Below, piece after piece: positions 1-64,000 of a DNA stretch of 64,000 nt (positions within the stretch are counted from its first letter, which is position 1; every line of letters begins with the position of its first letter). The notes below the pieces were generated by a model. That model was not told the origin of the DNA. It saw only the letters and a list, made by a program, of their open reading frames with translations, and ran no database searches. The translations under genes were made by a program, and so were the position numbers. The stretch spans positions 1 through 64,000 of the forward strand of contig NZ_VOXD01000017.1 of NCBI RefSeq assembly GCF_008014675.1, in the 5' to 3' direction. The stretch comes from Neolewinella aurantiaca (GTDB taxonomy: Bacteria; Bacteroidota; Bacteroidia; Chitinophagales; Saprospiraceae).

Positions 1-3000
1 CGCAACCACGTCACCGTTCTCGTCGAGAAGGTTAACCACAACGTCCTCGATGCCTTCTTCGCCAGCGTCCTGCTGACCGTCAGCGTCCTCGTCAGTGAAG
101 ACGAAGTCACCAATAGAAGCAGTTTCGTAGAAACCGGCGTCGATGGTCGGGTTGTTTTCTCCGGACTCAAGAACAACTGGATCGCTCTGGCCGGTGGTTT
201 CATCAGCGTCGCTGTCGGTAGCGTCATCACCCTGATTGGATGGTGTCGGCTCGTAACCGGCAGGCGTCTCAAACTCTACTACGTACTCTTCACCCGGGGT
301 GAGGTCGACGAACTCGTAGAAACCATTTTCGTCAGTGGTCGTAGTCGCAACTACATCACCGTTCTCGTCGAGAAGGTTAACCACTACATCTTCGATGCCT
401 TCTTCGCCAGCGTCCTGCTGACCGTCGGCATTCTCGTCAAGGAATACGAAGTCACCAAGTGATGCGGTTTCGTAGAAACCGGCGTCGATGGTTGGGTTGT
501 TCTCTCCGGACTCAAGGACAACAATCTGGCTGAGACCAGTGGTCTCGTCGGCGTCGCTATCGCTGGCGTCATCGCCAACGTTTGCAGGGCTGGCCTGAAG
601 GCCGGCAGGAGATACAAATTCTACCTGGTAGTCGTCACCAGGAGTAAGGTCGGTGAACTCGTAGAAACCGTTTTCGTCGGTGGTGGTAGTCGCAACTACG
701 TCACCGTTCTCATCGAGAAGGTTAACTACAACGTCTTCGATGCCTTCTTCGCCAGCGTCCTGCTGACCGTCGGCGTCCTCATCAAGGAAGACAAAATCAC
801 CAAGTGATGCAGTTTCGTAGAGGCCAGCATCAAGGTCTATGTAATCGTCGCCTTCTTCGAGTACGACAGTTTCAGTCATTCCCTGCATTGGTCCGGTAGG
901 AGTAGCGTCACTATCAACATTCTCTGCACCTGCGTTCGCGCCTGTGAACAGGAATCCGGTTGGAAGTTCAAACTGAACGCTGTAAGTGCCAGGTACCAGA
1001 CCTGTGAACCCATAGACGCCGTTTTCGTCAGTAGTAGTTGTTGCAATTACGTCACCGTTTTCATCTTTCAGGTTTACAGTTACTCCGTCTACGCCGGCAG
1101 AAACTGGTTCGTCGTTGATGCCGTTACCATTGGTATCGACCCAAACGAAATTACCCAAGCTAGCACAAGCTGTCGGATCAACAGTGATGGTCACTTCGTC
1201 GGTATCAGTACAACCGTTTTCGTCAGTTACTTTAACGGTGTAGGTACTTGTTTCAGTAGGGTTAACTACGTAATCGAGGTCTGTAGAAACAACAGTTGCG
1301 TTATTATTTACAGTCCACTCAACCGTTGGGGAGATACCGGAGCCTGCAACCACGTTAGCAGTCAGCGTTACCTCCTGGTTTTCACAGACAACGTTGTTGT
1401 CGTCAGAGTTGCTAATCGCAACGGTAGGATTTTCATTTACAGTGACAGTAGCTGTTGCCTCAGCAGTACAGTCAGCTTCGCTGTCAGAATCCATGTAGCT
1501 GCTGGTAACGGTTACAGAGTAATCAGTAGTTGCTGTTGGGCTGACGGAGATCGTAGGAGTAGTTTCTCCTGTGCTCCACTCGTAAACGAAAGAACCATTA
1601 CCGGCGCCGGCAACTGCAGTAAGCGTAGTGCTTTCTCCATTACAGATTGCTTTGTCTTCAACAGTAACAGTCGGTTCGGGTACTACTGTAATTTCTACGA
1701 TGTCGCTTTCTCCACAGCCGTTGGCGTCGGTTACCATAACGACATAGTTATGAGAGCCAAGACCTGGAGTTACCTCCAGTTCATCGGTTGTGGAAAGGGT
1801 TACACCCGGATCTTCGAGATCGTACCAACGGTAAACGTACGGTGCGTTCTGGCTACCGAGGATGCGTTCAACGTGGAGCGTCTTAGACTCGCCGAGACAG
1901 ATGATGTCGTCGTCGCTAGCGTCAGGAAGTGGAAGAGGGTTGACAAAGATCATACCCGTAGCAACAGTTGAACAACCGTTCGCGTCAGTGATCGTAACCG
2001 ATGCGGTTTGCTCGGTTTGAACACTAAGGAAGATAGCTGCCTGGCTGGCATTGCCATTGCTCCATGCGTAAGTGAAAGGTGCTTCACCACCGGTTACGAT
2101 TGCCTCGAGGGTAGCGTTGGAGCTACGGCAGATTGTAACATCATCGACAGTTACAACAGGAGCATCATTTACTTCAAGAGTGAATTGATCTTCAGCGGTA
2201 CAGCCATTACGTACAACAGTAAGGATGATCGTTTTGAGGCCATCAGTTGCGTAAGACACGGCAGCAGGAGTACGGCCGGTCGCAGTAGCAGGAGTAGCGC
2301 CTGCACCGAAGTTCCAGGTGTAAATAGCACCAGCTCCGGCATCCGTTGCGGAGAAGACAGCGGTAGTATTTACATCACTTACATCTTCGCAGATCTCGGA
2401 AGGTCCGCTTATTTCAGCAAGGGGAGCATCAGGGTCTTCAAGGATTACTGTTCCGATTTCAATCGCACAGTCAGGAGCATTGCAGAAACGGGCGAAGAGG
2501 CTGTAAGTGCCAGCAGTGAGGCCGGCGAACGTGGTCTGATCACATGATTCGTAAGTAACTCCACCATCGAGGCTGATTTCAACTCCGATTCCGGATGGCT
2601 TTGTGACATTAACAGAAATGGAACCTTCAGTTCCTTCACATGAAGTTGGATCAACTTCTGCAGTGATCGAAACTTCCGGCTGAGGACGAACAGTGATGTT
2701 GACTTCAGTCTCGTCATTACATCCGTCGCGGCTGACAGTGAGGGTAGCAGTATTGGTTACTACCGAAGTCGCATCATTGTTGCTATAAGTAACTTCGTGA
2801 GGACCAGCGCCCGTTGCCGTAGCAGGAGTTGCGTTAGCTCCGAAGTTCCAGCTGTAGTTAGTTCCAGCTACTGTGTTGTCTGCGGTAAAGGTTACAGACT
2901 CATCGTCGCAAATTTCAGTTGCAGACGGAGTAATACCGGCAACAGGCTGAGGGCGTACCGTTACGGTACTTGTAGCTTCTGCTGTACAGTCAGCTTCGCT

Positions 3001-6000
3001 GTCGCTGTCAGAGTAGCTACTGGTAACTGTTACAGAGTAATCTGTAGTAGAAGAAGGGCTAACTTCAATTGATGGGGTTGTAGCACCGGTATTCCACAGG
3101 TAAGCGAAAGTACCGTTTCCGCCACCGGCAACGGCGGTCAGAGTAGTATTCTCTCCATCACAGATAGAAGCGTCTTCTACGGTAACAGTGGGCTTAGGAA
3201 CAACCGTAATCTCTACGATGTCACTTTCTTCACAGCCGTTGGCGTCAGATACCATAACAACGAAATTATGAGTACCAAGGCCTGGAGTAACTTCCAGTTC
3301 GTCGGTGGTAGAAAGAGTCACACCCGGGCTGTCGAGATTATACCAACGGTAAACGTATGGTGTATTCTGGCTTCCTAGAACGCGTTCTACCTGAAGGGTT
3401 TTGGTTTCGCCGAGACAGATGATATCATCGTCGCTGACGTCTGGCAGAGGGAGTGGGTTAACGAAGATCGTTCCAGAAGCAACCGTTGAACAGCCATTCG
3501 CGTCGGTAATGGTTACCGTAGCAGTCTGTTCAACCTGAACGCTCAGGTAAGTTGCTGTTTCATTAGTGTTACCATTGCTCCATGCGTAAGTGTATGGTGC
3601 TTCACCACCGGTAATAGTAGCTTCGAGCGTTGCGTTGGAGTTACGGCAGACCGTAACATCCTCAATGACAACGGTGGGAGCTTCGTAAACTGTGACAGTA
3701 AAATCATCAGAAGAAGTACATCCCAGACGGGTAACAGTCAGGGTTACTGTGCGCGTACCGGAACCTGAGAAAGTAACAGCACCGGGAGTGCGCCCGGTAG
3801 CAGTTTGCGGAGTTGCGGTTGGGCCGAAGTCCCATTCATAAGTTGAGAGCAAACCAGCATTTACAGCGGAGAATACAGCTTCTGTATTGTTTCCACTGGC
3901 ATCAGTACAGATCTCATCGGGGCCATTGATGCCAGCAACAGGGGAAAGAGGATCGTCCAGAGTAACGTTTCCTACTTCGATAGCACAATCAGGAGCGTCA
4001 CAGAAGCGCGCAAAAACGTTGTAAGAACCTGCCGGTAATCCTGTGAAACTGGTTTGTCCACAGTCTTCGTAAGAAACTCCGCCATCGATACTGATCTCTA
4101 CGTTCAGTCCAGCAGGCTTGACAACAGATACTTCGAAGGATCCGTTAGAAGCACTACAGAATGATGGACCAGATTCGGAAGTAATCGTTACTTCGGGCTG
4201 AGGACGGACGGTGATAATTGTTTCAGCGTCGTCGGTACAGCCATTCCGGCTCACGTCCAGAGTTACAGTACTCGTTGTTACACTGGTTGAGTTGTTGTTG
4301 TAAGTAACGGAGTGCGGTCCTGCACCGGTAGCAGTTGCGGGTGACGCATTGGCGCCGAAGTTCCAAGTGTAGGTGGTTCCAGCAACCGTGTTGCCTGCGG
4401 TAAAGGTTACAGACTCGTCATCACAAACTGAAGATGGGGCAGCAGTAATGTCAGCAACTGGTTGAGGCTTGACATTAATCGTTCCCATAACCGGAGTACT
4501 ACAACCATTAGCATCTGTGATAGTCACAGTGTAAGTAGTTGTAGTTGATGGAGAGAACGTCGCGGAGGCGCCTGAACCGCCACCGTCAGACCATGCGTAA
4601 GTGAAGGGTACGTCGCCTACAGTAGTGTTTACAGTAAGAGTTGCAGAACCTCCGTCGCAGATTTCCTGATCAGCGATTGATCCCGCAGGAGCAGGCTTAA
4701 CAGTAATGGTGACATTGTTAGAGTTGTCAGCATCACAATCAGTACCACTACAGATGAGGCGTGCATTGTACTGGTAAGTACCAGCTGCGAGATCGGTAGG
4801 TACCTCGTAAGAGTTACCTGTCGCAACGTTAGTCCATGAACCAGTAGTTCCTTCGCGGAAACGGATGATTACGTCGCTACAATCAAGGCCACCGGAAGGA
4901 GTAGCCGTGAGGGTAGCAGTTTCACCTAGACAAAGCGTATTGTCGGTAACAGCGAGAGTAACAACAGGATCTTCTACGACCGTGATGTTGATTGTGTTAG
5001 AGTTGTCGTTGTTACACCCTTCGCCGTCACAGATGTACTGAGCGCGGATTTGGTAATCGCCAGGAGCGAGGTCTGCTGCGGAGGTGTAAGTATCAGCGTC
5101 AGCAACAGTTACGTAAGAACCACCAACCGGGCGAATTTGCCAGCGAACGTCGCGACAATCGAGGCCACCAGACACTTCGCTTTCGAAAGTGATGGTCCCA
5201 CCTTCGCAGATATCGGTACCGTTAGAAGTGATGGTTACTTCAGCGTCAGGAACAACAGTTACGGTAACCTGATCGGCAGAGCTACAGCCGTTAGCGTCGG
5301 TAGCCGTTACTGTGTAGGTTGTAGTAGATGTTGGTGTGACCGTCACCATTGCACCTGCGCCCGCGCCCTGATTCCATGAGTACGTGATGTTTCCGTTTCC
5401 GCCGGTAACAGAGGCAGAGAGGTCAACAGAGCCTCCGATACAGATAGAAGCATTAGAGCTGGCGGTAACTGATGGTCCGTTTTCGTCAACAAGGGTAGCG
5501 TCTTCAGCATCTACCGGGCAATCATCAGCGCCCCAGATCACGAATACATCGTAAGTGCCGTCGGAAAGGTTAGAGATAGTGTAAGAACCCTGGTTGTCGC
5601 TAGTGCTGTACGGGTACGATACTCCACCGTCGATACTGAACTTAATGCCGGTGCGGTTGGGGTTATCAACGTAAGAGATGGTAATGGTACCATTGTCTTC
5701 TCCACAAGTTGGGTTGGTAGATGTAACGTCGATGACTTCTGGATTGTCTTTGATAGTAACCGACTGGGTGTCGCTATCTTCACAACCATCCCGGCTAACA
5801 GTTAATGAAGCCGTTGCTGTTCCATTTCCGTTTTGCGAAGCAGGAAGCGTATAAGTTACCACGTGAGGCCCTGCTCCGGTTGCAGTTGCGGGGGAAGCAT
5901 ACTGGCCGAAGTTCCAGCTGTAAGCCGATCCACTAACAGTAGTAGTTGCCGTAAACGTTACTGCCTCTTCGGTACAGATAGAAGTAGGTGTGGCTGTGAT

Positions 6001-9000
6001 GTTTGCTTCTGGCTGAGGCTTAACGGTGATCGTACCTTCAACAGATGCACTACATCCGTTAGCATCGGTGATGGTTACAGTATAATCCTTAGTTGCCGAT
6101 GGAGAGAATGAAGCAGAAGCACTGGTTCCGCCACCGTCAGACCAAGCGTAAGTAAACGGTGCATCGCCAACCGTTGGAACAACGGTAAGTGTCGCAGACT
6201 CATCAGCACAAATTTCTTTGTCAGCAATTGTCCCGGTGGGGTCAGGCTTGACGGTAATCGTTACTGTATTAGAATTATCGTTTACACAGCTGGTTCCGTT
6301 ACAGACAAGGCGGGCGTTGTACTGGTAGGTACCGACAGCCAGGTTAGCAGGGATTGTATATGTATTTCCGGTTGTGACCGTTGTCCATGCGCCGGAAGTT
6401 CCTTCACGGAACCGAATAATCACATCGTCACAATCAAGACCTCCGGAAGGGGTCGCGGTCAGGCTTGCCGTCTCACCGAGACAAAGTGTGTTGTCGGTTA
6501 CAGCCAAGGTGACTTCAGGGTTTGCGACAACATTGATAGTAACAACATTGGAGTAGGCATTATCACAATCAGTACCGTTACAATTGTAACGAGCACGGAA
6601 CTGGTAAGTGCCTGGAACCAGGTCAGTCTCACTTGTGTAAGTGGCGCCCAAAGCAATGTTGTTAGTATATGCTCCTGAAGTTCCACTGCGGAAATCCCAG
6701 CGAACGTCGGTACAGTCGAGCCCGCCAGAAGTTTCACTAGTGAAACTGACTGATCCACCCTCACAGATATCGGTACCATCAGGGGTAATGGTAATTTCGG
6801 GATCAGGAACAACAGTTACCGTTACCTGGTCGGTAGAACGACAGCCGTTAGCATCTGTAGCGGTTACAGTATAGGTTGTAGTAGATGTTGGTGAAACGCT
6901 TACCGTTGCACCTGCGCCCGCGCCCTGATTCCATGAGTACGTGATGTTTCCGTTTCCGCCAGTAACAGAGGCAGAAAGGTCAACAGAGCCTCCGGTACAG
7001 ATAGAAGCATTAGAGCTGGCAGTAACTGATGGTCCGTTCTCATCAACTAATGTTACTGACGGTAAGGTAACCGGACAGTCCGTATCACCCCAGCGAACAG
7101 AAAGGCTGTAGCTTCCGGCATCCAGGTCATTAACCATATAGGTACCGGTTGCAACTGCAACCGACTGGTAAGTACCACCGTTGATACTGAATGCAATATT
7201 TGAACGACCGTCCTGAGGACCAAAAGTGAAAGTGATACTACCGTTATCTTCTCCACATGTTGGGTTGCCGGAGGTAACCGATACATTGGGTTCTTCGCGG
7301 ATCCTGAGTGTGCCACTGGCAGTTGCAGTACATCCGGAGGCGTTGTTTGTTACAGTAACAGTGTAAGAGCCACCGTCGGACAACTGAGCATTGTTGAAGT
7401 TCAGGGTTTGAGTAGTAGCACCATTGCTCCAGAGGTAGCTGAAGTCGCTGTCAGCACCTGGTGCAGGATTAGCAGTAAGGCTTGCGCTTTCACCCTCACA
7501 GACAGTCGCGTTGTTTACAGTCACTGAGACTGATTCTTCAACGGTTATGGTAACTACATTGGATTCTCCGAGGTACAACTCACAACCGGGAATACGTGCA
7601 CAACGAATGAAACAGGTTGTCTCAGTCAATACTCCGGGATCGTAAGATTGTCCGTTTGCTCCGGGGATAGCGACCCAATCACCGTAATTGTCTATAGTAG
7701 GAGGTGTACAGTTACCAGTAGACATCAACCAAACGTATTCGGCTGCGGAACCAGGCTCGTCTCCTCCGGAAGGAAGGCCTTGGTTGGTAATTACCTGAGG
7801 GTCGTAAGGAGAACAACCGGTTTGATTTGTTCCGATCACACCTCCATTGTCGTAATTCTGACGAACATTAACCGTGGTTTGGTCGGTATCAGAACAACCT
7901 TGTCCGTCGGTAATAGTAACGGTATAAGTAGTAGTAGAAAGTGGGGTAACGTTGATTGAGGATCCTGAACCACCGTTGCTCCACGCATAGGTATAATTAC
8001 CATTGCCACCAAAGCCTCTGGCTGTGATGGTTACTGATTCATGCTCACAAATATCGTAGCAGTCTTCGGCATTCTTATCGATTGTGGATCCGCCAAGGTT
8101 GATATTAACGTCTCCGGTGGTGGCCGTCTGAAGGCTTGGTCCGCTGGTGGGCTGACTTATAACGTTGAAGAACGTCCAGCCAGAAGCGCCGAAGTTACTG
8201 GCCTGGTTAAGGTTTGCTCCGGTACCAACCTGGAAAGCACCTCCTCGCCGTTCTACGGCTACGGTTGCTCCCGCCAGACTGTTTTTACCTGTCAGGGTTC
8301 CTTCAAGTTCGGTGTAGTAGTACCAATCGCTGTTATTGACGTTACCAATACAGTTAGAATTTTCTACCGGGCTGCCGCTGGGAGGTGTAAAGGTCCGGCC
8401 ACGGAAGAAGTAAGAGAAGTCAAACTTGAGGCTTGAATTGCTTGCATCGGTTGCAGTACCAGTAAAGATTGCGGTACCATTGGTATTTTCTACAAAGCTG
8501 GCGTTGCTCAATAGCCAAAAAGAACCAGCTGAATGGTTTTGCAGCAGTCCGTTTGGCTGGAAGTAAAGGCCGTAAGAGTTGCCAGAAGTACAAACGAGGG
8601 TGCTACTGGATGCAGATCGTGACTTCAGTGGATCTTCGCTACACTCTATCGCAGCCAGAACCGGATCGATTTCACAAGGATCTGTAATACAATCGATTTT
8701 TCCAAAATCAAATCCGCCGTTACAGTACAGGCCTTCATTAGAAGTGCTGTTACAGGAAGTATTGGTATTCGTTGCGGAAGAAGAAGTCTGGTAAGTATCA
8801 TCACCGACTTTTACGTAGTCCAGGTTTGCATTGTAATCACAAACGCTGTTCTGATCATTGACGAAGTAGATCGCTACGTTTGAACCAGTTGTAAAATTGT
8901 TGTATGTATAGGTCTGGTAAGCATTGCTCAGGATGTATGTTGCCACGGTAGAACCATCAAGGCGCAACTGAAGTTGCTCTCCCCCACAATTACCCTTCGC

Positions 9001-10758
9001 GCGGAATTCAAGAACACAGTCTCCGTCGTTCTTGGGGCAATCGACATCTGCGTATGCGAGACCAGCTACAGTGTAAGACTGGCCATTGACTCCACCAGGT
9101 CCTTGTCCGTTACGGGTGTCGACCTGGACAGTGATGACACTAGCTCCACCGGGAACGTTTGGCACGTTGAACTCGAGCAGATCGATACAGCAATCGCTGC
9201 CAGCTGGGCCGAAGGTCCAGGTTTGGCTTCCGAGCACTACGCCGTCAACAACTGCGTTGAGGGTAACGTAACGACCATCCAGCGTGATTTCGGAGAAGGG
9301 AACCTTCATAGTGATGTCACGCGTCAGATCAGAAGTTGGGATAGGCAGGTCGAATTCAGCGATGCTGTTATATCCCGTCAAAGCGGTGAATACACCTGAA
9401 CCTGCTTTTTCCACCGTGATATTGCGGAAGACAAAAGAAGCGAGCGACTGAAGCCCGGAGTTGTTCTGGGTGTTGTTTGTACATTGTCCGGCAGTTGCAG
9501 TGTGACTCACCCAGCTAACACTATTAGGGATAAGGCCGCGGTAAATATGAAAGCTGCTGTTCCCCTGGTTGGGCACGTTAGCCTTAGAGACAAGGTACTG
9601 GTTTCCGTCGCTGCCCATAACGGTAGTCGTCTGGCCGGGATTCGCACCTTTATATACTACCTCGACAACAACCTGGTAAACCTGGCTGCTGGAAGGGATA
9701 TTCGTAATTGCGTGGGGACTGCCGCTACAGTCGACATCGCTGACGTAAGCGTCGACGGTCTGACCGTCTCCACAGTCTGCGTTGAAGCTGGCGGGAGGAG
9801 TTCCTCCATCGATAATATTTCCTTTATCCTGGAAACAGACTGCATCGACCCATCCGTTGTTGTTGGTACTTCCGTCGCGGTAGAACAGAACCTGAACTGA
9901 ACTCGTTCCGGGTGGGGTTACATCGTCAAAGCTGTAAAGATTGTAACCACTGCTGCGGGCAACCGCTACGAAGTGGTTTCCGATTTCGCTTCCACCTGCA
10001 CTAAAGTACTTCACACCAACAGAGAAAGTACCCGCCGAAGCGTGGTTCTTTGCGTAGACCGAAAAGCAAAAATTGCGGTTAGCTCCCATAGAGAACGTTT
10101 GGTAAGCCCACGCTCCGGGGTTGTCTAACTTCATCGCACGGTGGCCAGCGTAAATATATTCGTTCTGCTGGGTTTGATCAACGATGACAACGGAAGAAGA
10201 AGAGCTTCTTGTCCAGGAAGACAAGCTTGATTCAAAGCCCTCGTTCTGAAGCTTATTATTTTGGCAACCTGTGAACTTATCAGGGCCAACATCTTCCAAC
10301 GGCTTGCCGGTGTACTCAACATCGGTATCATCCAGAGCAGCGGGTTGGTAGCTATCCGAGATACCGATGGAGCGGGACATCACCAACAACTCACCCGGAG
10401 TTGTCAGAGTCCGGCCATTATGCGAGATCTGCACGTTCTCATAGAGACCAGTTGTAGATATCGGCAGGCGAGCATACCCAACGGCGTCAACGTTCAGTTG
10501 TTTTTCAACACGTTGCCCGTTGAGATCTGCACTAAACAATATAGAGGCCCCACTCAGGCCACTGGTCTCAATCTTTATATAATCGTCTTTCAACCCCGGA
10601 CTACTCTCAGGAACAACAAAATACTCCAGCACTGCAGGTACAGCTACCGAACCGAAAGTGGTAGGAGCTTCCTGAGCGAAAGAAGAAGAAACGGCGCCAA
10701 GCAGTACAAATAAAGTAACTAAGAGGCGGTTGGTATAAAGTGTAAATGTGTTGTTCAT
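1..10758 (-). CDS. Giant exported repeat protein (SprB/PKD-like and SdrD-B-like repeats), partial at its C-terminus
   Basis: The frame is open for 3,586 codons from an ATG at 10758 to the left edge, so the end is missing. It begins with a typical signal peptide: Arg, then a hydrophobic stretch (LLVTLFVLLGAVSSSFA), cleaved before Gln. The first ~900 residues look like ligand-binding or lectin-type modules and Cys-containing linkers. Next come many Ig/PKD-type repeats with SprB-like phrases (GxxxYxYxWSNG, TxTYTVTVTDANGC). The last ~390 residues in the window are SdrD-B-like repeats (SLGDFVFLDEDADGQQDAGE) with a 345-bp period at positions 1, 346 and 691. Such proteins in Bacteroidota are usually surface adhesins or gliding-type filaments exported by T9SS. 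A sorting domain would be expected beyond the edge; that is inference. An in-frame ATG at 10923 would add 55 hydrophilic residues before the signal peptide. The 10758 start is preferred because it puts the signal peptide at the N-terminus. Confidence 0.9.
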   Translation of the reverse strand, partial: MNNTFTLYTNRLLVTLFVLLGAVSSSFAQEAPTTFGSVAVPAVLEYFVVPESSPGLKDDYIKIETSGLSGASILFSADLNGQRVEKQLNVDAVGYARLPISTTGLYENVQISHNGRTLTTPGELLVMSRSIGISDSYQPAALDDTDVEYTGKPLEDVGPDKFTGCQNNKLQNEGFESSLSSWTRSSSSSVVIVDQTQQNEYIYAGHRAMKLDNPGAWAYQTFSMGANRNFCFSVYAKNHASAGTFSVGVKYFSAGGSEIGNHFVAVARSSGYNLYSFDDVTPPGTSSVQVLFYRDGSTNNNGWVDAVCFQDKGNIIDGGTPPASFNADCGDGQTVDAYVSDVDCSGSPHAITNIPSSSQVYQVVVEVVYKGANPGQTTTVMGSDGNQYLVSKANVPNQGNSSFHIYRGLIPNSVSWVSHTATAGQCTNNTQNNSGLQSLASFVFRNITVEKAGSGVFTALTGYNSIAEFDLPIPTSDLTRDITMKVPFSEITLDGRYVTLNAVVDGVVLGSQTWTFGPAGSDCCIDLLEFNVPNVPGGASVITVQVDTRNGQGPGGVNGQSYTVAGLAYADVDCPKNDGDCVLEFRAKGNCGGEQLQLRLDGSTVATYILSNAYQTYTYNNFTTGSNVAIYFVNDQNSVCDYNANLDYVKVGDDTYQTSSSATNTNTSCNSTSNEGLYCNGGFDFGKIDCITDPCEIDPVLAAIECSEDPLKSRSASSSTLVCTSGNSYGLYFQPNGLLQNHSAGSFWLLSNASFVENTNGTAIFTGTATDASNSSLKFDFSYFFRGRTFTPPSGSPVENSNCIGNVNNSDWYYYTELEGTLTGKNSLAGATVAVERRGGAFQVGTGANLNQASNFGASGWTFFNVISQPTSGPSLQTATTGDVNINLGGSTIDKNAEDCYDICEHESVTITARGFGGNGNYTYAWSNGGSGSSINVTPLSTTTYTVTITDGQGCSDTDQTTVNVRQNYDNGGVIGTNQTGCSPYDPQVITNQGLPSGGDEPGSAAEYVWLMSTGNCTPPTIDNYGDWVAIPGANGQSYDPGVLTETTCFIRCARIPGCELYLGESNVVTITVEESVSVTVNNATVCEGESASLTANPAPGADSDFSYLWSNGATTQTLNFNNAQLSDGGSYTVTVTNNASGCTATASGTLRIREEPNVSVTSGNPTCGEDNGSITFTFGPQDGRSNIAFSINGGTYQSVAVATGTYMVNDLDAGSYSLSVRWGDTDCPVTLPSVTLVDENGPSVTASSNASICTGGSVDLSASVTGGNGNITYSWNQGAGAGATVSVSPTSTTTYTVTATDANGCRSTDQVTVTVVPDPEITITPDGTDICEGGSVSFTSETSGGLDCTDVRWDFRSGTSGAYTNNIALGATYTSETDLVPGTYQFRARYNCNGTDCDNAYSNVVTINVVANPEVTLAVTDNTLCLGETASLTATPSGGLDCDDVIIRFREGTSGAWTTVTTGNTYTIPANLAVGTYQYNARLVCNGTSCVNDNSNTVTITVKPDPTGTIADKEICADESATLTVVPTVGDAPFTYAWSDGGGTSASASFSPSATKDYTVTITDANGCSASVEGTITVKPQPEANITATPTSICTEEAVTFTATTTVSGSAYSWNFGQYASPATATGAGPHVVTYTLPASQNGNGTATASLTVSRDGCEDSDTQSVTIKDNPEVIDVTSTNPTCGEDNGTITISYVDNPNRTGIKFSIDGGVSYPYSTSDNQGSYTISNLSDGTYDVFVIWGADDCPVDAEDATLVDENGPSVTASSNASICIGGSVDLSASVTGGNGNITYSWNQGAGAGAMVTVTPTSTTTYTVTATDANGCSSADQVTVTVVPDAEVTITSNGTDICEGGTITFESEVSGGLDCRDVRWQIRPVGGSYVTVADADTYTSAADLAPGDYQIRAQYICDGEGCNNDNSNTINITVVEDPVVTLAVTDNTLCLGETATLTATPSGGLDCSDVIIRFREGTTGSWTNVATGNSYEVPTDLAAGTYQYNARLICSGTDCDADNSNNVTITVKPAPAGSIADQEICDGGSATLTVNTTVGDVPFTYAWSDGGGSGASATFSPSTTTTYTVTITDANGCSTPVMGTINVKPQPVADITAAPSSVCDDESVTFTAGNTVAGTTYTWNFGANASPATATGAGPHSVTYNNNSTSVTTSTVTLDVSRNGCTDDAETIITVRPQPEVTITSESGPSFCSASNGSFEVSVVKPAGLNVEISIDGGVSYEDCGQTSFTGLPAGSYNVFARFCDAPDCAIEVGNVTLDDPLSPVAGINGPDEICTDASGNNTEAVFSAVNAGLLSTYEWDFGPTATPQTATGRTPGAVTFSGSGTRTVTLTVTRLGCTSSDDFTVTVYEAPTVVIEDVTVCRNSNATLEATITGGEAPYTYAWSNGNTNETATYLSVQVEQTATVTITDANGCSTVASGTIFVNPLPLPDVSDDDIICLGETKTLQVERVLGSQNTPYVYRWYNLDSPGVTLSTTDELEVTPGLGTHNFVVMVSDANGCEESDIVEITVVPKPTVTVEDASICDGENTTLTAVAGGGNGTFAYLWNTGATTPSIEVSPSSTTDYSVTVTSSYSDSDSEADCTAEATSTVTVRPQPVAGITPSATEICDDESVTFTADNTVAGTNYSWNFGANATPATATGAGPHEVTYSNNDATSVVTNTATLTVSRDGCNDETEVNITVRPQPEVSITAEVDPTSCEGTEGSISVNVTKPSGIGVEISLDGGVTYESCDQTTFAGLTAGTYSLFARFCNAPDCAIEIGTVILEDPDAPLAEISGPSEICEDVSDVNTTAVFSATDAGAGAIYTWNFGAGATPATATGRTPAAVSYATDGLKTIILTVVRNGCTAEDQFTLEVNDAPVVTVDDVTICRSSNATLEAIVTGGEAPFTYAWSNGNASQAAIFLSVQTEQTASVTITDANGCSTVATGMIFVNPLPLPDASDDDIICLGESKTLHVERILGSQNAPYVYRWYDLEDPGVTLSTTDELEVTPGLGSHNYVVMVTDANGCGESDIVEITVVPEPTVTVEDKAICNGESTTLTAVAGAGNGSFVYEWSTGETTPTISVSPTATTDYSVTVTSSYMDSDSEADCTAEATATVTVNENPTVAISNSDDNNVVCENQEVTLTANVVAGSGISPTVEWTVNNNATVVSTDLDYVVNPTETSTYTVKVTDENGCTDTDEVTITVDPTACASLGNFVWVDTNGNGINDEPVSAGVDGVTVNLKDENGDVIATTTTDENGVYGFTGLVPGTYSVQFELPTGFLFTGANAGAENVDSDATPTGPMQGMTETVVLEEGDDYIDLDAGLYETASLGDFVFLDEDADGQQDAGEEGIEDVVVNLLDENGDVVATTTTDENGFYEFTDLTPGDDYQVEFVSPAGLQASPANVGDDASDSDADETTGLSQIVVLESGENNPTIDAGFYETASLGDFVFLDENADGQQDAGEEGIEDVVVNLLDENGDVVATTTTDENGFYEFVDLTPGEEYVVEFETPAGYEPTPSNQGDDATDSDADETTGQSDPVVLESGENNPTIDAGFYETASIGDFVFTDEDADGQQDAGEEGIEDVVVNLLDENGDVVA

Positions 10759-11412
10759 ATCAAATGTCAATGTGTTGTTAGTAGTCGTATCCTTACCGGT
10801 TACAGAAGAGGTAGGTACAAACACGGAAAGCAGGCCATTGGCCTGCGGGGAAGTTTCCGTGGGTTCCACGGATGCGAATAACTGACGTGCAGCTTTGTGT
10901 AAAAGACCAGTGTTGTTGTTCATGTGTTGCGTATAGAGAGCTCCCGGAAAGCCGGTAGCTTAAAAAAGATTGCTGACCGGGCAGAGAGTACTCAGGCAGC
11001 AATAAAAGTTGTTCAAGTGTTAAGCGCCACCGTTGCGACGCCAGAAAGTGTTCAAAAAACTAAAAAACATCTAGGACAGAGATCTTAGATAGAACAAAGG
11101 TAAGACTTCCTCCCGGAAGTACCAACCAAGTTTTATCCGACAGGCCTCTACCTTGATGCCCGGTCTGGTCAGTTAGCTTTTCTGGAGTTCTGACGAACCT
11201 TTGTTTCCTTAGTCACTGAAAACTTACCCAGACTTCCTTGAGAACGGCACAATTGTGATGTAGCCTAACAATTTGGGTACGCAAAAGAAATTCTCACTGG
11301 TCGAAGAAACCGCATAACCGGTTGATTTTCTAAAGAAACGGCACGTCTTAAAAATTTTACGGTTACGTCTTATTTTTTTTGTGCGTGCAACTAAATTTCA
11401 CCTCAGGCCTCA
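10759..11412. other. Intergenic region upstream of the giant gene
   Basis: This holds no convincing gene. It carries the presumed promoter and a long leader of the giant minus-strand gene, including the alternative in-frame ATG at 10923. A short minus-strand reading frame at 10793-11002 lies in another frame and has no recognisable features. The part from 11130 to 11412 is AT-rich, with no clear terminator for the ABC transporter gene that ends at 11413. Confidence 0.6.
11095..11125 (-). promoter_or_regulatory. Putative promoter of the giant gene with an internal palindrome
   Basis: On the minus strand TTGG (11122-11125) is followed after 19 bp by TACCTTTG (11095-11102). This matches the Bacteroidota -33/-7 pattern. 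The spacer contains the inverted repeat ACTTCC-TCCC-GGAAGT (11105-11120), which would suit a regulator site between the two boxes. The predicted start near 11088 gives a leader of about 165 nt to the ATG at 10923, or about 330 nt to the ATG at 10758. Confidence 0.45.
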
Positions 11413-13254
11413 TTATTCATAGCCTCTGGCCTGCAACCGGAACAGTTCTGCGTAGCGCCCGCCGAGAGCCATCAATTCCTCATGAGACCCCATTTCAAGG
11501 CGCTTTCCGAACTCCAGAAAAAGGATCACATCGGCCATTCGGACGGTAGAGAACCGGTGGCTGATCAGCACCGCTGATTTACCAGAAATCAGTTCGGTAA
11601 ACCGCTGGAAAACTTCGTACTCGGCCCGAGCGTCCAGAGCGCTGGTTGGTTCGTCGAGGATCAGCAACTGAGCATCTCTGATGTAGGCCCGGGCAAGGGC
11701 GATCTTCTGCCATTGCCCTCCGCTAAGGTCCTGGCCGCCGGCAAATCGTTTGCCCAGTAGTTGGTTGTATCCTCCCGGTAAACCGGCGATCACCTCGGCG
11801 GCCAGCGATTTGTCAGCACTCTCCTCTATTTGGGTTTCGTTGTCCAGGTAACCGATTCGCCCTACTGCGATATTCTCGCGCACGGTGAGTTGATAGCGGA
11901 AGAAGTCCTGAAAAATGACGCCTACGTTATCGCGTAACTCTTCCAGGCGGTACTCCCGCAGATCACGGCCATCGAGAAGGATGCGGCCCGAGGTCGGCTC
12001 ATAAAGGCGGGCGAGTAGCTTGACGAGTGTAGTCTTGCCCGCTCCGTTTTCGCCCACGAGGGCGAGCTTTGTTCCCACCGGCAGGGTGAACGAAAGATTT
12101 TCGATAGCGTACTTCTCTGCTCCGGGATACCTGAAACTGACGTTTTCAAACACCCAGCCTTCTTGTATGGTGCCGGGGAAGGGCAGCGCTGCGGCCCGGT
12201 CAGCGATATTCGGCTTGATCTCGAAGAAGTCAAAAAGGTCCTGCAGGTACAAAGCATTTTCTCCGATACTCGCAAAACGGGAGAGGATACTTCGCAGTCC
12301 TTGCTGCATTCTCCGGAAAGCACCCGCCAGGAACGTGAGGGTACCAATCGTAATAACGCCCTCTACCGTTTGGAGAATAATGAGCACGTAGGCACCGTAA
12401 TAAGTTACGGACCCGATGATACTGAAGAAAGCCCCCCACCCTGCCCTGCGGATGCTCAGGTCGCGGTTCTTGAAGTAATACTTCATCGAAAGCTCGTCGA
12501 AGCGATCCGTGATGAAATCGGCGAGACCGAAGATCTTAACTTCTTTGGCGGTTACATCACTTGCTCCGATGTAACGCAGGTAGTCCAGTTCGCGTCGTTC
12601 GGGCGTCCAGCTACGGGTGAGGCTGTATTTCTGCTGGTTGAAGTAGTTCTCCTGTATGAAGCTGGGAATGACTGCGACGACGAGCAGTAAAATAAGCCAG
12701 GGGTTGAACGCGACCACGCTTACACCAAGCACCACCAGTGTGATGGTGCTCTGAAACTGAGCGAGCAATTGCGCCATGAGCACCCCACGCCCCGAAGTTT
12801 GCCTGCGGGCGCGTTCCATCTTATCGTAAAATTCAGCGTCTTCGAACTGGTAGAGATCGAGGGTGGCGGCGTGCCGCATGATGTCGACGCTTGTCCGGTT
12901 ACTGATCAGATCCGTCAGCAGGCCATCGATCAGGGTGGTAGCCCGGCTGAGCAAGTCTGAGGCCAACGCCAGAAGCAGTTCGAGCGCGACAACCTTCCAG
13001 AGATACGACGTGTCGCCATCGCCCGATTCGATCAGACGAAGGACTTCATCGATGATGAGCTTCCCGACGTAGAGGATCGCCGTTGGCAGAGCGGCCTGCA
13101 GCAAACGCAACACGATGCTTGCCCCGGCCATACCCGGGCTGGTATCCCAGATCAGTTTAAGGTAGGGAGGTATGCTTCTGAGTGCGACAAGTTGTTCGCG
13201 CCACCCCTTCTTCTCTTCCGTGTTTCCGGGCCGCGGCCCTCTCCGTTTTGCCAT
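11413..13254 (-). CDS. ABC transporter, fused permease and ATPase (exporter type)
   Basis: This is a 613-residue half-transporter for ATP-driven export across the inner membrane. The N-terminal ~340 residues form the transmembrane domain, with hydrophobic segments near residues 40-65, 85-105, 170-200 and 275-310. The C-terminal nucleotide-binding domain has Walker A GENGAGKT (401-408), Q-loop Gln449, signature LSGGQ (510-514), Walker B LLILDE (530-535) and switch His566. All catalytic elements are intact, so a homodimer could be functional. The sequence gives no direct clue to the substrate; lipid or peptide exporters of the MsbA/multidrug class are the nearest families. It stands alone, about 490 bp upstream of the giant gene's leader on the same strand. 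It is divergent from the metalloprotease gene, with a 284-bp shared upstream region. Confidence 0.9.
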   Translation of the reverse strand: MAKRRGPRPGNTEEKKGWREQLVALRSIPPYLKLIWDTSPGMAGASIVLRLLQAALPTAILYVGKLIIDEVLRLIESGDGDTSYLWKVVALELLLALASDLLSRATTLIDGLLTDLISNRTSVDIMRHAATLDLYQFEDAEFYDKMERARRQTSGRGVLMAQLLAQFQSTITLVVLGVSVVAFNPWLILLLVVAVIPSFIQENYFNQQKYSLTRSWTPERRELDYLRYIGASDVTAKEVKIFGLADFITDRFDELSMKYYFKNRDLSIRRAGWGAFFSIIGSVTYYGAYVLIILQTVEGVITIGTLTFLAGAFRRMQQGLRSILSRFASIGENALYLQDLFDFFEIKPNIADRAAALPFPGTIQEGWVFENVSFRYPGAEKYAIENLSFTLPVGTKLALVGENGAGKTTLVKLLARLYEPTSGRILLDGRDLREYRLEELRDNVGVIFQDFFRYQLTVRENIAVGRIGYLDNETQIEESADKSLAAEVIAGLPGGYNQLLGKRFAGGQDLSGGQWQKIALARAYIRDAQLLILDEPTSALDARAEYEVFQRFTELISGKSAVLISHRFSTVRMADVILFLEFGKRLEMGSHEELMALGGRYAELFRLQARGYE

Positions 13255-13383
13255 ACGTAGTGGTAAAGGATTTGAACTGGTGTATGGTTCTATAACCGAT
13301 GGTGGTTAAACGGGTTATACAACGGGCTCGGCAGCGGGTGCAGGGAACGGTAGGAGGATGAATCCGTGCCGGAAACCTCCCCT

Positions 13384-13401
13384 TGCACCTGCGGCCCCGC
13401 C
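13384..13401 (-). repeat. 18-bp dispersed motif copy (GGCGCGNNCGCAGGTGCA family)
   Basis: It matches the consensus at 15 of 16 fixed positions. On the plus strand it reads TGCACCTGCGGCCCCGCC, pointing toward the metalloprotease start 138 bp away. A degenerate opposite copy lies at about 13329-13346, and the two form an imperfect hairpin-capable unit. Confidence 0.7.
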
Positions 13402-13538
13402 CAAAAAATGCTTTACTCTTTCTTTTACCCTTCGTAATTCAAACACCGTGCGGCCGTCTTCGGTTAATGATGTTTTAACGGGGATACATTAACTTGCAGA
13501 CCTATTCTTACAAAGGCGACTTAAATTATCAGTCTCAC

Positions 13539-16500
13539 ATGAAAAACCTGTTTCTACTTCTCTTTTTACTCTTTTACGGAGTAGGGGTAAACGCTCAAAT
13601 CGACCTCTTCTCCACCAGCTCTCTCAAAAACGATGATTTTTCCGAAAACGAACGGCGGGCAGCACCCACCCAGGCTGCGTTTTTCGAACTCAGCGACCCG
13701 GCAGAACTGGCCACAGTGCTGCAAAAAGCTCCCGCAGATGAGACCTTTTCCGCCGGCGAAGAACTGCTTCTCACGCTGCCTAATCCGGACGGTGTAAAAT
13801 CCACCTTCCGTATCACCAGATACCAGTTGATTACGGACGAACTTCAGGCCGTGTTCCCTTCCTTTGTCACAGCCTACGGTTGGGACGTTGAAGCACCGCA
13901 CCGTAAAGTCTTTCTCGAGTGGACCGACCTTGGTTTTGGAGCCAGCGTAACCGGCGGCCGGGAAGGACGTTGGTACATAGCACCAACCTTCTGGAAAAGA
14001 ACCGACCACTACCAAAGCTACTACACCCGCAACTACCCCGCTCCTGAAGAATTACACTCCTGCGGTTTCACCCCCAACGAGGAGCTCCGTGCTGAAATCG
14101 AGGCCTTTGTGCCGTCCGGCAAAATGGTCGGAGACTGCCAGTTGCGTGAATACGATCTCGCATTGGCTTGTACCGGCGAATACTTCGCCGCGGTGGGAGG
14201 AACTCGGGCATCTGTTGTGTCCGAAATGATGACCGCCATCAACCGTGTAAATGAAGTGTTCCGTGCCGATTTGGCCATCACTCTGAAAATCATCAACCTG
14301 CCGGTAGCCGGCGGTGGCATTCAACTCATCTACAACGACCCGGCAACAGATCCTTACACCAACAACAATGGCGTAACGATGCTGGGCGAAAACCAAACAA
14401 ACGTAGACAACGTAATCGGTAGTGCGAACTACGATATTGGCCACGTATTCAGCACCGGTGGTGGTGGTGTAGCCAGCCTCGGCAGCCCCTGTAACAGCTT
14501 TGTTAAAGCACGGGGAGTGACCGGACTTACCAACCCTACCGGTGATCCGTTTTACATCGATTTTGTCGCCCACGAAATCGGCCACCAGTTTGGTGGTAAC
14601 CACACCTTTAACTCTACGGAATCCAACTGTGCCACCCGCTATGAAGACACAGCCTACGAGCCCGGCGGCGGAACCACCATCCAGGCCTACGCAGGAATAT
14701 GTGGATCTATGGCCAACATACAGCTGAACAGTGATCCGTACTACCACGCAATCAGTATTCAGGAGATTTCGGCCTATATGGAACTAGCCGGTGGCGCTAG
14801 TTGCGCTTCTGTTCTTTCCACCACCAATACAGCTCCTTCGGTGGCTGCGGGCGCTGATTACACCATCCCGACCAACACTCCATTTGTGCTCACTGCTGTC
14901 AACGGAGCAGACGGCGACGGCGATGCCCTGACCTACTGCTGGGAGCAGTTTGACCTCGGCCCCGTAGTGGCCGGAGAGCCAACCGGCAACGAAGTTACCG
15001 GTCCGCTTTTCAGGTCTTTACCCCCGGATCCGGCACCCGAGCGGTACTTTCCCCGGCTTGCTTCTGTAGTTAGCGGAACATCGGATTGGGAGTCACTTCC
15101 TCTGGCAGCACGATCCATGAAATTCGTCGTAACCATCCGTGATTTCGGCGGAGCCGGCTACGGCTGTACAGTACAGGACGAAACCGACATTACGGTGGTA
15201 AACACCGGTAGTCAGTACGCTGTAACTACCCCTGACGGAGGTGAAATCTGGAGTCCTGGCGCGACGGAAACCGTCACCTGGAACGTAGCAGGAACTGACG
15301 ACAACGGAATCAACTGTGCCAACGTAGACCTCGTGTTGTCTACCGACGGTGGTACCAGCTTTACGCAGGTACTCGCTACTGTCCCCAATAACGGTTCTGC
15401 AGCCATCACCGTACCCGCAATGCTGACGGAATCTGCCCGGATTATGATCCGGTGCAGCGACAATATTTTCTACGATATCAGCGACAGCGACTTCTCGATT
15501 CGAAGTACAGAATTCCTCCTCAGCGGAGCCTCCGATCAGGCATCGGTTTGCAGCGGTGTAAACGAAGTTGTATTTACCGTAGATGTAACGAGTTCTCAGG
15601 CATATACAGGCTCTGTTGACTTAAGCATTGCAACGGGTCTTCCTGCCGGAGCTACTGTCGCTTTTTCTACAGATCCGGTCGTTTTCAATGCGGGAAATAT
15701 CAATACAACTGAGACCGTAACCGTCACCATCGGCAACCTCTCCGGAGCAGCAGCCGGAGACTATACCATCGCGGTTCAGGGAGACGACGGCAGCGATACG
15801 AAGAGCACCCCACTATCGCTCAACATAGGTGACGGCCCACTGACACTGCAGTCGCCAAATGATAATTCTATGCAAGTCGAAGGTGAAAGCGTTGACTTTG
15901 TTTTCTTAACCATTGACGGCCTGAATCGCTACATTATCAGCTATGAAATTTACCGTGGCAATGTCCTCCAGAGTGGCGGTGGAACCGGAACTGTTTATTC
16001 CGCAAACCCCGGAGACGGGGCGGTTGTAACGCTTTCTGAAATGCTTGGAAATATGGTTGGAGACGAAGTCCGCTGGTTCGTTACGGCCAGCGACGATAAC
16101 AACGTAAACCCGGACGTGGTCTCCTGCACCAGAACCTATACCCTGGTGGATGTTCTCCCCGTAAACTGGCTCGATTTCACAGCACGCGCAGCGGGCAAGA
16201 CGGCGATGTTGAACTGGTCCGTTGAGCAGGATGCTTTGAATACCGGTTTCGCGATTGAGCGCAACCTCCCCGGCACAAGTAACTGGGAGCAGAAAGGTTA
16301 TGTTCACCGCAGTGGTCCCGACGGTATTGCGGCGTACTTATATACCGATGAAACTGTAATTTCTGGCAATACGTATCACTACCGCCTCCGGCAGGAAGAT
16401 GCCGACGGAGCGATTAGTTACTCGGGCATTAGAACGGTAACTTTTGAAGGTACTGAGGAAATCATCCTGGTCCCCAATCCCGCCAGTAATTTCGTACTGC

Positions 16501-16694
16501 TGAATGCCGGCATTGAAGCCAATGCCGACCTGCGCTATACAATTTACAGTCCCGCAGGACGCAAGGTTTCTGAAGGAACTGTAAACAGCGGCCAGGCCCG
16601 TCTGGATATCAGTCAATTACCTTCCGCCGTTTACCAGGTCGTGGTTACCGGCGAAGCGGGATACTTGAAAGTAGCCCGATTGATCAAGAGGTAA
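13539..16694 (+). CDS. Secreted reprolysin-like zinc metalloprotease with T9SS sorting domain
   Basis: This 1,051-residue exported protease has a signal peptide that ends in NAQ at about residue 20. The catalytic zinc motif HEIGHQFGGNH is at residues 345-355, the metzincin HExxHxxGxxH signature. A downstream GSMANIQ segment could be the Met-turn. This resembles the M12B/reprolysin-like peptidases of Bacteroidota. PKD/Ig-like regions follow. The last ~75 residues (from LVPNPASNFVLLNAG to RLIKR) are a type A T9SS C-terminal sorting domain, so the protein should reach the cell surface or medium. An earlier in-frame ATG at 13494 would place 15 residues before the signal peptide; the 13539 start is preferred. 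A strong terminator follows the stop codon. It may act on extracellular protein as a nutrient source; that is inference. Confidence 0.93.
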   Translation: MKNLFLLLFLLFYGVGVNAQIDLFSTSSLKNDDFSENERRAAPTQAAFFELSDPAELATVLQKAPADETFSAGEELLLTLPNPDGVKSTFRITRYQLITDELQAVFPSFVTAYGWDVEAPHRKVFLEWTDLGFGASVTGGREGRWYIAPTFWKRTDHYQSYYTRNYPAPEELHSCGFTPNEELRAEIEAFVPSGKMVGDCQLREYDLALACTGEYFAAVGGTRASVVSEMMTAINRVNEVFRADLAITLKIINLPVAGGGIQLIYNDPATDPYTNNNGVTMLGENQTNVDNVIGSANYDIGHVFSTGGGGVASLGSPCNSFVKARGVTGLTNPTGDPFYIDFVAHEIGHQFGGNHTFNSTESNCATRYEDTAYEPGGGTTIQAYAGICGSMANIQLNSDPYYHAISIQEISAYMELAGGASCASVLSTTNTAPSVAAGADYTIPTNTPFVLTAVNGADGDGDALTYCWEQFDLGPVVAGEPTGNEVTGPLFRSLPPDPAPERYFPRLASVVSGTSDWESLPLAARSMKFVVTIRDFGGAGYGCTVQDETDITVVNTGSQYAVTTPDGGEIWSPGATETVTWNVAGTDDNGINCANVDLVLSTDGGTSFTQVLATVPNNGSAAITVPAMLTESARIMIRCSDNIFYDISDSDFSIRSTEFLLSGASDQASVCSGVNEVVFTVDVTSSQAYTGSVDLSIATGLPAGATVAFSTDPVVFNAGNINTTETVTVTIGNLSGAAAGDYTIAVQGDDGSDTKSTPLSLNIGDGPLTLQSPNDNSMQVEGESVDFVFLTIDGLNRYIISYEIYRGNVLQSGGGTGTVYSANPGDGAVVTLSEMLGNMVGDEVRWFVTASDDNNVNPDVVSCTRTYTLVDVLPVNWLDFTARAAGKTAMLNWSVEQDALNTGFAIERNLPGTSNWEQKGYVHRSGPDGIAAYLYTDETVISGNTYHYRLRQEDADGAISYSGIRTVTFEGTEEIILVPNPASNFVLLNAGIEANADLRYTIYSPAGRKVSEGTVNSGQARLDISQLPSAVYQVVVTGEAGYLKVARLIKR

Positions 16695-16731
16695 TATTAT
16701 TCGCAAATAATATTTAATCTATTGAAAGCGA

Positions 16732-16771
16732 GAATCGCACAACGAGGTTTCGTTGTGCGATTCTTTTTTTT
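16732..16771 (+). terminator. Rho-independent terminator after the metalloprotease gene
   Basis: A perfect 14-bp stem (16732-16745 with 16750-16763) with loop GGTT is followed by eight T residues. It lies 38 bp after the protease stop codon. Confidence 0.93.
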
Positions 16772-16885
16772 CGTTAGTAAAATTAAACGAGAGACGTTAA
16801 CAATACGAAGGGACTTTGCGTAGCCGCAGCCTCGTTTCAGTCCTTCGCGCTGCGAAATATTAATTAAATCAGATGTCACGCTAAA

Positions 16886-16992
16886 CACGTGACGGGCGCA
16901 AACCAGATTGTTGCTCACCCCCTTCCCAGCCTCCCCACATCGCTACGCTGGGGAGGAGCAATCGCGACAATCTGGTTTGCGCCCCACGTGAC
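16886..16992. mobile_element. 91-bp palindromic miniature element with 8-bp target duplication (copy 1)
   Basis: The element at 16894-16984 begins GGGCGCAAACCAGATTGT and ends with its reverse complement. Inner arms are also complementary (CAGCCTCCCCA with TGGGGAGG). Perfect direct repeats CACGTGAC flank it at 16886-16893 and 16985-16992, as expected for a target-site duplication. It encodes nothing and lies between the protease terminator and the sigma factor stop codon. A second copy in opposite orientation is at 24805-25000. It resembles a MITE mobilised in trans; no transposase is in the window. Confidence 0.75.
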
Positions 16993-16998
16993 CTTCTG

Positions 16999-17493
16999 TT
17001 ATCTTTTAATTCGGTCGCGCAGCATATTCCGGGCCGTCCAGACACGGCTTTTAGCCGTGCCGACCGGGACATTGGTGAGGGTAGCTATATCTTTATATTT
17101 CATTCCGTTGTAATGAAGTAAAAATGCACGCCTGAAGTTTTCGGGCAGCTCTTCAATCCTGCTCATAATTTCTTCGGCACCGAGGTCGCTCTCCGCAGGA
17201 TTTTCGTCGGTGGTTTTATTCATCCACGCTTCCTGGTGAAGGTGCTCTTCGGTTATTTCCTGGCGGCGCTTTTGCTTCCGGTAACCGGAGATAAAAGTAT
17301 TGCGAATAATAGTTTTTATCCAGGCCTGCAAATTGGTACCATTGGTAAATCGATCGTGATTTTTGAGCACCAGGTAAATAGCTTCCTGGAGCAAATCTGC
17401 GGCAGATTCCTCATCCCGGGTAAGATTAAGAGCGAATGAGCGGTATTCCGGATAGAAACGACGGCTCAGACGACTGATTTCGTGGGGGGTCAT
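16999..17493 (-). CDS. RNA polymerase sigma factor, ECF (sigma-70 family)
   Basis: This 164-residue protein has the two-domain ECF layout. The N-terminal sigma-2 region (about 10-75) carries the DLLQEAIYLVLKN and AWIKTIIRNTFIS core-binding and -10-recognition segments. The C-terminal sigma-4 helix-turn-helix (about 110-160) includes LPENFRRAFLLHYNGMKYKD and a GTAKSRVWTAR recognition helix. It directs RNA polymerase to a specific promoter set. A longer in-frame ATG at 17634 exists, but a good -33/-7 promoter at 17518-17547 lies inside that extension, so the start is placed at 17493 with a leader of about 17 nt. No anti-sigma gene is adjacent, which is unusual for ECF factors that sense envelope stress, so its control is unclear. 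Confidence 0.9.
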   Translation of the reverse strand: MTPHEISRLSRRFYPEYRSFALNLTRDEESAADLLQEAIYLVLKNHDRFTNGTNLQAWIKTIIRNTFISGYRKQKRRQEITEEHLHQEAWMNKTTDENPAESDLGAEEIMSRIEELPENFRRAFLLHYNGMKYKDIATLTNVPVGTAKSRVWTARNMLRDRIKR

Positions 17494-17517
17494 AATTCTC
17501 AAACTTCTTGTGCACCA

Positions 17518-17547
17518 CAAAATTAGTGGCGCAAACGCAGGTGCAAA
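17518..17547 (-). promoter_or_regulatory. Promoter of the sigma factor gene, overlapping the 18-bp motif
   Basis: On the minus strand TTTG (17544-17547), 18 bp, then TAATTTTG (17518-17525) fits the -33/-7 consensus TTTG/TAnnTTTG. The 18-bp dispersed motif (17528-17545) fills almost the whole spacer and overlaps the -33 box. This is the clearest case of the motif sitting inside a promoter. Confidence 0.6.
17528..17545 (+). repeat. 18-bp dispersed motif copy
   Basis: GGCGCAAACGCAGGTGCA matches 15 of 16 fixed positions. It lies 35 bp upstream of the minus-strand sigma gene, reading TGCACC toward that gene. The following bases (AGCCAGTTTTGGATGAAGCA) resemble those after the copy at 37863. Confidence 0.8.
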
Positions 17548-17660
17548 GCCAGTTTTGGATGAAGCATCGTTTTTTAAGGATGAACGGGGTGGAACATGTA
17601 CCCGCCAACCCCAATAAACCGATTCAGACACCATTACCCTGTGCCAACATTCCTCTCAAC

Positions 17661-17825
17661 TATACCGGAAACGAAGTGGCTTGGGACAGTTAGCGCGCCG
17701 TTAGCGTGGTGGCTGGTTAGGCGCTGAAAGCCGCGCCTAGCCTGAGCTAGGTAAGGTTTTCAGCAACGCCGCCAGACGCCGCGATAACAAGCGATAAAGT
17801 TCCAAACCACTTTGGTTCCGGTATA
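17661..17825. mobile_element. 165-bp imperfect palindrome, candidate miniature inverted-repeat element
   Basis: Ends TATACCGGAA and TTCCGGTATA are perfect inverted repeats. Complementarity continues inward through AAGTGG(C/T)TTGG, GCTGAAA(G/A)CC and CCTAGC to a CTGA loop, so the whole segment could fold into one long hairpin. It encodes nothing and fills most of the gap between the sigma factor and the TPR lipoprotein gene. The TA at both ends would fit a TA target duplication as in Tc1/mariner-IS630 elements; that is inference from this one copy. Confidence 0.55.
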
Positions 17826-17855
17826 TAGCACTGCACCGACCTTAACCGATCAAAA

Positions 17856-18791
17856 TCAATCACTTAGCGCTGCAATAGCAGCATCAACTTTTGTTTGCAG
17901 GCGGGACGCGTCGAGGTTTCGGGAATCAAGCTGCACTGCCCGGTCAACGTGTTGTTTTGCGAGTTCCAACTCCCCTCTCTGGAAGTAAACATCGGCCAGG
18001 ACAGCCCAGGGCTTCGGTTCTGACTTATCGTTCGTCAGAGCCTCCAATCTTTCAGCACGATTCAAGGCCTCTTCCAACTCTCCTGTCTCGGCCTTCAACG
18101 AGGCGCCAAAACCGAGTAAAAAAGGATTCTCGGCGTGACGTTCGCGGGTTAGGGCGGCTAGTGAATCCAGGGCGACTTCAGCACCATGGTTACTATTAAT
18201 AAACTCTACGTACTCACTCTTCAGCCAGGGTTCCCCGGAGTACTTATGCACCAATCCTCTGAATACTTTTTCGCCATTAAGCAAGGCCTTCCGAATGAAC
18301 GGCAAAGCCGTTGTATCTCCGCGCTCCCGGAGATTAGTGTAATGCACGAAATCATGATACACGCTAAGTAATTTTTCCTCGTCGGCGGGTAAAGTTCCTC
18401 GCTTCAACTCCACACTTTCGTATATGGCCGCACGCTCTTCGTCGTCAAGGGTTAGACGGCCAAGTACTGCCTGACAAATCAAGAAATCAGGATCGAACTT
18501 TAATGATTTCCGGTAAGACAATTCAGCCTCGGCGTAGCGCCCCTCGTCCATTATCTGATGCCAACCCAGGTTGTAATAAAACAAAGCAGAATCCGAACGC
18601 GAGGTGTACCGCATTCTACCATTTTCAACATCCAAATAATCCAAAAAATAATCGTCTGATTTAATTGTATCATTAACCATATCAACCTCTGAAACATCCG
18701 ACTGAACCACCTCTCCCCCGCCACAACCAGCAAGAAAAACCACGGAAGCAGCAAACATTAAAACCAGACAAAACGACGAATTAAAACACAT
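17856..18791 (-). CDS. TPR-repeat lipoprotein
   Basis: This is a 311-residue protein with a lipoprotein signal peptide. The hydrophobic stretch ends in the lipobox LAGC, with the lipidated Cys at residue 23, followed by Gly residues. The mature part has helical tetratricopeptide-type repeats, seen in the phrases FYYNLGWHQIMDEGRYAEAELSYRKSL and LADVYFQRGELELAKQHVDRAV. TPRs mediate protein-protein contacts. No catalytic motif is visible. It is probably anchored in the outer or inner membrane facing the periplasm, as part of an unidentified complex. It is 52 bp downstream of the NADH dehydrogenase gene on the same strand and may be co-transcribed with it, though no functional link is evident. 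Confidence 0.8.
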   Translation of the reverse strand: MCFNSSFCLVLMFAASVVFLAGCGGGEVVQSDVSEVDMVNDTIKSDDYFLDYLDVENGRMRYTSRSDSALFYYNLGWHQIMDEGRYAEAELSYRKSLKFDPDFLICQAVLGRLTLDDEERAAIYESVELKRGTLPADEEKLLSVYHDFVHYTNLRERGDTTALPFIRKALLNGEKVFRGLVHKYSGEPWLKSEYVEFINSNHGAEVALDSLAALTRERHAENPFLLGFGASLKAETGELEEALNRAERLEALTNDKSEPKPWAVLADVYFQRGELELAKQHVDRAVQLDSRNLDASRLQTKVDAAIAALSD

Positions 18792-18843
18792 ACCCAGGCA
18801 TTGATTACAGTATATTTAAAAACATATACACTCCGCGATACTA

Positions 18844-20139
18844 TTATTTAATTTTAGGCTTAATAATAAGGCGCAAACTCTGATTGTAATTAATGTAATT
18901 AACCACCCAGTTTATAAACACAAAAAGCTTATTCCGGGTACCTAGAATTGCGAACAAGTGAACCACTAACCAAAGAAACCAGGCGAAGAATCCTCCGAAT
19001 TGAAACTTCGGTTTTGGTACATCCACAACAGCCCGGCCACGACCAACAGTAGCCATGCTTCCTTTATCGTTGTACTCAAAGGGCACCAACTCTTTTTTGC
19101 GAATCAGGTTACGAAAATTTCGCGCCAGATTTTCTCCGTTTTGAATAGCAACCTGGGCAACCTGAGGGTGCCCTCTTTCCCAACCGGGCTCTTCCATGTA
19201 AGCTACATCCCCGATAGCATAAATATGCTCAGTGTCCTTTACCCGATGAAAGCGATCTACAGCCAGCCGATTGCCATAAGTGACAGAAGTAGGAGGTAAG
19301 CCGGGAACAGGACAACCAGCAATCCCTGCGGCCCAAATTACCTTTTGTGATGGTATTGAACTACCGTCCTTTAGCTTGACCTCGCGGCCGTCGAAATCAG
19401 TTACACGACTGTTGAGCAGCACCGTGACTCCAAGATCTTCGAGGTACTTCAGAGCCTTCGCGCTACTGTCGGCACTGAAGCCCTTCAGCACGCAATCGCC
19501 CGACTGAACCAGGTAAATATCTACTTCGTCTTCAATATTCAACTCCGGGTAGTCTTTGGGCAGAACGTGCTTCTTCATCTCGGCCAGAGAGCCCGCCAGT
19601 TCTACTCCGGTTGGTCCTCCTCCTACAATGACAATATCCACAAGTTCCTGGCGGGGATCGTAGTCAGGCGTTGTGAGCGCATCCTCGTAATCATCAAGGA
19701 TATGATTGCGCAGATAAAGAGCTTCAGAGACAGATTTCATCGGAATGGCGTGCTCCGCAATCCGTTCGTTGCCAAAATAGTTCGTATCCGCACCCGTAGC
19801 GATGATCAGATGATCATAGTTGCAAAAGCCCAATGGCGTCTGAATGGTTTTCGCCTCTGGCTCAACACTGGTTACCTCCGTAACCCGGATATAGATGTTC
19901 TTCTTGCCCTGAAACAACTTCCTGAAGGGAAAGACAATGCTACTGGGTTCCAGGCCTGCCATTGCCACCTGGTAAAACAGCGGTTGAAACTGATGGTAGT
20001 TGTTTTTGTCAATCAGAACGACCTGATAGTCATCGCGGCTGAGTTTCCTGGCCAATTGCAGGCCTCCAAAGCCTCCACCTACGATTACAATGCGCTCGTT
20101 GGGAGATTCGGGGATATTGATCTTGGTAGTTGCGTCCAT
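18844..20139 (-). CDS. Type II NADH dehydrogenase (NDH-2 like), NAD(P)/FAD-dependent oxidoreductase
   Basis: This 431-residue flavoprotein should oxidise NADH and pass electrons to quinone without pumping protons. Two dinucleotide-binding folds are visible: an FAD motif IVIVGGGFGGLQLARKL near residues 17-33, and an NAD motif VDIVIVGGGPTGVELAG near residues 165-185. A second FAD-contact segment is HIYAIGDVAY. The C-terminal ~60 residues contain a hydrophobic stretch (FFAWFLWLVVHLFAILG) and basic residues, as in NDH-2 enzymes that attach to the inner membrane. The length is normal for the family. It is divergent from the DUF3667 gene with a 76-bp gap. Confidence 0.9.
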   Translation of the reverse strand: MDATTKINIPESPNERIVIVGGGFGGLQLARKLSRDDYQVVLIDKNNYHQFQPLFYQVAMAGLEPSSIVFPFRKLFQGKKNIYIRVTEVTSVEPEAKTIQTPLGFCNYDHLIIATGADTNYFGNERIAEHAIPMKSVSEALYLRNHILDDYEDALTTPDYDPRQELVDIVIVGGGPTGVELAGSLAEMKKHVLPKDYPELNIEDEVDIYLVQSGDCVLKGFSADSSAKALKYLEDLGVTVLLNSRVTDFDGREVKLKDGSSIPSQKVIWAAGIAGCPVPGLPPTSVTYGNRLAVDRFHRVKDTEHIYAIGDVAYMEEPGWERGHPQVAQVAIQNGENLARNFRNLIRKKELVPFEYNDKGSMATVGRGRAVVDVPKPKFQFGGFFAWFLWLVVHLFAILGTRNKLFVFINWVVNYINYNQSLRLIIKPKIK

Positions 20140-20215
20140 TTCTATGAAAAAGGTTTAACGGGATTTAAAGTTCGGCATAAGGAATGATTTCGTTTGAACT
20201 AACTTCACCGGTACT

Positions 20216-21295
20216 ATGGATTACCCTCCTTCCATTCCGTCGCCTTCCGTTAATTGTACCAACTGCGGCGCAGAAATGAGCCCCGAAGCCCGCTGGTGCC
20301 CGTCCTGTGGCCAGAAAGCCTATGAGGGGCCACCCGGGTTCTGGCAGTTACTGGCCGATTTTTTCGAAACCGCATTCAGCCTCGACAACCGTCTGTTCCG
20401 AACCCTCCTCACCCTGGTGGTGCCCGGCAAGCTTACCAATCGCTTCCTGGCGGGAAAGCAGAAGCCTTACTTTCATCCACTCCGCTTGTTTTTTGTCCTT
20501 GGTGTTCTTGCCGTAGCTACCTACAGCCTCTATACCGCGCAAGCAGTAGGCGACAGCCTCGAACAAAGCCTCGAACACCGTAAAGAGCAGGCATATTTCC
20601 ACCGGTTTGAAGACAAATTAGAAGCAGGCATCGACAGCATCATAACCTCCTTCCCGGAGGACGCATCCGTCGTAATTGCTTCCGACAGCCTACTTAAACT
20701 CCTGACGGACAAGCAATCACCCAATCCTGATTCTTTCAGCATCGGATTTTTGGCACACGAAGGAGGACTGAATTTCAAACCAAGGCAAGTAAACCTCCTG
20801 TACGACGACTTTCAGCTGATGACTCCCGAAGGGCTGGCCGAAAAATACACCATCAAGGGCGTCTTTCACCAGTACCAGTTAAAGCAGATCGTCAGAATCA
20901 CCCGGTTGGATCTATCGGGGCTGACGGCAATGATGGGGCAAATAATCTGGGGATTATTACTGCTCGTTCCTCTGGCAGGCGCTTTGCTTAAGCTTATTTA
21001 CATCCGGCGAAAGCGCCATTACGTAGAGCACTTCATCTTCACGCTCCACATCCATGCCTTCATATTCTTAACCCAGTTTCTGGCAGCCATGGGCCTGCTC
21101 TTATTTGATTCAACCTTATTGCTCGTCCTGAGTGGAATAGGAAACGTTGTTTACTTTTTGTTGTCACTCAAGCGCGTTTACCGTCAGAGCTGGGGCAAGA
21201 CGATAATCAAAGCAGGAATCTTGTCCTGGGGTTACCTCTTCCTGCTCACGTTCACGGTTTCGTTTACGGCAATAATTGCCGTTCTGGTGTTCTGA
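20216..21295 (+). CDS. DUF3667-like membrane protein with N-terminal zinc ribbon
   Basis: This 359-residue protein starts with a four-Cys zinc-ribbon (CTNCG near residue 14 and CPSCGQK near residue 28). A DUF3667-type segment follows, in which FETAFSLDNRLFRTL and PGKLTNRFLAGKQKPYFHPLRLF are recognisable. Hydrophobic segments near 90-105, 235-260, 275-300, 305-320 and 335-358 indicate several membrane spans, with a soluble loop in between. The function of this Bacteroidota family is not known, and nothing here suggests an enzyme activity. It is monocistronic. Confidence 0.75.
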   Translation: MDYPPSIPSPSVNCTNCGAEMSPEARWCPSCGQKAYEGPPGFWQLLADFFETAFSLDNRLFRTLLTLVVPGKLTNRFLAGKQKPYFHPLRLFFVLGVLAVATYSLYTAQAVGDSLEQSLEHRKEQAYFHRFEDKLEAGIDSIITSFPEDASVVIASDSLLKLLTDKQSPNPDSFSIGFLAHEGGLNFKPRQVNLLYDDFQLMTPEGLAEKYTIKGVFHQYQLKQIVRITRLDLSGLTAMMGQIIWGLLLLVPLAGALLKLIYIRRKRHYVEHFIFTLHIHAFIFLTQFLAAMGLLLFDSTLLLVLSGIGNVVYFLLSLKRVYRQSWGKTIIKAGILSWGYLFLLTFTVSFTAIIAVLVF

Positions 21296-21430
21296 TCCGC
21301 CAACGTTTGCCGTAAGAAAACCGCTCAAAGTACCCAGGCTCGGCAGCGAGAGCGTTCAGGATGTGAAGAAACGTGTGATGCTATGATGAATTTTGCTGGT
21401 CGTACAAGGCTCTTTCCGAGAAACATTCTT

Positions 21431-21448
21431 TGCACCTGCGTGCGCGCC
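21431..21448 (-). repeat. 18-bp dispersed motif copy
   Basis: This is a full match (16 of 16), reading TGCACCTGCGTGCGCGCC toward the plus-strand oxidoreductase gene that starts 45 bp on. TTTG at 21429-21432 and CACTTTTG at 21453-21460 are 20 bp apart, so the motif could occupy a promoter spacer. Confidence 0.8.
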
Positions 21449-21492
21449 GGAACACTTTTGCTATATTGACCCACTCCAAAAGTCACTTTGTC

Positions 21493-22908
21493 ATGCAAAA
21501 AAAATCTTCTACCCGCCGCAAATTCCTGAAAACAGCCTCGACGGCTGCCGCAGGATTCATGATCGTTCCCCGCCACGTACTCGGTGGCCCAGGCTACACC
21601 GCCCCCAGCGACACCGTCAACGTTGCCGCTATCGGTGCCGGCGGAAAAGGCAAGGGCGGCATCCGGGATATTGCCAGCCAAAACATCGTTGCCCTCTGCG
21701 ACGTAGACGACAAGATGGCTGCCGACTCCCGCGAAGCGCACCCCAAGGCCGCCTACTTTCGCGATTACCGCAAAATGCTGGAAAAACACGCGAAGGATAT
21801 CGATGCCGTCATCATTTCCACGCCCGATCATACCCACGCAATTACCGGCCTGGCGTGCATGGCACTTGGTAAGCACGTTTACATCGAGAAACCACTCGCT
21901 CACTCTATCGAGGAAGTTCGCGCCCTCAGCGAAGCAGCTAAAGCCAACCCGCAGCTCATTACCCAAATGGGTAATCAGGGCGCAAGCGGTGAAGGAATAC
22001 GCAAAACCCAGGAGATTTACGAAGCCGGCCTCCTCGGTGATGTCCACACCGTCCATGCTTTCACCAATCGTCCCGTCTGGCCACAGGGCGGCGGAGCTCC
22101 TTCGGGCTCCACTCCCGTTCCCGATCATTTCGACTGGAACCTCTGGCTCGGCCCTGCGGCCGACCGACCGCATCACGAAGCTTACCACCCTTTCGCCTGG
22201 CGCGGATATTGGGACTTCGGCACCGGAGCCCTCGGGGATATGGGCTGCCACATCATCGACACGCCGTTCTACATTCTGGAACTGGGCTACCCAACCTCAG
22301 CAGAAGCAAGCGTAGGCCAGGTTTTCAGCCGCAACTGGAGCCCGGATTATAACCCTGAGAGCTGCCCGCCTTCCAGCAAAATTCACGTCAGTTTCCCGGC
22401 GCGTGGAGAGAAACCTCCCGTAGAGCTGATCTGGACCGACGGAGGCATCCTGCCCCGCCGCCCCGAAGGGATGAAAGCCGACGAGAAACTTGGCGACGGC
22501 AACGGTAACGGCATCATCATGGAAGGCACCCGCGGCACCCTCGTTGCCGATGTGTACGGCGCAAATCCCCGCCTCGTCCCCACAAAAAACATGGACTATA
22601 TCAACGTGCCCGAAACCCTGCCACGGGTTACTACCAGTCACGCGATGGACTGGATCAACGGCATCAAAAACAATTACCAGCCCAGCAGTCATTTCGGCAA
22701 AGCCGGCCCGCTGACGGAAACGGTACTGATGGGCAACCTGGCCGTTCGTGGGTACAGCTACCGCTTCCCGGACCCGACGGGTAAAGATGCTGAAGCCTAC
22801 AAAGTACCCGGCAGAACCCGGCTGGAATGGGACGGTGCCAAGATGGAAGTTACCAACGTACCGGAGATGAATTACTTCGTCAGGAACCAGAAGAATCGCT
22901 CGTTTTAA
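21493..22908 (+). CDS. Gfo/Idh/MocA family oxidoreductase with Tat signal
   Basis: This 471-residue protein has a twin-arginine signal (TRRKFLK, residues 7-13, then an Ala-rich hydrophobic stretch), so it is exported folded with its cofactor. A Rossmann fold follows (VNVAAIGAGGKGKGG). Next comes the EKP motif (HVYIEKPLAHS) typical of the family, which contacts NAD(P) and the sugar. The C-terminal domain carries WRGYWDFGTGALGDMGCHIID. Members oxidise or reduce sugars, inositols or glycosides; exported ones in Bacteroidota often act in glycan breakdown, but the substrate cannot be told here. An ATG at 21430 would add 21 residues before the Tat motif and would overlap the 18-bp repeat, so 21493 is preferred. 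It converges with the arginine deiminase gene, 18 bp between stops. Confidence 0.92.
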   Translation: MQKKSSTRRKFLKTASTAAAGFMIVPRHVLGGPGYTAPSDTVNVAAIGAGGKGKGGIRDIASQNIVALCDVDDKMAADSREAHPKAAYFRDYRKMLEKHAKDIDAVIISTPDHTHAITGLACMALGKHVYIEKPLAHSIEEVRALSEAAKANPQLITQMGNQGASGEGIRKTQEIYEAGLLGDVHTVHAFTNRPVWPQGGGAPSGSTPVPDHFDWNLWLGPAADRPHHEAYHPFAWRGYWDFGTGALGDMGCHIIDTPFYILELGYPTSAEASVGQVFSRNWSPDYNPESCPPSSKIHVSFPARGEKPPVELIWTDGGILPRRPEGMKADEKLGDGNGNGIIMEGTRGTLVADVYGANPRLVPTKNMDYINVPETLPRVTTSHAMDWINGIKNNYQPSSHFGKAGPLTETVLMGNLAVRGYSYRFPDPTGKDAEAYKVPGRTRLEWDGAKMEVTNVPEMNYFVRNQKNRSF

Positions 22909-22926
22909 CACCGGTTTCAACCGGTG

Positions 22927-24186
22927 CTACCCCCGCTCAATCGGGCAAGTCATACAGTGGCTTCCTCCCCTACCCCGGCTGAGCTCTCCGCTGGGCAGTG
23001 TGATTATAGTTTTCCGGACGGTGTCCGGGTTCAGGCCATCGTTGTCGATACTATTGATAAGATCTACGGCTCCAACAATTGTGTAGCCTGCCTTCTGGAG
23101 GGCCTGAGCCGTCACTGGGTTACGATCGTACGTGATTGCTACGCCGGGGCGCAGTGCGACCAGGTTACAGCCGTCCGTCCATTGTTCCCGCTCCTGAAAG
23201 GGGCTTTTCCCTCCGCCGGACGGGATGAAGCGTGCCGTAGGGTCAATTTCGGCGAGGATACATTCCTTGAGGCAGGAGTAAGAAGCGGAGGAACCATCAG
23301 CCCGCCACACTTCTACACCAGAAGGGCGCCCGCCCTCGCATATGATCGGGGCGAAGCAGACATAATCGTGTTTATCGATCTGGGTAAATATGGTATCAAG
23401 GTGCATGAAGCTCCGCTCGGCAGGCACACTTACCCGCACGACGTTTTTAACCACACCCCGTTCGAACAGTGCGTCGGCCAGAGCCCGGAGGGAATAACTA
23501 CTCGACCGTTCTGACTCTCCGATGAGAAGAAAATCTTCGTTCAACAGCATCACGTCTCCCCCCTCGATGCTCATTTTTTCGGCGAGCGGACTGGGCGGGA
23601 ACATGTCTACATCGTTCAGGTTAATAACCTTTTCCTGCTGCTGCAGTTCCTGAAACATGGGGTGCGCAAACACCACCAGGCGGATGATAAAATTTTCCCG
23701 GCTCCGCGCTGCTTTTGCCGCCTTGGTGATCAGCAGGTGATCGTTGATGGTAACGGCAATATCGCGGGTAAAGATGAAATTCGGGATGGGATCAAAAAGG
23801 CGGCGATCGTCCTGCTTGAAGTCTCCGGTAATTAGCACATCGGCCAGTTCAGCCGGGGATAGTTCGAGAAGTTTATCGACGTAGCTACCGGGCAGTTCTT
23901 CCCAACTGACGATCATCTCGAGGCTTTCCCGTGTAGCTTCTTCGCTGGCGGCAATAGTCTCGGCGAGCAATTGAGCCACTTCAATTACACCCTCTTTACC
24001 GACAAAGCGCCTCAGCAACTCGGTGAATATGTCGTGCTCCCGCTGCATCTGCGGCAGGTACACGATGTCATCGAAGAGCATCTCTTCGGCACGTTGCGGA
24101 GTAATGGAGGCGGTACCGGCATCCGGCCGGTGAATAAGTACCCGGCGGAGCGGGGCTATCTCTGAGTTTACCTGAATGTTGGGCAT
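22927..24186 (-). CDS. Arginine deiminase family protein
   Basis: The 419-residue length is near that of bacterial arginine deiminases, which convert arginine to citrulline and ammonia. Family motifs are in order: an FTRD segment near 139-142, EGGD (208-211), HLD (262-264), and the nucleophile Cys411 in a Gly-rich C-terminal loop (GGSHC). The usual catabolic partners (ornithine carbamoyltransferase, carbamate kinase, antiporter) are not adjacent, so it may serve nitrogen supply or another guanidino substrate. The start at 24186 follows an upstream 18-bp motif copy by 92 bp. Confidence 0.88.
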   Translation of the reverse strand: MPNIQVNSEIAPLRRVLIHRPDAGTASITPQRAEEMLFDDIVYLPQMQREHDIFTELLRRFVGKEGVIEVAQLLAETIAASEEATRESLEMIVSWEELPGSYVDKLLELSPAELADVLITGDFKQDDRRLFDPIPNFIFTRDIAVTINDHLLITKAAKAARSRENFIIRLVVFAHPMFQELQQQEKVINLNDVDMFPPSPLAEKMSIEGGDVMLLNEDFLLIGESERSSSYSLRALADALFERGVVKNVVRVSVPAERSFMHLDTIFTQIDKHDYVCFAPIICEGGRPSGVEVWRADGSSASYSCLKECILAEIDPTARFIPSGGGKSPFQEREQWTDGCNLVALRPGVAITYDRNPVTAQALQKAGYTIVGAVDLINSIDNDGLNPDTVRKTIITLPSGELSRGRGGSHCMTCPIERG

Positions 24187-24502
24187 AGTTTTCTTTGGTT
24201 TCCTGGTCAGTTCGTTTGGTGCGAAGAAGCTGGTTAGGCTCCGGCTAAATATAAACCAAACGGCGGGATATTTATTTGGCGCTTACGCAGGTGCAAGGTG
24301 CGGAATTTTGAGCGGAGTTGAAGCCCCGTAAACCATTATAAAAACCAAACAGCGCTCAGAGCCCGGCGGTCTCAGCACTGTCCGCTACATCTCCGAATAC
24401 GCTTTTAACGATAGCAGACCCTTCCGGAAAGATCCGGAAGAGCCTGCTTGCAGCGCATTAAATCCGAAATGATTTGCTGTCACTTCGTTTATGGAAGCGG
24501 AT
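24187..24502. other. Intergenic region between arginine deiminase and the small secreted protein
   Basis: No gene is seen. It holds the 18-bp motif copy at 24278. It also has a hairpin CTTCCGGA-AAGA-TCCGGAAG (24421-24440), and inverted repeats TTAAATCCG/CGGATTTAA at 24458-24466 and 24498-24506 that overlap the stop of the small minus-strand gene. These hairpins could end that transcript, but no T-run follows. Confidence 0.5.
24278..24295 (+). repeat. 18-bp dispersed motif copy
   Basis: GGCGCTTACGCAGGTGCA matches 15 of 16. It is upstream of the minus-strand arginine deiminase gene and reads TGCACC toward it. On that strand TTGCA is followed after 17 bp by TAAATATC, a weak -7 candidate. Confidence 0.75.
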
Positions 24503-24745
24503 TTAATTACGGTCCATGCAATCCTCGTAATCGTTTGCGGCCTCCCCGATTTCATAATTTAACTGAGCGACTGTTTCCCGGTAACATTTCCCGATCAGAA
24601 AGACAAGTTTATCGCCGTCGTCAAAACTTGCAGAAGCGGTGATGTACACATTCGCCATATCAACCTGGAAACGATGAAGGCAATCAACAGCCTGGAGGGA
24701 AAGAGTGCCAAACAAGAGCCCCCCGCACATGATTATTTTTTTCAT
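24503..24745 (-). CDS. Small secreted protein of unknown function
   Basis: This is an 80-residue protein with a clear signal peptide (MKKIIMCGGLLFGTLSLQA). The mature part of about 60 residues contains three Cys and an acidic tail (EAANDYEDCMDRN). No family is recognised. Basic n-region, hydrophobic core and cleavage site are all in the expected order, which supports a real gene despite its size. It stands alone. Confidence 0.6.
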   Translation of the reverse strand: MKKIIMCGGLLFGTLSLQAVDCLHRFQVDMANVYITASASFDDGDKLVFLIGKCYRETVAQLNYEIGEAANDYEDCMDRN

Positions 24746-24804
24746 AATAATTTTATTTTTTGATTAAAAGAAATGAGTTAGTCGTGAATGCTATCACCAC
24801 TAAT

Positions 24805-25000
24805 GGGCGCAAACCGTATTGTCGCGATTGTTCCTCCCCAGCGCAGCGATGTAGGGAGGCTGGGAGGGATCTACTGCTAAACAAATGAGATGATCGGGCG
24901 CTTGAAGCCCCGACTACGTCAGGACGCTTCAAGACCCTAATGGGCTATTTGTCTGGCAGTGTACTGGGAGGGGGTTGAGCGACAATCCGGTTTGCGCCCC
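24805..25000. mobile_element. Second copy of the 91-bp palindromic element, interrupted by a 95-bp element
   Basis: The outer parts (24805-24868 and 24973-25000) match the reverse complement of the element at 16894-16984. At 24860-24868 and 24964-24972 the 9-mer CTGGGAGGG is duplicated, and removing the DNA between restores the copy-1 sequence. The inserted 95 bp (24869-24963) has its own near-terminal inverted repeats (ACTGCTAAACAAAT with ATTTGTCTGGCAGT) and inner arms (CTTGAAGC with GCTTCAAG). This is a nested insertion of one palindromic miniature element into another. Confidence 0.75.
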
Positions 25001-25302
25001 CGCTAACTCATGGGGTACTAATATTTCCTATGGTTTCCGATTGTTTCATCCATTTCCACGGCAGGAAGAATGAAAGGATTCATCGGACATTCCGCAAGCA
25101 CTTCTTACCCGGAGACCCTGCTCGAACAATTAAAAACACACCACAAACAGCTGATTACCAGCCAAAAAAGGACTCCACCACCTTACCTTTACCCGTCTTG
25201 ATTAAGATCAAAACCGCTTATTGGGATGAAGCAGTTCTATTCCGTCACATCTATTCACACAATTACCTACCTTACATCCTGTAAGTAAAAGCACACAGCA
25301 CT
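25001..25302. other. Intergenic region upstream of the subtilase
   Basis: An 84-codon plus-strand frame (25030-25284) is present, but it has no signal peptide, domain or start context that supports it. TTACCTTTA near 25190 could be a -7 element, but no clear -33 partner is seen. Confidence 0.4.
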
Positions 25303-27291
25303 ATGTCCAAAATCAATATTCCTTCCGAGAACGGTGACCTCATGCTAACCAAATCGACCAGGCTGGTCGGGCTGAAGAAACGTATCGAGGGTAAAGATAT
25401 GGACGAAGTGGACGCCAACGTTATCCCCGATCTTGGTGGCTTCGAAGTCGTGACCCTCAATCCCGGTCAGAGTATCGACGACGCACTCGATCACGCCCGC
25501 AATCATCAGGACGTTGAAGTGGGCACCCATGTGTACTTCGCCGAAGGAGACAACCGCCCCGTAGTTGCTACCGGCATCATTTACTGCGAAATGGCCGACG
25601 GCGTCGGGAAAGAGGAGCGCCAGGTCATTTTTGACGCCTTCGCCCTGGACATCCTGGAAGACCGCGAAGACGGTACGGTGGTCTGTAAAGTGACCCCCAA
25701 AAGTCCTAACCCGCTTAAAGTGGCTGCTGCGCTGGACAAACTCAGCATGATCAGCAAAGCTTACCCAGACCTCGACGTACCCCTCGATCAATACTTTTTG
25801 GAGCCACGTGATGGCCTGCTCCCCCACGAGTGGCATCTCGAAAATCAGGGCTTTGTTTCCGACGTACCGAGCTTCCGCCTCAAAGTCGGAGCAGATGCCA
25901 AAGTCAAGGCCGCCTGGCGGCGGCTTGGCAACCTCGGTTCGTCCAGCATTATCGTTGCTGTGATCGACAATGGCTTCGACCTCAACCATCCTGATCTGAG
26001 GGGTAAGGCGGTCGCTCCCCTGAGCATCAGTTCCAACAGTTCAACCCTACCTACCGGTTCGGCTTACGGTGATCACGCAACGCCCTGTTCCAGCGTTGCC
26101 GTTGCCGCAGCCAACGGTACAGGAATTGTTGGGGCAGCACCCAACTCCCGGCTCATGCCCCTGCACGGCCTGACCTACTCTAAATACCTTACGGAAAGAA
26201 TGTTCAATCATTGCGTTCGTAACCGGGCAGACATCATCAGTTGCAGCTGGGGTACCATCGACCCCCGCTACCGCCCGGGTACCGAGCACGAGCGCGCCAT
26301 TCGTTTGGCGCTGACTTCGGGCCGGAACGGGAAAGGATGCGTGGTCGTGTTCGCCGCCGGTAACGAAGGCCGGGAATACATAAATTACTACGCCAGCATT
26401 CCGGGCGTCATAGCCGTAGGGGCGAGCACCAGTTCAGACACCCACGCCAGTTACTCCAACCGGGGCAACGGCATTAGTGTCGTTGCTCCATCGGATGGCG
26501 GATGGCCTATCCTGGCAGCCCGCGCTGCGTGGGACCAGGGAAATTCTGCTATGCCCGCAAACAAACGTTACTACGTCGATGGTATCGACAGGGGCCAGAA
26601 CTACAAGCATTTTGGCGGAACGAGTTCGGCTACGCCGCTCGTGGCGGGCATCTGTGCGCTGGTTCTCAGCGCCAACCCCAACCTCACCAGCGTTGAAGTA
26701 AAGTCCATTCTCGAAAGAACTGCCGACAAGATCGGCAATACGTGGGATTACAACTCCAGCGGCTACTCTACCAAGTACGGCTACGGTCGGGTCAATGCAG
26801 ACGCTGCCGTCGCCGAGGCGATACGGATGCGTGGTGGAACCACGACAACAACCACTACCACCACCCCCGTCACGACCACTCCGCCGGTCACGACACCTAC
26901 CACCCCAACGACCACGACTGTCCCCAGAGACACAACAACGACGACGACAACTACGCCGTCAACCCCCACTGCACCTGCGCCCGCGCCTACCACACCGATG
27001 GTCACCGGCACGAACCTCTTTCAATTTTCCGTTACCGGGCAGGCCCGCAACGGCTATGGTCTTCAGGTAAGCGTCAATAACGAATTTGCCAACGTTCTCA
27101 AGCAAGTCGAAGAGCTCGAACGCAAATACAGCCTGCCGGTACTTGTCAACATCAGCACCGTAAACGGACGTACTGCCTTCAAACTCCTCATTGGTCCTTT
27201 CAGCACCCAGGCACAAGCCGATGTTGCCAAGCGCAAAATGGTGAGTCTTGGTGCAGCAGAACCGTGGCTGCGCCCCCTGAGCTCACTGTAG
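25303..27291 (+). CDS. S8 family serine peptidase (subtilisin-like) with C-terminal SPOR domain
   Basis: This 662-residue protein has an N-terminal region of about 200 residues with no known motif. The subtilase domain has the complete triad: Asp222 (VIDNGFDLNHPDL), His258 (GDHATP) and Ser441 (GGTSSATPLVAG), plus the oxyanion Asn in AAGNEG. A low-complexity Thr/Pro linker (about 510-565) leads to a C-terminal SPOR-like domain (about 575-662; NGYGLQVSVNNEF and LLIGPFSTQAQADVAKRKM). SPOR domains bind glycan strands of peptidoglycan stripped of peptides, which implies a cell-wall location. However, no signal peptide or membrane span is seen at the N-terminus, and no better upstream start is visible. 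The linker contains a copy of the 18-bp motif (26970-26987), here encoding APAPAP. Confidence 0.9.
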   Translation: MSKINIPSENGDLMLTKSTRLVGLKKRIEGKDMDEVDANVIPDLGGFEVVTLNPGQSIDDALDHARNHQDVEVGTHVYFAEGDNRPVVATGIIYCEMADGVGKEERQVIFDAFALDILEDREDGTVVCKVTPKSPNPLKVAAALDKLSMISKAYPDLDVPLDQYFLEPRDGLLPHEWHLENQGFVSDVPSFRLKVGADAKVKAAWRRLGNLGSSSIIVAVIDNGFDLNHPDLRGKAVAPLSISSNSSTLPTGSAYGDHATPCSSVAVAAANGTGIVGAAPNSRLMPLHGLTYSKYLTERMFNHCVRNRADIISCSWGTIDPRYRPGTEHERAIRLALTSGRNGKGCVVVFAAGNEGREYINYYASIPGVIAVGASTSSDTHASYSNRGNGISVVAPSDGGWPILAARAAWDQGNSAMPANKRYYVDGIDRGQNYKHFGGTSSATPLVAGICALVLSANPNLTSVEVKSILERTADKIGNTWDYNSSGYSTKYGYGRVNADAAVAEAIRMRGGTTTTTTTTTPVTTTPPVTTPTTPTTTTVPRDTTTTTTTTPSTPTAPAPAPTTPMVTGTNLFQFSVTGQARNGYGLQVSVNNEFANVLKQVEELERKYSLPVLVNISTVNGRTAFKLLIGPFSTQAQADVAKRKMVSLGAAEPWLRPLSSL

Positions 27292-27474
27292 CGCCCCGCA
27301 GGCTGGTGGTCTGTAAAGACTTTTTTCGTGATGTACGTAACAACTCCTCTGCGGAAGGGATAAAGGGCTGAATCCACTTGCCCCGTTCACCTTTTGCCTT
27401 GCCCTCAAATCAAGGAGGGCCGAACGAAGTAAGGAGGTAAAACCACTACCCCTAAATCAATACATCACCCCATA

Positions 27475-27804
27475 ATGAAGAATTTATTGCTCTTCGGCCT
27501 TCTGATCACCACCCTTTTTATCACGTCCTGCGGCAGCGACGACGACGGAGGTTCAGGCCCTGCATTTTGCACCGAACAAGCCTACAGCGATGCCGTGGCT
27601 ATTGCTGTCAACGACTTCAGCGCCGCAGCTCAGGTTTACGCCAACGACCCGAGCTCTGAGAACTGCGAAGCATACAAAGTCGCAGCCCAGGCTTATCTCG
27701 ACGAGCTCAGCCGGTTCGAGAACTGCGCGACCATCAGCAACCGCCAGGACTACCAGGACTCCATCCAGGAAGCACAGGAATCTATTGACATGATCGTGTG
27801 CTAG
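27475..27804 (+). CDS. Small lipoprotein of unknown function
   Basis: This is a 109-residue protein with a lipoprotein signal peptide ending in ITSC (Cys at about residue 19) and an acidic Asp/Gly-rich tether (GSDDDGGSG). The mature part is helical and contains four Cys (CTEQAYSDAV, NCEAYK, NCATIS and the C-terminal Cys) that may form disulfides. Asp after the lipidated region might influence sorting, but the rules in this lineage are not certain. No family is recognised. A bidirectional terminator lies downstream. Confidence 0.75.
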   Translation: MKNLLLFGLLITTLFITSCGSDDDGGSGPAFCTEQAYSDAVAIAVNDFSAAAQVYANDPSSENCEAYKVAAQAYLDELSRFENCATISNRQDYQDSIQEAQESIDMIVC

Positions 27805-27819
27805 CGCAGCACTTCAGCA

Positions 27820-27837
27820 GGCGCGGCCGCAGGTGCA
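27820..27837 (+). repeat. 18-bp dispersed motif copy
   Basis: GGCGCGGCCGCAGGTGCA is a full match (16 of 16). It starts 16 bp after the stop of the small lipoprotein gene and lies in a convergent intergenic region, so it is not upstream of any gene start. Confidence 0.85.
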
Positions 27838-27890
27838 AGGGGAGTTCGTTTGTGAAACGGATAACCACAACACCAAAGCCGGATCGCCAA

Positions 27891-27933
27891 AAAGAAAAGC
27901 CCCGTCCTTGAGTAAAGGACGGGGCTTTTCTTT
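27891..27933. terminator. Bidirectional rho-independent terminator
   Basis: A perfect 19-bp stem (27891-27909 with 27915-27933) with loop GAGTA has an A-run on one side and a T-run on the other. It sits between the convergent lipoprotein gene and the 129-residue hypothetical gene. Confidence 0.93.
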
Positions 27934-27953
27934 GTCTTCGGTACTGTTAAGCC

Positions 27954-28343
27954 TTAGAGCTTAACCACTTCGGCCTGAATCGGGTAGTCGGCCAGGATAC
28001 GGTTGGTGAAGGCCATGTGCCCCCGTGGAACCGCCAGGTACAGCTTACCGTGCTTGTAGTTTGCAAGGCTGGCGAGGAGACGCCATTTGGTAACCAGCTC
28101 GCGTTCGTTGTCGGATTTCATCCCGAGTTCGAAGTAGGATTTACGACCGTTCACCTCACCAGTACAATCGGGGATGAAGTATTCTTCGGAATCCTTGCTA
28201 CGACGAATCTTGGCGGGGGTTTCGTAGCCTTCGGCGTTCGCGTAGATGTTCTCGAAGCCTTTCTTCTTAACGATCTTATCGAGCAAAAGAGTAATCAGTT
28301 CTGCGTCTTTCTGTTGTGCTTCGGTGAGGATGCCATTTTCCAT
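27954..28343 (-). CDS. Hypothetical protein, 129 residues
   Basis: This is a soluble protein without signal peptide or membrane span. An N-terminal helical part (EAQQKDAELITLLLDKIVKKKGF) precedes a mixed region. The order IPDCTG, then FELGMK, then LYLAVPRGH is loosely like the PD-(D/E)xK nuclease fold, but key residues are not certain and this is only a suggestion. Codon use looks like that of its neighbours. It ends against the terminator shared with the convergent lipoprotein gene, which supports it as a real transcript. Confidence 0.65.
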   Translation of the reverse strand: MENGILTEAQQKDAELITLLLDKIVKKKGFENIYANAEGYETPAKIRRSKDSEEYFIPDCTGEVNGRKSYFELGMKSDNERELVTKWRLLASLANYKHGKLYLAVPRGHMAFTNRILADYPIQAEVVKL

Positions 28344-28511
28344 CTGGAGTGCTTGATTTTTCGATTAGTGTGGAGCGGAACATACCGCAAATAAGTAACA
28401 ATCGGGGATGTAAGTTACGATTAAACCCAGCTTCCGCCAAGGATGGTTACCCCTTAAAAACGTTTTTACCATTCGTATGGTTGAAGAACGGAGAACTTAC
28501 CTTAGCTGCTG

Positions 28512-29537
28512 ATGAGATTTTTTTTGTTAACACTGGCATTTGTACTTACAACTTGTTCAGACCCCGCTCCGTCCACCATTTCTGCACCTGCGGCCGCGCC
28601 CCATGGCCCTGGCATTTACTACTGGAAAACTAGTTGGAGCCTGCCCCCTCTCGAACAAGATGCATTAGCGAAGGCTGGAACAAAGCAACTTTTTGTCCGC
28701 TTATTCGATATAGATTACGACTTCAACCGGGAAGAAGCCCGACCGAAAGGACTGCTGAAACTCCCCGACTCGCTCGGGGTTCAACATGACTTTACGCTCG
28801 TTCCGGTAGTCTACATCGTAGAGCGGGTTTTCCGGCAGAACATAGAGGTAGAAGAGCTTGCCCGACGCACCGCCCGAACCATCCGCGGCATCGCCGCGGG
28901 CCACCCAGGCCTCTCGTCGGCAAGCCGTTGGCAAATCGATTGCGACTGGACCGTTGTCTCGCGCGATCGCTACTTCGCTTTCCTTGAAGATCTGCAACAG
29001 CAAAACCCGGACCTGACCCTCAGCGTAACGGTTCGTCTGCACCAGTACCGTGAGCGGATAGAAAACGGCATTCCTCCTGTCCCCGAAGGATTGCTGATGT
29101 GCTACAACATGGAGCCGGTTTCAGACGCTGGATCTACTAACGCAATTTACCAGGAGAAGCTCCTGCGAGGGTACCTGAAAGCCCCTCCCTACCCTATCCC
29201 TCTGGACGCGGCACTGCCGGTTTTCAGTTGGGGTGCGGCCTTCCGGGACAGTCACTTCCTGGGCATTACAGACGAGCCGTTCAGCCTGCCCGGGCTCCAG
29301 CAGGAGATTGCTCCGTCCCGCTTCATAATCCTGAAGGACACCACCATCAACGGCACGTTCCTCCGGGCCGGCGACAACCTCAGGTACGATGGCCCCGGCG
29401 ACCTGGCAAAACTCAGGGCTGCGGCACAACTGCTGAAACAAAAAACCGAAGTCAGGGACCTGTTGCTTTTCGACTGGCAAGAAGGCCTGACAAATAAGTA
29501 CCCTCCGGGGGAAATCTGGAAAGAGTTTTACCGTTAG
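28512..29537 (+). CDS. Hypothetical lipoprotein, possible TIM-barrel fold
   Basis: This is a 341-residue protein with a short lipoprotein signal (lipobox LTTC, Cys at 15), then an Ala/Pro linker that contains a full 18-bp motif copy (28583-28600, encoding APAAAP). The mature part has alternating strands and helices with phrases such as LFVRLFDIDYD, WQIDCDWTVVSRDRYFAFL, LTLSVTVRLHQY and FSWGAAF. These suggest a glycoside-hydrolase-like barrel, but no family can be named with confidence. It is followed after 3 bp by the 810-residue gene, so the two are almost certainly one operon and likely act together at the cell envelope. Confidence 0.75.
   Translation: MRFFLLTLAFVLTTCSDPAPSTISAPAAAPHGPGIYYWKTSWSLPPLEQDALAKAGTKQLFVRLFDIDYDFNREEARPKGLLKLPDSLGVQHDFTLVPVVYIVERVFRQNIEVEELARRTARTIRGIAAGHPGLSSASRWQIDCDWTVVSRDRYFAFLEDLQQQNPDLTLSVTVRLHQYRERIENGIPPVPEGLLMCYNMEPVSDAGSTNAIYQEKLLRGYLKAPPYPIPLDAALPVFSWGAAFRDSHFLGITDEPFSLPGLQQEIAPSRFIILKDTTINGTFLRAGDNLRYDGPGDLAKLRAAAQLLKQKTEVRDLLLFDWQEGLTNKYPPGEIWKEFYR
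28583..28600 (-). repeat. 18-bp dispersed motif copy inside a coding linker
   Basis: This is a full match (16 of 16), lying just behind the lipobox of the lipoprotein gene and encoding the Ala/Pro tether. It reads TGCACC in the direction of the gene. Confidence 0.75.
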
Positions 29538-29540
29538 GAC

Positions 29541-31973
29541 ATGATGAATAGTACCTTTATAGGTAGTAATCCCACCCATAACACAAAGTCTTTTCCCGTG
29601 CGCCCATTCATTCTGATTTTCACACTATTACTGATGTTACAACCTGCTACAGGAGACGCCTGTGGCTATAACTTACTCGGCGAAGAATACCGTATTGCTT
29701 TGCTCAACCCCTTCATCATCGGTGAAGACTACGCCCCGCTTTTTTACTCTGCTGACCGGCTGAATACCACCCGGAACGCAAAAGCAGGCAAAGACCGCCA
29801 ACGAAACGTTGCCGCATGGGCCAGGGAACTCGGCCCGGGTGTCAGCCCGGAAGACGTAATGTCTATCCTCTACGGCACAACGCTGGAAGACTGGATAAAT
29901 GCGAAAACGGGCAACGCTCCGGCGGGATGGGTTAGCAACGGCGCCTGGCGCGCCATCAGCCAGAGACCGGACCTGCTGGAATATGCACTTTACGCCAAAG
30001 GATACGAACAGGAAAATGTAGTTACCTACTGGTGGGACGACGAGGAAGATAACTCCGGTTTGCCCGGAACGGAGGTCTACCGCGCCAACTACCACAGCCG
30101 GGCACTGGCCGGCTACAACAAGGCAGCCAAAGGTTCTTTCCTGAAGGAGCGTTATGCTTATCAGCTCCTTCTCCTTGCTTATTACGACGGCGACGAAGAA
30201 GCCATGGAAACCTACTTTATGCGCCACTTTAAAGGCAAGTCCGGGGCTTTGGCAGACTGGGCACGCTTTCACTTTGCGGGTCAGTGGAACGAGGAAGGCC
30301 GCTACACCATCGAAATGGCTAATGCGCTGCGTGCTGTGCCGGAAAAAGCCATCGCCGTTTACTTCCGCACTCCGGATGAAATAAACCCGAACGATTACGC
30401 TGTCGCCGTTCGCAATAATCCCGAGCGGTCTAATCTCTACGCACTCGCCGCCGTGAAACAAAAAGGACGAGCGCTTGCTTACCTCCGTAAAGCTTATGAG
30501 TTTGACCCGGCAAACCCTCTGGTGGAACTGCTGCTCGTGCGTGAAATCAACAAACTGGAGGACTGGTTGATGACCAACCCGCTTACCGGTGTAGGCCCGG
30601 CAGTGATCAACTTCCAAACACCAGCCTGGGACAGCGAAAGTTATGAGGACTACGGAAAAATTGTAGACCGCCTCCGAAGAGAGAATGTAGCTAAAGACCG
30701 CGCCTACCTGAAAGAACTTCGTGAGTTCCTAAGTAACTACCGTTCCGCGGACCCCAGTCTCGGTGCCATCTTCAGGGCACAGACCGCCTTGTTGGACGAA
30801 GACTACCGTACCGCGCTCAAAGAGACCTCCGCCCTGGCCGAAGGCCAGGAGGGTACGGGCCTGCAGGTTCGCATTGTCCGCTACCTCGCACTGTTGCAGG
30901 GTAGTAACGTCAACGACGCAAACGTGAAGGAAGAAGTAGCCAGGCACCTGCTGGCCCTCGACAAAGTTTTACCCAAGCAGGACCCTGACCACTATGAGTT
31001 CACGAGTGGAGCCAATTATAAACTCTTACCCGCACTCAATCGCATTGCCAGCCAGCGCTACGCTATGGCGGGCGACACCACGACAGCATATTTCCTGTAC
31101 AACCGTTCGCTAAAACTGATCAGCGGAGACGTCTGGAGTAGCGACAACTACCGGCAGATAGATTTTCTGGACCGGGGCATCAGCCTGAATACGATAGACA
31201 AGGTCATCGCCGCCGTCAAACAACCGAAAGACAATTCCTCCTTCGGAAAACTGGTAAAATCTTCCAGCATTCCTGCGGTCAACGAACTCTACAATCTAGC
31301 CGGCACGTTGGCGATGCGCAAAAATAACCTGCCAGCCGCAGCAGCGTATTTTGCTAACATGACGCAGCCTTCCTACAGTCCTCGCGGCGGGGATGAATTG
31401 CCTTCGCCTCTGGTCGATATGCTTGGCGCGGGAGATGTCCGGTCGCTCACTTCAAAGGAAATGCTTGTGCGGCAGCTCATCGAGCTCGAAAGCCTGACAA
31501 AAGAAGGTGGTAACGAGGGCGCAGCAGCCTGCCTTGCCCTCGCACAAGCCTGGTACAACATGAGTGATTTCGGACCAGCCTGGTATATGCTGTCTTATGG
31601 CAAATCATCCATCCGGCCAACCGGTGTTGTTGCGTGGCCGGGAGGGTTCTCGCACGCCGCGGTCCCCCATAACCAGGCCGACTTCGACCTGTATTACCTC
31701 GCAAGTCGCTCAGAAGAGTACTTCGGCTGCGCCGAAGCAATGGCCACCAACGAGCAGTTGAAGGCAGAGATTGACCTTAGCCGTCGTATCCTCAGATACC
31801 GTGTAATTGAGGAAAATGCGCTGGCCCAAAGCTGGGGTTGGCTCGATGAAGACGGAGTTGCCGCTCTCGCGGTTGAGTACCGAAACATCATGTCTCCGTT
31901 CATTCGTAAGTACGGTGAATCAGATTACGCCACGCGGGTAGCGATGCAGTGCAGCAGCCTGATGGAACTGTAA
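29541..31973 (+). CDS. Large exported helical-repeat protein of unknown function
   Basis: This 810-residue protein is probably exported. A hydrophobic stretch (FILIFTLLLMLQPATG) lies at about residues 23-38 and is followed by ACGYNLLGEEYRIALLNP. The remainder is rich in helices with TPR-like spacing (for example YALYAKGYEQEN, ALAYLRKAYEFDPANPLVELLLVREI, RYLALLQGSNVND). This suggests a solenoid scaffold rather than an enzyme. An N-terminal extension of about 20 residues precedes the signal; no better internal Met is present. It overlaps no gene but starts 3 bp after the lipoprotein gene, so they are likely co-translated and may form a complex. Confidence 0.8.
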   Translation: MMNSTFIGSNPTHNTKSFPVRPFILIFTLLLMLQPATGDACGYNLLGEEYRIALLNPFIIGEDYAPLFYSADRLNTTRNAKAGKDRQRNVAAWARELGPGVSPEDVMSILYGTTLEDWINAKTGNAPAGWVSNGAWRAISQRPDLLEYALYAKGYEQENVVTYWWDDEEDNSGLPGTEVYRANYHSRALAGYNKAAKGSFLKERYAYQLLLLAYYDGDEEAMETYFMRHFKGKSGALADWARFHFAGQWNEEGRYTIEMANALRAVPEKAIAVYFRTPDEINPNDYAVAVRNNPERSNLYALAAVKQKGRALAYLRKAYEFDPANPLVELLLVREINKLEDWLMTNPLTGVGPAVINFQTPAWDSESYEDYGKIVDRLRRENVAKDRAYLKELREFLSNYRSADPSLGAIFRAQTALLDEDYRTALKETSALAEGQEGTGLQVRIVRYLALLQGSNVNDANVKEEVARHLLALDKVLPKQDPDHYEFTSGANYKLLPALNRIASQRYAMAGDTTTAYFLYNRSLKLISGDVWSSDNYRQIDFLDRGISLNTIDKVIAAVKQPKDNSSFGKLVKSSSIPAVNELYNLAGTLAMRKNNLPAAAAYFANMTQPSYSPRGGDELPSPLVDMLGAGDVRSLTSKEMLVRQLIELESLTKEGGNEGAAACLALAQAWYNMSDFGPAWYMLSYGKSSIRPTGVVAWPGGFSHAAVPHNQADFDLYYLASRSEEYFGCAEAMATNEQLKAEIDLSRRILRYRVIEENALAQSWGWLDEDGVAALAVEYRNIMSPFIRKYGESDYATRVAMQCSSLMEL

Positions 31974-31979
31974 AGCTGG

Positions 31980-32051
31980 CGGTTTGCCAGGTGTAAAGGA
32001 ACCTGCCAGTCTCCTCGGCTTCGCCCGGGCTTCTTTATATCTGGCAAACCG
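31980..32051. terminator. Possible hairpin between convergent genes
   Basis: The 11-bp perfect inverted repeat CGGTTTGCCAG / CTGGCAAACCG (31980-31990 and 32041-32051) encloses a 50-nt loop. There is no T-run, so its role as a terminator is uncertain. A degenerate piece of the 18-bp motif (GCCAGGTGTAAAGG) is inside. Confidence 0.4.
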
Positions 32052-32059
32052 GTATAAGC

Positions 32060-33610
32060 TTAATTTCTTTGAGCTTCGAACTTCTCCCGAATGACTTCCT
32101 GTACGGTTTTGTCTTCGATTTTGGCCTGTAACCAACTCGGAATATCCAGGAACGTAAACGGTCTGCTTTCGAAAGGCTTGGTGGTAATAGCGTCGAGTTT
32201 AGTCTTGAGCTTGATGAATTCATCTCTCAACTGGTCCTCACGGATGCGGGGAATACGGCGCAGGAAGCGGAAAATATACTGTTGGGTCTCTTGCAGATGT
32301 TCGACCTTTGACAGGAAACGGTACACTGATTTCACCTGATACTCAACCAATTGAACGTTCCCCATCTCGAAGTGACAGATCAAGCTGAGTATCCGGGCAT
32401 AAGCCTGGATGTCTGAGCGGTAATTGGGGCTCCGCTGGTTAATGATCTCGTTGAGGTAATCGATTGCGGTATCGTTGTCTCCGCTACCGAAGTACAGGCA
32501 GGCGATCCGGTAGTGGAAAATCATAATCCTGTGGTCGTCCCAATTGTAAATATTTTTTTCGATCACTTCCATAATCTGAGGTACCAGACCGAGGCCTTCC
32601 TTGAAGGTGCCCTCCATGTAGTGTCTCCGGATCTGGTGATCGAACTGATAGAGATAGTACAGGCTACTGACGTTGACGTTGTTGGTCAGGTCAAACTTGT
32701 GCGGGAACAGATCAAGCATAGAGAGCTGCTCCATGAACTTGTCGTACTGCCACATATTAAATAATGTGGCGAGGTTGTTGTGAACGCCCTTAAGGTAAAG
32801 GGGCGCGTTGGCCTCTATCATCCGTTCGTTGTCGTCGAACAAACCTACCCAGCGTTGGGTGTAGCGGTAGGTCATCGGGTACTCATGGCACATCAGGTGC
32901 ATCCATGCGTAACTCTGGCAATAGTAGACCTTTCCCCAAAAGTCAAGTTCCTCGTACTTCGAACGGGGCAGTTGCCCGCGAAAGAAAGACTGGACCATAA
33001 AGTAGTCTTGCTCATTGCTGACCAATCCCAGCTTCAGGTAGAGGCCGTATAAGCGCAGGGCGAGGTTGGACCACGCGTCGGTTTCGGATATCTTAACCGC
33101 AAGTTCGGCACACTCTTCACCGAGCTCTTCAGCCCGGTTTTCAATACTGCGGGTGATGTGCTGCCCTTCAATGTGTTTCTCGAACTGAGCGATTTCAAGC
33201 GCTACGGTGTGCACCTCGATGTCGCGGGCGCGTTTCTTCGTTTTATCAAGAATATCGAGGCTCTGGCGGTAGAGGCCTTTGTTGTACAGGATACGGGCGT
33301 AATCCAGGTTCTCCCGCAGCAAAATGGCTTCGTCTTTGTTACGGTTCAGCAGGCGCAGCGAGGTGAGCAACTGTTTGTAGAGGTGAGCCTTCAGATTAGA
33401 AAGCTGTGTTTTCTTGATGCCATTGATTCGCTTCAGCAAATAGGCTTCATCGTACTCACCGGTACGCTCAAGAATGTTGAACAGTTGGAGAAAAAGTATC
33501 TCGGCATCTGCTTGCTGGTTTCGCTTAACAAACAGTCGAAAATGTCGTTTCTCTGCCCGATTAAGTGAAGCAACCAGTTTTAACAGGTCGTCTGTCTTTT
33601 GCTTTGGCAT
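32060..33610 (-). CDS. Hypothetical helical protein, 516 residues
   Basis: This is a soluble, all-helical protein with no signal peptide. The N-terminal ~90 residues (LLKLVASLNRAEKRHFRLFVKR, KTQLSNLKAHLYKQLLTSLRLL) are basic and resemble a coiled or DNA/RNA-contacting module. The rest has TPR-like helices (YARILYNKGLYRQSLDILDK, RIACLYFGSGDNDTAIDYLNEI). Similar cytoplasmic helical proteins occur widely in Bacteroidota without an assigned role. It is monocistronic and divergent from leuA with a 211-bp gap. Confidence 0.75.
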   Translation of the reverse strand: MPKQKTDDLLKLVASLNRAEKRHFRLFVKRNQQADAEILFLQLFNILERTGEYDEAYLLKRINGIKKTQLSNLKAHLYKQLLTSLRLLNRNKDEAILLRENLDYARILYNKGLYRQSLDILDKTKKRARDIEVHTVALEIAQFEKHIEGQHITRSIENRAEELGEECAELAVKISETDAWSNLALRLYGLYLKLGLVSNEQDYFMVQSFFRGQLPRSKYEELDFWGKVYYCQSYAWMHLMCHEYPMTYRYTQRWVGLFDDNERMIEANAPLYLKGVHNNLATLFNMWQYDKFMEQLSMLDLFPHKFDLTNNVNVSSLYYLYQFDHQIRRHYMEGTFKEGLGLVPQIMEVIEKNIYNWDDHRIMIFHYRIACLYFGSGDNDTAIDYLNEIINQRSPNYRSDIQAYARILSLICHFEMGNVQLVEYQVKSVYRFLSKVEHLQETQQYIFRFLRRIPRIREDQLRDEFIKLKTKLDAITTKPFESRPFTFLDIPSWLQAKIEDKTVQEVIREKFEAQRN

Positions 33611-33665
33611 TGTATTACATCTTTAGATAAACCCCTACTAAGCAGATGTTTACGAAACAACTACC

Positions 33666-33698
33666 TTTGCACGGTGTAGCGATTGTGGGGTATAATAG
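33666..33698 (+). promoter_or_regulatory. Putative promoter of leuA
   Basis: TTTG (33666-33669) and TATAATAG (33691-33698) are 21 bp apart, close to the Bacteroidota -33/-7 layout, although the -7 box ends in ATAG rather than TTTG. The predicted leader is about 115 nt. No leucine-rich leader peptide or T-box was seen in it. Confidence 0.4.
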
Positions 33699-33821
33699 AC
33701 AAGTCCGACTTTAAATTCTACGCCGCAAATTCTTAATTTTATCGTCCTGACCAAATTAAGGCGCTACTAATATTAGAGCCGTAAAGATAGAAACGCCCAC
33801 CAAACCGGGGCATAACCGCAT

Positions 33822-34976
33822 ATGAAAACCAATCAAATTCAGATTTTCGACACCACTCTCCGCGATGGGGAACAGGTTCCTGGCTGTAAGCTGGACACAG
33901 CTCAAAAGCTCGTCATTGCCCGTCAGCTTGAGCTGTTGGGTGTCGATGTAATTGAGGCCGGGTTCCCGATCTCCAGCCCTGGAGACTTCCAGAGCGTCCG
34001 GGAAATCGGACGCATCGTGTCTGCTCCTGTCGTCTGCGCGCTCAGCCGCGCAGTAAAAAAGGACATCGAAGTGGCTGCCGATTCACTCAAGACCGCCAAA
34101 CGGCCCCGCATCCATACGGGTATCGGGACTTCCGACAGTCACATCCAGTTCAAGCTGCGGACTACACCCGACGAGATCATCCGCCGGGCAGTAGACGCCG
34201 TCAAGTACGCTAAGAGCTTCGTCGAAGACGTCGAGTTCTACGCCGAAGATGCCGGGCGCACAAGCAACGAATTTCTCGCACGTGTCATCCAGGCTGTTGT
34301 AAACGCCGGAGCCACTGTACTTAACATTCCGGACACCACCGGGTACTGCCTGCCGAATGAGTACATGGAGAAAATCGCTTTCCTGCGCGACAACGTCAAC
34401 GGAATCGACAAATGTACCCTCAGCACCCACTGCCACAATGATCTTGGCCTGGCTACCGCCAACTCCATCGCAGGAGCGATGGGTGGTGCCCGCCAGATCG
34501 AGTGTACCATCAACGGCATCGGAGAGCGGGCGGGCAATACCGCGCTCGAGGAAGTCGTGATGATCATGCGCCAGCATGAACACCTCGGTATGCACACCAA
34601 CATCAACAGCAAATTGCTGCTCGAAACCAGCCACCTCGTCAGTGAAAGTATGGGGATGGTAGTTCAGCCCAATAAAGCCATAGTAGGAGACAATGCCTTT
34701 GCGCATAGCTCCGGCATCCACCAGGACGGGGTAATCAAACGCCGTGATACCTACGAGATAATCGACCCGGCAGAAGTAGGCGTTGATGAGTCACGTATCG
34801 TTCTTACCGCACGCAGTGGTCGTGCAGCACTGGCTTACCGTTTCAAGAACCTGGGACATAACGTCACTAAAGTTCAGCTTGACTCTCTCTACGAGGAATT
34901 CCTTATCGTCGCCGATGGCAAGAAGGAAGTAGAAGATGCAGACCTCGAAGATATGATTTCAACCTCTGCGGTTTAA
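33822..34976 (+). CDS. leuA: 2-isopropylmalate synthase, short form
   Basis: This enzyme condenses acetyl-CoA with 2-oxoisovalerate, the first committed step to leucine. The HMGL-like TIM barrel is complete: DTTLRDGEQ (residues 9-17) and the metal-binding HCHNDLG segment near residue 205. Gly-rich loops follow ([12 protein letters not shown], then HSSGIHQDG near 285). At 384 residues it lacks the ~120-residue C-terminal regulatory domain that mediates leucine feedback in the 500-residue forms. Homocitrate or citramalate synthases are related; the neighbouring leuCDB genes favour the isopropylmalate reaction. It is separated from leuCDB by three minus-strand genes. Confidence 0.9.
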
Positions 34977-34989
34977 TCACGCTTCGTAA

Positions 34990-35051
34990 GCACAGGGGAT
35001 ACTCACGGAGGATCACTCCACCAGTTCATCCTTACGCCAGATCCCCTGTGC
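34990..35051. repeat. Inverted repeat at the leuA/MORN convergence
   Basis: GCACAGGGGAT (about 34990-35000) and ATCCCCTGTGC (35041-35051) are perfect inverted repeats about 40 nt apart. The right arm lies in the end of the MORN gene. It may serve as a bidirectional terminator stem, though there is no T-run. Confidence 0.4.
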
Positions 35052-35906
35052 TACAATTTTACCCTTCGCGTTAGTAAATACGCCTTGGCCATGACGCAGG
35101 TCATCTTTCCAGCCGCCGGCGTACACTCCTCCTTCGGGGAAATAGTAACTCCCCTCACCAGAACGTTTATCATTTTCGTACTCTCCTTCATAACGGGCTC
35201 CATCTGACCAATGGAACGTACCCATGCCATGTTTTTGATTGTCTTTCCACTCCCCCTCGTACCGGCTGCCGGTACTGAGCAAGGCTACTCCTCTGCCATT
35301 GGCTTTGCCTTCAGAAATTTCACCAACGTAGTAGATTTCGTTGTTCTCTCTGCTACGAAAAGTAAGGTAGTTGGCCCCGGTTGTTTGGCGAAGGCGCGCC
35401 CTTAGATCCCGGACCTGTCCCTCGGCCTGGCGCAGCAGCAGGCCCAGCGAATCGTACGCAGAGGCATCTGGCTGGAGAGGGCTGACCGGAGTTGGTAAGA
35501 CGGAAGGCAACAACTCTACTGCAGACGCAGCAACGGGCCGCAGCAGCCGCTGCTGAAAAGTATCCGGCTGCTGCTTCCTACGCAACAACCGCCCTGCGTG
35601 TGCCATTCGTTCCGGCAGATAGACCGCAAATAACGAGAAGCTGTCATCAGCCATCAATTTCTGGTAAGCTTCGCGGGCCGGGGCGTAGCGCCCGGCGTGA
35701 AACAGGCTGTCCGCTGTCGCCAGACTGGTGTAAGCGACCAATCTTTCGGCAAGCCTGATACTGTCCTGAGTGAGCTCCAGGCGCCTCGCCCGCTCCTGGC
35801 TGATCTCCTGATGGGTAAATACGATGTATCCCAACGCACCGAGCAGGGCCAGCAGGAGGGGAAGAGTGGCTTTTGATTTCAACATAAATGGTTCGGTATT
35901 TTTCAA
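35013..35906 (-). CDS. MORN-repeat protein with N-terminal membrane anchor
   Basis: This is a 297-residue protein. Residues about 12-30 form a membrane anchor (LPLLLALLGALGYIVFTH). A helical part (about 35-190) is followed by at least three MORN repeats (about 205-285) of the form YEGEWKDNQKHGMGTFHW, YEGEYENDKRSGEGSYYF and YAGGWKDDLRHGQGVF. MORN repeats form beta-hairpin scaffolds that bind proteins or lipids. It begins 2 bp after the DUF2490 gene on the same strand and so is the second gene of that operon. Confidence 0.88.
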   Translation of the reverse strand: MKNTEPFMLKSKATLPLLLALLGALGYIVFTHQEISQERARRLELTQDSIRLAERLVAYTSLATADSLFHAGRYAPAREAYQKLMADDSFSLFAVYLPERMAHAGRLLRRKQQPDTFQQRLLRPVAASAVELLPSVLPTPVSPLQPDASAYDSLGLLLRQAEGQVRDLRARLRQTTGANYLTFRSRENNEIYYVGEISEGKANGRGVALLSTGSRYEGEWKDNQKHGMGTFHWSDGARYEGEYENDKRSGEGSYYFPEGGVYAGGWKDDLRHGQGVFTNAKGKIVAQGIWRKDELVE

Positions 35907-35908
35907 GA

Positions 35909-36799
35909 TTATTCTCGTAGATGGATTCCTGGCAATTTCCGTTTGGTGGCCCGCCAGTCCGGAGTATAATACACGTGTGTTCTAAGCGTAATGTTCTGTT
36001 TGTACAATCCTAGATCATCCGCAACCTGCCCGAACGAATACATCAGCCCCGCGGCAACGCGCACCTGCGTACTGGCGATATAGCCAAAAGAGCCGTGCAA
36101 CCGCAGATCCTCGAGCGGATCGCCAACTACCGACTTACCGCTCTGCATGATCAGTTCTACTTCGGGGCCGAAGTAAAAAGCACCCACCTCGAGGTGTTTG
36201 CGGTTAATCGGTTGTTTCAGGGCAAACATGTAGCGCCACCGGTTGCGGAATTTCCACTCGGCGTTCGTTTCGTAGCCACGCGTCCAGCGGTGCTCCAGGC
36301 GCACACGGTGGTACACTTTACCACGCCACAAATGTTGCGCCCAGAGGTACTCGTGCCAGATTCGCCACTCCGGTACGGTGCGTTGTTCGTTCTGTTCGTC
36401 CTGGTCTCCGTTGAAGTTGATGCGCAGCACCCCGCCCAGACTTACACTAAAGTGATCGTCGACGAGGTAACTCAAGGCATGGCGATTGTAAATCTGCGCC
36501 CACTGGCCGGCAAAATCCAAAGAAGGAGACTCCGTCCGCCGCAAGTGGGTTTGTGCTACCCAGAAGAGACGATCAGACAGACGAACGTTGGCGTACGTGT
36601 TGAGCCACCAGCGGGTGACGGGAGGCTTGAATTCTGAAGCAGGAGCTGCGTCTTGCCCGGCCAGCGAAGAGGAGGCAAGGCAAAAAATGAAGCCCGGAAT
36701 CAAAATGCGAAGCAGCAGGGATAGCGGCCCTTTTGGCGGCCAAACGCACAGTAGGGGGTGTCCTCCCGGGTTTTCGGGGACATAAAATTGACGGCGCAT
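35909..36799 (-). CDS. DUF2490 family outer-membrane protein
   Basis: This 296-residue protein has a signal peptide-like N-terminus (basic start, hydrophobic segment near residues 27-46 ending in SLAG). It then shows the aromatic, alternating pattern of a small beta-barrel. Typical DUF2490 phrases are WWLNTYANVRLSDRLFWVAQ, EWRIWHEYLWAQ, VRLEHRWTRG and FRNRWRYMFALK. The family is thought to be outer-membrane beta-barrels of unknown function. It is the first gene of a two-gene operon with the MORN protein. A -7-like TATCTTTG lies on the minus strand at 36879-36886, about 80 bp upstream. Confidence 0.85.
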   Translation of the reverse strand: MRRQFYVPENPGGHPLLCVWPPKGPLSLLLRILIPGFIFCLASSSLAGQDAAPASEFKPPVTRWWLNTYANVRLSDRLFWVAQTHLRRTESPSLDFAGQWAQIYNRHALSYLVDDHFSVSLGGVLRINFNGDQDEQNEQRTVPEWRIWHEYLWAQHLWRGKVYHRVRLEHRWTRGYETNAEWKFRNRWRYMFALKQPINRKHLEVGAFYFGPEVELIMQSGKSVVGDPLEDLRLHGSFGYIASTQVRVAAGLMYSFGQVADDLGLYKQNITLRTHVYYTPDWRATKRKLPGIHLRE

Positions 36800-36932
36800 A
36801 AAGTGCTATGTTGGTTTAAAGGGGAAAACGGTGGAGGCCCGGTGCAACGGGCCTCCTAAAATAAAACTCCTGACAAAGATACGACTTCTGTCTATTCTTC
36901 GCTACCGCATTTAGTTCCGTGGAACCGGAAAA

Positions 36933-37787
36933 CTAGCCAAACACTCTGTTTAGCAGCGCTGCTGCGCGGTAACCCGCTGCAGCCAGGCGTTCTTCGACGA
37001 TTGGCAGAAAATCGTGCTGGTAACTCCACGAGAAATCAGGCAGGCCGGTCTCCCGGTCAGTGCGGTCATAGAGTGTGTTGTAAAGTTTTTCGCGCAGCTG
37101 AATCGACTCTCCGATCCATTCATCGAGCGGAGCATTCTCCCATTCCGCTTTGCGGGCGCGGGTGTGGATACCGGCAAAAGCAGCAAATTCAGTGTAGCTG
37201 AGCTTTTCGTGCTCGATTATGCCGGAATCCCAGATGGAGTGAAGGTTTTTCCGCTCCCCGAAGTACATAACTGATATTTTGTTGCCGCCCTGATCGCGGT
37301 TTTTACCAACGTGCATTGGCTGGTGCACATCGCCGATAAAGTGAATCAGGAAAGCCAGTGCCGTCGCATCCAGTGAGCCGGCCAGAGGCTCCACCCGATT
37401 CTCTTTCATCAGTTTTGTCATTTTCTCGCGGGCACCAGCCTCACCGTTAAGGATGCCTGTCATCAGTTCGATTCCTTCGCGAACGTCGTTGATTTCGGGG
37501 TTTGATCCGTTGTAATCGGTTACATCAGCAATGGTCCGGTCTGTATTTACCGTCATATAGTGCCATGGCTTTGCGAAATCCCATCCTTTTTCGGCTTTGA
37601 TAAAATCCGGCCAGTTAGCAACCTGGGTCAGATAGTTGTCGCCAAGGGCTTTGTCCACGCGGACACGGGCAGCAGGATTGAGGTTATCGTAGCAGATTTG
37701 CGCTACGATGCGGTGGCCGTTTGCCCCCCAGGCGGCAAGGAATTGAGGCAGGCAAATGAGAGTAAAAACGATGAATCGGGAAAGCAT
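36933..37787 (-). CDS. S1/P1 nuclease
   Basis: This 284-residue protein has a signal peptide (about 1-18, ending FLAAW). The mature N-terminus starts with Trp-Gly-x-x-Gly-His (WGANGHR), whose Trp and His bind the trinuclear zinc site in this family. Further zinc ligands are in HYMTVNTD, HFIGDVHQPMHVG and SIWDSGIIEHE. The enzyme should cleave single-stranded DNA and RNA in the periplasm or outside the cell, probably for phosphate or nucleotide scavenging. The start coincides with the ATG nearest the signal peptide. Confidence 0.92.
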   Translation of the reverse strand: MLSRFIVFTLICLPQFLAAWGANGHRIVAQICYDNLNPAARVRVDKALGDNYLTQVANWPDFIKAEKGWDFAKPWHYMTVNTDRTIADVTDYNGSNPEINDVREGIELMTGILNGEAGAREKMTKLMKENRVEPLAGSLDATALAFLIHFIGDVHQPMHVGKNRDQGGNKISVMYFGERKNLHSIWDSGIIEHEKLSYTEFAAFAGIHTRARKAEWENAPLDEWIGESIQLREKLYNTLYDRTDRETGLPDFSWSYQHDFLPIVEERLAAAGYRAAALLNRVFG

Positions 37788-37862
37788 TTTTTGTAAGATT
37801 GATTAGGCCGGCAAAGGTAGTTTCTCATTGTCGGTTCCCGTGGATTACCAATAGTCTTTCTG

Positions 37863-37880
37863 GGCGCGGACGCAGGTGCA
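37863..37880 (+). repeat. 18-bp dispersed motif copy
   Basis: GGCGCGGACGCAGGTGCA is a full match (16 of 16), 76 bp upstream of the minus-strand nuclease gene. The next bases (AGCCGGTTTTCCCGAAGCAT) resemble those next to the copy at 17528, so the conserved unit is longer than 18 bp here. Confidence 0.85.
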
Positions 37881-38000
37881 CAGCCGGTTTTCCCGAAGCA
37901 TAAACCCCCTCATTGCCAATGAATAAAAGCCATGCAGGGCGTTTACCGAAGATCGCAGATTTGTCGTTTGCCCAACGATTACTGCTCATTTACCAAACAC

Positions 38001-38018
38001 TGCACCCGCGTCCGCGCC
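38001..38018 (-). repeat. 18-bp dispersed motif copy
   Basis: TGCACCCGCGTCCGCGCC matches 15 of 16 and reads toward leuC, 83 bp before its start. CACTTTAA follows 20 bp after TGCA, the same arrangement as at 21431. Confidence 0.75.
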
Positions 38019-38100
38019 GTAAAACACTTTAAATACGTTAGTGATAACGCCGTCCGGTTTTCTACCTTTGTCGGAACAAGATTTAAGCCCCAATTATATC

Positions 38101-39492
38101 ATGCCAAAAACGTTATTCGACAAAGTCTGGGACGCTCACGTAGTCACCGAAATTCCCGGTGGCAATCAGGTGCTCTATATCGATCGCCACCTGATCCACG
38201 AAGTTACAAGCCCGCAGGCCTTTAACGGCCTGCGCCGGCGCAAGCTTCCCCTGCTGCGCAAAGACCGCATTGTTGCTACTGCAGACCACAATGTGCCCAC
38301 CATTAATCAGCACAAACCGATCACCGAGCCTCTCAGCGCCAAGCAAGTGCGAATGCTCACCGAGAACTGTGCGGAATTCGGGGTTTCATTGTACGGCCTT
38401 GGTCATCCTTACCAGGGCATTGTTCACGTGATTGGCCCCGAGCTTGGCATCACCCGCCCCGGCATTACGATGGTGTGCGGAGACAGCCACACCAGTACCC
38501 ACGGTGCCTTCGGCGCGATTGCCTTCGGCATCGGCACCAGCCAGGTAGAGCAAGTGATGGCTACCCAATGCCTGCTGCTGACCAAACCCCAGAAGATGCG
38601 GATCAACGTTGATGGCGACCTCGCTCCCGGCGTTACGGCCAAAGACATTATTCTTTACATCATCAGTCAGATCGGCACCGGAGGCGGAACCGGCTATTTC
38701 GTGGAATACGCTGGCTCAGCGATCCGTGCACTCAGTATGGAGGGCCGTATGACGATCTGCAACATGAGCATCGAGATGGGGGCCCGTGGTGGCCTCATCG
38801 CTCCCGACCAAACCACTTTCGATTACCTGAAAGGCCGGGAATTCAGCCCTAAAGGCAAAGATTGGGACGAAGCCGTCGCTTACTGGAGTTCCCTTCCGAC
38901 CGAAGAGGGCGCTCAGTTCGACGTCGAACTCAACTACAAAGCCGAAGACATCAGCCCGATGGTGACCTACGGCACCAACCCGGGTATGGGCATGGGTGTG
39001 AAGGAAGCGATTCCCGTGAGTTCTGAGGTTCATAACAAAGCGAGCATCGATAAGGCCATGAAATACATGGGGCTGGAAGCCGGCAAACAGCTCGAAAACC
39101 ACCCCATCGACTACGTATTCATCGGTTCGTGCACCAATTCGCGGATCGAGGATCTGAGGGCTGTAGTCGGCCTCGTCGGAAACAGCAAGGTTGCCGAAGG
39201 AGTAACAGCCATCGTTGTACCGGGATCACAGCAGGTATCGAAGCAGGCCATCTCCGAGGGCCTCGACCAGAAGCTCATCGCTGCCGGGTTCGAGTTCAGG
39301 GAAGCAGGCTGCTCGGCCTGCCTCGGGATGAATGAAGATAAAGTCCCCGCCGGGAAATACTGCGTATCGACCTCCAACAGAAACTTTGAAGGCCGACAAG
39401 GACCTGGCGCACGGACGATCCTTGCTTCCCCCCTCACCGCTGCGGCCGCCGCTATCACCGGGCGGGTAACGGATGTGCGTGAATTGATCTGA
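38101..39492 (+). CDS. leuC: 3-isopropylmalate dehydratase large subunit
   Basis: This 463-residue aconitase-family enzyme isomerises 2- to 3-isopropylmalate together with LeuD. The 4Fe-4S cluster cysteines are in [12 protein letters not shown] (about residue 345) and [12 protein letters not shown] (about 405). The substrate loop [18 protein letters not shown] is intact. An in-frame ATG at 38041 would add 20 residues that do not belong to the family, so the start [15 protein letters not shown] at 38101 is used. It is the first gene of leuC-leuD-leuB. Confidence 0.95.
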
Positions 39493-39615
39493 TCGTTGTT
39501 GCAGCCGCAACGCGGCTGCTGAATACTAAACCCAATTGCTACCTACCTATAAACGTCCGGCTGCTTTCCTCCCGGAAAAACGCACCGATGTTAAATCAAA
39601 CTTGCTAAATATCCA

Positions 39616-40218
39616 ATGAAACCATTCACCAAATTAACTTCCTCTGCTGTCCCGTTGCCCATTGAGGACGTAGATACGGATCAGATCATCCCCGCCCGCT
39701 TTTTGAAAGCAGTGACCCGCGACGGCTTTGGTGAGAACCTCTTCCGCGACTGGCGCTTCGACAAGTTGAACCAGCCAAAGGAAGACTTCGTGCTCAACAA
39801 CCCAACGTACTCCGGTCAGATTTTGGTTGCCGGAGCCAACTTCGGTTGTGGTTCCAGCCGGGAACACGCAGCCTGGGCGATCGGCGACTACGGCTTCCGG
39901 GTAGTGGTCTCCAGCTATTTTGCCGACATTTTCCGGGGCAATGCACTTAACAATGGTATCCTTCCCCTGGTCGTGTCGCCTTCCCTCCTCGACGAAATAC
40001 TGCAGACGATTGAAGTCAACCCCGCGGCGGCTTTTACTATCGACCTGGAAGCTCAGACGTTCAAGAACGAGACTACTGGTACTGTTTCTACTTTCGACAT
40101 CGACAGCTACAAGAAAACCTGCCTGATCAACGGTTACGACGATATCGATTACCTGCTGAGTCAGAGTGACCTGATCGATAAATTTGAGCGGGAACGGATC
40201 GACTTCTCTCTGAAGTAA
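39616..40218 (+). CDS. leuD: 3-isopropylmalate dehydratase small subunit
   Basis: This 200-residue swivelling domain completes the active site with LeuC. Family motifs present are DVDTDQIIPARFLK (near residue 20), NFGCGSSREHAAWAI (near 75) and FRGNALNNGILPL. The length is normal for bacterial LeuD. It lies 123 bp after leuC and 129 bp before leuB; these gaps are wide for an operon, but the order is the classical one. Confidence 0.95.
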   Translation: MKPFTKLTSSAVPLPIEDVDTDQIIPARFLKAVTRDGFGENLFRDWRFDKLNQPKEDFVLNNPTYSGQILVAGANFGCGSSREHAAWAIGDYGFRVVVSSYFADIFRGNALNNGILPLVVSPSLLDEILQTIEVNPAAAFTIDLEAQTFKNETTGTVSTFDIDSYKKTCLINGYDDIDYLLSQSDLIDKFERERIDFSLK

Positions 40219-40347
40219 GCTTTACGACCGGATCCGAAAAACCCATAGTTCTTCGGAAACCGGATTTCGGAAAAATTTTTCTTCAGCGTTAGAGCACCTG
40301 CCCTTCTTCCGTTTCATTGCCCCTAACCAACCAACAAAAGAAAAAAC

Positions 40348-41403
40348 ATGTCTAATTTCAACATCGCCGTACTCGACGGCGACGGTATCGGCCCCGAAGT
40401 AATCAAACAGGGTATTAAGGTGCTCAACCAGGTAGCTTATAAATTTGGCCATACTTTCAAGTTCGATTTCGCGCCCGTAGGCGCAGTTGCCATCGACCAA
40501 ACCGGCAACCCGCTGCCCGACGACACCCTCGAACTTTGCAAGCGCTCCGATGCCATCTTTTTCGGTTCCATCGGTCATCCACGGTTCGATAATGACCCGA
40601 CGGCAAAAGTCCGACCCGAGCAGGGTCTCCTCCGCCTGCGGAAAGAACTGGGGCTGTACGCCAACCTTCGTCCGGTAGCAGGATACAAGGAACTTACTCA
40701 CCTCAGCCCCCTGCGCCCCGAGCGCATGGAAGGAGTGGATATGCTCATCGTAAGGGAACTGACGGGCGGCATTTACTTCGGTGAAAAAGGCCGTCGTGAC
40801 GACGGTAACACGGCCTATGACACCTGTCTTTACACCCGCATGGAGATAGAGCGGATTGTTAAAATGGGATTCGAAGCAGCCGGCAAACGCCGGGGTAAAC
40901 TGATGCTGGTAGATAAGGCCAACGTGATGGAAAGCTCCCGCCTCTGGCGCGAAGTAACCCGCGAGATGGCCGCTGACTACCCGGACATCGAGCTGGGTTT
41001 CATGTTCGTCGATAATGCTGCGATGCAACTCATCCTGAATCCTGCTCAGTTCGACGTGATCGTGACGAGTAATATGTTTGGCGACATCCTTTCCGACGCC
41101 TCCAGTGTACTGGCGGGCTCGCTTGGCCTCCTGCCCTCCAGTAGTGTTGGCTCGGAAGTGGGGATGTTTGAGCCCATTCACGGTTCCTGGCCGGAGGGTG
41201 CTGGTCAAAACCGGGCTAACCCCGTCGCAACCATTCTTTCCGCAGCGATGATGCTGGATCACCTGGGTCTGGTGAAGGAGGGAGATGCGATCCGCAAGGC
41301 GGTTAATACGGTGCTGGAGTCTGGTAAAGGCACCGAAGACCTGCGGCCGAAGGAGCAGGTTGGCACTGACGAAATGGGCGACCTGATCGTTGCTGCACTT
41401 TAG
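40348..41403 (+). CDS. leuB: 3-isopropylmalate dehydrogenase
   Basis: This 351-residue NAD-dependent enzyme oxidatively decarboxylates 3-isopropylmalate to the precursor of leucine. It has the GDGIGPEV N-terminal segment, a metal-binding SNMFGDILSDASSVLAGSLG stretch (about 231-250) and the FEPIHGSWP nucleotide loop (about 273). This belongs to the isocitrate/isopropylmalate dehydrogenase family; the leuCD context decides its role. A strong terminator follows, shared with the convergent esterase gene. Confidence 0.95.
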   Translation: MSNFNIAVLDGDGIGPEVIKQGIKVLNQVAYKFGHTFKFDFAPVGAVAIDQTGNPLPDDTLELCKRSDAIFFGSIGHPRFDNDPTAKVRPEQGLLRLRKELGLYANLRPVAGYKELTHLSPLRPERMEGVDMLIVRELTGGIYFGEKGRRDDGNTAYDTCLYTRMEIERIVKMGFEAAGKRRGKLMLVDKANVMESSRLWREVTREMAADYPDIELGFMFVDNAAMQLILNPAQFDVIVTSNMFGDILSDASSVLAGSLGLLPSSSVGSEVGMFEPIHGSWPEGAGQNRANPVATILSAAMMLDHLGLVKEGDAIRKAVNTVLESGKGTEDLRPKEQVGTDEMGDLIVAAL

Positions 41404-41429
41404 CCTTCTGCGCCCGTAAATTTTTCAGG

Positions 41430-41447
41430 GGCGCGAACGCAGGTGCA
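41430..41447 (+). repeat. 18-bp dispersed motif copy
   Basis: GGCGCGAACGCAGGTGCA is a full match (16 of 16), 27 bp after the leuB stop. With the opposed copy at 38001 it brackets the leuCDB genes, both copies reading TGCACC inward. Confidence 0.85.
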
Positions 41448-41468
41448 ATAATGGTTTTAAATAAGGAA

Positions 41469-41509
41469 CAGGGCTGAAGCGGAATCGCTTCAGCCCTGTT
41501 TTTGTTTTA
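41469..41509. terminator. Bidirectional terminator between leuB and esterase
   Basis: A perfect 13-bp stem (41469-41481 with 41486-41498) with loop GAAT is followed on the plus strand by TTTTTGTTTT. Confidence 0.92.
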
Positions 41510-42340
41510 CTCCTCCGGCGGAGGCAGGAAGCCCAGGCTTACCAGAAAGTCATCCATTTCAACCATCGTCTGTTGGAAGAACTCCGGATTTTGAGGGTTG
41601 AAAAAGCCATGCTTCCCACCCTCGTAGATACTGAGTTCACAGCGACTGCCCACCTTTTCCATCACCGTTCGGTAGTATTCTGCGGTGGCAACGGGAATGA
41701 GATGGTCTTTTGACCCCACGAGAAAGAGCGTCGGCGGAGCTCCCTTACGGATATTATGCAGAGGAGAGAAATTCGGGAACTCCTCTCCTATCCGCTCGAA
41801 GCCGTAGCCCCCCGGGCCATTGTCGACCACCGGGTTAAACAGGAGCAACGCATCGGCGCTGCTGCTGACCGAAAGGTCATCGGCCTCATCGTTGTAAGCT
41901 GAGATGAGTGAAGTAGCTGCGGCGAGGTGTCCGCCGGCAGAACCTCCACCTACCGCCAGGCGGCTCGTATCAACGCCGAGATCCGGGCCACGGGTACGCA
42001 GCCAGCGAACGGCAGACTTTGCGTCTTTCAGGCAGTCAAAAGGTGAGGCATTGTGGCTTTTCTTTGTCCTGTAATCGGCCAGGACAGCAATCATTCCTCT
42101 GTTGATGAGGTAATCGGCCTGCGGCTTGAAATGGTTTCGGGTTCCGCCGTTCCAGCCACCACCGAAGAAGAAGATTGCGGCAGGTACGGGTGACGTTGTA
42201 GTATCCATTCCCGGCGGATAGTGAATTTCGAGGTACAAATCGCCGTCCGGCAAGGATTTGTATTTAAGGGTGTCGGGAATTTGAGCGCTCAAGCCTGCTG
42301 TGATGAGCAATGTAAGGAGGAGGGAAAATGAATATTTCAT
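41507..42340 (-). CDS. Secreted alpha/beta hydrolase (acetyl-esterase/lipase type)
   Basis: This 277-residue protein has a signal peptide (about 1-19, ending LSAQ). It has the hormone-sensitive-lipase-like order: an oxyanion segment FFFGGGWNGG (about 53), the nucleophile elbow GGGSAGGH (Ser near 132), an acid residue in GSKDHLIPV, and a His in GGKHGFF. It should hydrolyse small acyl esters, perhaps acetyl groups on plant or algal glycans, in the periplasm; the substrate is inference. It is monocistronic. Confidence 0.85.
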   Translation of the reverse strand: MKYSFSLLLTLLITAGLSAQIPDTLKYKSLPDGDLYLEIHYPPGMDTTTSPVPAAIFFFGGGWNGGTRNHFKPQADYLINRGMIAVLADYRTKKSHNASPFDCLKDAKSAVRWLRTRGPDLGVDTSRLAVGGGSAGGHLAAATSLISAYNDEADDLSVSSSADALLLFNPVVDNGPGGYGFERIGEEFPNFSPLHNIRKGAPPTLFLVGSKDHLIPVATAEYYRTVMEKVGSRCELSIYEGGKHGFFNPQNPEFFQQTMVEMDDFLVSLGFLPPPEE

Positions 42341-42510
42341 TTTGTGAGAAGATTTAGTTCACGGCTACCTAAATGGGTAGCTGATTAAAACGGGTAGAGG
42401 CTTCTAAGGTAGGAATAATCCGCCGCCAGACATCTTCTTTGTGCAACAGCATGAGATTGGCCAATGTCTTACTACGGTTGAAACCGCAACCCGAAAGAAT
42501 GCGAGTTTGA

Positions 42511-42536
42511 AGATGTGCATCTCGTGATGCACATCT
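42511..42536 (-). terminator. Candidate terminator of the acetyltransferase gene
   Basis: A perfect 11-bp stem AGATGTGCATC / GATGCACATCT with loop TCGT (forward-strand letters) lies 10 bp past the minus-strand GNAT stop. The T-run is weak. Confidence 0.5.
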
Positions 42537-42546
42537 CTGTGTTCTG

Positions 42547-43098
42547 CTACAGATCTCTCACCATGTAAATATCACAGCCGCTGTGCCCTGTTTCGCCCAT
42601 TGGCCAGCCGAGCAGTTCGAATCCGTTCTTTTTGTAGACCTCTGCGGCGGTTGTCATGGCAGAGACGGTTTCGAGGTAAATTTTTTCGTAGCCAGCCGCG
42701 CGTGCGCCTTCGAGGCAGGCGTTCATCAGCAGTTTCCCGCCGCCGTAACCGCGGGCTTCCTTCAGGATGTACATTTTCCGAAGTTCGCAGACCGTTCCGT
42801 CTCCTCCGGCCAGAGGGGCAAAGCCGGCACAGCCTACAATCACTGCTCCTCCAAAATCCTGCACTGCACCTGCATTCGTGCCAAAAAAAGTCTCGTTTCT
42901 GACTATCGGGCCTCCTACTTCTTCTTCGATGACGAAGAAAGCGGAGCCTTCCCCCGCGTAAGCTTTTGCCATATCCTCAACTTCGGGATCATTGATGGAA
43001 TAGCCTTCACCGACACAGTTGAATTCCGGCATTACCGTTCGAATGACGTGGGCGACCATATGGTTGTCGGCGGGGGTAATTGGGCGGAGCGCGAGCAT
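42547..43098 (-). CDS. GNAT family N-acetyltransferase
   Basis: This is a 183-residue single-domain acetyltransferase that should move an acetyl group from acetyl-CoA to an amine. The acetyl-CoA loop is seen in ELRKMYILKEARGYGGGKLLM (R/Q-x-x-G-x-G/A variant), followed by the helix ACLEGARAAGYEKIYLETVS and the C-terminal strand GFELLGWPMGETGHSGCDIYM. The substrate is not predictable. It contains a diverged 18-bp motif copy (42865-42882) in reading frame. Just upstream is the hpt gene; the 53-bp gap would allow co-transcription. Confidence 0.88.
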   Translation of the reverse strand: MLALRPITPADNHMVAHVIRTVMPEFNCVGEGYSINDPEVEDMAKAYAGEGSAFFVIEEEVGGPIVRNETFFGTNAGAVQDFGGAVIVGCAGFAPLAGGDGTVCELRKMYILKEARGYGGGKLLMNACLEGARAAGYEKIYLETVSAMTTAAEVYKKNGFELLGWPMGETGHSGCDIYMVRDL

Positions 43099-43151
43099 GG
43101 TTTATTCTTGTAGGTACATGTTTTGCATATAAACATGTTAATATGCGAGTG

Positions 43152-43712
43152 TTAAAAGTCTTCCGCCAGTTGCCAGATACCCGCCAGGTGCCTTCCCCGG
43201 CCATCGTAATCCAACCCGTAGCCGACTACAAACTTAGTAGGAATGACGAATCCCACAAAATCGATCTTCACGTCGACACGCTGGGCTTCGGGTTTGTGCA
43301 GCAAGGTTACCAAAGTGATCGACTTCGGGTTTAAGGCTTCCAGTTCCGGCAGAAAAGCCTGCATGGTCAGGCCGCTATCCACAATATCCTCGATGAGAAC
43401 GACATCTCTGCCCGTTACTGCCTGCGCCTCAGGCGCAAGGTGCATTCTCACCTTACCCTCGGTTTCGGTTCCTTTATAACTGCTGGTTCGGACGAAAGAG
43501 ATCTCCCCGTCCATCCCGGAAGCACGGATGAGATCGGCAGCAAAAATGAAGGCACCTCTCAGCATCACGATGAAGCTCGGGTCACCACCTTTCAGCCGTT
43601 CAGCAAGGTCTTTGCCCAGCTCTACCACTCGTTCGTTGATTTCGGCTTCCGTCAGGAACGGTCGGAAAGGAAGTTCGTGCAGTTGAATTCGTTGGGTCTT
43701 AGCGGAGTCCAT
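43152..43712 (-). CDS. hpt: Hypoxanthine phosphoribosyltransferase
   Basis: This 186-residue purine salvage enzyme makes IMP or GMP from hypoxanthine or guanine and PRPP. The PRPP-binding motif VVLIEDIVDSGLTM (about 97-110) and flexible-loop region VRTSSYKGTETEG (about 70) are present. The purine-contact segment KFVVGYGLDYDGRGRHL is near the C-terminus. Its start overlaps the end of the M28 peptidase gene by 14 bp, which indicates co-transcription. Confidence 0.92.
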   Translation of the reverse strand: MDSAKTQRIQLHELPFRPFLTEAEINERVVELGKDLAERLKGGDPSFIVMLRGAFIFAADLIRASGMDGEISFVRTSSYKGTETEGKVRMHLAPEAQAVTGRDVVLIEDIVDSGLTMQAFLPELEALNPKSITLVTLLHKPEAQRVDVKIDFVGFVIPTKFVVGYGLDYDGRGRHLAGIWQLAEDF

Positions 43713-45147
43713 ATTTATCGATTAAGTACAGGAGCGAAGTTATGGAGGCGGCCCCCAATTCCAGCTCTCTTTTGTTGACGTTCTCAAAAACGTCTGTTTT
43801 TGTGTGGTGGAAGTCGAAGTAGCGCTGTGAATCAGGTCGGAATCCGATCAGCAGGCCTCCCTGCGATTTCAGTCCGCTTATATCAGCTCCGGAGCCTCCG
43901 CTGGTGAAACCGAGTCCGTAAGGTTCGAGCAGAGGAAGCCATTCATTGATTTTACGGTAGTCGTCGGTAAAAACGTCCTCGCGTCCGGTCGCGCTGAAGC
44001 CGCGCGGTGTGAAACCGCCGCTGTCTGACTCCAGCGCTGCGAGGTGAAATTCCTTGTTTTCGTTGCTTGCGGCCCAGTAGGCCCGGCCTCCGGCCAACCC
44101 GTTTTCTTCATTCATGAACAAGACACACCGGAAGGTCCGTTTGGGCTTGTGTCCTATCTTTTGCCACAGTGGTAGTACTTGCAGGGAGTGTACGATTCCG
44201 GCTCCGTCGTCGTGTGCGCCTTCGCCTACGTCCCAGCTGTCGAGGTGACCACCTACGAGTACAATCTCGTCGGGGAACTCGCTTCCGCGGACCTCTCCGA
44301 TCACGTTGAAGCTCTGCACCGGCGGCAGGTTGCGCCCGTTAGACTGCAGGTGAACCCTAACCTCTCCCTGGCGGAGCAGGCGGCTCAGCTTTTCCGCTCC
44401 GTTGGTAGAAACGGACAATGCAGGTATGGCAAAACCATCTTCGGACGGCGCGACCGCGCCGGTATGTGGGATATCGTCGAGGCTGGTCGTCATGCTACGC
44501 ACAAGCGTAGCCCTTGCACCAAATTTAGCGGCTATGACATGGCCACTCCCCCTTTGGTCCACGGCACCTCCGTACGCACGAAAAGTTTGAATCTGAGTTG
44601 GATCCATGGGTCGGTTAAAGAAAACGATCTTCCCCGCTACGCCATCGCGGCCCAGTTGCTCCACTTCCTGAAGGCTGAAAACTTCGATGATGGGAGCAGT
44701 AATGCCTTCGGGACCGGTTCCTACGGAATTACCGAGGGCTGTCACGTCCAGATTTTCCGTCCCGACAACGGCATTGTTAACGATGCGTCCGCTGGCGGGA
44801 GCGCCACGGTCCCAACGGGGAACGGTACACGGCTGGAGGTACACCGTATCGAACCCGAGCGTATCCATAAGCCGTTTCATACTGAAGACAGCGGCTTCGG
44901 CGCCAGGTGAGCCCGCCAGACGGGGACCGATATCTTTACACAAGTGGTGTAACCATTCATAACAGTCTCCTTCCGTCAATGCCTTATCGTAAATCTCCCT
45001 GATCGCAAACGCGTCTTCGTTCTGGCCATAAATTCCGGAGCAAGCTGTCACCATCAAGAGACAGAAAAGAATTTTTTTTACGACACCAGACGGTACCAAT
45101 AAGCAAGCCGCAGGAAGCTTGCCGGGAAGTCGATAAAAATCACTCAT
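43699..45147 (-). CDS. M28 family metallopeptidase (secreted aminopeptidase type)
   Basis: This 482-residue exported peptidase binds two zinc ions. The family ligands are visible: His and Asp in GGHLDSWDVGEGAHDDGAG, the catalytic Glu pair in MNEENGLAGG, Asp in LESDSGGF, and His in FDFHHTKTDVFE. A PA-domain-like insert precedes the catalytic half. A hydrophobic segment (ILFCLLMVTACSGIYGQ) ends in a signal cleavage site near residue 42, preceded by an unusually long 24-residue N-terminus. No better start codon exists inside, so the start may still be wrong. It overlaps hpt by 14 bp. Confidence 0.9.
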   Translation of the reverse strand: MSDFYRLPGKLPAACLLVPSGVVKKILFCLLMVTACSGIYGQNEDAFAIREIYDKALTEGDCYEWLHHLCKDIGPRLAGSPGAEAAVFSMKRLMDTLGFDTVYLQPCTVPRWDRGAPASGRIVNNAVVGTENLDVTALGNSVGTGPEGITAPIIEVFSLQEVEQLGRDGVAGKIVFFNRPMDPTQIQTFRAYGGAVDQRGSGHVIAAKFGARATLVRSMTTSLDDIPHTGAVAPSEDGFAIPALSVSTNGAEKLSRLLRQGEVRVHLQSNGRNLPPVQSFNVIGEVRGSEFPDEIVLVGGHLDSWDVGEGAHDDGAGIVHSLQVLPLWQKIGHKPKRTFRCVLFMNEENGLAGGRAYWAASNENKEFHLAALESDSGGFTPRGFSATGREDVFTDDYRKINEWLPLLEPYGLGFTSGGSGADISGLKSQGGLLIGFRPDSQRYFDFHHTKTDVFENVNKRELELGAASITSLLYLIDKYGLR

Positions 45148-45366
45148 GCTGAATTAGGAATTTTATAAGGTTTGAAAAGACTACGCAAAACAATGTTTTG
45201 CGACACGCCTAAAACGTTTGCAATTAAGGCCGAATTAGAAATTAACGATTCTTAATTTCATCACAAACGCAATGGTTAATTTCTCTTTAAATGAAAAAAG
45301 CCACGGAATATTCTACGACGCAAACAACGGCCTGATTTTTGTTCGGTCAAAATTTAAGCCTGTTTC

Positions 45367-45400
45367 TTGTAAACTTTACTAAAATTAGACCTTATCTTTG
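45367..45400 (+). promoter_or_regulatory. Promoter of the candidate small RNA
   Basis: TATCTTTG (45393-45400) matches the -7 consensus TAnnTTTG exactly. TTG at 45367-45369 is 23 bp upstream, the long end of the accepted -33 spacing. No plus-strand protein gene follows before the terminator at 45466. Confidence 0.5.
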
Positions 45401-45406
45401 ATTCAA

Positions 45407-45502
45407 CGGTAAGGGCAACAGCCCGTTGTTCCTTACTCCTTAATTTGGTTTTATTTGGTTAGGGCTGAGGTGGTGCTGTGGTGGCACTGCCTCATTTTTT
45501 TT
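45407..45502 (+). ncRNA. Candidate small RNA (about 95 nt)
   Basis: From the predicted start near 45407 the transcript would contain a first stem GTAAGG...CCTTAC (about 45409-45435) with an inner CAAC/GTTG pairing. An AT-rich single-stranded stretch (CTTAATTTGGTTTTATTTGG) and the terminator hairpin follow. There is no start codon with a useful reading frame. It does not match any RNA family I recognise. Its neighbours are the minus-strand M28 peptidase and a minus-strand lipoprotein gene, so it is not a leader of either. Confidence 0.45.
45466..45502 (+). terminator. Rho-independent terminator of the candidate small RNA
   Basis: An 11-bp stem (TGAGGTGGTGC with GCACTGCCTCA, two G-U pairs; 45466-45476 and 45484-45494) is followed by eight T residues. 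It faces the plus direction, where no protein gene ends. Confidence 0.82.
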
Positions 45503-45523
45503 ACGGTTGGATACCGAAGCGAT

Positions 45524-46066
45524 TTACCACCGTACAACTATCCTTGCCTTTACGTCTTCTCCAAACCTATTGGTTTGGTTGGTACTGACTTCATACCCCC
45601 GTGCCGGTTCGTACGTAAGTAAATGATGCCCATCGGAAAGTACAGACCCGGTATGGCGTTCTATCTCAACTTTTATTGTGGCTTTTTGATCTTGTTCAAC
45701 CATCAGTCTTCGTACAGTAAGGCTACTGTCGCGGGCCAGGTAGCTGGTAATTACGTGGCCAGCCGAAAGGGTTTTCTCCTTCGTATCGTACTTGTCGTGC
45801 CACGCAGGCTTGTTGATGTCGGCTTCTTTGAAAAGGCGAAGGTCATTTTCGAAGTTGATGTCAGTAATCTCTTTAGCTTCTGTCTCACCGTTCAGAGTAA
45901 TAGTTTTTTCCACCTTTGGCCGCAGGGAACTCAACCGGGCAGATTCAGCGGCGATGTACCCTTCCAGGTCGAAGAAGGGCGATGGTGAATTATCGACTTC
46001 CGTTCCTTCAGAGATACATGCCGAAAGTAAGAGCGTTAGTGAGATCAGTAGGATAAATCTTTGCAT
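45524..46066 (-). CDS. Lipoprotein of unknown function, 180 residues
   Basis: The start at 46066 gives a lipoprotein signal peptide (MQRFILLISLTLLLSAC) with Cys at 17. A longer in-frame ATG at 46150 would add 28 residues in front of it and is less likely. The mature protein has charged strands and helices (VEKTITLNGETEAKEITDINF, VKARIVVRW) of the kind seen in small envelope proteins that follow a lipid or protein ligand. No family is recognised. It is followed by the small RNA terminator on the other strand. Confidence 0.75.
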   Translation of the reverse strand: MQRFILLISLTLLLSACISEGTEVDNSPSPFFDLEGYIAAESARLSSLRPKVEKTITLNGETEAKEITDINFENDLRLFKEADINKPAWHDKYDTKEKTLSAGHVITSYLARDSSLTVRRLMVEQDQKATIKVEIERHTGSVLSDGHHLLTYEPARGYEVSTNQTNRFGEDVKARIVVRW

Positions 46067-46612
46067 ACCGGGTAAAGGCCTAAGACGGGAGTTAGGTTTA
46101 AGACTCCTTAGTATATATGTCTGCCTCAAAAATAAAGCCAGGGAACACATTCAACATAAACAGAATACGTTCTCGCATCCAGCCACCTCATTTGCTGCCA
46201 GCAGACAGGAAAAGTAACCTTTATGGTCTCCTTAAATAAGCGTTTCCCGGAGGCAAAACTTCGATCTTGCCCGCTTCAGACAAAAAAAACAGGGCCTAAA
46301 AATTAAGTAACACCCTAAAACACAGGCTATAACACCCTTAACATTCATTTAAAACTGATTATTTTGAAGAAAAATGCTCCAAAGGTGTGACCAACAAAGG
46401 TGTTTACAGTCTAATTGCTTGTAGGATGAGGCATTAAACCCGATCTTTGCGGCGTCATCCTTACAAATTGCAGTTTGGGAACTACAAATCCGCTGTTTGG
46501 ATTTTGTTCTCATCCGCTCTTTTCTCCTTTATACGTAGCGAACACGACATCTTGTTCACTGCTTATATTACCAAACAACTACTCTTATTTTTAAATCAAC
46601 AACCATCATTTT
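46067..46612. other. Regulatory region upstream of the OmpA-type gene
   Basis: No gene is supported. Two sets of direct repeats are visible: TAACACCCT at 46308-46316 and 46330-46338 (22 bp apart, two helical turns), and CAAAGGTGT at 46380-46388 and 46395-46403 (15 bp apart). Both lie upstream of the likely promoter at 46419-46449. Confidence 0.55.
46419..46449 (+). promoter_or_regulatory. Putative promoter of the OmpA-type gene
   Basis: TTG (46419-46421), 20 bp, then GATCTTTG (46442-46449) fits the -33/-7 pattern except for the first base of the -7 box. A GGATGA...TCATCC inverted repeat spans it. The leader would be about 155 nt. Confidence 0.45.
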
Positions 46613-47722
46613 ATGAGACTTTCTATTTCTCTTATGGTAGCTATGGTGTTCTCTGCATTCACCGCGCAGGCCCAGCAGCTCCCTTCTAACCCAGACCCAA
46701 ACAAGTGTTACGTACGCTGTGTAACTCCGGACGTTTACCAGACTGAAACCGTACGCATCCAGACTGCTCCTTCTTACAAGCGTCTTTCTGTAGTTCCTGC
46801 TACCTACAAGACCGTAACCGAGCGCGTAATGGTAAAAGAAGGTTACAAGCGTTACGAATTCGTTCCTGCTACTTTCCGCACCGAAACCATGTCTTACGAG
46901 TCTCAGTCTCCTGCTGAGTCTATGAGCGTTCGCGCTGCATCTTTCACCGATGCTACCGAGCGTGTTCTCGTTAAGCCAGAACTGAGCCAGTGGGAAACTA
47001 CTGCTTACGAAGGCTGTGAGTCTGACAACCCTAACGACTGTCAGGTACTGTGTTACCGTACTTACGAAGCTGAGTACCGTACCGTTCCAGTTCAGCGCCT
47101 CGCTACCGACGCAACCACTTCTACTGACCGCGTTCCCGGCCAGACTTCTACTTACCGTAAAGAAGTACTCGCTACTCCAGCTGAAGTACGCACTATCGAC
47201 GTAGAGCCTGTATACGAAACCATCACCAAGCGTGTTGTTGACGTTCCTGCTTCTGTTCGCACCGAAACTGTTCCTGCTCAGTACACTGAGATCACTAAAG
47301 AAGTAATGACTTCTAAAGGTGGCCTTAGCAGCTACGAAGAAATCGACTGTGAGCTTACCAGCTACAACGTTCTTCCTATCAACTACGCTAACGGTAGCGC
47401 AGCCCTCAACGCTGAAGCACGCCGTGTTGTTGACGATCGCCTACTGAGCCTCCTCCGTGAGCGTCCGAACATCCGCATCCAGATCAACTCTCACACCTCT
47501 TCTGTAGGTTCTGCTGGTACTAACCAGAGCCTTTCTGAGCGTCGCGCACAAAGTGTTGCTGACTACCTCGTAAGCAAAGGCATCAACCGTGGCCGTCTCG
47601 TAACCCGTGGTTACGGTGAGAGCCAGCTGAAGAACCGTTGTGCTGACGGCGTAAACTGCTCTGAAGCTGAGCACCGCGTTAACCGTCGTACTGAGTTCCG
47701 CGTACTGAACATCGACCAGTGA
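46613..47722 (+). CDS. OmpA family outer-membrane protein with repetitive N-terminal domain
   Basis: This 369-residue protein has a signal peptide ending AQAQ (about residue 21). Residues about 30-240 contain several imperfect repeats of the form VPA-x-Y-x-T-x-T-E-x-V (VVPATYKTVTERVMV, FVPATFRTETM, DVPASVRTETVPAQYTEITKEV), rich in Thr, Val and Tyr, instead of a classical eight-stranded barrel. The C-terminal ~115 residues are an OmpA-like peptidoglycan-binding domain (INYANGSAALNAEARRVVDDR, then NQSLSERRAQSVADYLVSKGI and RGYGESQL). Strong bias to TCT, CGT, GTA and ACT codons, unlike neighbouring genes, suggests high expression. A terminator follows. Confidence 0.88.
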   Translation: MRLSISLMVAMVFSAFTAQAQQLPSNPDPNKCYVRCVTPDVYQTETVRIQTAPSYKRLSVVPATYKTVTERVMVKEGYKRYEFVPATFRTETMSYESQSPAESMSVRAASFTDATERVLVKPELSQWETTAYEGCESDNPNDCQVLCYRTYEAEYRTVPVQRLATDATTSTDRVPGQTSTYRKEVLATPAEVRTIDVEPVYETITKRVVDVPASVRTETVPAQYTEITKEVMTSKGGLSSYEEIDCELTSYNVLPINYANGSAALNAEARRVVDDRLLSLLRERPNIRIQINSHTSSVGSAGTNQSLSERRAQSVADYLVSKGINRGRLVTRGYGESQLKNRCADGVNCSEAEHRVNRRTEFRVLNIDQ

Positions 47723-47763
47723 TAAAGGCGCGGTTCTGAACCGTATCTTAATCCAATAAAGAA

Positions 47764-47799
47764 GCCTCCGTCCATTCATTTGGGCGGAGGCTTTTTTTT
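47764..47799 (+). terminator. Rho-independent terminator after the OmpA-type gene
   Basis: A 10-bp stem GCCTCCGTCC / GGGCGGAGGC with loop ATTCATTT is followed by eight T residues. Confidence 0.92.
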
Positions 47800-47800
47800 G

Positions 47801-47828
47801 GTCGGGAGTCGGGAGTCGGGAGTCGGGA
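47801..47828. repeat. Short tandem repeat (GTCGGGA) x4
   Basis: Four perfect 7-bp units are followed by a fifth diverged one. It lies between the terminator and the end of the convergent glycosyltransferase gene, outside any reading frame. It may be a slippage-prone tract. Confidence 0.85.
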
Positions 47829-47913
47829 GTTGGCTTATATCCAAACTACCGGCCTGATTTCGATACCTAATCCGGAGTGGTTGAAATATTTGCTCGCTTC
47901 TTATTCGCGCATT

Positions 47914-48627
47914 CTACCTGAAGCGCAAACTGAGTACACCTATAATCGCTTCCTTCACGATGGAGCCGTGCATTTTGCTTGCGCCCAGGATACGGTCGGT
48001 AAAGGTGATGGGAACCTCAACGATTTTGAAACCCAGCTTCCAGGCAGTATGCTTCATCTCGATCTGGAAGGCATAGCCGATGAACTCGATCTTATCGAAG
48101 TCGATGGCCTCCAGCACAGGGCGGGTATAGCACATGAAACCGGCGGTAGAGTCCTTTACCGGCATCCAGGTGATCAGGCGAACGTAAATGGAGGCACCGT
48201 ACGAGAGAAAGCGACGGTCGAAAGGCCAGTTCTCGACGCCGCCGCCTTTGGTGTAGCGGGAACCTACGGATACATCTCCGCCACCGGTATGACAAGCTTC
48301 GCGCAGACGAACCAGATCTTTAGGGTTGTGGCTGAAATCGGCATCCATTTCGAAGAAGTAATGGTAATCTTCAGATTTGGCCATTCCCCAACGGAAACCG
48401 TCGAGGTAAGCAGTTCCCAGCCCCAGCTTTCCGGCACGCTGCAGCAGGTGCAGCCGGTCGGGGTATTCCTGTTGTTTCGCTTTGATGATATCAGACGTTC
48501 CATCGGGCGAACCATCGTCGACGATAAGGAGGTGAAACGGATAAGACAGCGTAAAGACGGTGTCGATCATCTTGGCGATGTTCTCCTTTTCGTTATAGGT
48601 AGGAATAATTACGAGGCTGTCGCTCAC
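47914..48627 (-). CDS. Glycosyltransferase family 2 (dolichol/polyprenol-phosphate mannosyltransferase type)
   Basis: This enzyme moves a sugar from a nucleotide donor to a polyprenyl phosphate or similar acceptor at the inner membrane face. Residues begin SDSLVIIPTYNEKENI, the GT2 start. DGSPDGT (about 38-44) and the metal-binding DADFSHNPKDL (about 90) follow. A GTG at 48627 gives 237 residues, the normal length. An ATG at 48717 would add 30 residues without homology, so the GTG start is used. There is no membrane span. It is monocistronic and divergent from the DUF6624 gene. Confidence 0.88.
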   Translation of the reverse strand: MSDSLVIIPTYNEKENIAKMIDTVFTLSYPFHLLIVDDGSPDGTSDIIKAKQQEYPDRLHLLQRAGKLGLGTAYLDGFRWGMAKSEDYHYFFEMDADFSHNPKDLVRLREACHTGGGDVSVGSRYTKGGGVENWPFDRRFLSYGASIYVRLITWMPVKDSTAGFMCYTRPVLEAIDFDKIEFIGYAFQIEMKHTAWKLGFKIVEVPITFTDRILGASKMHGSIVKEAIIGVLSLRFR

Positions 48628-48812
48628 TAGGGGGAGTATTTTTCTTGAAGGTGCAAATATACCGAAACCGCTCAGGTTTGAGACGCCTCCCCCTCCGATA
48701 GTGTCTCTGGACAGCAATTCAGAGCCCGGAAATAACCTTATTTAACCGGAGTTAACCGATTGCGCATCGCTTTACCGCTATTTTTGAAAAACCAATCAAA
48801 ACCCATACAACG

Positions 48813-49703
48813 ATGCGCACCACCATCTTTACCCTGATATTTCTCCTTACCGGAATGTTGTCCGCCCAGTCCCTTTTCACCTCGGATGATTTTGAAGCAC
48901 AAGTCCTGGCTTATGCTCCAGAGCGACACCAGGGCGTGAGCGACAAAAGCTTTGATTTTGGGACAATGGTTTTGCGCGAAACCGTTCGCCAGACCGACAA
49001 CAACCCTCGAGCTTTCAACCGGGCCGACTATTTCAATGTACTCTCCGGACTGATTTCACTACAGGAATCCGACGCAGACATCCGGCTTGCCTGGCAGAAA
49101 TTTATCGCGTCAGATGGTAGTTGCGAATACCTGACCAGCGCCAGTTTCAAAGATGGTTTTCTGTCCAAAAAAATACCCGACTACCTAATTTCCGCATGGG
49201 CCGAAGCGGAAGCAACCTGTGTGCGCAACGGTAAGGCCGGAGCAAAACCGCGCCCCGCCCCCGAGACTTACGCCGCTGAAAATAAGCTGGATGCGACCTT
49301 GCTGAAACAAATTGCTGAGATTGCTAAGGACGACCAGCGTTACCGCAAAGGCAAGTATGAGCCGGAAAAACAAACACCCCTCGACCGGAAAAACGAGCGT
49401 TTGATCGACGGATTGTACGCCCGCTACGGCACCTACCTGGGCACCTCGCTGGTCGGGGAAGCGTACAATTCCGTGATGTGGGCCGTTATCCAGCATTCCC
49501 GGCCCGAGACGATGGAACGCTATCTTCCGGTGGTGCACGCCGCCGTTCAGGCCGGGGAATTAGACGAAGCTCCGTTACGTATGCTGATCGATCGGGTCCA
49601 GATAAACAGAACCGGGCAACAAGTATTCGGCAGCCAGGCCGGGGTGCCCTTATTACCGAAGGCCGAGCAGAAGCGGATTGAGAAGTTGTACGGGATTGAT
49701 TAG
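48813..49703 (+). CDS. DUF6624-like exported protein
   Basis: This 296-residue protein has a signal peptide (about 1-18, ending LSAQ). The N-terminal half is of unknown type. The C-terminal ~130 residues show the DUF6624 pattern: IAKDDQRYR, then LDRKNERLIDGLYARYG, VGEAYNSVMWAVIQHS, RYLPVVHAAVQAGE, and LIDRVQINRTGQQVFGSQ. The family has no established function. It is monocistronic. Confidence 0.8.
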   Translation: MRTTIFTLIFLLTGMLSAQSLFTSDDFEAQVLAYAPERHQGVSDKSFDFGTMVLRETVRQTDNNPRAFNRADYFNVLSGLISLQESDADIRLAWQKFIASDGSCEYLTSASFKDGFLSKKIPDYLISAWAEAEATCVRNGKAGAKPRPAPETYAAENKLDATLLKQIAEIAKDDQRYRKGKYEPEKQTPLDRKNERLIDGLYARYGTYLGTSLVGEAYNSVMWAVIQHSRPETMERYLPVVHAAVQAGELDEAPLRMLIDRVQINRTGQQVFGSQAGVPLLPKAEQKRIEKLYGID

Positions 49704-49721
49704 GGCGCGGCCGCAGGTACA
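49704..49721 (+). repeat. 18-bp dispersed motif copy
   Basis: GGCGCGGCCGCAGGTACA matches 15 of 16 and begins directly after the stop codon of the DUF6624-like gene. It is paired with the opposed copy at 49943; sequences just inside both copies are also related (GAGGAGGT...ATCGGC and GAGAGGTAATCGGC). Confidence 0.75.
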
Positions 49722-50068
49722 GAGGAGGTTGAAGGAGATCGGCAGACAGAGGAGTTTTGATTCGACTGCACCCAAAACGGGACAGGGCGCAAACGACCGA
49801 CCTGAAAAGATCGTTGCCGACCTCGCTATCTGGTTACGTATCATTTACGCGACTTGAAGTCGCTTCTGCCGACTAATCACCAAGAGGTGAATGCGGCTGG
49901 CTTACGCTTCAACGGTGAAGCCAAATGCCGATTACCTCTCTTTGCACCTGCACTCGTGCCAGATACTACTCAACCCTAAACAAATCTATCAACCTTTAAA
50001 TTACCCCACAAATTGTTTAAATAATTAACTGCAGTTTCGTATGTTTGCAGGGTTAAGCAAAGTACTAA
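49722..50068. other. Intergenic region upstream of parE
   Basis: No gene is seen. Several short palindromes occur, among them GCGACTTGAAGTCGC (49849-49863) and GCTTCA-ACGG-TGAAGC (about 49906-49921). Together with the flanking opposed 18-bp motifs they suggest a diverged palindromic element of about 257 bp. Confidence 0.5.
49943..49960 (-). repeat. 18-bp dispersed motif copy
   Basis: TGCACCTGCACTCGTGCC matches 14 of 16 and reads toward parE, about 110 bp before its start. TTTG at 49941-49944 overlaps it. Confidence 0.65.
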
Positions 50069-51997
50069 ATGGCAGACGCAACTTACAACGAAGACAACAT
50101 CCGGTCGTTAGACTGGAAAGAGCATATCCGCCTCCGCCCGGGCATGTATATCGGCAAGCTTGGTGATGGTACCAGCCCCGACGATGGCATTTACATTCTG
50201 CTCAAGGAGGTGATCGACAACTCCATTGACGAGTACGTAATGGGGCATGGAAACAGGATTGAAGTCAATATCGAAGACGGAGTTGCCTCCGTGCGCGACT
50301 ACGGCCGGGGTATTCCTCTGGGTAAAGTTGTCGACGTAGTTTCAAAGATGAATACCGGTGGTAAGTACGACAGTAAAGCCTTCAAAAAGTCCGTGGGTCT
50401 TAATGGTGTAGGTCTTAAAGCCACGAACGCCCTGTCTGATGAGTTCTCCGTCTACGCCGTCCGTGAGGGAAAAATGAAGAAGGCCGATTTTTCTCTTGGC
50501 AACCTGGTAAAAGAACACAATCAGGTCAAAACCAAGGAAGCAAATGGCACCTTCATCAGCTACCACGCCGATCCTGCTATTTTCAAGAAATTCAAGTACC
50601 GCTCCGACTTCATCGAGAACCAGCTGTGGAACTACGCCTACCTGAACGCCGGGCTGAAGCTGATCTATAACGGTAAAACGCTGGTCTCTAAAAACGGTCT
50701 TAAGGACCTGCTGGAACGGAAGGTCAATGAAGAACTCCGCCGCTACCCGGTTATCCACCTCAAGGGTGACGATATGGAAGTGGCCATTACCCACGGTAAT
50801 GCGTACGGCGAAACTTATTTCAGTTTCGTAAACGGTCAGCATACCACTCAGGGTGGTACACACCTCAACGCCTTTAAGCAGGGGCTTGTAGAAGCCTGCC
50901 AGAAACACTACAGCAAAGCTTACGACAGGAAAGACATCCTGAGCAGCGTAGTTGCCGCAGTAGCTATCAAGGTCGAAGATCCAATCTTTGAATCTCAGAC
51001 CAAAACCAAGCTCGGCTCTACCGATATGGGCCCGGGCCTGCCTACCGTCTCTACCTTCATGCGCAACTTCATGGTGGAGCACTTCGACAATTTCCTGCAC
51101 AAAAACCCGACTACCGCCGAAGCGCTGGAAAAGCGGATCAAGCAAAGTGAACGCGAGCGCAAGGAGATTGCGGGAATCAAAAAGCTGGCCAACGCCCGGG
51201 CAAAGAAGGCCAACTTGCACAACAAAAAACTACGCGACTGCCGCGTCCAGTACAACTCGAACAATAAAAAACATACCGACGAGCAGAAGCTGGCGACTAC
51301 CATTTTCATTACCGAGGGAGACTCGGCCTCCGGCTCCATCACCGTTGCGCGCGACGTTCAGACCCAAGCAGTTTTCTCCCTGCGTGGTAAGCCGCTCAAC
51401 TGCTTCGGACAAACAAAAAAGGTCGTTTACGAAAACGAAGAATTCAACCTTCTCCAGCACGCCCTCAACATTGAAGACGGAGTTGATGAACTGCGCTACA
51501 ATCGCGTCGTGATCGCCACGGATGCAGATGTAGATGGTATGCACATCCGTTTGCTCCTCCTGACGTTCTTCCTCCAGTTCTTCCCCGATATGGTCGAAGG
51601 CGGCCATCTGTATATCCTGGAAACCCCGCTCTTCAGGGTCCGCGACAAGCAGAAGACCTTCTATTGTTACAGCGAACAGGAAAAGCAAGACGCCATCAAG
51701 GCGCTGCGTGGCAAACCGGAGATCACCCGTTTCAAAGGTCTCGGCGAGATCAGCCCCAAAGAGTTCTCCGATTTCATCGGTGAGAACATCCGCCTCGAAC
51801 CCGTTGTGATGGGAGAAAATACTGACATCGATAAATTGTTGAGCTACTACATGGGCAAAAACACACCTGATCGACAGAACTTCATCATCGACAATCTCCG
51901 CATTGAGCTTGATGCGGATATGGACGGAGACGGGACTGCAGATGTGGATCAACTGGTTTCGGAAAAAGAAGCAAAGGCCGCTGCAGAAGCAGCGTAA
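50069..51997 (+). CDS. parE: DNA topoisomerase IV subunit B
   Basis: This is the 642-residue ATPase subunit that, with ParC, decatenates replicated chromosomes. The GHKL ATPase domain starts with [15 protein letters not shown] and has [13 protein letters not shown] (ATP-binding Asn) and [11 protein letters not shown]. The TOPRIM domain has EGDSASGS (Glu416) and DADVDGMHI. The N-terminal phrase is closer to ParE than to GyrB of this phylum, but GyrB is the alternative. No parC gene is adjacent. A 46-bp palindromic terminator follows. Confidence 0.88.
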
Positions 51998-52154
51998 ACG
52001 TTGTACTTCGCAGAATAAACAGCCTGCGGAGCAGGTACGAAGCTCCACTAAAACTCCTCCCAAAAATCTAATTCAGCCGGGAGGAGGCCTTACGGTGCCT
52101 TCTTAACGGTGAAAAAGTTACCCGCAATTCCGAATAAGCAGAGCTTAGTCATAT

Positions 52155-52204
52155 AATTCAAGAGGCCAGGAATTGTTAACAATTCCTGGCCTCTTGAATT
52201 TTCG
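52155..52204. terminator. Bidirectional terminator, 46-bp perfect palindrome
   Basis: Positions 52155-52177 are perfectly complementary to 52178-52200, centred on GTTAAC, with T-rich ends in both directions. It lies between convergent parE and malic enzyme genes. Confidence 0.9.
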
Positions 52205-52285
52205 TTACAGGACAGTAAATAAATGAGCGAAGGAAGGACTTCGCCCCGCCATCAGAAACTTTGCCAAAGGCAAAATTGCTTTAAT

Positions 52286-53476
52286 CTACTCGTACTTACC
52301 AAACTCCTCTTCCGCAACACGACGAACCTCATCGGCCACCCGCCAGGCCACCTGCTCATCGAGCGTAGGCGGGATAACGCGGTCGAAGTCCGGTTCGCGG
52401 ATGTGCTCGGCGATGGCGCGGGCAGCGGCCAGTTTCATATTGGGAGTAATGCGGGGTGCGCGGGCATCCAGCGCACCACGGAAGATGCCGGGAAAGCCAA
52501 GTACGTTGTTGATCTGGTTAGGAAGGTCACTGCGACCGGTTCCCACGATGGCGGCTCCGCCGGCTTTGGCTTCGTCGGGCATAATCTCCGGCACGGGGTT
52601 GGCCATGGCGAAGATGATGCTGTCTTTGGCCATCGTGGCTACGTCGTTGCGGTCCATCAGATTGGGCATGCTAACACCGATGAAGACATCAGCGCCAACA
52701 AGGGCATCCTTCAGGGTACCGGTTTTGTTTTCACTATTAGTGAACTCCAATGCTTCTTTCTTTGCGTAGTTGAGGTTATCGCGGCCGCTGTGGATGATTC
52801 CCTTACTGTCGCACATCACAATGTCCTTTACGGGTGTTGCCAATGGAGAATCTGGGTTATCGACCGCTTTGAGCAAACGGGCAATAGCGATACCTGCTGC
52901 TCCGGCGCCGTTGATAACAACATTGAGATCTTCCATTTTCTTGCCTACGAGTTTGCTGCCATTGAGCAGACCCGCCAGGGTAACGATGGCCGTTCCGTGC
53001 TGATCGTCGTGGAAAACGGGAATACCGATGTCCTGCAGGCGGCGCTCAATCTCGAAACTGCGGGGCGCAGAGATATCCTCGAGGTTTACACCTCCGAAGA
53101 CCGGAGCGATCAGCTTTACCGTTTCTACGATCTTGTCTGTGTCCTGGGTGTCGAGGCAAATGGGAAAAGCATCGATGTTAGCGAAACGCTTAAAGAGCAT
53201 TGCCTTTCCCTCCATTACGGGAATGCTGGCCAGTGCGCCAATGTCTCCGAGGCCAAGGACGGCGGAGCCGTCCGTTACGATGGCAACGGTGTTAGACTTG
53301 ATGGTGTACTTGTACACATCATCGGGGTTTTCCGCGATGGCCCGGCAGGGCTCTGCAACACCAGGGCTGTAGACGAGCGAGAGGTCGTCTTTGCTGCGCA
53401 CGTCCATTTTAGGTGAAACGCGGATTTTGCCTTTCAGCGATCGGTGTAGGTTCAGGGATTCCTGGAAGTAGTCCAT
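52286..53476 (-). CDS. NAD(P)-dependent malic enzyme, short form
   Basis: This 396-residue enzyme decarboxylates malate to pyruvate and supplies NAD(P)H. Motifs are YSPGVAEPCRAIAEN (about 36), the TDGSAVLGLGDIGALAS segment, metal-binding EDISAPRSFEIE and DDQHGTAIV (about 160), and the dinucleotide fold VVINGAGAAGIAIARLL (about 186). It lacks the C-terminal phosphotransacetylase-like domain found in the ~760-residue Bacteroidota and proteobacterial enzymes. NAD versus NADP preference is not certain. It is divergent from recO. Confidence 0.9.
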   Translation of the reverse strand: MDYFQESLNLHRSLKGKIRVSPKMDVRSKDDLSLVYSPGVAEPCRAIAENPDDVYKYTIKSNTVAIVTDGSAVLGLGDIGALASIPVMEGKAMLFKRFANIDAFPICLDTQDTDKIVETVKLIAPVFGGVNLEDISAPRSFEIERRLQDIGIPVFHDDQHGTAIVTLAGLLNGSKLVGKKMEDLNVVINGAGAAGIAIARLLKAVDNPDSPLATPVKDIVMCDSKGIIHSGRDNLNYAKKEALEFTNSENKTGTLKDALVGADVFIGVSMPNLMDRNDVATMAKDSIIFAMANPVPEIMPDEAKAGGAAIVGTGRSDLPNQINNVLGFPGIFRGALDARAPRITPNMKLAAARAIAEHIREPDFDRVIPPTLDEQVAWRVADEVRRVAEEEFGKYE

Positions 53477-53635
53477 GTAGTTGGTGTTACTTGATTAAGG
53501 GCGAAAAGTACGGGTTATTTGATGAGCAACGTAATGTGTGCAAAGTTCCACCCTCGCAAAATTCACGAGAACTCTAACGCCCTGAAGGTCGTTAAATAAA
53601 TAAATCGGCCATAAGGTTCGATTATACCCGGTTCC

Positions 53636-54361
53636 ATGCTGTTAAAAACCCGTGCCATAATTCTCCGCGCGATCAAATACGGAGATTCCAGCCTTATTCT
53701 CGAGACCTATACCGAGGCAAAGGGTGTACGCAAATACATCGTTGGCGGAGTGCGTAAGGCCCGCAGCCGAACTCCGGCGAGCCTGGTCCAACCAATGAAT
53801 CTGGTAGACATCATCGCATACGAGCGGGAGGGCAAAGACATGACGCGCCTCAAAGAAGTGCGCCCCGCTCATGTCTACACCCGTATTCCTTTCGATGTTT
53901 ACCGGGGTACAGTGGGGCTTTTCATGCTGGAGGTTACCCGCAACTCGATCCGGGAAACTGAAGAGAACCCTGCACTTTTCAGTTTCCTGTACGAAGCCTT
54001 CCGGCTTCTCGACACTACCGAAGGACCGATTACCCACTTCCACCTTCACTTCCTGTTGGAGCTTACGGCCCATCTCGGGATGCTACCCTCGGGCCAGTGG
54101 ACCGAAGGTACACCGCTTTTCGACCTGAAGGAGGGTTCTTTCACCGGAGATCACCCCGGCCACCCCGAATACCTGGACGAAGAACAGGCCGCGTTGATGT
54201 ACACCCTGCTGCACGCCCGCCACGATGAGCTCGATGGCATCCAATCGTCCCGGCAGCAACGCAACCAACTTCTCGTAGAGCTCACGCGCTACTACCGTTA
54301 CCACATTGAAGGAATGCGGGAAATTAATTCTTTGAAGGTTTTACGAGAGGTGATGGGGTAA
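53636..54361 (+). CDS. recO: DNA repair protein RecO
   Basis: This 241-residue RecFOR pathway protein helps load RecA onto SSB-coated DNA. The N-terminal OB-fold is recognised from LLKTRAIILRAIKYGDSSLILETYTEAKGV (residues 2-31). The helical C-terminal half has the family's layout but no four-Cys zinc motif, which is variable in the family. The start is the ATG that places the OB fold at residue 2. Confidence 0.9.
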   Translation: MLLKTRAIILRAIKYGDSSLILETYTEAKGVRKYIVGGVRKARSRTPASLVQPMNLVDIIAYEREGKDMTRLKEVRPAHVYTRIPFDVYRGTVGLFMLEVTRNSIRETEENPALFSFLYEAFRLLDTTEGPITHFHLHFLLELTAHLGMLPSGQWTEGTPLFDLKEGSFTGDHPGHPEYLDEEQAALMYTLLHARHDELDGIQSSRQQRNQLLVELTRYYRYHIEGMREINSLKVLREVMG

Positions 54362-54476
54362 ACAATTCGTACACCGGGGCCATCGCGTAACCTTCACCTG
54401 CATTTTGATCCGCGGCATCTGGCGGATTTCGCCGATCGACACAGCTTCTCTTACTCAATCATTCTATCTTCGCGGC

Positions 54477-56255
54477 ATGCGCTTCCCCCAACCACGCAAC
54501 ATCGCTTACACTTTACTTGTCTTTGCCGCTATCGTTGGCGGATGGATGTACTCGCGCGCCACAGCGGAAGAGTTGTGGGGCTACCGCCCTCTACTGCTTT
54601 ACCTTCTGCTTTTCGGTGGATATTTTTTGTTCCGGTATGTACCCAACAAAAAGAGCCCCAAACCCGGTTACCTCCTCCCCGTTTATGCAGGAGCGCTGCT
54701 GGGACTGGGTTTCGCGGGAGACTTCGGTATTTTCCCGGCTCTTTTCGTAGGGTTCGTCCCGATGTTCATCCTCTTTCGGAAGCTACAGGAGCGTAATGCG
54801 GGCTACGCAGAAGCTTTCCGACTTGGGTTTACGGCCTTTCTCCTGTTCAACATCCTTACTACGTACTGGGTCACCAATACCGGCTTTGGGCCCGGGCTTT
54901 TCGCCATGCTGGCCAATAGCGTCCTGATGTCTTTGCCGTGGCTGGCGTTTTACTGGACGGGGAGGAAGTCTCCCAAAGTGGCGTTCCTAGCGTTCGGGGC
55001 CTGCTGGATCGCTTTCGAGCACCTCCACTACAATTGGGGATTGAACTGGCCGTGGTTAACCCTTGGCAACGGAATGGCTAGCTGGCCCGCCCTTATCCAG
55101 TGGTACGAAGTTACGGGCGTACTCGGCGGATCGGCCTGGATACTGGGATGTAACTACCTTGCCTTTAAAGCCCTCTCTGCACCTGCTGCCGAGCCCCAAA
55201 AGCTGCCTTCGCCAGGTAAACTCCTCTCCTTTCTCGCCTTGGTTTTATTGCCCATATCCGGCTCTTTGGTCAGGTACTACACCTACGTTGCGCCCGAGGA
55301 CAAGACCATAACGGTAGCCGCTATTCAGCCCAACTTCGAGCCTCATTTCGAGAAATTCGCTGCCGGAGGAGAACCAGCCGTGATCGATACGTTCGTCCGC
55401 CTCAGCAAGGATGCGCTGGCTGCAGGGCCGCTCGATTACATCGTTTACCCGGAAACCAGCTTCAGCAATTTCGAAGAAGACCGGCCGCTCCTCAACGGCC
55501 CCATGCGCATTCTGCAAAGTGAGCTCGGTAACGGGAGCCTGGGTCACCTGGTTACCGGCTACTCCGGTTACCACGCTTTCCAGGCGGGGGAACCTCTCAG
55601 CCCGGCCGCCCGTACCCTCGACCGCGGCAACGGCACGCTGTTCCGCTACGAGCACCTGAATGCGGCACTGCAACTGGACCTGGACACCAAAGAAGTTCAA
55701 CATTACCGCAAGGGCGTCTTCGTCCCCGGTGCCGAATCCTTTCCTTTCCGCAAAGTGCTCTTTTTCATGGAGCCCCTTGTCGCCAGCCTCGGCGGCTCAG
55801 TAGCGGGCCTCGGCACACAGGAGACGCGAACACCATTTTCCTCCCCAAAAGCCAAAATCGCTCCAGTGATCTGTTACGAATCCGTTTTTGGCGAGTACTT
55901 CACCGACTATATCCGCGAAGGAGCGCAAGCCGTCTTCGTGATGACCAACGATGGCTGGTGGGACAATACGGCCGGCCACAAGCAACACCTTTACTACAGC
56001 AGCTTACGAGCCATTGAAACCCGGCGGGCCGTCGTACGCTCGGCTAACGTAGGGGCGTGCGCCTTTATCGATCAGCGCGGACAAATAATCAGCACGACGC
56101 AGTACAACGAAGCCGGCTTCCTGCGGGGAGAGATGCAGCTCAACGACGCAATCACCCCCTACGTCCGTTACGGCGACATCGTATCCCGGATAGCTCTCTT
56201 GCTGGCGGGGATGGTATTACTGAGCAACCTGGCCAGGTCATTACGCCGAAACTGA
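54477..56255 (+). CDS. lnt: Apolipoprotein N-acyltransferase
   Basis: This 592-residue inner-membrane enzyme adds the third acyl chain to lipoproteins, which fits the many lipoproteins in the window. Several hydrophobic segments fill the N-terminal ~270 residues. The periplasmic nitrilase-like domain has the triad Glu326 (YPETSF), Lys412 (RKGVFVPGAE) and Cys466 (VICYES). A final span is near residues 570-590. It is about 80 residues longer than the E. coli enzyme. An ATG at 54405 would add 24 residues without homology, so 54477 is used. A diverged 18-bp motif copy lies in frame (55178-55195). It precedes a BamA-like gene by 102 bp. Confidence 0.92.
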   Translation: MRFPQPRNIAYTLLVFAAIVGGWMYSRATAEELWGYRPLLLYLLLFGGYFLFRYVPNKKSPKPGYLLPVYAGALLGLGFAGDFGIFPALFVGFVPMFILFRKLQERNAGYAEAFRLGFTAFLLFNILTTYWVTNTGFGPGLFAMLANSVLMSLPWLAFYWTGRKSPKVAFLAFGACWIAFEHLHYNWGLNWPWLTLGNGMASWPALIQWYEVTGVLGGSAWILGCNYLAFKALSAPAAEPQKLPSPGKLLSFLALVLLPISGSLVRYYTYVAPEDKTITVAAIQPNFEPHFEKFAAGGEPAVIDTFVRLSKDALAAGPLDYIVYPETSFSNFEEDRPLLNGPMRILQSELGNGSLGHLVTGYSGYHAFQAGEPLSPAARTLDRGNGTLFRYEHLNAALQLDLDTKEVQHYRKGVFVPGAESFPFRKVLFFMEPLVASLGGSVAGLGTQETRTPFSSPKAKIAPVICYESVFGEYFTDYIREGAQAVFVMTNDGWWDNTAGHKQHLYYSSLRAIETRRAVVRSANVGACAFIDQRGQIISTTQYNEAGFLRGEMQLNDAITPYVRYGDIVSRIALLLAGMVLLSNLARSLRRN

Positions 56256-56357
56256 AGTGGTGCATAAAATCGTTCCCCGGCAATACGAATCATCGGAAAA
56301 CCAGGACTGGTTTGCTTCAGCCACAACATTCCACCACCTCATCGACGTTTTCTGCAG

Positions 56358-58100
56358 GTGAAGTTAGTTGGCATCTTCTTTTTGTGGGCGCTGGCGCTGG
56401 TGCCAGGAACGGTTGAAGGGCAAGGCTCCGTCAACCTGAACATCATCGCAACCGACTTCGAGCCGAAAGACAGCACCAAAATATTCTCCGACTCCGCCGC
56501 AATGGTGGTCTACCTGAAGGAGTGGATTGAACTGGCACGGGCAAAAGCCCACTGGGAGGCTTCCGTAGACAGCCTCTACCGCACCGGAAAGGCCTCCTTC
56601 ACCGCTGTTCTCCACCAGGGTGCGGCCTATGCATGGGCCGGCCTCACCCCTCCGGATGACGAAGCTGCGCTTCGTTGGCTGCGCCGGTCCGGTTTCCGCG
56701 AACGACGCTTTGCAGCCGGTCGCCCGCTGCGCCCCGAAGCCTGGAGTGGCATCCGGGACAGCACCCTGGTGCGTGCCGCCAACGACGGCTACCCCTTTGC
56801 CGCAATCGGCCTCGAAGACGTAGACCTCACCGAACCTGGTCAGCTATCGGCCCGCATCAGCCTGAACACCGGCCCGCTGGTCCGGATCGGCGAAGTCAGC
56901 GCCCCGGAATCCGTAAGGGTTCGCCCTGCCTTTCTGCAACGTTACCTCGGGCTACAGGAAGGAGAAGTGTACCGGGGCCAAAGGGTTCGTCGTATGGCTG
57001 CCAGCCTGAACCAGTTGCCTTACGTCACGATGAAGGGTAGCCCACTGATCAGTTTTCAGGATAGCCTGGCCTTCTTCGATCTGCCGCTGGAGCGTAAAGC
57101 CGCCAGTCGTTTCGATTTTGTGATCGGCGTTTTGCCCAACTCCGCCCAAACGGGCAAGCTCCTCATTACCGGCGAACTCAACGGTGAATTGCAAAACGGC
57201 TTTGGCCAGGGCGAACGAATTGCCGTTCGTTTCGAGCAGCTCCGCCCTCAGACCCAGGAGCTCGAGCTGGGCCTGGAATATCCATTTCTGTTCGGTCTCC
57301 CCTTCGGTTTCGAAGGAGAATTGGACCTCTACCGCCGCGACAGTTCTTTCGTTAACCTCAACTGGAAACTCGCCGCGACTTACCTCAGAGAAGGCAACGA
57401 CCGGCTCTCTGCCTTCTGGGAAAACCGCCGGACCATCGTTCCAGGTCAGGACCTCAGCGAGGAGCCCGACATCGAAGAGCTCCCTGATACCCTTGGTGTT
57501 GTCCGCTCATTTTTCGGGCTGCAGGCCCGCCGGTTGCGGACCGACCGGCGGTTCAGTCCCCGCCGGGGTTACACCATCGACGTCAGCGCCTCAGCCGGTT
57601 TCCGGCGTTTGCCGGCGTTTGCCAACCTTGCCCCTGACGAGAGAACCTCCGCGCAGGCCCAGTTGCAAGGAACCGCGGAGGCCTTTCTGGACCCCATTTC
57701 CGGCTCAGTGATCTATTTCCGGCTTACAGGAGCGGGGATCTTCAGCGGCGAAGCGCTCCTCGCCAGCGAACAGTACCGGATCGGGGGCGCTAAGTTGCTG
57801 AGGGGATTTGACGAACAATCTGTTTTTGCACGTGATTACGCCGTGCTCACTACCGAATTCCGGCTGTTGCTGGGGGGGAATGCTTTCCTGTACGGTTTCC
57901 TGGACGCCGCCCGCGTCAACCCCCGCGACAAAAGTCGCCCGGAACTCGACATCGACTATCCTATCGGTTTCGGGGCGGGTATCAACGTAGATACCAGAGC
58001 GGGAGTATTCGGATTAAGTCTTGCGTTAGGGAAGAGTAATGGTATTCCGCTGCAGCTCGATGCACCTAAGGTTCATCTGGGGTACGTGAGCGTCTTTTAG
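56358..58100 (+). CDS. BamA/TamA-like outer-membrane barrel protein
   Basis: This 580-residue protein starts at a GTG and has a signal peptide (about 1-22, ending TVEGQ). The N-terminal ~220 residues look like one or two POTRA-type domains (YRTGKASFTAVLHQGAAYAW, NDGYPFAAIGLEDVDL, RQRVRRMAASLNQLP-like). The rest is a surface-antigen (Bac_surface_Ag) beta-barrel with alternating aromatic strands. The final strands include EQYRIGGAKLLRGFDEQSVFARDYAVLTTEFR, where the RGFxE-type motif of the family is visible. It is shorter than BamA, so an accessory assembly or secretion role is likely. Confidence 0.8.
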   Translation: MKLVGIFFLWALALVPGTVEGQGSVNLNIIATDFEPKDSTKIFSDSAAMVVYLKEWIELARAKAHWEASVDSLYRTGKASFTAVLHQGAAYAWAGLTPPDDEAALRWLRRSGFRERRFAAGRPLRPEAWSGIRDSTLVRAANDGYPFAAIGLEDVDLTEPGQLSARISLNTGPLVRIGEVSAPESVRVRPAFLQRYLGLQEGEVYRGQRVRRMAASLNQLPYVTMKGSPLISFQDSLAFFDLPLERKAASRFDFVIGVLPNSAQTGKLLITGELNGELQNGFGQGERIAVRFEQLRPQTQELELGLEYPFLFGLPFGFEGELDLYRRDSSFVNLNWKLAATYLREGNDRLSAFWENRRTIVPGQDLSEEPDIEELPDTLGVVRSFFGLQARRLRTDRRFSPRRGYTIDVSASAGFRRLPAFANLAPDERTSAQAQLQGTAEAFLDPISGSVIYFRLTGAGIFSGEALLASEQYRIGGAKLLRGFDEQSVFARDYAVLTTEFRLLLGGNAFLYGFLDAARVNPRDKSRPELDIDYPIGFGAGINVDTRAGVFGLSLALGKSNGIPLQLDAPKVHLGYVSVF

Positions 58101-58128
58101 TGGCCTCTTGTGGCCTTTCGGGGCGCCC

Positions 58129-58935
58129 TTATACCGACAGTTTGTTATCTATGGTTTCCTGAGCGTTACTTCCCTGATTATCTGCTGCAGCAGTTGCCGA
58201 CACACTGCGTACGGCAGCGGCCAACTCCGGCAACCAGTTCACGTCTTTCTCCAGCGCGTTGCCTACCACCACCATATCGGCTCCCGCGGTCAGCGATTCG
58301 GCGGCGCGGGCTGCGGTACGAATTCCTCCGCCAACAACGATGGGCAGGTCCACTTCACGCCGGACGGCCTTAATTACTTTCCCGGAAACGGGGTTAAGCG
58401 CTCCGCTGCCGGCGTCCATATAGATCATTTTCATCCCGAGCTGTTCTCCGGCCAGGGCCGTGGCTGCGGCAATCGGGGGTTTATCCGCCGGAATCGGCGT
58501 TGTGTTGCTCATGTAAGACACCGACGTTGGCCGGCCTCCATCAATGAGCATATATCCTGTAGCAATCGTTTCCAGGCCCATCCGCTTAACCTTTACGGCT
58601 ACCTGAACGTGGCGCCCGATGAGCATGTCGGGGTTACGCCCTGAAATCAGGGACAGCAGGAACAGAGCATCAGCCTGTTCATCCAGCTGGTTTACGGATC
58701 CGGGAAAAAGGATGACCGGCGTAGACTTGGCGTTGTCTTTGAGAAGCTTCAGAAAATACTCTGCCTGCAATGCATTCACCAGGCTTCCTCCCCAAAGGAA
58801 AACATCGACTTCACCTTTGTTGGCGTGTGCGGCCAACTCTAACAGGTTTTCCCGACGGGCTTTATCCGGGTCAATTAGCACGGCCAGTAATTTCTTGCCG
58901 GCGGCCCGGGCTTCGGAGAGTAGGGAGTATACCAT
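58129..58935 (-). CDS. Geranylgeranylglyceryl phosphate synthase (PcrB/GGGPS family)
   Basis: This 268-residue TIM-barrel prenyltransferase joins a polyprenyl diphosphate to glycerol-1-phosphate. Visible motifs are LLAVLIDPDK (about 16-25), LWGGSLVNA (about 48), PVILFPGSVNQL, the TGYMLIDGG loop, YMDAGSGA, and the phosphate-binding LPIVVGGGIRTA and GADMVVVGNALEKD. Such enzymes make archaeal ether lipids; bacterial homologues are known in Bacteroidota and Firmicutes, where their product is less clear. An ATG at 59007 would add 24 residues and is not favoured. Confidence 0.9.
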   Translation of the reverse strand: MVYSLLSEARAAGKKLLAVLIDPDKARRENLLELAAHANKGEVDVFLWGGSLVNALQAEYFLKLLKDNAKSTPVILFPGSVNQLDEQADALFLLSLISGRNPDMLIGRHVQVAVKVKRMGLETIATGYMLIDGGRPTSVSYMSNTTPIPADKPPIAAATALAGEQLGMKMIYMDAGSGALNPVSGKVIKAVRREVDLPIVVGGGIRTAARAAESLTAGADMVVVGNALEKDVNWLPELAAAVRSVSATAAADNQGSNAQETIDNKLSV

Positions 58936-59045
58936 AAGTGGCGGGTAAAATCTGCTTTGGCGCAAGGTACGGACAAATTCGGGCATCGAATTGGCCTGAA
59001 ACAACAAAGACTCCGTACCGGGTGGTACGAAGTCTCTGATGAATG

Positions 59046-59130
59046 TGCCCAGAACAGGAGTCGAACCTGCACGTCCGCAATGGACACCAGCCCCTCAAGC
59101 TGGCGTGTCTACCAATTCCACCATCTGGGC
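59046..59130 (-). tRNA. tRNA-Leu (anticodon GAG)
   Basis: The 85-nt cloverleaf has acceptor arms GCCCAGA and TCTGGGC, an anticodon stem CCAGC/GCTGG with loop TTGAGGG (anticodon GAG, for CUC and CUU), a long variable arm typical of Leu, and the T-loop TTCGACT. CCA is not encoded. It lies 111 bp upstream of the GGGP synthase start on the same strand. Confidence 0.95.
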
Positions 59131-59309
59131 GGGGTATGAAGAGTGTTCCATGTTTACCTTTCGAAGCGAGCTTCTATTTGGGTGAAAAACATGAATCATT
59201 CTCCCGGAGCGAGCGCAAAAGTAATACGCCAAAACAATGTGAGCAAGTTTTCTGAAGAAAATAGTTCATTTTTTTATTTCATGCCGAAAACAAAAGCGGT
59301 TAGCTACGC

Positions 59310-59331
59310 ATTTGATGTATGTACATCAAAT
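59310..59331. promoter_or_regulatory. Operator-like palindrome before the pirin gene
   Basis: ATTTGATGTA-TG-TACATCAAAT is a 22-bp inverted repeat with 10-bp perfect arms, ending 8 bp before the pirin start codon. Its size and symmetry fit a dimeric helix-turn-helix repressor (MarR/HxlR-like). No such gene is in the window. Confidence 0.65.
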
Positions 59332-59339
59332 ATTAATTC

Positions 59340-60059
59340 ATGCATTCTGTACTACATAAAGCGGGCAGCAGAGGCCTGGCCGACCATGGTTGGCTCACAA
59401 GTTATCATTCGTTCAGTTTTGCTCAATACTATAATCCTGAACGAATGCACTTTGGTGCACTCCGGGTACTGAACGATGATTTGGTAGCCCCCGGCCGTGG
59501 TTTCGGGAAACATCCACACGACAATATGGAGATCATCTCCATCCCGTTGTCCGGAGACCTGAGGCATGAAGACTCAATGGGTAATACGACGATCATCCGC
59601 GAGGGCGACGTGCAGGCGATGAGCGCAGGAACCGGAGTAGCGCACAGTGAGAAGAACGACTCCACCATTGCTCCCGTCGAGTTTCTGCAAATATGGGTCT
59701 TTCCCAAACAGCGCAACATTGCCCCGGCCTACAGTCAGATCACCCTTACTCCGGAAGACACTTCGGGCCAGCTTAGCCAGATCGTTTCACCCAGTGCGGA
59801 TGAGGCCGGCGTGACCATAAATCAGGATGCCTGGTTTCACTTGGGCAACCTCTCTGCGGGAACAACACAGGACTACCACCTCAGGAAAGCTGGTAACGGT
59901 GTTTATGCCTTTCTGCTCGAAGGCGACGCTACCGTTGCCGGTCAGGAACTGAACAAGCGTGATGGCCTTGGCTTATGGGAAACCGACTCGGTTTCCATCG
60001 CCGCGACTACCGACGTAAGGATATTACTCATGGAAGTGCCTATGGAGATTCCTCGCTAA
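59340..60059 (+). CDS. Pirin family protein
   Basis: This is a 239-residue bicupin. The N-terminal cupin has the metal-site pattern HPHDNMEIISIPLSG (about 58-72) with a further His in HSEKND (about 102) and a Glu nearby. Some bacterial pirins are quercetin dioxygenases and others regulate metabolic enzymes; the role here is not fixed. The start is 8 bp after a 22-bp palindrome, so it is likely under a repressor. The nitroreductase that follows 199 bp on may share the same stress response; that is inference. Confidence 0.9.
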   Translation: MHSVLHKAGSRGLADHGWLTSYHSFSFAQYYNPERMHFGALRVLNDDLVAPGRGFGKHPHDNMEIISIPLSGDLRHEDSMGNTTIIREGDVQAMSAGTGVAHSEKNDSTIAPVEFLQIWVFPKQRNIAPAYSQITLTPEDTSGQLSQIVSPSADEAGVTINQDAWFHLGNLSAGTTQDYHLRKAGNGVYAFLLEGDATVAGQELNKRDGLGLWETDSVSIAATTDVRILLMEVPMEIPR

Positions 60060-60087
60060 GAAACAAAACTGACTGCCATAAAGAACC

Positions 60088-60105
60088 GGCGCGAACGCAG
60101 GTGCT
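60088..60105 (+). repeat. 18-bp dispersed motif copy
   Basis: GGCGCGAACGCAGGTGCT matches 15 of 16, starts 29 bp after the pirin stop and pairs with the opposed copy at 60182. The 112-bp segment between and including them is an imperfect palindrome. Confidence 0.75.
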
Positions 60106-60181
60106 GTAACGGTTGCGACCAGCAAAGGCTTAAGGAAGGCTCTTGCCAGCCTGCTTATCCTTGCTCATTCAACCAACGCCC

Positions 60182-60199
60182 TGCACCTGCGGCCCCGCC
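60182..60199 (-). repeat. 18-bp dispersed motif copy
   Basis: TGCACCTGCGGCCCCGCC matches 15 of 16 and reads toward the nitroreductase, 58 bp before its start. TAAACTTC follows 19 bp after TGCA as a possible -7 box. Confidence 0.75.
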
Positions 60200-60257
60200 C
60201 ACCATAAACTTCCGGGTTTCACATCCGGATTCTACTCAACCCCAATCTCAACTTACA

Positions 60258-60884
60258 ATGTCTAACCTCATCTCAGCGCTCGAATGGCGCTACGCCACCA
60301 AAAAATTCGACAGCAACCACCCCGCCTCGGATGCCGACATCGAATCGCTGAAAAAAGCGACCAACCTCAGTGCCAGTAGTTTTGGTCTTCAGCCGTACCG
60401 CATCGTTGTTGTTACTGATCCTGCCGTCAAACAGCAGTTACGGGCGGCAGCTTTCGATCAGGACCAGGTGACCTCTGCGAGCCACATTTTCGTGTTTGCC
60501 GCCAAGGAGGAAGTCAGCCCCGAGTACGTCAACGCGTTCATGCGTTTGACCGCCGACACCCGCGGTGTCCCTTTTGAAGCACTGAAGGGTTACGCCGATT
60601 ACATCAACGGAAGCCTGGCCGGTAAAGACACCGCAGCCATCCTGGACTGGACCCGCCGGCAGAGCTACATCGCCCTCGGAACCCTCCTCGCCGCAGCCGG
60701 AGAACTTAAGCTGGACGCCTGCCCCATGGAAGGCTTTGACCCCGCACAATTCGACGAAATTCTCGGCCTGCCGCAGCAGGGCCTGAGGTCTGTGGTGATC
60801 GCCGCCGTCGGGCACCGCTCCGAAGCCGACGACACCCAACATCATGCAAAAGTGCGTTTCCCCGTAGAGGAGATGTTTATTTAG
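60258..60884 (+). CDS. Nitroreductase family NAD(P)H-dependent oxidoreductase
   Basis: This 208-residue flavoprotein resembles NfsB/NfnB enzymes that reduce nitroaromatics and quinones using FMN. The N-terminal LEWRYATKKFDSNHPASD contains the RxATKxF FMN-phosphate contact. SSFGLQPYRIVVV lines the active site, IALGTLLAAAGELKLDACPMEGFDP is the dimer helix and the loop after it, and a VAVGHRSEADD-like segment closes the fold. The length is normal. A long hairpin terminator follows. Confidence 0.9.
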   Translation: MSNLISALEWRYATKKFDSNHPASDADIESLKKATNLSASSFGLQPYRIVVVTDPAVKQQLRAAAFDQDQVTSASHIFVFAAKEEVSPEYVNAFMRLTADTRGVPFEALKGYADYINGSLAGKDTAAILDWTRRQSYIALGTLLAAAGELKLDACPMEGFDPAQFDEILGLPQQGLRSVVIAAVGHRSEADDTQHHAKVRFPVEEMFI

Positions 60885-60898
60885 TCAGCACCCCGGCT

Positions 60899-60956
60899 GA
60901 ACCCGCTTAGTGCTTCTTTTCCAGCCAGGAAGAGAAGTAGTAAGCGGGTTCTTTTA
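60899..60956 (+). terminator. Terminator after the nitroreductase gene
   Basis: A 24-bp stem with one mismatch and two G-U pairs (60899-60922 with 60928-60951) ends in TTTTATTT. It overlaps the last bases of the convergent helicase gene. Confidence 0.85.
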
Positions 60957-62960
60957 TTTCATGTATTCCCAGGCCGTTTGGTACAGGCCGTTCTTTTCCA
61001 CGTACTCCAGAAAGCCGGCGAAGAAAGGATCGTTACCGATGGTTGCGCTGTCGCCGATTACGACGAGGTATTTCTTTGCGCGGGTAATGGCTACGTTCAT
61101 ACGGCGGTAATCGGCCAGGAAACCGATTTCCTGGCGTTCATTCGAGCGAACCAGCGACAGATACACCACGTCCCGCTCCCGTCCCTGAAAGCCATCGACG
61201 GTATTGACCGTCAGGTTGAAATCATTCAGGCGTGGTTCTCCTTCGAAAAGATCCTCGGCCTGGACCACCTGCTGGCGGTAGGGAGTGATGACGGCGATGG
61301 TAGGTAAAACGTCTTCGGGCGGTACGGAGCTCCGCAGATCAAGGAGGTGCTCCAGCAGGATGTTAAGTTCCCCGTCGTTGTACCGGCTTTTGAAGCGGGG
61401 GTGCAGCTTTTCCTCGAAGCCCGTTCCGGCCGTATCGATGAAGACCAAAGACTCGGTTAGTGGAACGCCCGGGAGGCTGCGCTGGGCGACGAGGTCTGCG
61501 GCCTTCAGCCGGCCCTCGTAGAAATAGTCGTTGCTGTAGCCCATGATCGGTTCGTTCATGCGGTACTGCACCTCCAGCAGGTTGCCTTGCGCCGGCAGGA
61601 GTTTTCCTGGCAGGGGGGCTTTCATTTCGCTGACAGCGGGGTTTTCTTTTTGCAGGCATTTCTCGAGCAGGGTTTCTGAGAAACCCTTTTTTTCGGCAGC
61701 CCGGTTCTTGACCGTAGGCGGCAACTGGTAGGGATCTCCGGCGAGCACGACCCGGTTGGCCTTGAGAATAGGAATCCAGGTTGCTGGTTCCAGGGCCTGC
61801 GCCGCCTCGTCAATGATGCACGTTCTGAACTCGTGCTTGTTCAAAATATTGGCTGCAGCGCCGATCAGGGTACAAACAACAACCTGAGTGGTTTCCAACA
61901 CGTGGTCCAGCGTGCGGTCTTCGAGCTGCCGGGCCCAGTTGGCAAGGCGGCCGGCGTCACGAAACCCCATTCCTTTTTCGCGTCCTTTTTTCTTACTCGC
62001 TTTTTTGCGGAGTTCTGCGGCTTCGCGGCGCAGTTTTTTCACCTGCGCCGTGTCGGGGTGATCAGCGATCTGGATATCGAGGGTATGGCGAAGTACTTCT
62101 TCCTCAACCCTGCTGATGTTACCGGTGCGAACTACGTCAAGCCCCATTTCTGCAAGACGCATCGTTACGAGGTCTGCAGCGGAGTTGGACGGCGTGCAGA
62201 ATAGCACGCGTCCTTCGGTTTTGACGAGCTCCCCTACTGCGGCGACCAGGGTTGTCGTTTTTCCGGTTCCGGGAGGTCCGTGGATGAGGCTGAGGTGACT
62301 GGCGCCAAGGATAGCCTGTACGGCAGCCCGTTGGCTTTCGTTGAGGTGGCCAAGGTGATCGACCGCTGATGCAGGAACCGGGCGTTCTTCGCCAGCCCTG
62401 ACGCCCATGATTACGTCGCGCACTTCTGCGATTCTGCCTCCTTCCACCGATTCGAGTACCTGGAGGGCGCGGTCCATCTCAACGTACGTCCGCTCGTCAA
62501 ACATCAGGTCTACGCCAACACCGCCAGACTGGAGCCAGTCGGGGAGGTCTTCTCCGCCCAGCACGATCTTCATCCGGTTTTTCTTGATGTAGTGGATCAC
62601 CCCGGCTCTTTGGGGCCCGTTAGCCATTGGCTGGGTGGTGAACAGGTTGACGGAAGTGCCCGACCTGAACTGGTGGGCTTCTTCGCCTTCGCGTACCACC
62701 GTTACGGTTGGCCGCCCGCCAATTCCGTAGCCGGTCTCGGTTACCTGCAGCGGGTACCAACTGTAGCCCTTAGCAACCCTTTTGACGAGGGGCATCGCCT
62801 GAATTACTTCAAGGTGCAGGCGTCGTTCTTCTTCACGTTCGAGTTGAACGAGTTGGCGTTGGTGGGTGAGGTAAGCTTTTTGTTGGTCGGTCAAGGGGGA
62901 GGAAGTTCTTGTTTCGGTCGGGAAGGTAACTATGTACGAGCTTTGCTGTTCAAATACCAC
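60954..62960 (-). CDS. Superfamily 1 DNA/RNA helicase (UPF1/IGHMBP2-like)
   Basis: This 668-residue ATP-dependent helicase has the ordered SF1B motifs: Walker A GPPGTGKTTT near residue 230, the Ia segment LFCTPSNSAADLV, Walker B IIDEAAQALEP near residue 390, motif III LAGDPYQLPPTV, and C-terminal motifs IAVITPYRQQVVQAE, VNTVDGFQGRERDVVYLSLVRS and MNVAITRAKKYLVVIGD. An N-terminal OB-like domain precedes them. The family unwinds nucleic acids from 5' to 3'; its bacterial role is little known. It is divergent from the TlpA-like gene, with start codons 24 bp apart. Confidence 0.92.
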   Translation of the reverse strand: MVFEQQSSYIVTFPTETRTSSPLTDQQKAYLTHQRQLVQLEREEERRLHLEVIQAMPLVKRVAKGYSWYPLQVTETGYGIGGRPTVTVVREGEEAHQFRSGTSVNLFTTQPMANGPQRAGVIHYIKKNRMKIVLGGEDLPDWLQSGGVGVDLMFDERTYVEMDRALQVLESVEGGRIAEVRDVIMGVRAGEERPVPASAVDHLGHLNESQRAAVQAILGASHLSLIHGPPGTGKTTTLVAAVGELVKTEGRVLFCTPSNSAADLVTMRLAEMGLDVVRTGNISRVEEEVLRHTLDIQIADHPDTAQVKKLRREAAELRKKASKKKGREKGMGFRDAGRLANWARQLEDRTLDHVLETTQVVVCTLIGAAANILNKHEFRTCIIDEAAQALEPATWIPILKANRVVLAGDPYQLPPTVKNRAAEKKGFSETLLEKCLQKENPAVSEMKAPLPGKLLPAQGNLLEVQYRMNEPIMGYSNDYFYEGRLKAADLVAQRSLPGVPLTESLVFIDTAGTGFEEKLHPRFKSRYNDGELNILLEHLLDLRSSVPPEDVLPTIAVITPYRQQVVQAEDLFEGEPRLNDFNLTVNTVDGFQGRERDVVYLSLVRSNERQEIGFLADYRRMNVAITRAKKYLVVIGDSATIGNDPFFAGFLEYVEKNGLYQTAWEYMK

Positions 62961-62984
62961 TAAAACTTTCCTAATTACCGGTCC

Positions 62985-63506
62985 ATGACGAGAACATTCG
63001 TACTCCTGTCCCTGATTTCAGTTGCCTTTACGGCTTGCGAGAAAGATCCACCTGCGCCCCTACCCCGCTTTGGAACGGCCAACGAGCCAATCACCTACAC
63101 CGATTTTGAAGACATCGCCGGCCTGTTTACGCAGCAGTCTGACACCACCTACCTGATCAACTTCTGGGCTACCTGGTGCAAGCCGTGCCGGGAAGAACTC
63201 CCCCTCCTGAATCAGCTCGCCCGGGAGGAGCAAGACAAAAAGCTCAAGGTGGTGCTTGTCAGCCTCGATACCGAAGAAAATGCTATCGGTCGGATTCCGG
63301 CCTTCCTGCGGGAAACCGCTCCCGATCTTGCATCAATAATCCTAACCGACGAAGACCAGTCGTGGGGAAAAACCATCGACCGGGTGTGGAGTGGTTCTCT
63401 ACCCACCACGATCATCTATCGGGCCGATCTCCGGTACGTTTACCGCCGGGGGTTCAATACTTACCCGGATGTAAGGAGGGCACTCGAGCCTTTGATCGGA
63501 AAATGA
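62985..63506 (+). CDS. TlpA-like thioredoxin-fold lipoprotein
   Basis: This is a 173-residue protein with a lipoprotein signal (lipobox FTAC, Cys at 18). The thioredoxin fold has the redox motif WCKPC in INFWATWCKPCREELP (about 60-75) and the cis-Pro loop GSLPTTII (about 146). It should reduce disulfides on the outer face of the inner membrane or in the periplasm, for example in cytochrome c maturation. Membrane electron donors are not encoded next to it. Confidence 0.9.
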   Translation: MTRTFVLLSLISVAFTACEKDPPAPLPRFGTANEPITYTDFEDIAGLFTQQSDTTYLINFWATWCKPCREELPLLNQLAREEQDKKLKVVLVSLDTEENAIGRIPAFLRETAPDLASIILTDEDQSWGKTIDRVWSGSLPTTIIYRADLRYVYRRGFNTYPDVRRALEPLIGK

Positions 63507-63610
63507 CACCGGTCAACTGCCGCTTTTTTACATCTTCCCCACCTTTTCAGCTCTTGATCAAGAACCACTTACGGCTTTTGCGTATTTTAACCGTTGCAAA
63601 CGGTAGACAC

Positions 63611-64000
63611 ATGAGGCATTTTTTATCACTTTTTATCATCCTTGGCCTTTCAATTTCTCTTCAGGCCGAATCTCTGCGCGGTTTCCTGCTGACAAAAGAC
63701 AACTATCAGCTCACGGGATATTTCAACGTTCTGAGCTACAGCCCAACGGGGAACATGATCACCTTCACCAACGATTTCGGTGATGTGTATTCCATTCATC
63801 CAATGCTGGTAAAAGGCTTTGGTTTCAGCAAAGACGGCACCAGTTTTCGGTTCGTGAGTCGCTTTCACGAAGGACAGTGGTTCTTTTTGCACGAGGAAGT
63901 GACGGGCCGCGCGCTCTCGCTGTTCCGGCTCCCCGACGGCTCCAACAACTGGGTAGACGACAGCATGTTGCGGCTGTTCCAGACTCCTCCGCCTACTTAT
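63611..64000 (+). CDS. Exported protein of unknown function, partial at the right edge
   Basis: The frame is open for 130 codons from an ATG at 63611 to the edge. A signal peptide is clear (MRHFLSLFIILGLSISLQA, then ESLRG). The following part is beta-rich (GYFNVLSYSPTGNMITFTNDFGDVYSIHP). No family is recognised. An inverted repeat ACCGTT-GCA-AACGGT (63590-63604) lies just upstream of the start and could be an operator. Confidence 0.75.
   Translation, partial: MRHFLSLFIILGLSISLQAESLRGFLLTKDNYQLTGYFNVLSYSPTGNMITFTNDFGDVYSIHPMLVKGFGFSKDGTSFRFVSRFHEGQWFFLHEEVTGRALSLFRLPDGSNNWVDDSMLRLFQTPPPTY

Follow-up and report, generated by a model that had tools for sequence, protein, structure and literature searches.

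Motif copies in the window and in the genome of Neolewinella aurantiaca

The window (the whole stretch of 64,000 nucleotides analyzed) contains 21 copies of an 18-bp motif; in 100 dinucleotide shuffles the expectation was 0.74, and the highest single value was 5. Nineteen had been located by a first-pass annotation, and all were recovered where it had placed them, with 0 to 2 mismatches over the 16 fixed bases. The two extra copies, at 13325 to 13342 (+) and 56387 to 56404 (+), have 3 mismatches each, with matrix scores of 29.3 and 36.7, respectively, and good flanks in the second case. A 10.9-kb gene (1 to 10923) holds three exact copies on the minus strand (925 to 942, 5350 to 5367, and 6907 to 6924), the last two in the same repeated unit with near-identical upstream sequence. 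Other minus-strand copies lie inside genes at 26970 to 26987 (exact; gene 25303 to 27291), 28583 to 28600 (exact; gene 28512 to 29537), 42865 to 42882 (2 mismatches; gene 42547 to 43098), and 55178 to 55195 (2 mismatches; gene 54477 to 56255). For the copy at 42865, the motif occurs at the corresponding place in three related genomes (G002, G003, and G008), free of gaps among those three and gapped against N. aurantiaca, and the copy at 55178 aligns with copies having 1 to 3 mismatches in G002, G003, and G005.

Copies at 13384 to 13401 (−), 17528 to 17545 (+), and 24278 to 24295 (+), with 1 mismatch each, and exact ones at 21431 to 21448 (−), 27820 to 27837 (+; 15 bp past a gene end), and 41430 to 41447 (+) are intergenic. 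Inward-facing pairs are formed by the copies at 13325 and 13384; by 37863 to 37880 (+; exact) and 38001 to 38018 (−; 1 mismatch), between divergent genes; by 49704 to 49721 (+; 1 mismatch), immediately past a gene end, and 49943 to 49960 (−; 2 mismatches); and by 60088 to 60105 (+) and 60182 to 60199 (−), with 1 mismatch each. Counting the 3-mismatch copy at 13325, orientation alternates strictly over 15 consecutive copies, from 6907 to 49943. A home-made gene finder again placed 12 of the 19 annotated copies between genes, and the reported polarity was reproduced: followed toward the neighboring gene, the eight upstream intergenic copies spell TGCACC...GCGCC, and the four downstream ones are reversed.

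Across the 5,995,659 bases of the N. aurantiaca genome, we counted 1,605 copies when up to 2 mismatches were allowed (802 and 803 on the two strands), compared with 3 (1 and 2) for the reversed pattern. The earlier statement that chance cannot explain the motif is strongly supported by the shuffles and by this count, the genome-wide scan having returned an excess and not a chance frequency. A 459-kb sample, ca. 85% of it coding, held 140 copies, of which 77 were intergenic, 62 genic, and 1 at a contig edge. The TGCA side of the intergenic copies pointed away from the nearest gene in 51 cases and toward it in 18, with 8 lying mid-way; the genic copies were equally divided between the two orientations (32 and 30). 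The proposed tie to gene starts and ends thus stands as an orientation bias (51:18) but fails as a strict rule, with 62 of 140 copies inside genes. As far as tested, the motif indeed belongs to no named repeat family, since it is non-palindromic, RAYT-type transposases are few, and insertion is not the main route of spread. The observation made from the window is confirmed, and its interpretation, which came without a mechanism, is partly supported; the first-pass annotation could not see the full excess, and the soft flanking positions, the dialects, the range, and the alternation had likewise escaped it.

Motif architecture, genus range, and dialects

The logo of the 140 copies gives a footprint of ca. 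45 bp, an 18-bp core plus soft flanking positions, made up of a T-rich head, the core G-GGCG-NNNN-CGC-N-GG-N-GC, and a purine/GGTT tail. It contains no palindrome, symmetry being limited to GCG-NN-CGC. In all 10 genomes compared, copies were 1.8 to 17 times as dense between genes as in coding DNA, and the coding-strand frame reading R-G-R-R-C was used by none of 32 copies in N. aurantiaca and none of 58 in six genomes of the same register.

In an order-wide draw of 298 genomes, a clear excess over the control was found only in members of Neolewinella. The 15 members drawn had 71 to 1,506 matches in all, except G001, with 10; genomes of other genera had 0 to 6 per strand and at most 9 in all, the reversed control giving 0 to 7. 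Two outgroup genera (G021 and G023) showed no motif of this kind in ca. 100 kb each. Most Neolewinella genomes examined carry hundreds to more than 1,000 copies, with a spelling that varies among species. With their dialects, 12 of the 18 members sampled reached a density of 17 to 31 core copies per 100 kb, as against only 0.5 to 6 in G013, G015, G016, G007, G001, and G011. Strong motifs of other form were found in G001, G007, and G011, with a different hinge length in the first two, and the G011 motif (471 + 440 = 911 copies) is unrelated to the main one. With that exception, the species dialects are variants of one design. Motifs were refined with a top-N procedure, soft EM having locked onto codon periodicity for most samples, and the dialect search was controlled with simulated sequences because reversed sequences partly pick up the reversed motif.

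Conservation and mode of spread

When aligned copies exact on 12 fixed bases were compared between G017 and G004, 28 loci were kept, 3 lost, and 1 gapped, with 27 of the 29 aligned copies from G017 and 25 of the 27 from G004 kept; unalignable exact copies (20 of 49 and 17 of 44) were left out of this recount. A first tally had given 31 loci (28 strong) plus 4 one-sided rows. The motif flanks of this pair are 77% identical, and the kept fraction calculated for unconstrained sites is ca. 0.2. Dialect changes in place had a preferred direction, with counts of 10:1 for T to A at p14, 11:2 for A to G at p11, and 7:0 for A to C at p17.

Among 124 ortholog alignments, in which one locus may count repeatedly and from which 88 of an original 212 had been dropped (flank identity of <0.6), 51 showed a motif-less site without gaps, 1 cleanly lacked at least 12 bases, and 24 others were gapped in the core. 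Nineteen of the 51 gap-free sites differed by just 3 to 4 mismatches, some being simply another dialect. Of 44 alignments in a first look at orthologs near the window, 21 had core gaps, many of them where intergenic DNA aligned poorly. Judged by these alignments, the motif has spread mostly without insertion.

Strand-specific spacing

Copies in the same orientation exclude one another for ca. 3 kb, in N. aurantiaca as well as in eight pooled dialect genomes, whereas copies in opposite orientations do not. Among neighbors up to 3 kb apart with at least 150 bp of gene between them, 49 were in opposite and 10 in the same orientation. Adjacent N. aurantiaca pairs less than 300 bp apart faced inward in 14 of 16 cases, and the loops of inward pairs measured 26 to 228 nt. 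Of 10 stretches, 5 had copies spaced more evenly than at random (P < 0.02), and in G014 they were spaced less evenly; G007 showed neither alternation nor same-strand evenness. The two strands (of the sequence, as opposed to mapped replication strands) had roughly equal counts in each of 10 stretches, with 7/12 and 9/14 as the most uneven; on contig C1 of G011, all 14 listed exact sites of the G011 motif share one strand. Gaps in the 459-kb sample were at most 10.8 kb long, versus a random expectation of 16.8 kb for the longest. The idea that motif deserts are foreign islands was dropped, the four longest gaps being without plainly mobile genes (protein starts inspected by eye).

Competence genes and phage contigs

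ComEC was found open in all 21 Neolewinella genomes and DprA in 20, the remaining genome being 55% complete; both are common in bacteria and therefore add little weight to an uptake reading. The type IV pilus platform family PF00482, the sole pilus family searched, was present in 0 of 21, while the same search detected it in 13 of 14 control genomes, the exception being the Bacteroides one. A DUF5689 surface protein with a barrel neighbor was found in G011, with no DUF5689 match in the other 20 genomes. The only species of the 21 with an unrelated motif is likewise the only carrier of this pair, a coincidence with a chance of ca. 1 in 21 and a link based on one species. Counting against the link, relatives of both members of the pair, DUF5689 (P0059) and barrel (P0125), were found among proteins labelled "Lewinella sp." According to the available part of PMC8459023, Riemerella anatipestifer cannot be transformed without a DUF5689 protein and the outer-membrane protein next to it. 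The G011 protein model (mean pLDDT, 90.7) matches HIN and telomere DNA-binding proteins.

Full motif copies were found on tailed-phage contigs, which had been fetched by exact motif match. In 25 stretches of such contigs, all 10 adjacent same-orientation gaps were at least 3.3 kb, several of them from near-identical contigs. The presence of the motif on phages would be compatible with an intracellular self-mark.

A proposed directional self-recognition sequence

The number of copies, their restriction to one genus, the dialects and their shift in place, the spread mostly without insertion, the rules of tolerance within genes, and the strand spacing are properties established at the level of the genome sequences. 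From them we infer an uptake receptor as the reader, directional uptake, and transformation as the drive. The motif would be a DNA-uptake-type self-recognition sequence of Neolewinella, read in one direction, an explanation to which we give an even chance of being correct. Recognition of the ca. 45-bp double-stranded site on DNA from lysed kin would fall to a DNA-binding protein, probably a surface receptor; DNA would be drawn inward from the site, in one direction, and inserted by ComEC, DprA, and recombination. Motif-bearing DNA would return preferentially and, together with point mutation, let copies accumulate and persist where genes tolerate them; a change of receptor would make the copies drift to a new dialect. 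With processing running one way, a further copy in the same orientation less than ca. 3 kb off would bring no gain, but an opposite copy would. A more specific version, which we offer tentatively as a possibility, is a polar self-DNA code: a long, dialect-bearing sequence read by a pilus-independent outer-membrane importer (perhaps an OB-fold surface protein together with a TonB-type barrel, or an analogue), with the two strands marked separately at intervals of a few kilobases, phages copying the code, and receptor and code swapped together in G011.

The uptake signal sequences (USS) of Pasteurellaceae have a core with soft flanking segments and serve a pilus-based machinery. The Neolewinella motif resembles them in its core and soft flanks, genic copies, balanced strands, and inverted pairs. 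According to the accessible passages of PMC1939737, 65% of Haemophilus influenzae USS lie in reading frames, with no chromosomal orientation bias and ca. 10% as inverted repeats; on spacing, one passage calls it significantly even and another finds it not as even as compaction would require, and motif orientation is reported to be without effect on uptake. Orientation does matter to the spacing of the Neolewinella motif, with its strand-specific exclusion. DNA uptake sequences (DUS) of Neisseriaceae, as described in the available parts of PMC3630211 and PMC2397512, are overrepresented, genic, frequent in permissive regions, found as inverted pairs, conserved above their surroundings, and divided into dialects with an invariant part; those of Neisseria are reported in the latter source to be absent from recently acquired genes. 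The Neolewinella motif shares the overrepresentation, inverted pairs, dialects, conservation of sites above their flanks, and frequency in permissive regions, but it is longer, belongs to another phylum, shows kilobase-scale same-orientation exclusion, and occurs on phage contigs, which were fetched by its sequence. Copies in both coding and noncoding DNA, strand balance, and ComEC/DprA add to the agreement with DUS and USS; the departures are the pilus machine and the irrelevance of orientation. Since PF00482 was found in none of the 21 genomes, we do not file the motif as a member of either class, despite what may be a similar way of working.

Riemerella belongs to the same phylum, and the R. 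anatipestifer transformation set in the accessible text of PMC8459023 comprises an outer-membrane protein, a DUF5689 surface protein, a helix-hairpin-helix protein, ComEC, DprA, ComF, and RecA, its essential DUF5689 and outer-membrane proteins standing outside known pilus machinery. The G011 pair is of similar make-up, judged by make-up alone, but DUF5689 is missing from the other Neolewinella genomes and the Riemerella sources, as far as available, show no long uptake motif. The cyanobacterial HIP1 (GCGATCGC) is likewise iterated genome wide, but it is an 8-bp palindrome tied to orphan methyltransferases, unlike the long, non-palindromic Neolewinella motif with its dialects and strand-specific spacing.

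Alternative explanations

Chi sites are 5 to 8 nt long, are read on single-stranded DNA, favor one replication strand, and depend on orientation over kilobases. A Chi-like intracellular self-mark, which a helicase-nuclease or recombination enzyme coming from a DNA end would read one way in order to stop degrading or start recombination, and which host and phage DNA would both keep, appears unlikely to us. It would account for the same-orientation exclusion with independent opposite copies and for the phage gaps, which phages that copy a self-mark should show, but it fits poorly with a long footprint with soft flanks on roughly balanced strands and leaves the coincidence in G011 unexplained; motif length and strand balance led us to reject a strict Chi or KOPS site. 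The motif might also be the binding site of an abundant chromosome-organizing or other cytoplasmic protein, needed every few kilobases per strand, in keeping with the even, strand-aware spacing, the strong conservation of fixed bases, and the restriction to one genus. We judge this unlikely, since a dialect change would require very many sites to be altered, the complete replacement in G011 would be hard, and phage copies would bring no obvious benefit; moreover, we know of no protein of this type with ca. 1,600 sites of this length.

Close direct repeats are unstable, so same-orientation exclusion could be mere avoidance of deletion-prone repeats, with no directional reader. The near/far ratio, however, was 0.26 for pairs sharing identical runs of fewer than 8 bases, 0.23 for 8 to 11, 0.55 for 12 to 17, and 0.47 for 18 or more, the least identical pairs being excluded at least as strongly as the more identical ones, and near same-orientation pairs were no less alike than far ones (P = 0.14). 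Deletion between direct repeats is thus unsupported as the cause of the strand spacing, and we hold it to be very unlikely. The transcription signal of a large regulon (terminator, attenuator, or 5′-UTR element) would agree with the intergenic enrichment, the orientation bias relative to genes, and the hairpins that inward pairs could form. The genic copies, in both orientations alike, make a promoter or 5′-UTR role unlikely, and together with the loops of 26 to 228 nt and the alternation across genes they leave a transcription signal extremely improbable. Spread by transposition, as a miniature mobile element or a REP/REPIN family with RAYT, is scarcely credible. The motif is dispersed, enriched between genes, and partly paired inward, and one of 30 Y1-transposase loci (L337, in G012) is flanked on either side by core copies. 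Nevertheless, it has no palindrome or consistently linked transposase and shows little insertional spread (51 gap-free empty sites versus 1 clean absence), and its dialects shift in place at orthologous sites. Y1 transposases number 0 to 7 per genome, none being found in G018 despite its 1,211 copies, and just 12 of the 30 fetched Y1 loci had a copy (2 mismatches), about the expectation from density. The gap-free sites, the non-palindromic motif, and the inconsistent Y1 link led us to reject it.

Significance

The partly available sources describe sequence-tagged DNA uptake for Pasteurellaceae and Neisseriaceae, both type IV pilus users. Among the titles and abstract beginnings searched, mostly without subscription papers, we found neither a demonstrated uptake motif in Bacteroidota nor a strand-spacing rule. 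As to DNA-uptake experiments in Neolewinella, the genus name occurs in none of the papers listed (20 of 150 and 10 of 1,567 matches). The available part of PMC7965970 states that Riemerella columbina prefers its own DNA and lists just A-rich k-mers of up to 10 bp as putative uptake motifs. A strong tag in a Bacteroidota genus showing no trace of that pilus would point to a second origin of self-DNA recognition, based on different machinery, and would provide a natural test of how a receptor changes jointly with its thousand sites in the genome. If the polar self-DNA code is real, no earlier uptake-sequence system is known to us from Bacteroidota, and none elsewhere that has an intrinsic direction. 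Strand-specific spacing would offer a handle on the direction and tract length of DNA import, and the G011 species would be the source of a concrete candidate receptor.

Copy number, range, and dialects of the motif

The 18-bp motif is real. All 19 copies reported in the first-pass annotation were recovered at their positions in the window, 12 of them intergenic, as had been claimed, by gene calls that we made independently. Two weaker copies lay beyond that list, and the window held 21 matches versus 0.74 expected. With up to 2 mismatches allowed, the entire genome of Neolewinella aurantiaca (5,995,659 bases in 104 contigs) contained 802 forward and 803 reverse copies, against 1 and 2 matches for a reversed-pattern control. 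A matrix built from the motif copies themselves gave 154 matches scoring at least 12 in a 459-kb sample versus 1 in simulated sequence, and since 147 of these scored at least 20, there were few sites of intermediate score. The copies at 5350 and 6907, rare same-orientation neighbors just 1.6 kb apart, fall within separate copies of the same repeat unit, in a very long, internally repetitive gene (1 to 10923, minus strand).

The logo of 140 copies reached well past 18 bp, with a T-rich head (about −7 to −3), a core (GGCGCG-G-(A/C)-CGCAGGTGCA), and a tail (RRG at 18 to 20, G-K-T-T at 24 to 27, and purines to about +37). These flanks were seen in intergenic and genic copies alike, more weakly in genes, and the site is not palindromic.

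Among the matches listed, the named records with the motif were N. agarilytica, N. persica, N. lacunae, N. antarctica, N. litorea, and metagenome bins, and five records from other organisms had one match each. In an order-wide draw of 298 genomes, other genera had 0 to 6 matches per strand, similar to the reversed control; 14 of the 15 genus members were far above it, the exception being G001. Across 21 genomes of the genus, counts (≤2 mismatches) ranged from 1,783 (G005) down to 10 in G011, apparently Lewinellaceae bacterium SD302 (judging from an identical protein), where the control gave 5. Low counts mostly reflected dialects, that is, species-specific spellings, which we derived by de novo k-mers plus refinement: GGGCGGGGNCGCAGGTGCA (G012 and G017), GGGCGCGGNCGCGGGTGCA (G019), GGGCGCTGCCGC(A/G)GGTGC (G014), GGGCGGGGNCGCGGGAGC (G004), GGCGGCGGAGCGCAGGTA, with a T-rich head as in the main motif (G001), and GGGCGCCGGAGCGC(A/G)GG, with a longer hinge (G007). 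Their information content was 29 to 32 bits versus about 14 to 15 in simulated sequence; weak motifs of 18 to 20 bits were found in G013, G015, and G016. G011 carried TTGRCTAACAAAGTAGCA in place of the main motif (471 plus 440 copies of a 15-base pattern), with at most 6 copies in each of 147 other genomes searched. Aligned end to end with the main motif, it has a T-rich head too, and by our count 10 of 21 aligned bases match, a resemblance that is suggestive only.

Other short sequences were also frequent in some samples. In G007 (C1:400001-600000 and C2:700000-715000), TTAGTCTTTTAG occurred 26 times (≤1 mismatch) in 215 kb, and 0 to 3 times in other samples. Overrepresented 9-mers were TAGGCGGTA in G019 (C1:1-100000; 18 times versus 0.8 expected) and GTCGGCCGA in G017 (C3:200001-300000; 39 times versus 4.0 expected).

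Strand-aware spacing and placement relative to genes

In N. aurantiaca, 104 of 137 adjacent pairs switched orientation, versus 69.2 (standard deviation, 5.8) with shuffled labels; when copies less than 600 bp from a partner were left out, the figure was 70 of 97 versus 48.9. Taken singly, alternation reached a P value of <0.02 in G017, G014, and G001 and did not in G004, G019, G012, G009, and G011; G007 showed no alternation excess. Pair counts by distance (0 to 0.5, 0.5 to 1, 1 to 2, 2 to 3, and 3 to 4 kb) indicated that neighbors alternate because same-orientation pairs are depleted at short range. In N. aurantiaca, there were 0, 0, 6, 12, and 20 same-orientation pairs and 18, 14, 17, 18, and 20 opposite pairs (expected, 10.5, 10.5, 21, 21, and 21), and in eight other GC-type genomes pooled, there were 2, 2, 5, 8, and 12 and 14, 13, 23, 19, and 21, respectively (expected, 10.9, 10.9, 21.7, 21.7, and 21.7); G011 had too few copies to be judged by this statistic. 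The depletion was independent of the sequence shared between the two copies and is thus not simply deletion between direct repeats. From this spacing, we infer that the site acts one way and reaches over a few kilobases.

Copies were denser between genes than in coding DNA in all 10 genomes compared, by a factor of 1.8 to 17. The genic copies of N. aurantiaca were equally divided between orientations (32 and 30), and one coding-strand frame, which in translations of the main dialects would read R-G-R-R-C or similar, was never used (0 of 32 here and 0 of 58 in six dialect genomes of the same register). The same pattern frame was also empty in G001, G007, and G011, whose registers differ (16 coding-strand copies in all). 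In intergenic copies, the TGCA side (or the corresponding one) faced away from the nearest gene more often than toward it, by 51:18 in N. aurantiaca and by 70:33 over the nine other genomes combined; G012 and G014 showed the reverse bias. On present evidence, the main motif is not a regulatory repeat.

Gain, loss, and conservation of copies

Among 212 ortholog alignments spanning sites, 88 with a flank identity of <0.6 were excluded, leaving 124, not all of them independent. The motif was kept in 48, and another 51 were gap-free yet lacked it (32 with at least 5 mismatches and 19 with 3 or 4, some of the latter simply holding another dialect). Core gaps occurred in 24 of the 124, with a clean absence of at least 12 bases in 1; an unfiltered comparison around the window gave core gaps in 21 of 44 alignments. 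We also compared 300 kb each of G017 and G004 (background identity, 0.77), using copies exact on 12 fixed bases. Of 49 copies in G017, 29 were alignable (27 kept, 1 lost, and 1 gapped), as were 27 of 44 in G004 (25 kept and 2 lost), and these kept-to-lost counts are free of the selection of matching sites that partly accounts for the mere 4 substitutions at 336 fixed positions. Changes clustered at the hinge and three dialect positions and were mostly one-directional. As far as tested, the main motif is not a mobile element. One Y1-transposase gene (locus L337, G012:C2, near 363941-364279) was flanked by core copies at 1252 (+) and 2063 (−), the sole both-sides case among 30 such loci.

An exact-match scan of viral contigs (IMG/VR) yielded 32 stretches (L295 to L326), of which seven with poor flanks were dropped. 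The remaining 25 held 53 copies (≤2 mismatches) in 213 kb, a density biased upward because the contigs were found through the motif itself; 51 copies had a matrix score of >20. Ten proteins from three stretches were tested, and their matches include terminase, tape-measure, and tail-fiber families. All 10 adjacent same-orientation gaps were at least 3.3 kb, several of them in near-identical contigs. Full host motif copies on phage contigs were often 3 to 4 kb apart, and related phage contigs had the 18 bases identical between flanks of 64 to 75% identity, a comparison biased by the fetching of both sides by exact match. The occurrence of motif copies on phage contigs could reflect either prophages whose host recombines or phages that copy a self-mark. 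It is mainly because of them that we retain a Chi-like intracellular self-mark, read in one direction, as a rival explanation, improbable as we consider it.

Comparison with uptake sequences and a candidate reader

In nearly every property that sequence can test, the main motif resembles a DNA uptake sequence. ComEC was present as a frame without stops (705 to 781 amino acids) in all 21 genomes and DprA in 20. However, the uptake sequences of Neisseriaceae (DUS) and Pasteurellaceae (USS) rest on pilus machinery, and the pilus/type II platform family was found in 0 of the 21 genomes; the Neolewinella motif also adds a directional spacing rule. Given these similarities and differences, we call it uptake-sequence-like and do not file it as a member. 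No strand-spacing rule for DUS or USS was found in the available portions of published descriptions. In Haemophilus influenzae, USS orientation is reported to be without effect (PMC1939737), in contrast to the same-orientation exclusion in Neolewinella.

In another member of the Bacteroidota, Riemerella anatipestifer, transformation requires a DUF5689 surface protein together with an outer-membrane protein, both encoded in a single predicted operon (PMC8459023). Within our 21 genomes, DUF5689 was found in G011 only, where a three-repeat DUF5689 protein lies directly downstream of a TonB-type barrel (C115:7191-10592; L377 to L379), a protein likewise confined to G011 within the set. The pair resembles that of Riemerella in its makeup, with the DUF5689 family common to both and the barrel as a candidate counterpart of the outer-membrane protein. 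Relatives of the barrel are partly named TonB-dependent receptors, some with carboxypeptidase regulatory domains; its fetched part had no Pfam match. Because relatives labeled “Lewinella sp.” (P0059 and P0125) exist, SD302 may not be the only bearer of such a pair outside these genomes.

By its start and by an NCBIfam match of 117.8 bits, below the cutoff of 475, the DUF5689 protein resembles a lipoprotein. Its model (mean pLDDT, 90.7; pTM, 0.50) has several domains, for which the best structural matches were HIN domains (several DNA bound), CST, Teb1, POT1, and RPA, all of which are OB folds. E values went down to 1e−9, and TM-scores were low (≤0.42 by target), which we attribute to the shortness of the targets and to uncertainty in how the domains are placed. 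Thus, the sole genome of the 21 with a foreign motif is also the sole one with a DNA-receptor-like module, a single coincidence with odds of about 1 in 21 that is not proof of a link. On G011 contig C1, all 14 exact sites among the matches listed were on the plus strand despite the balanced genome total, possibly marking a larger-scale strand domain.
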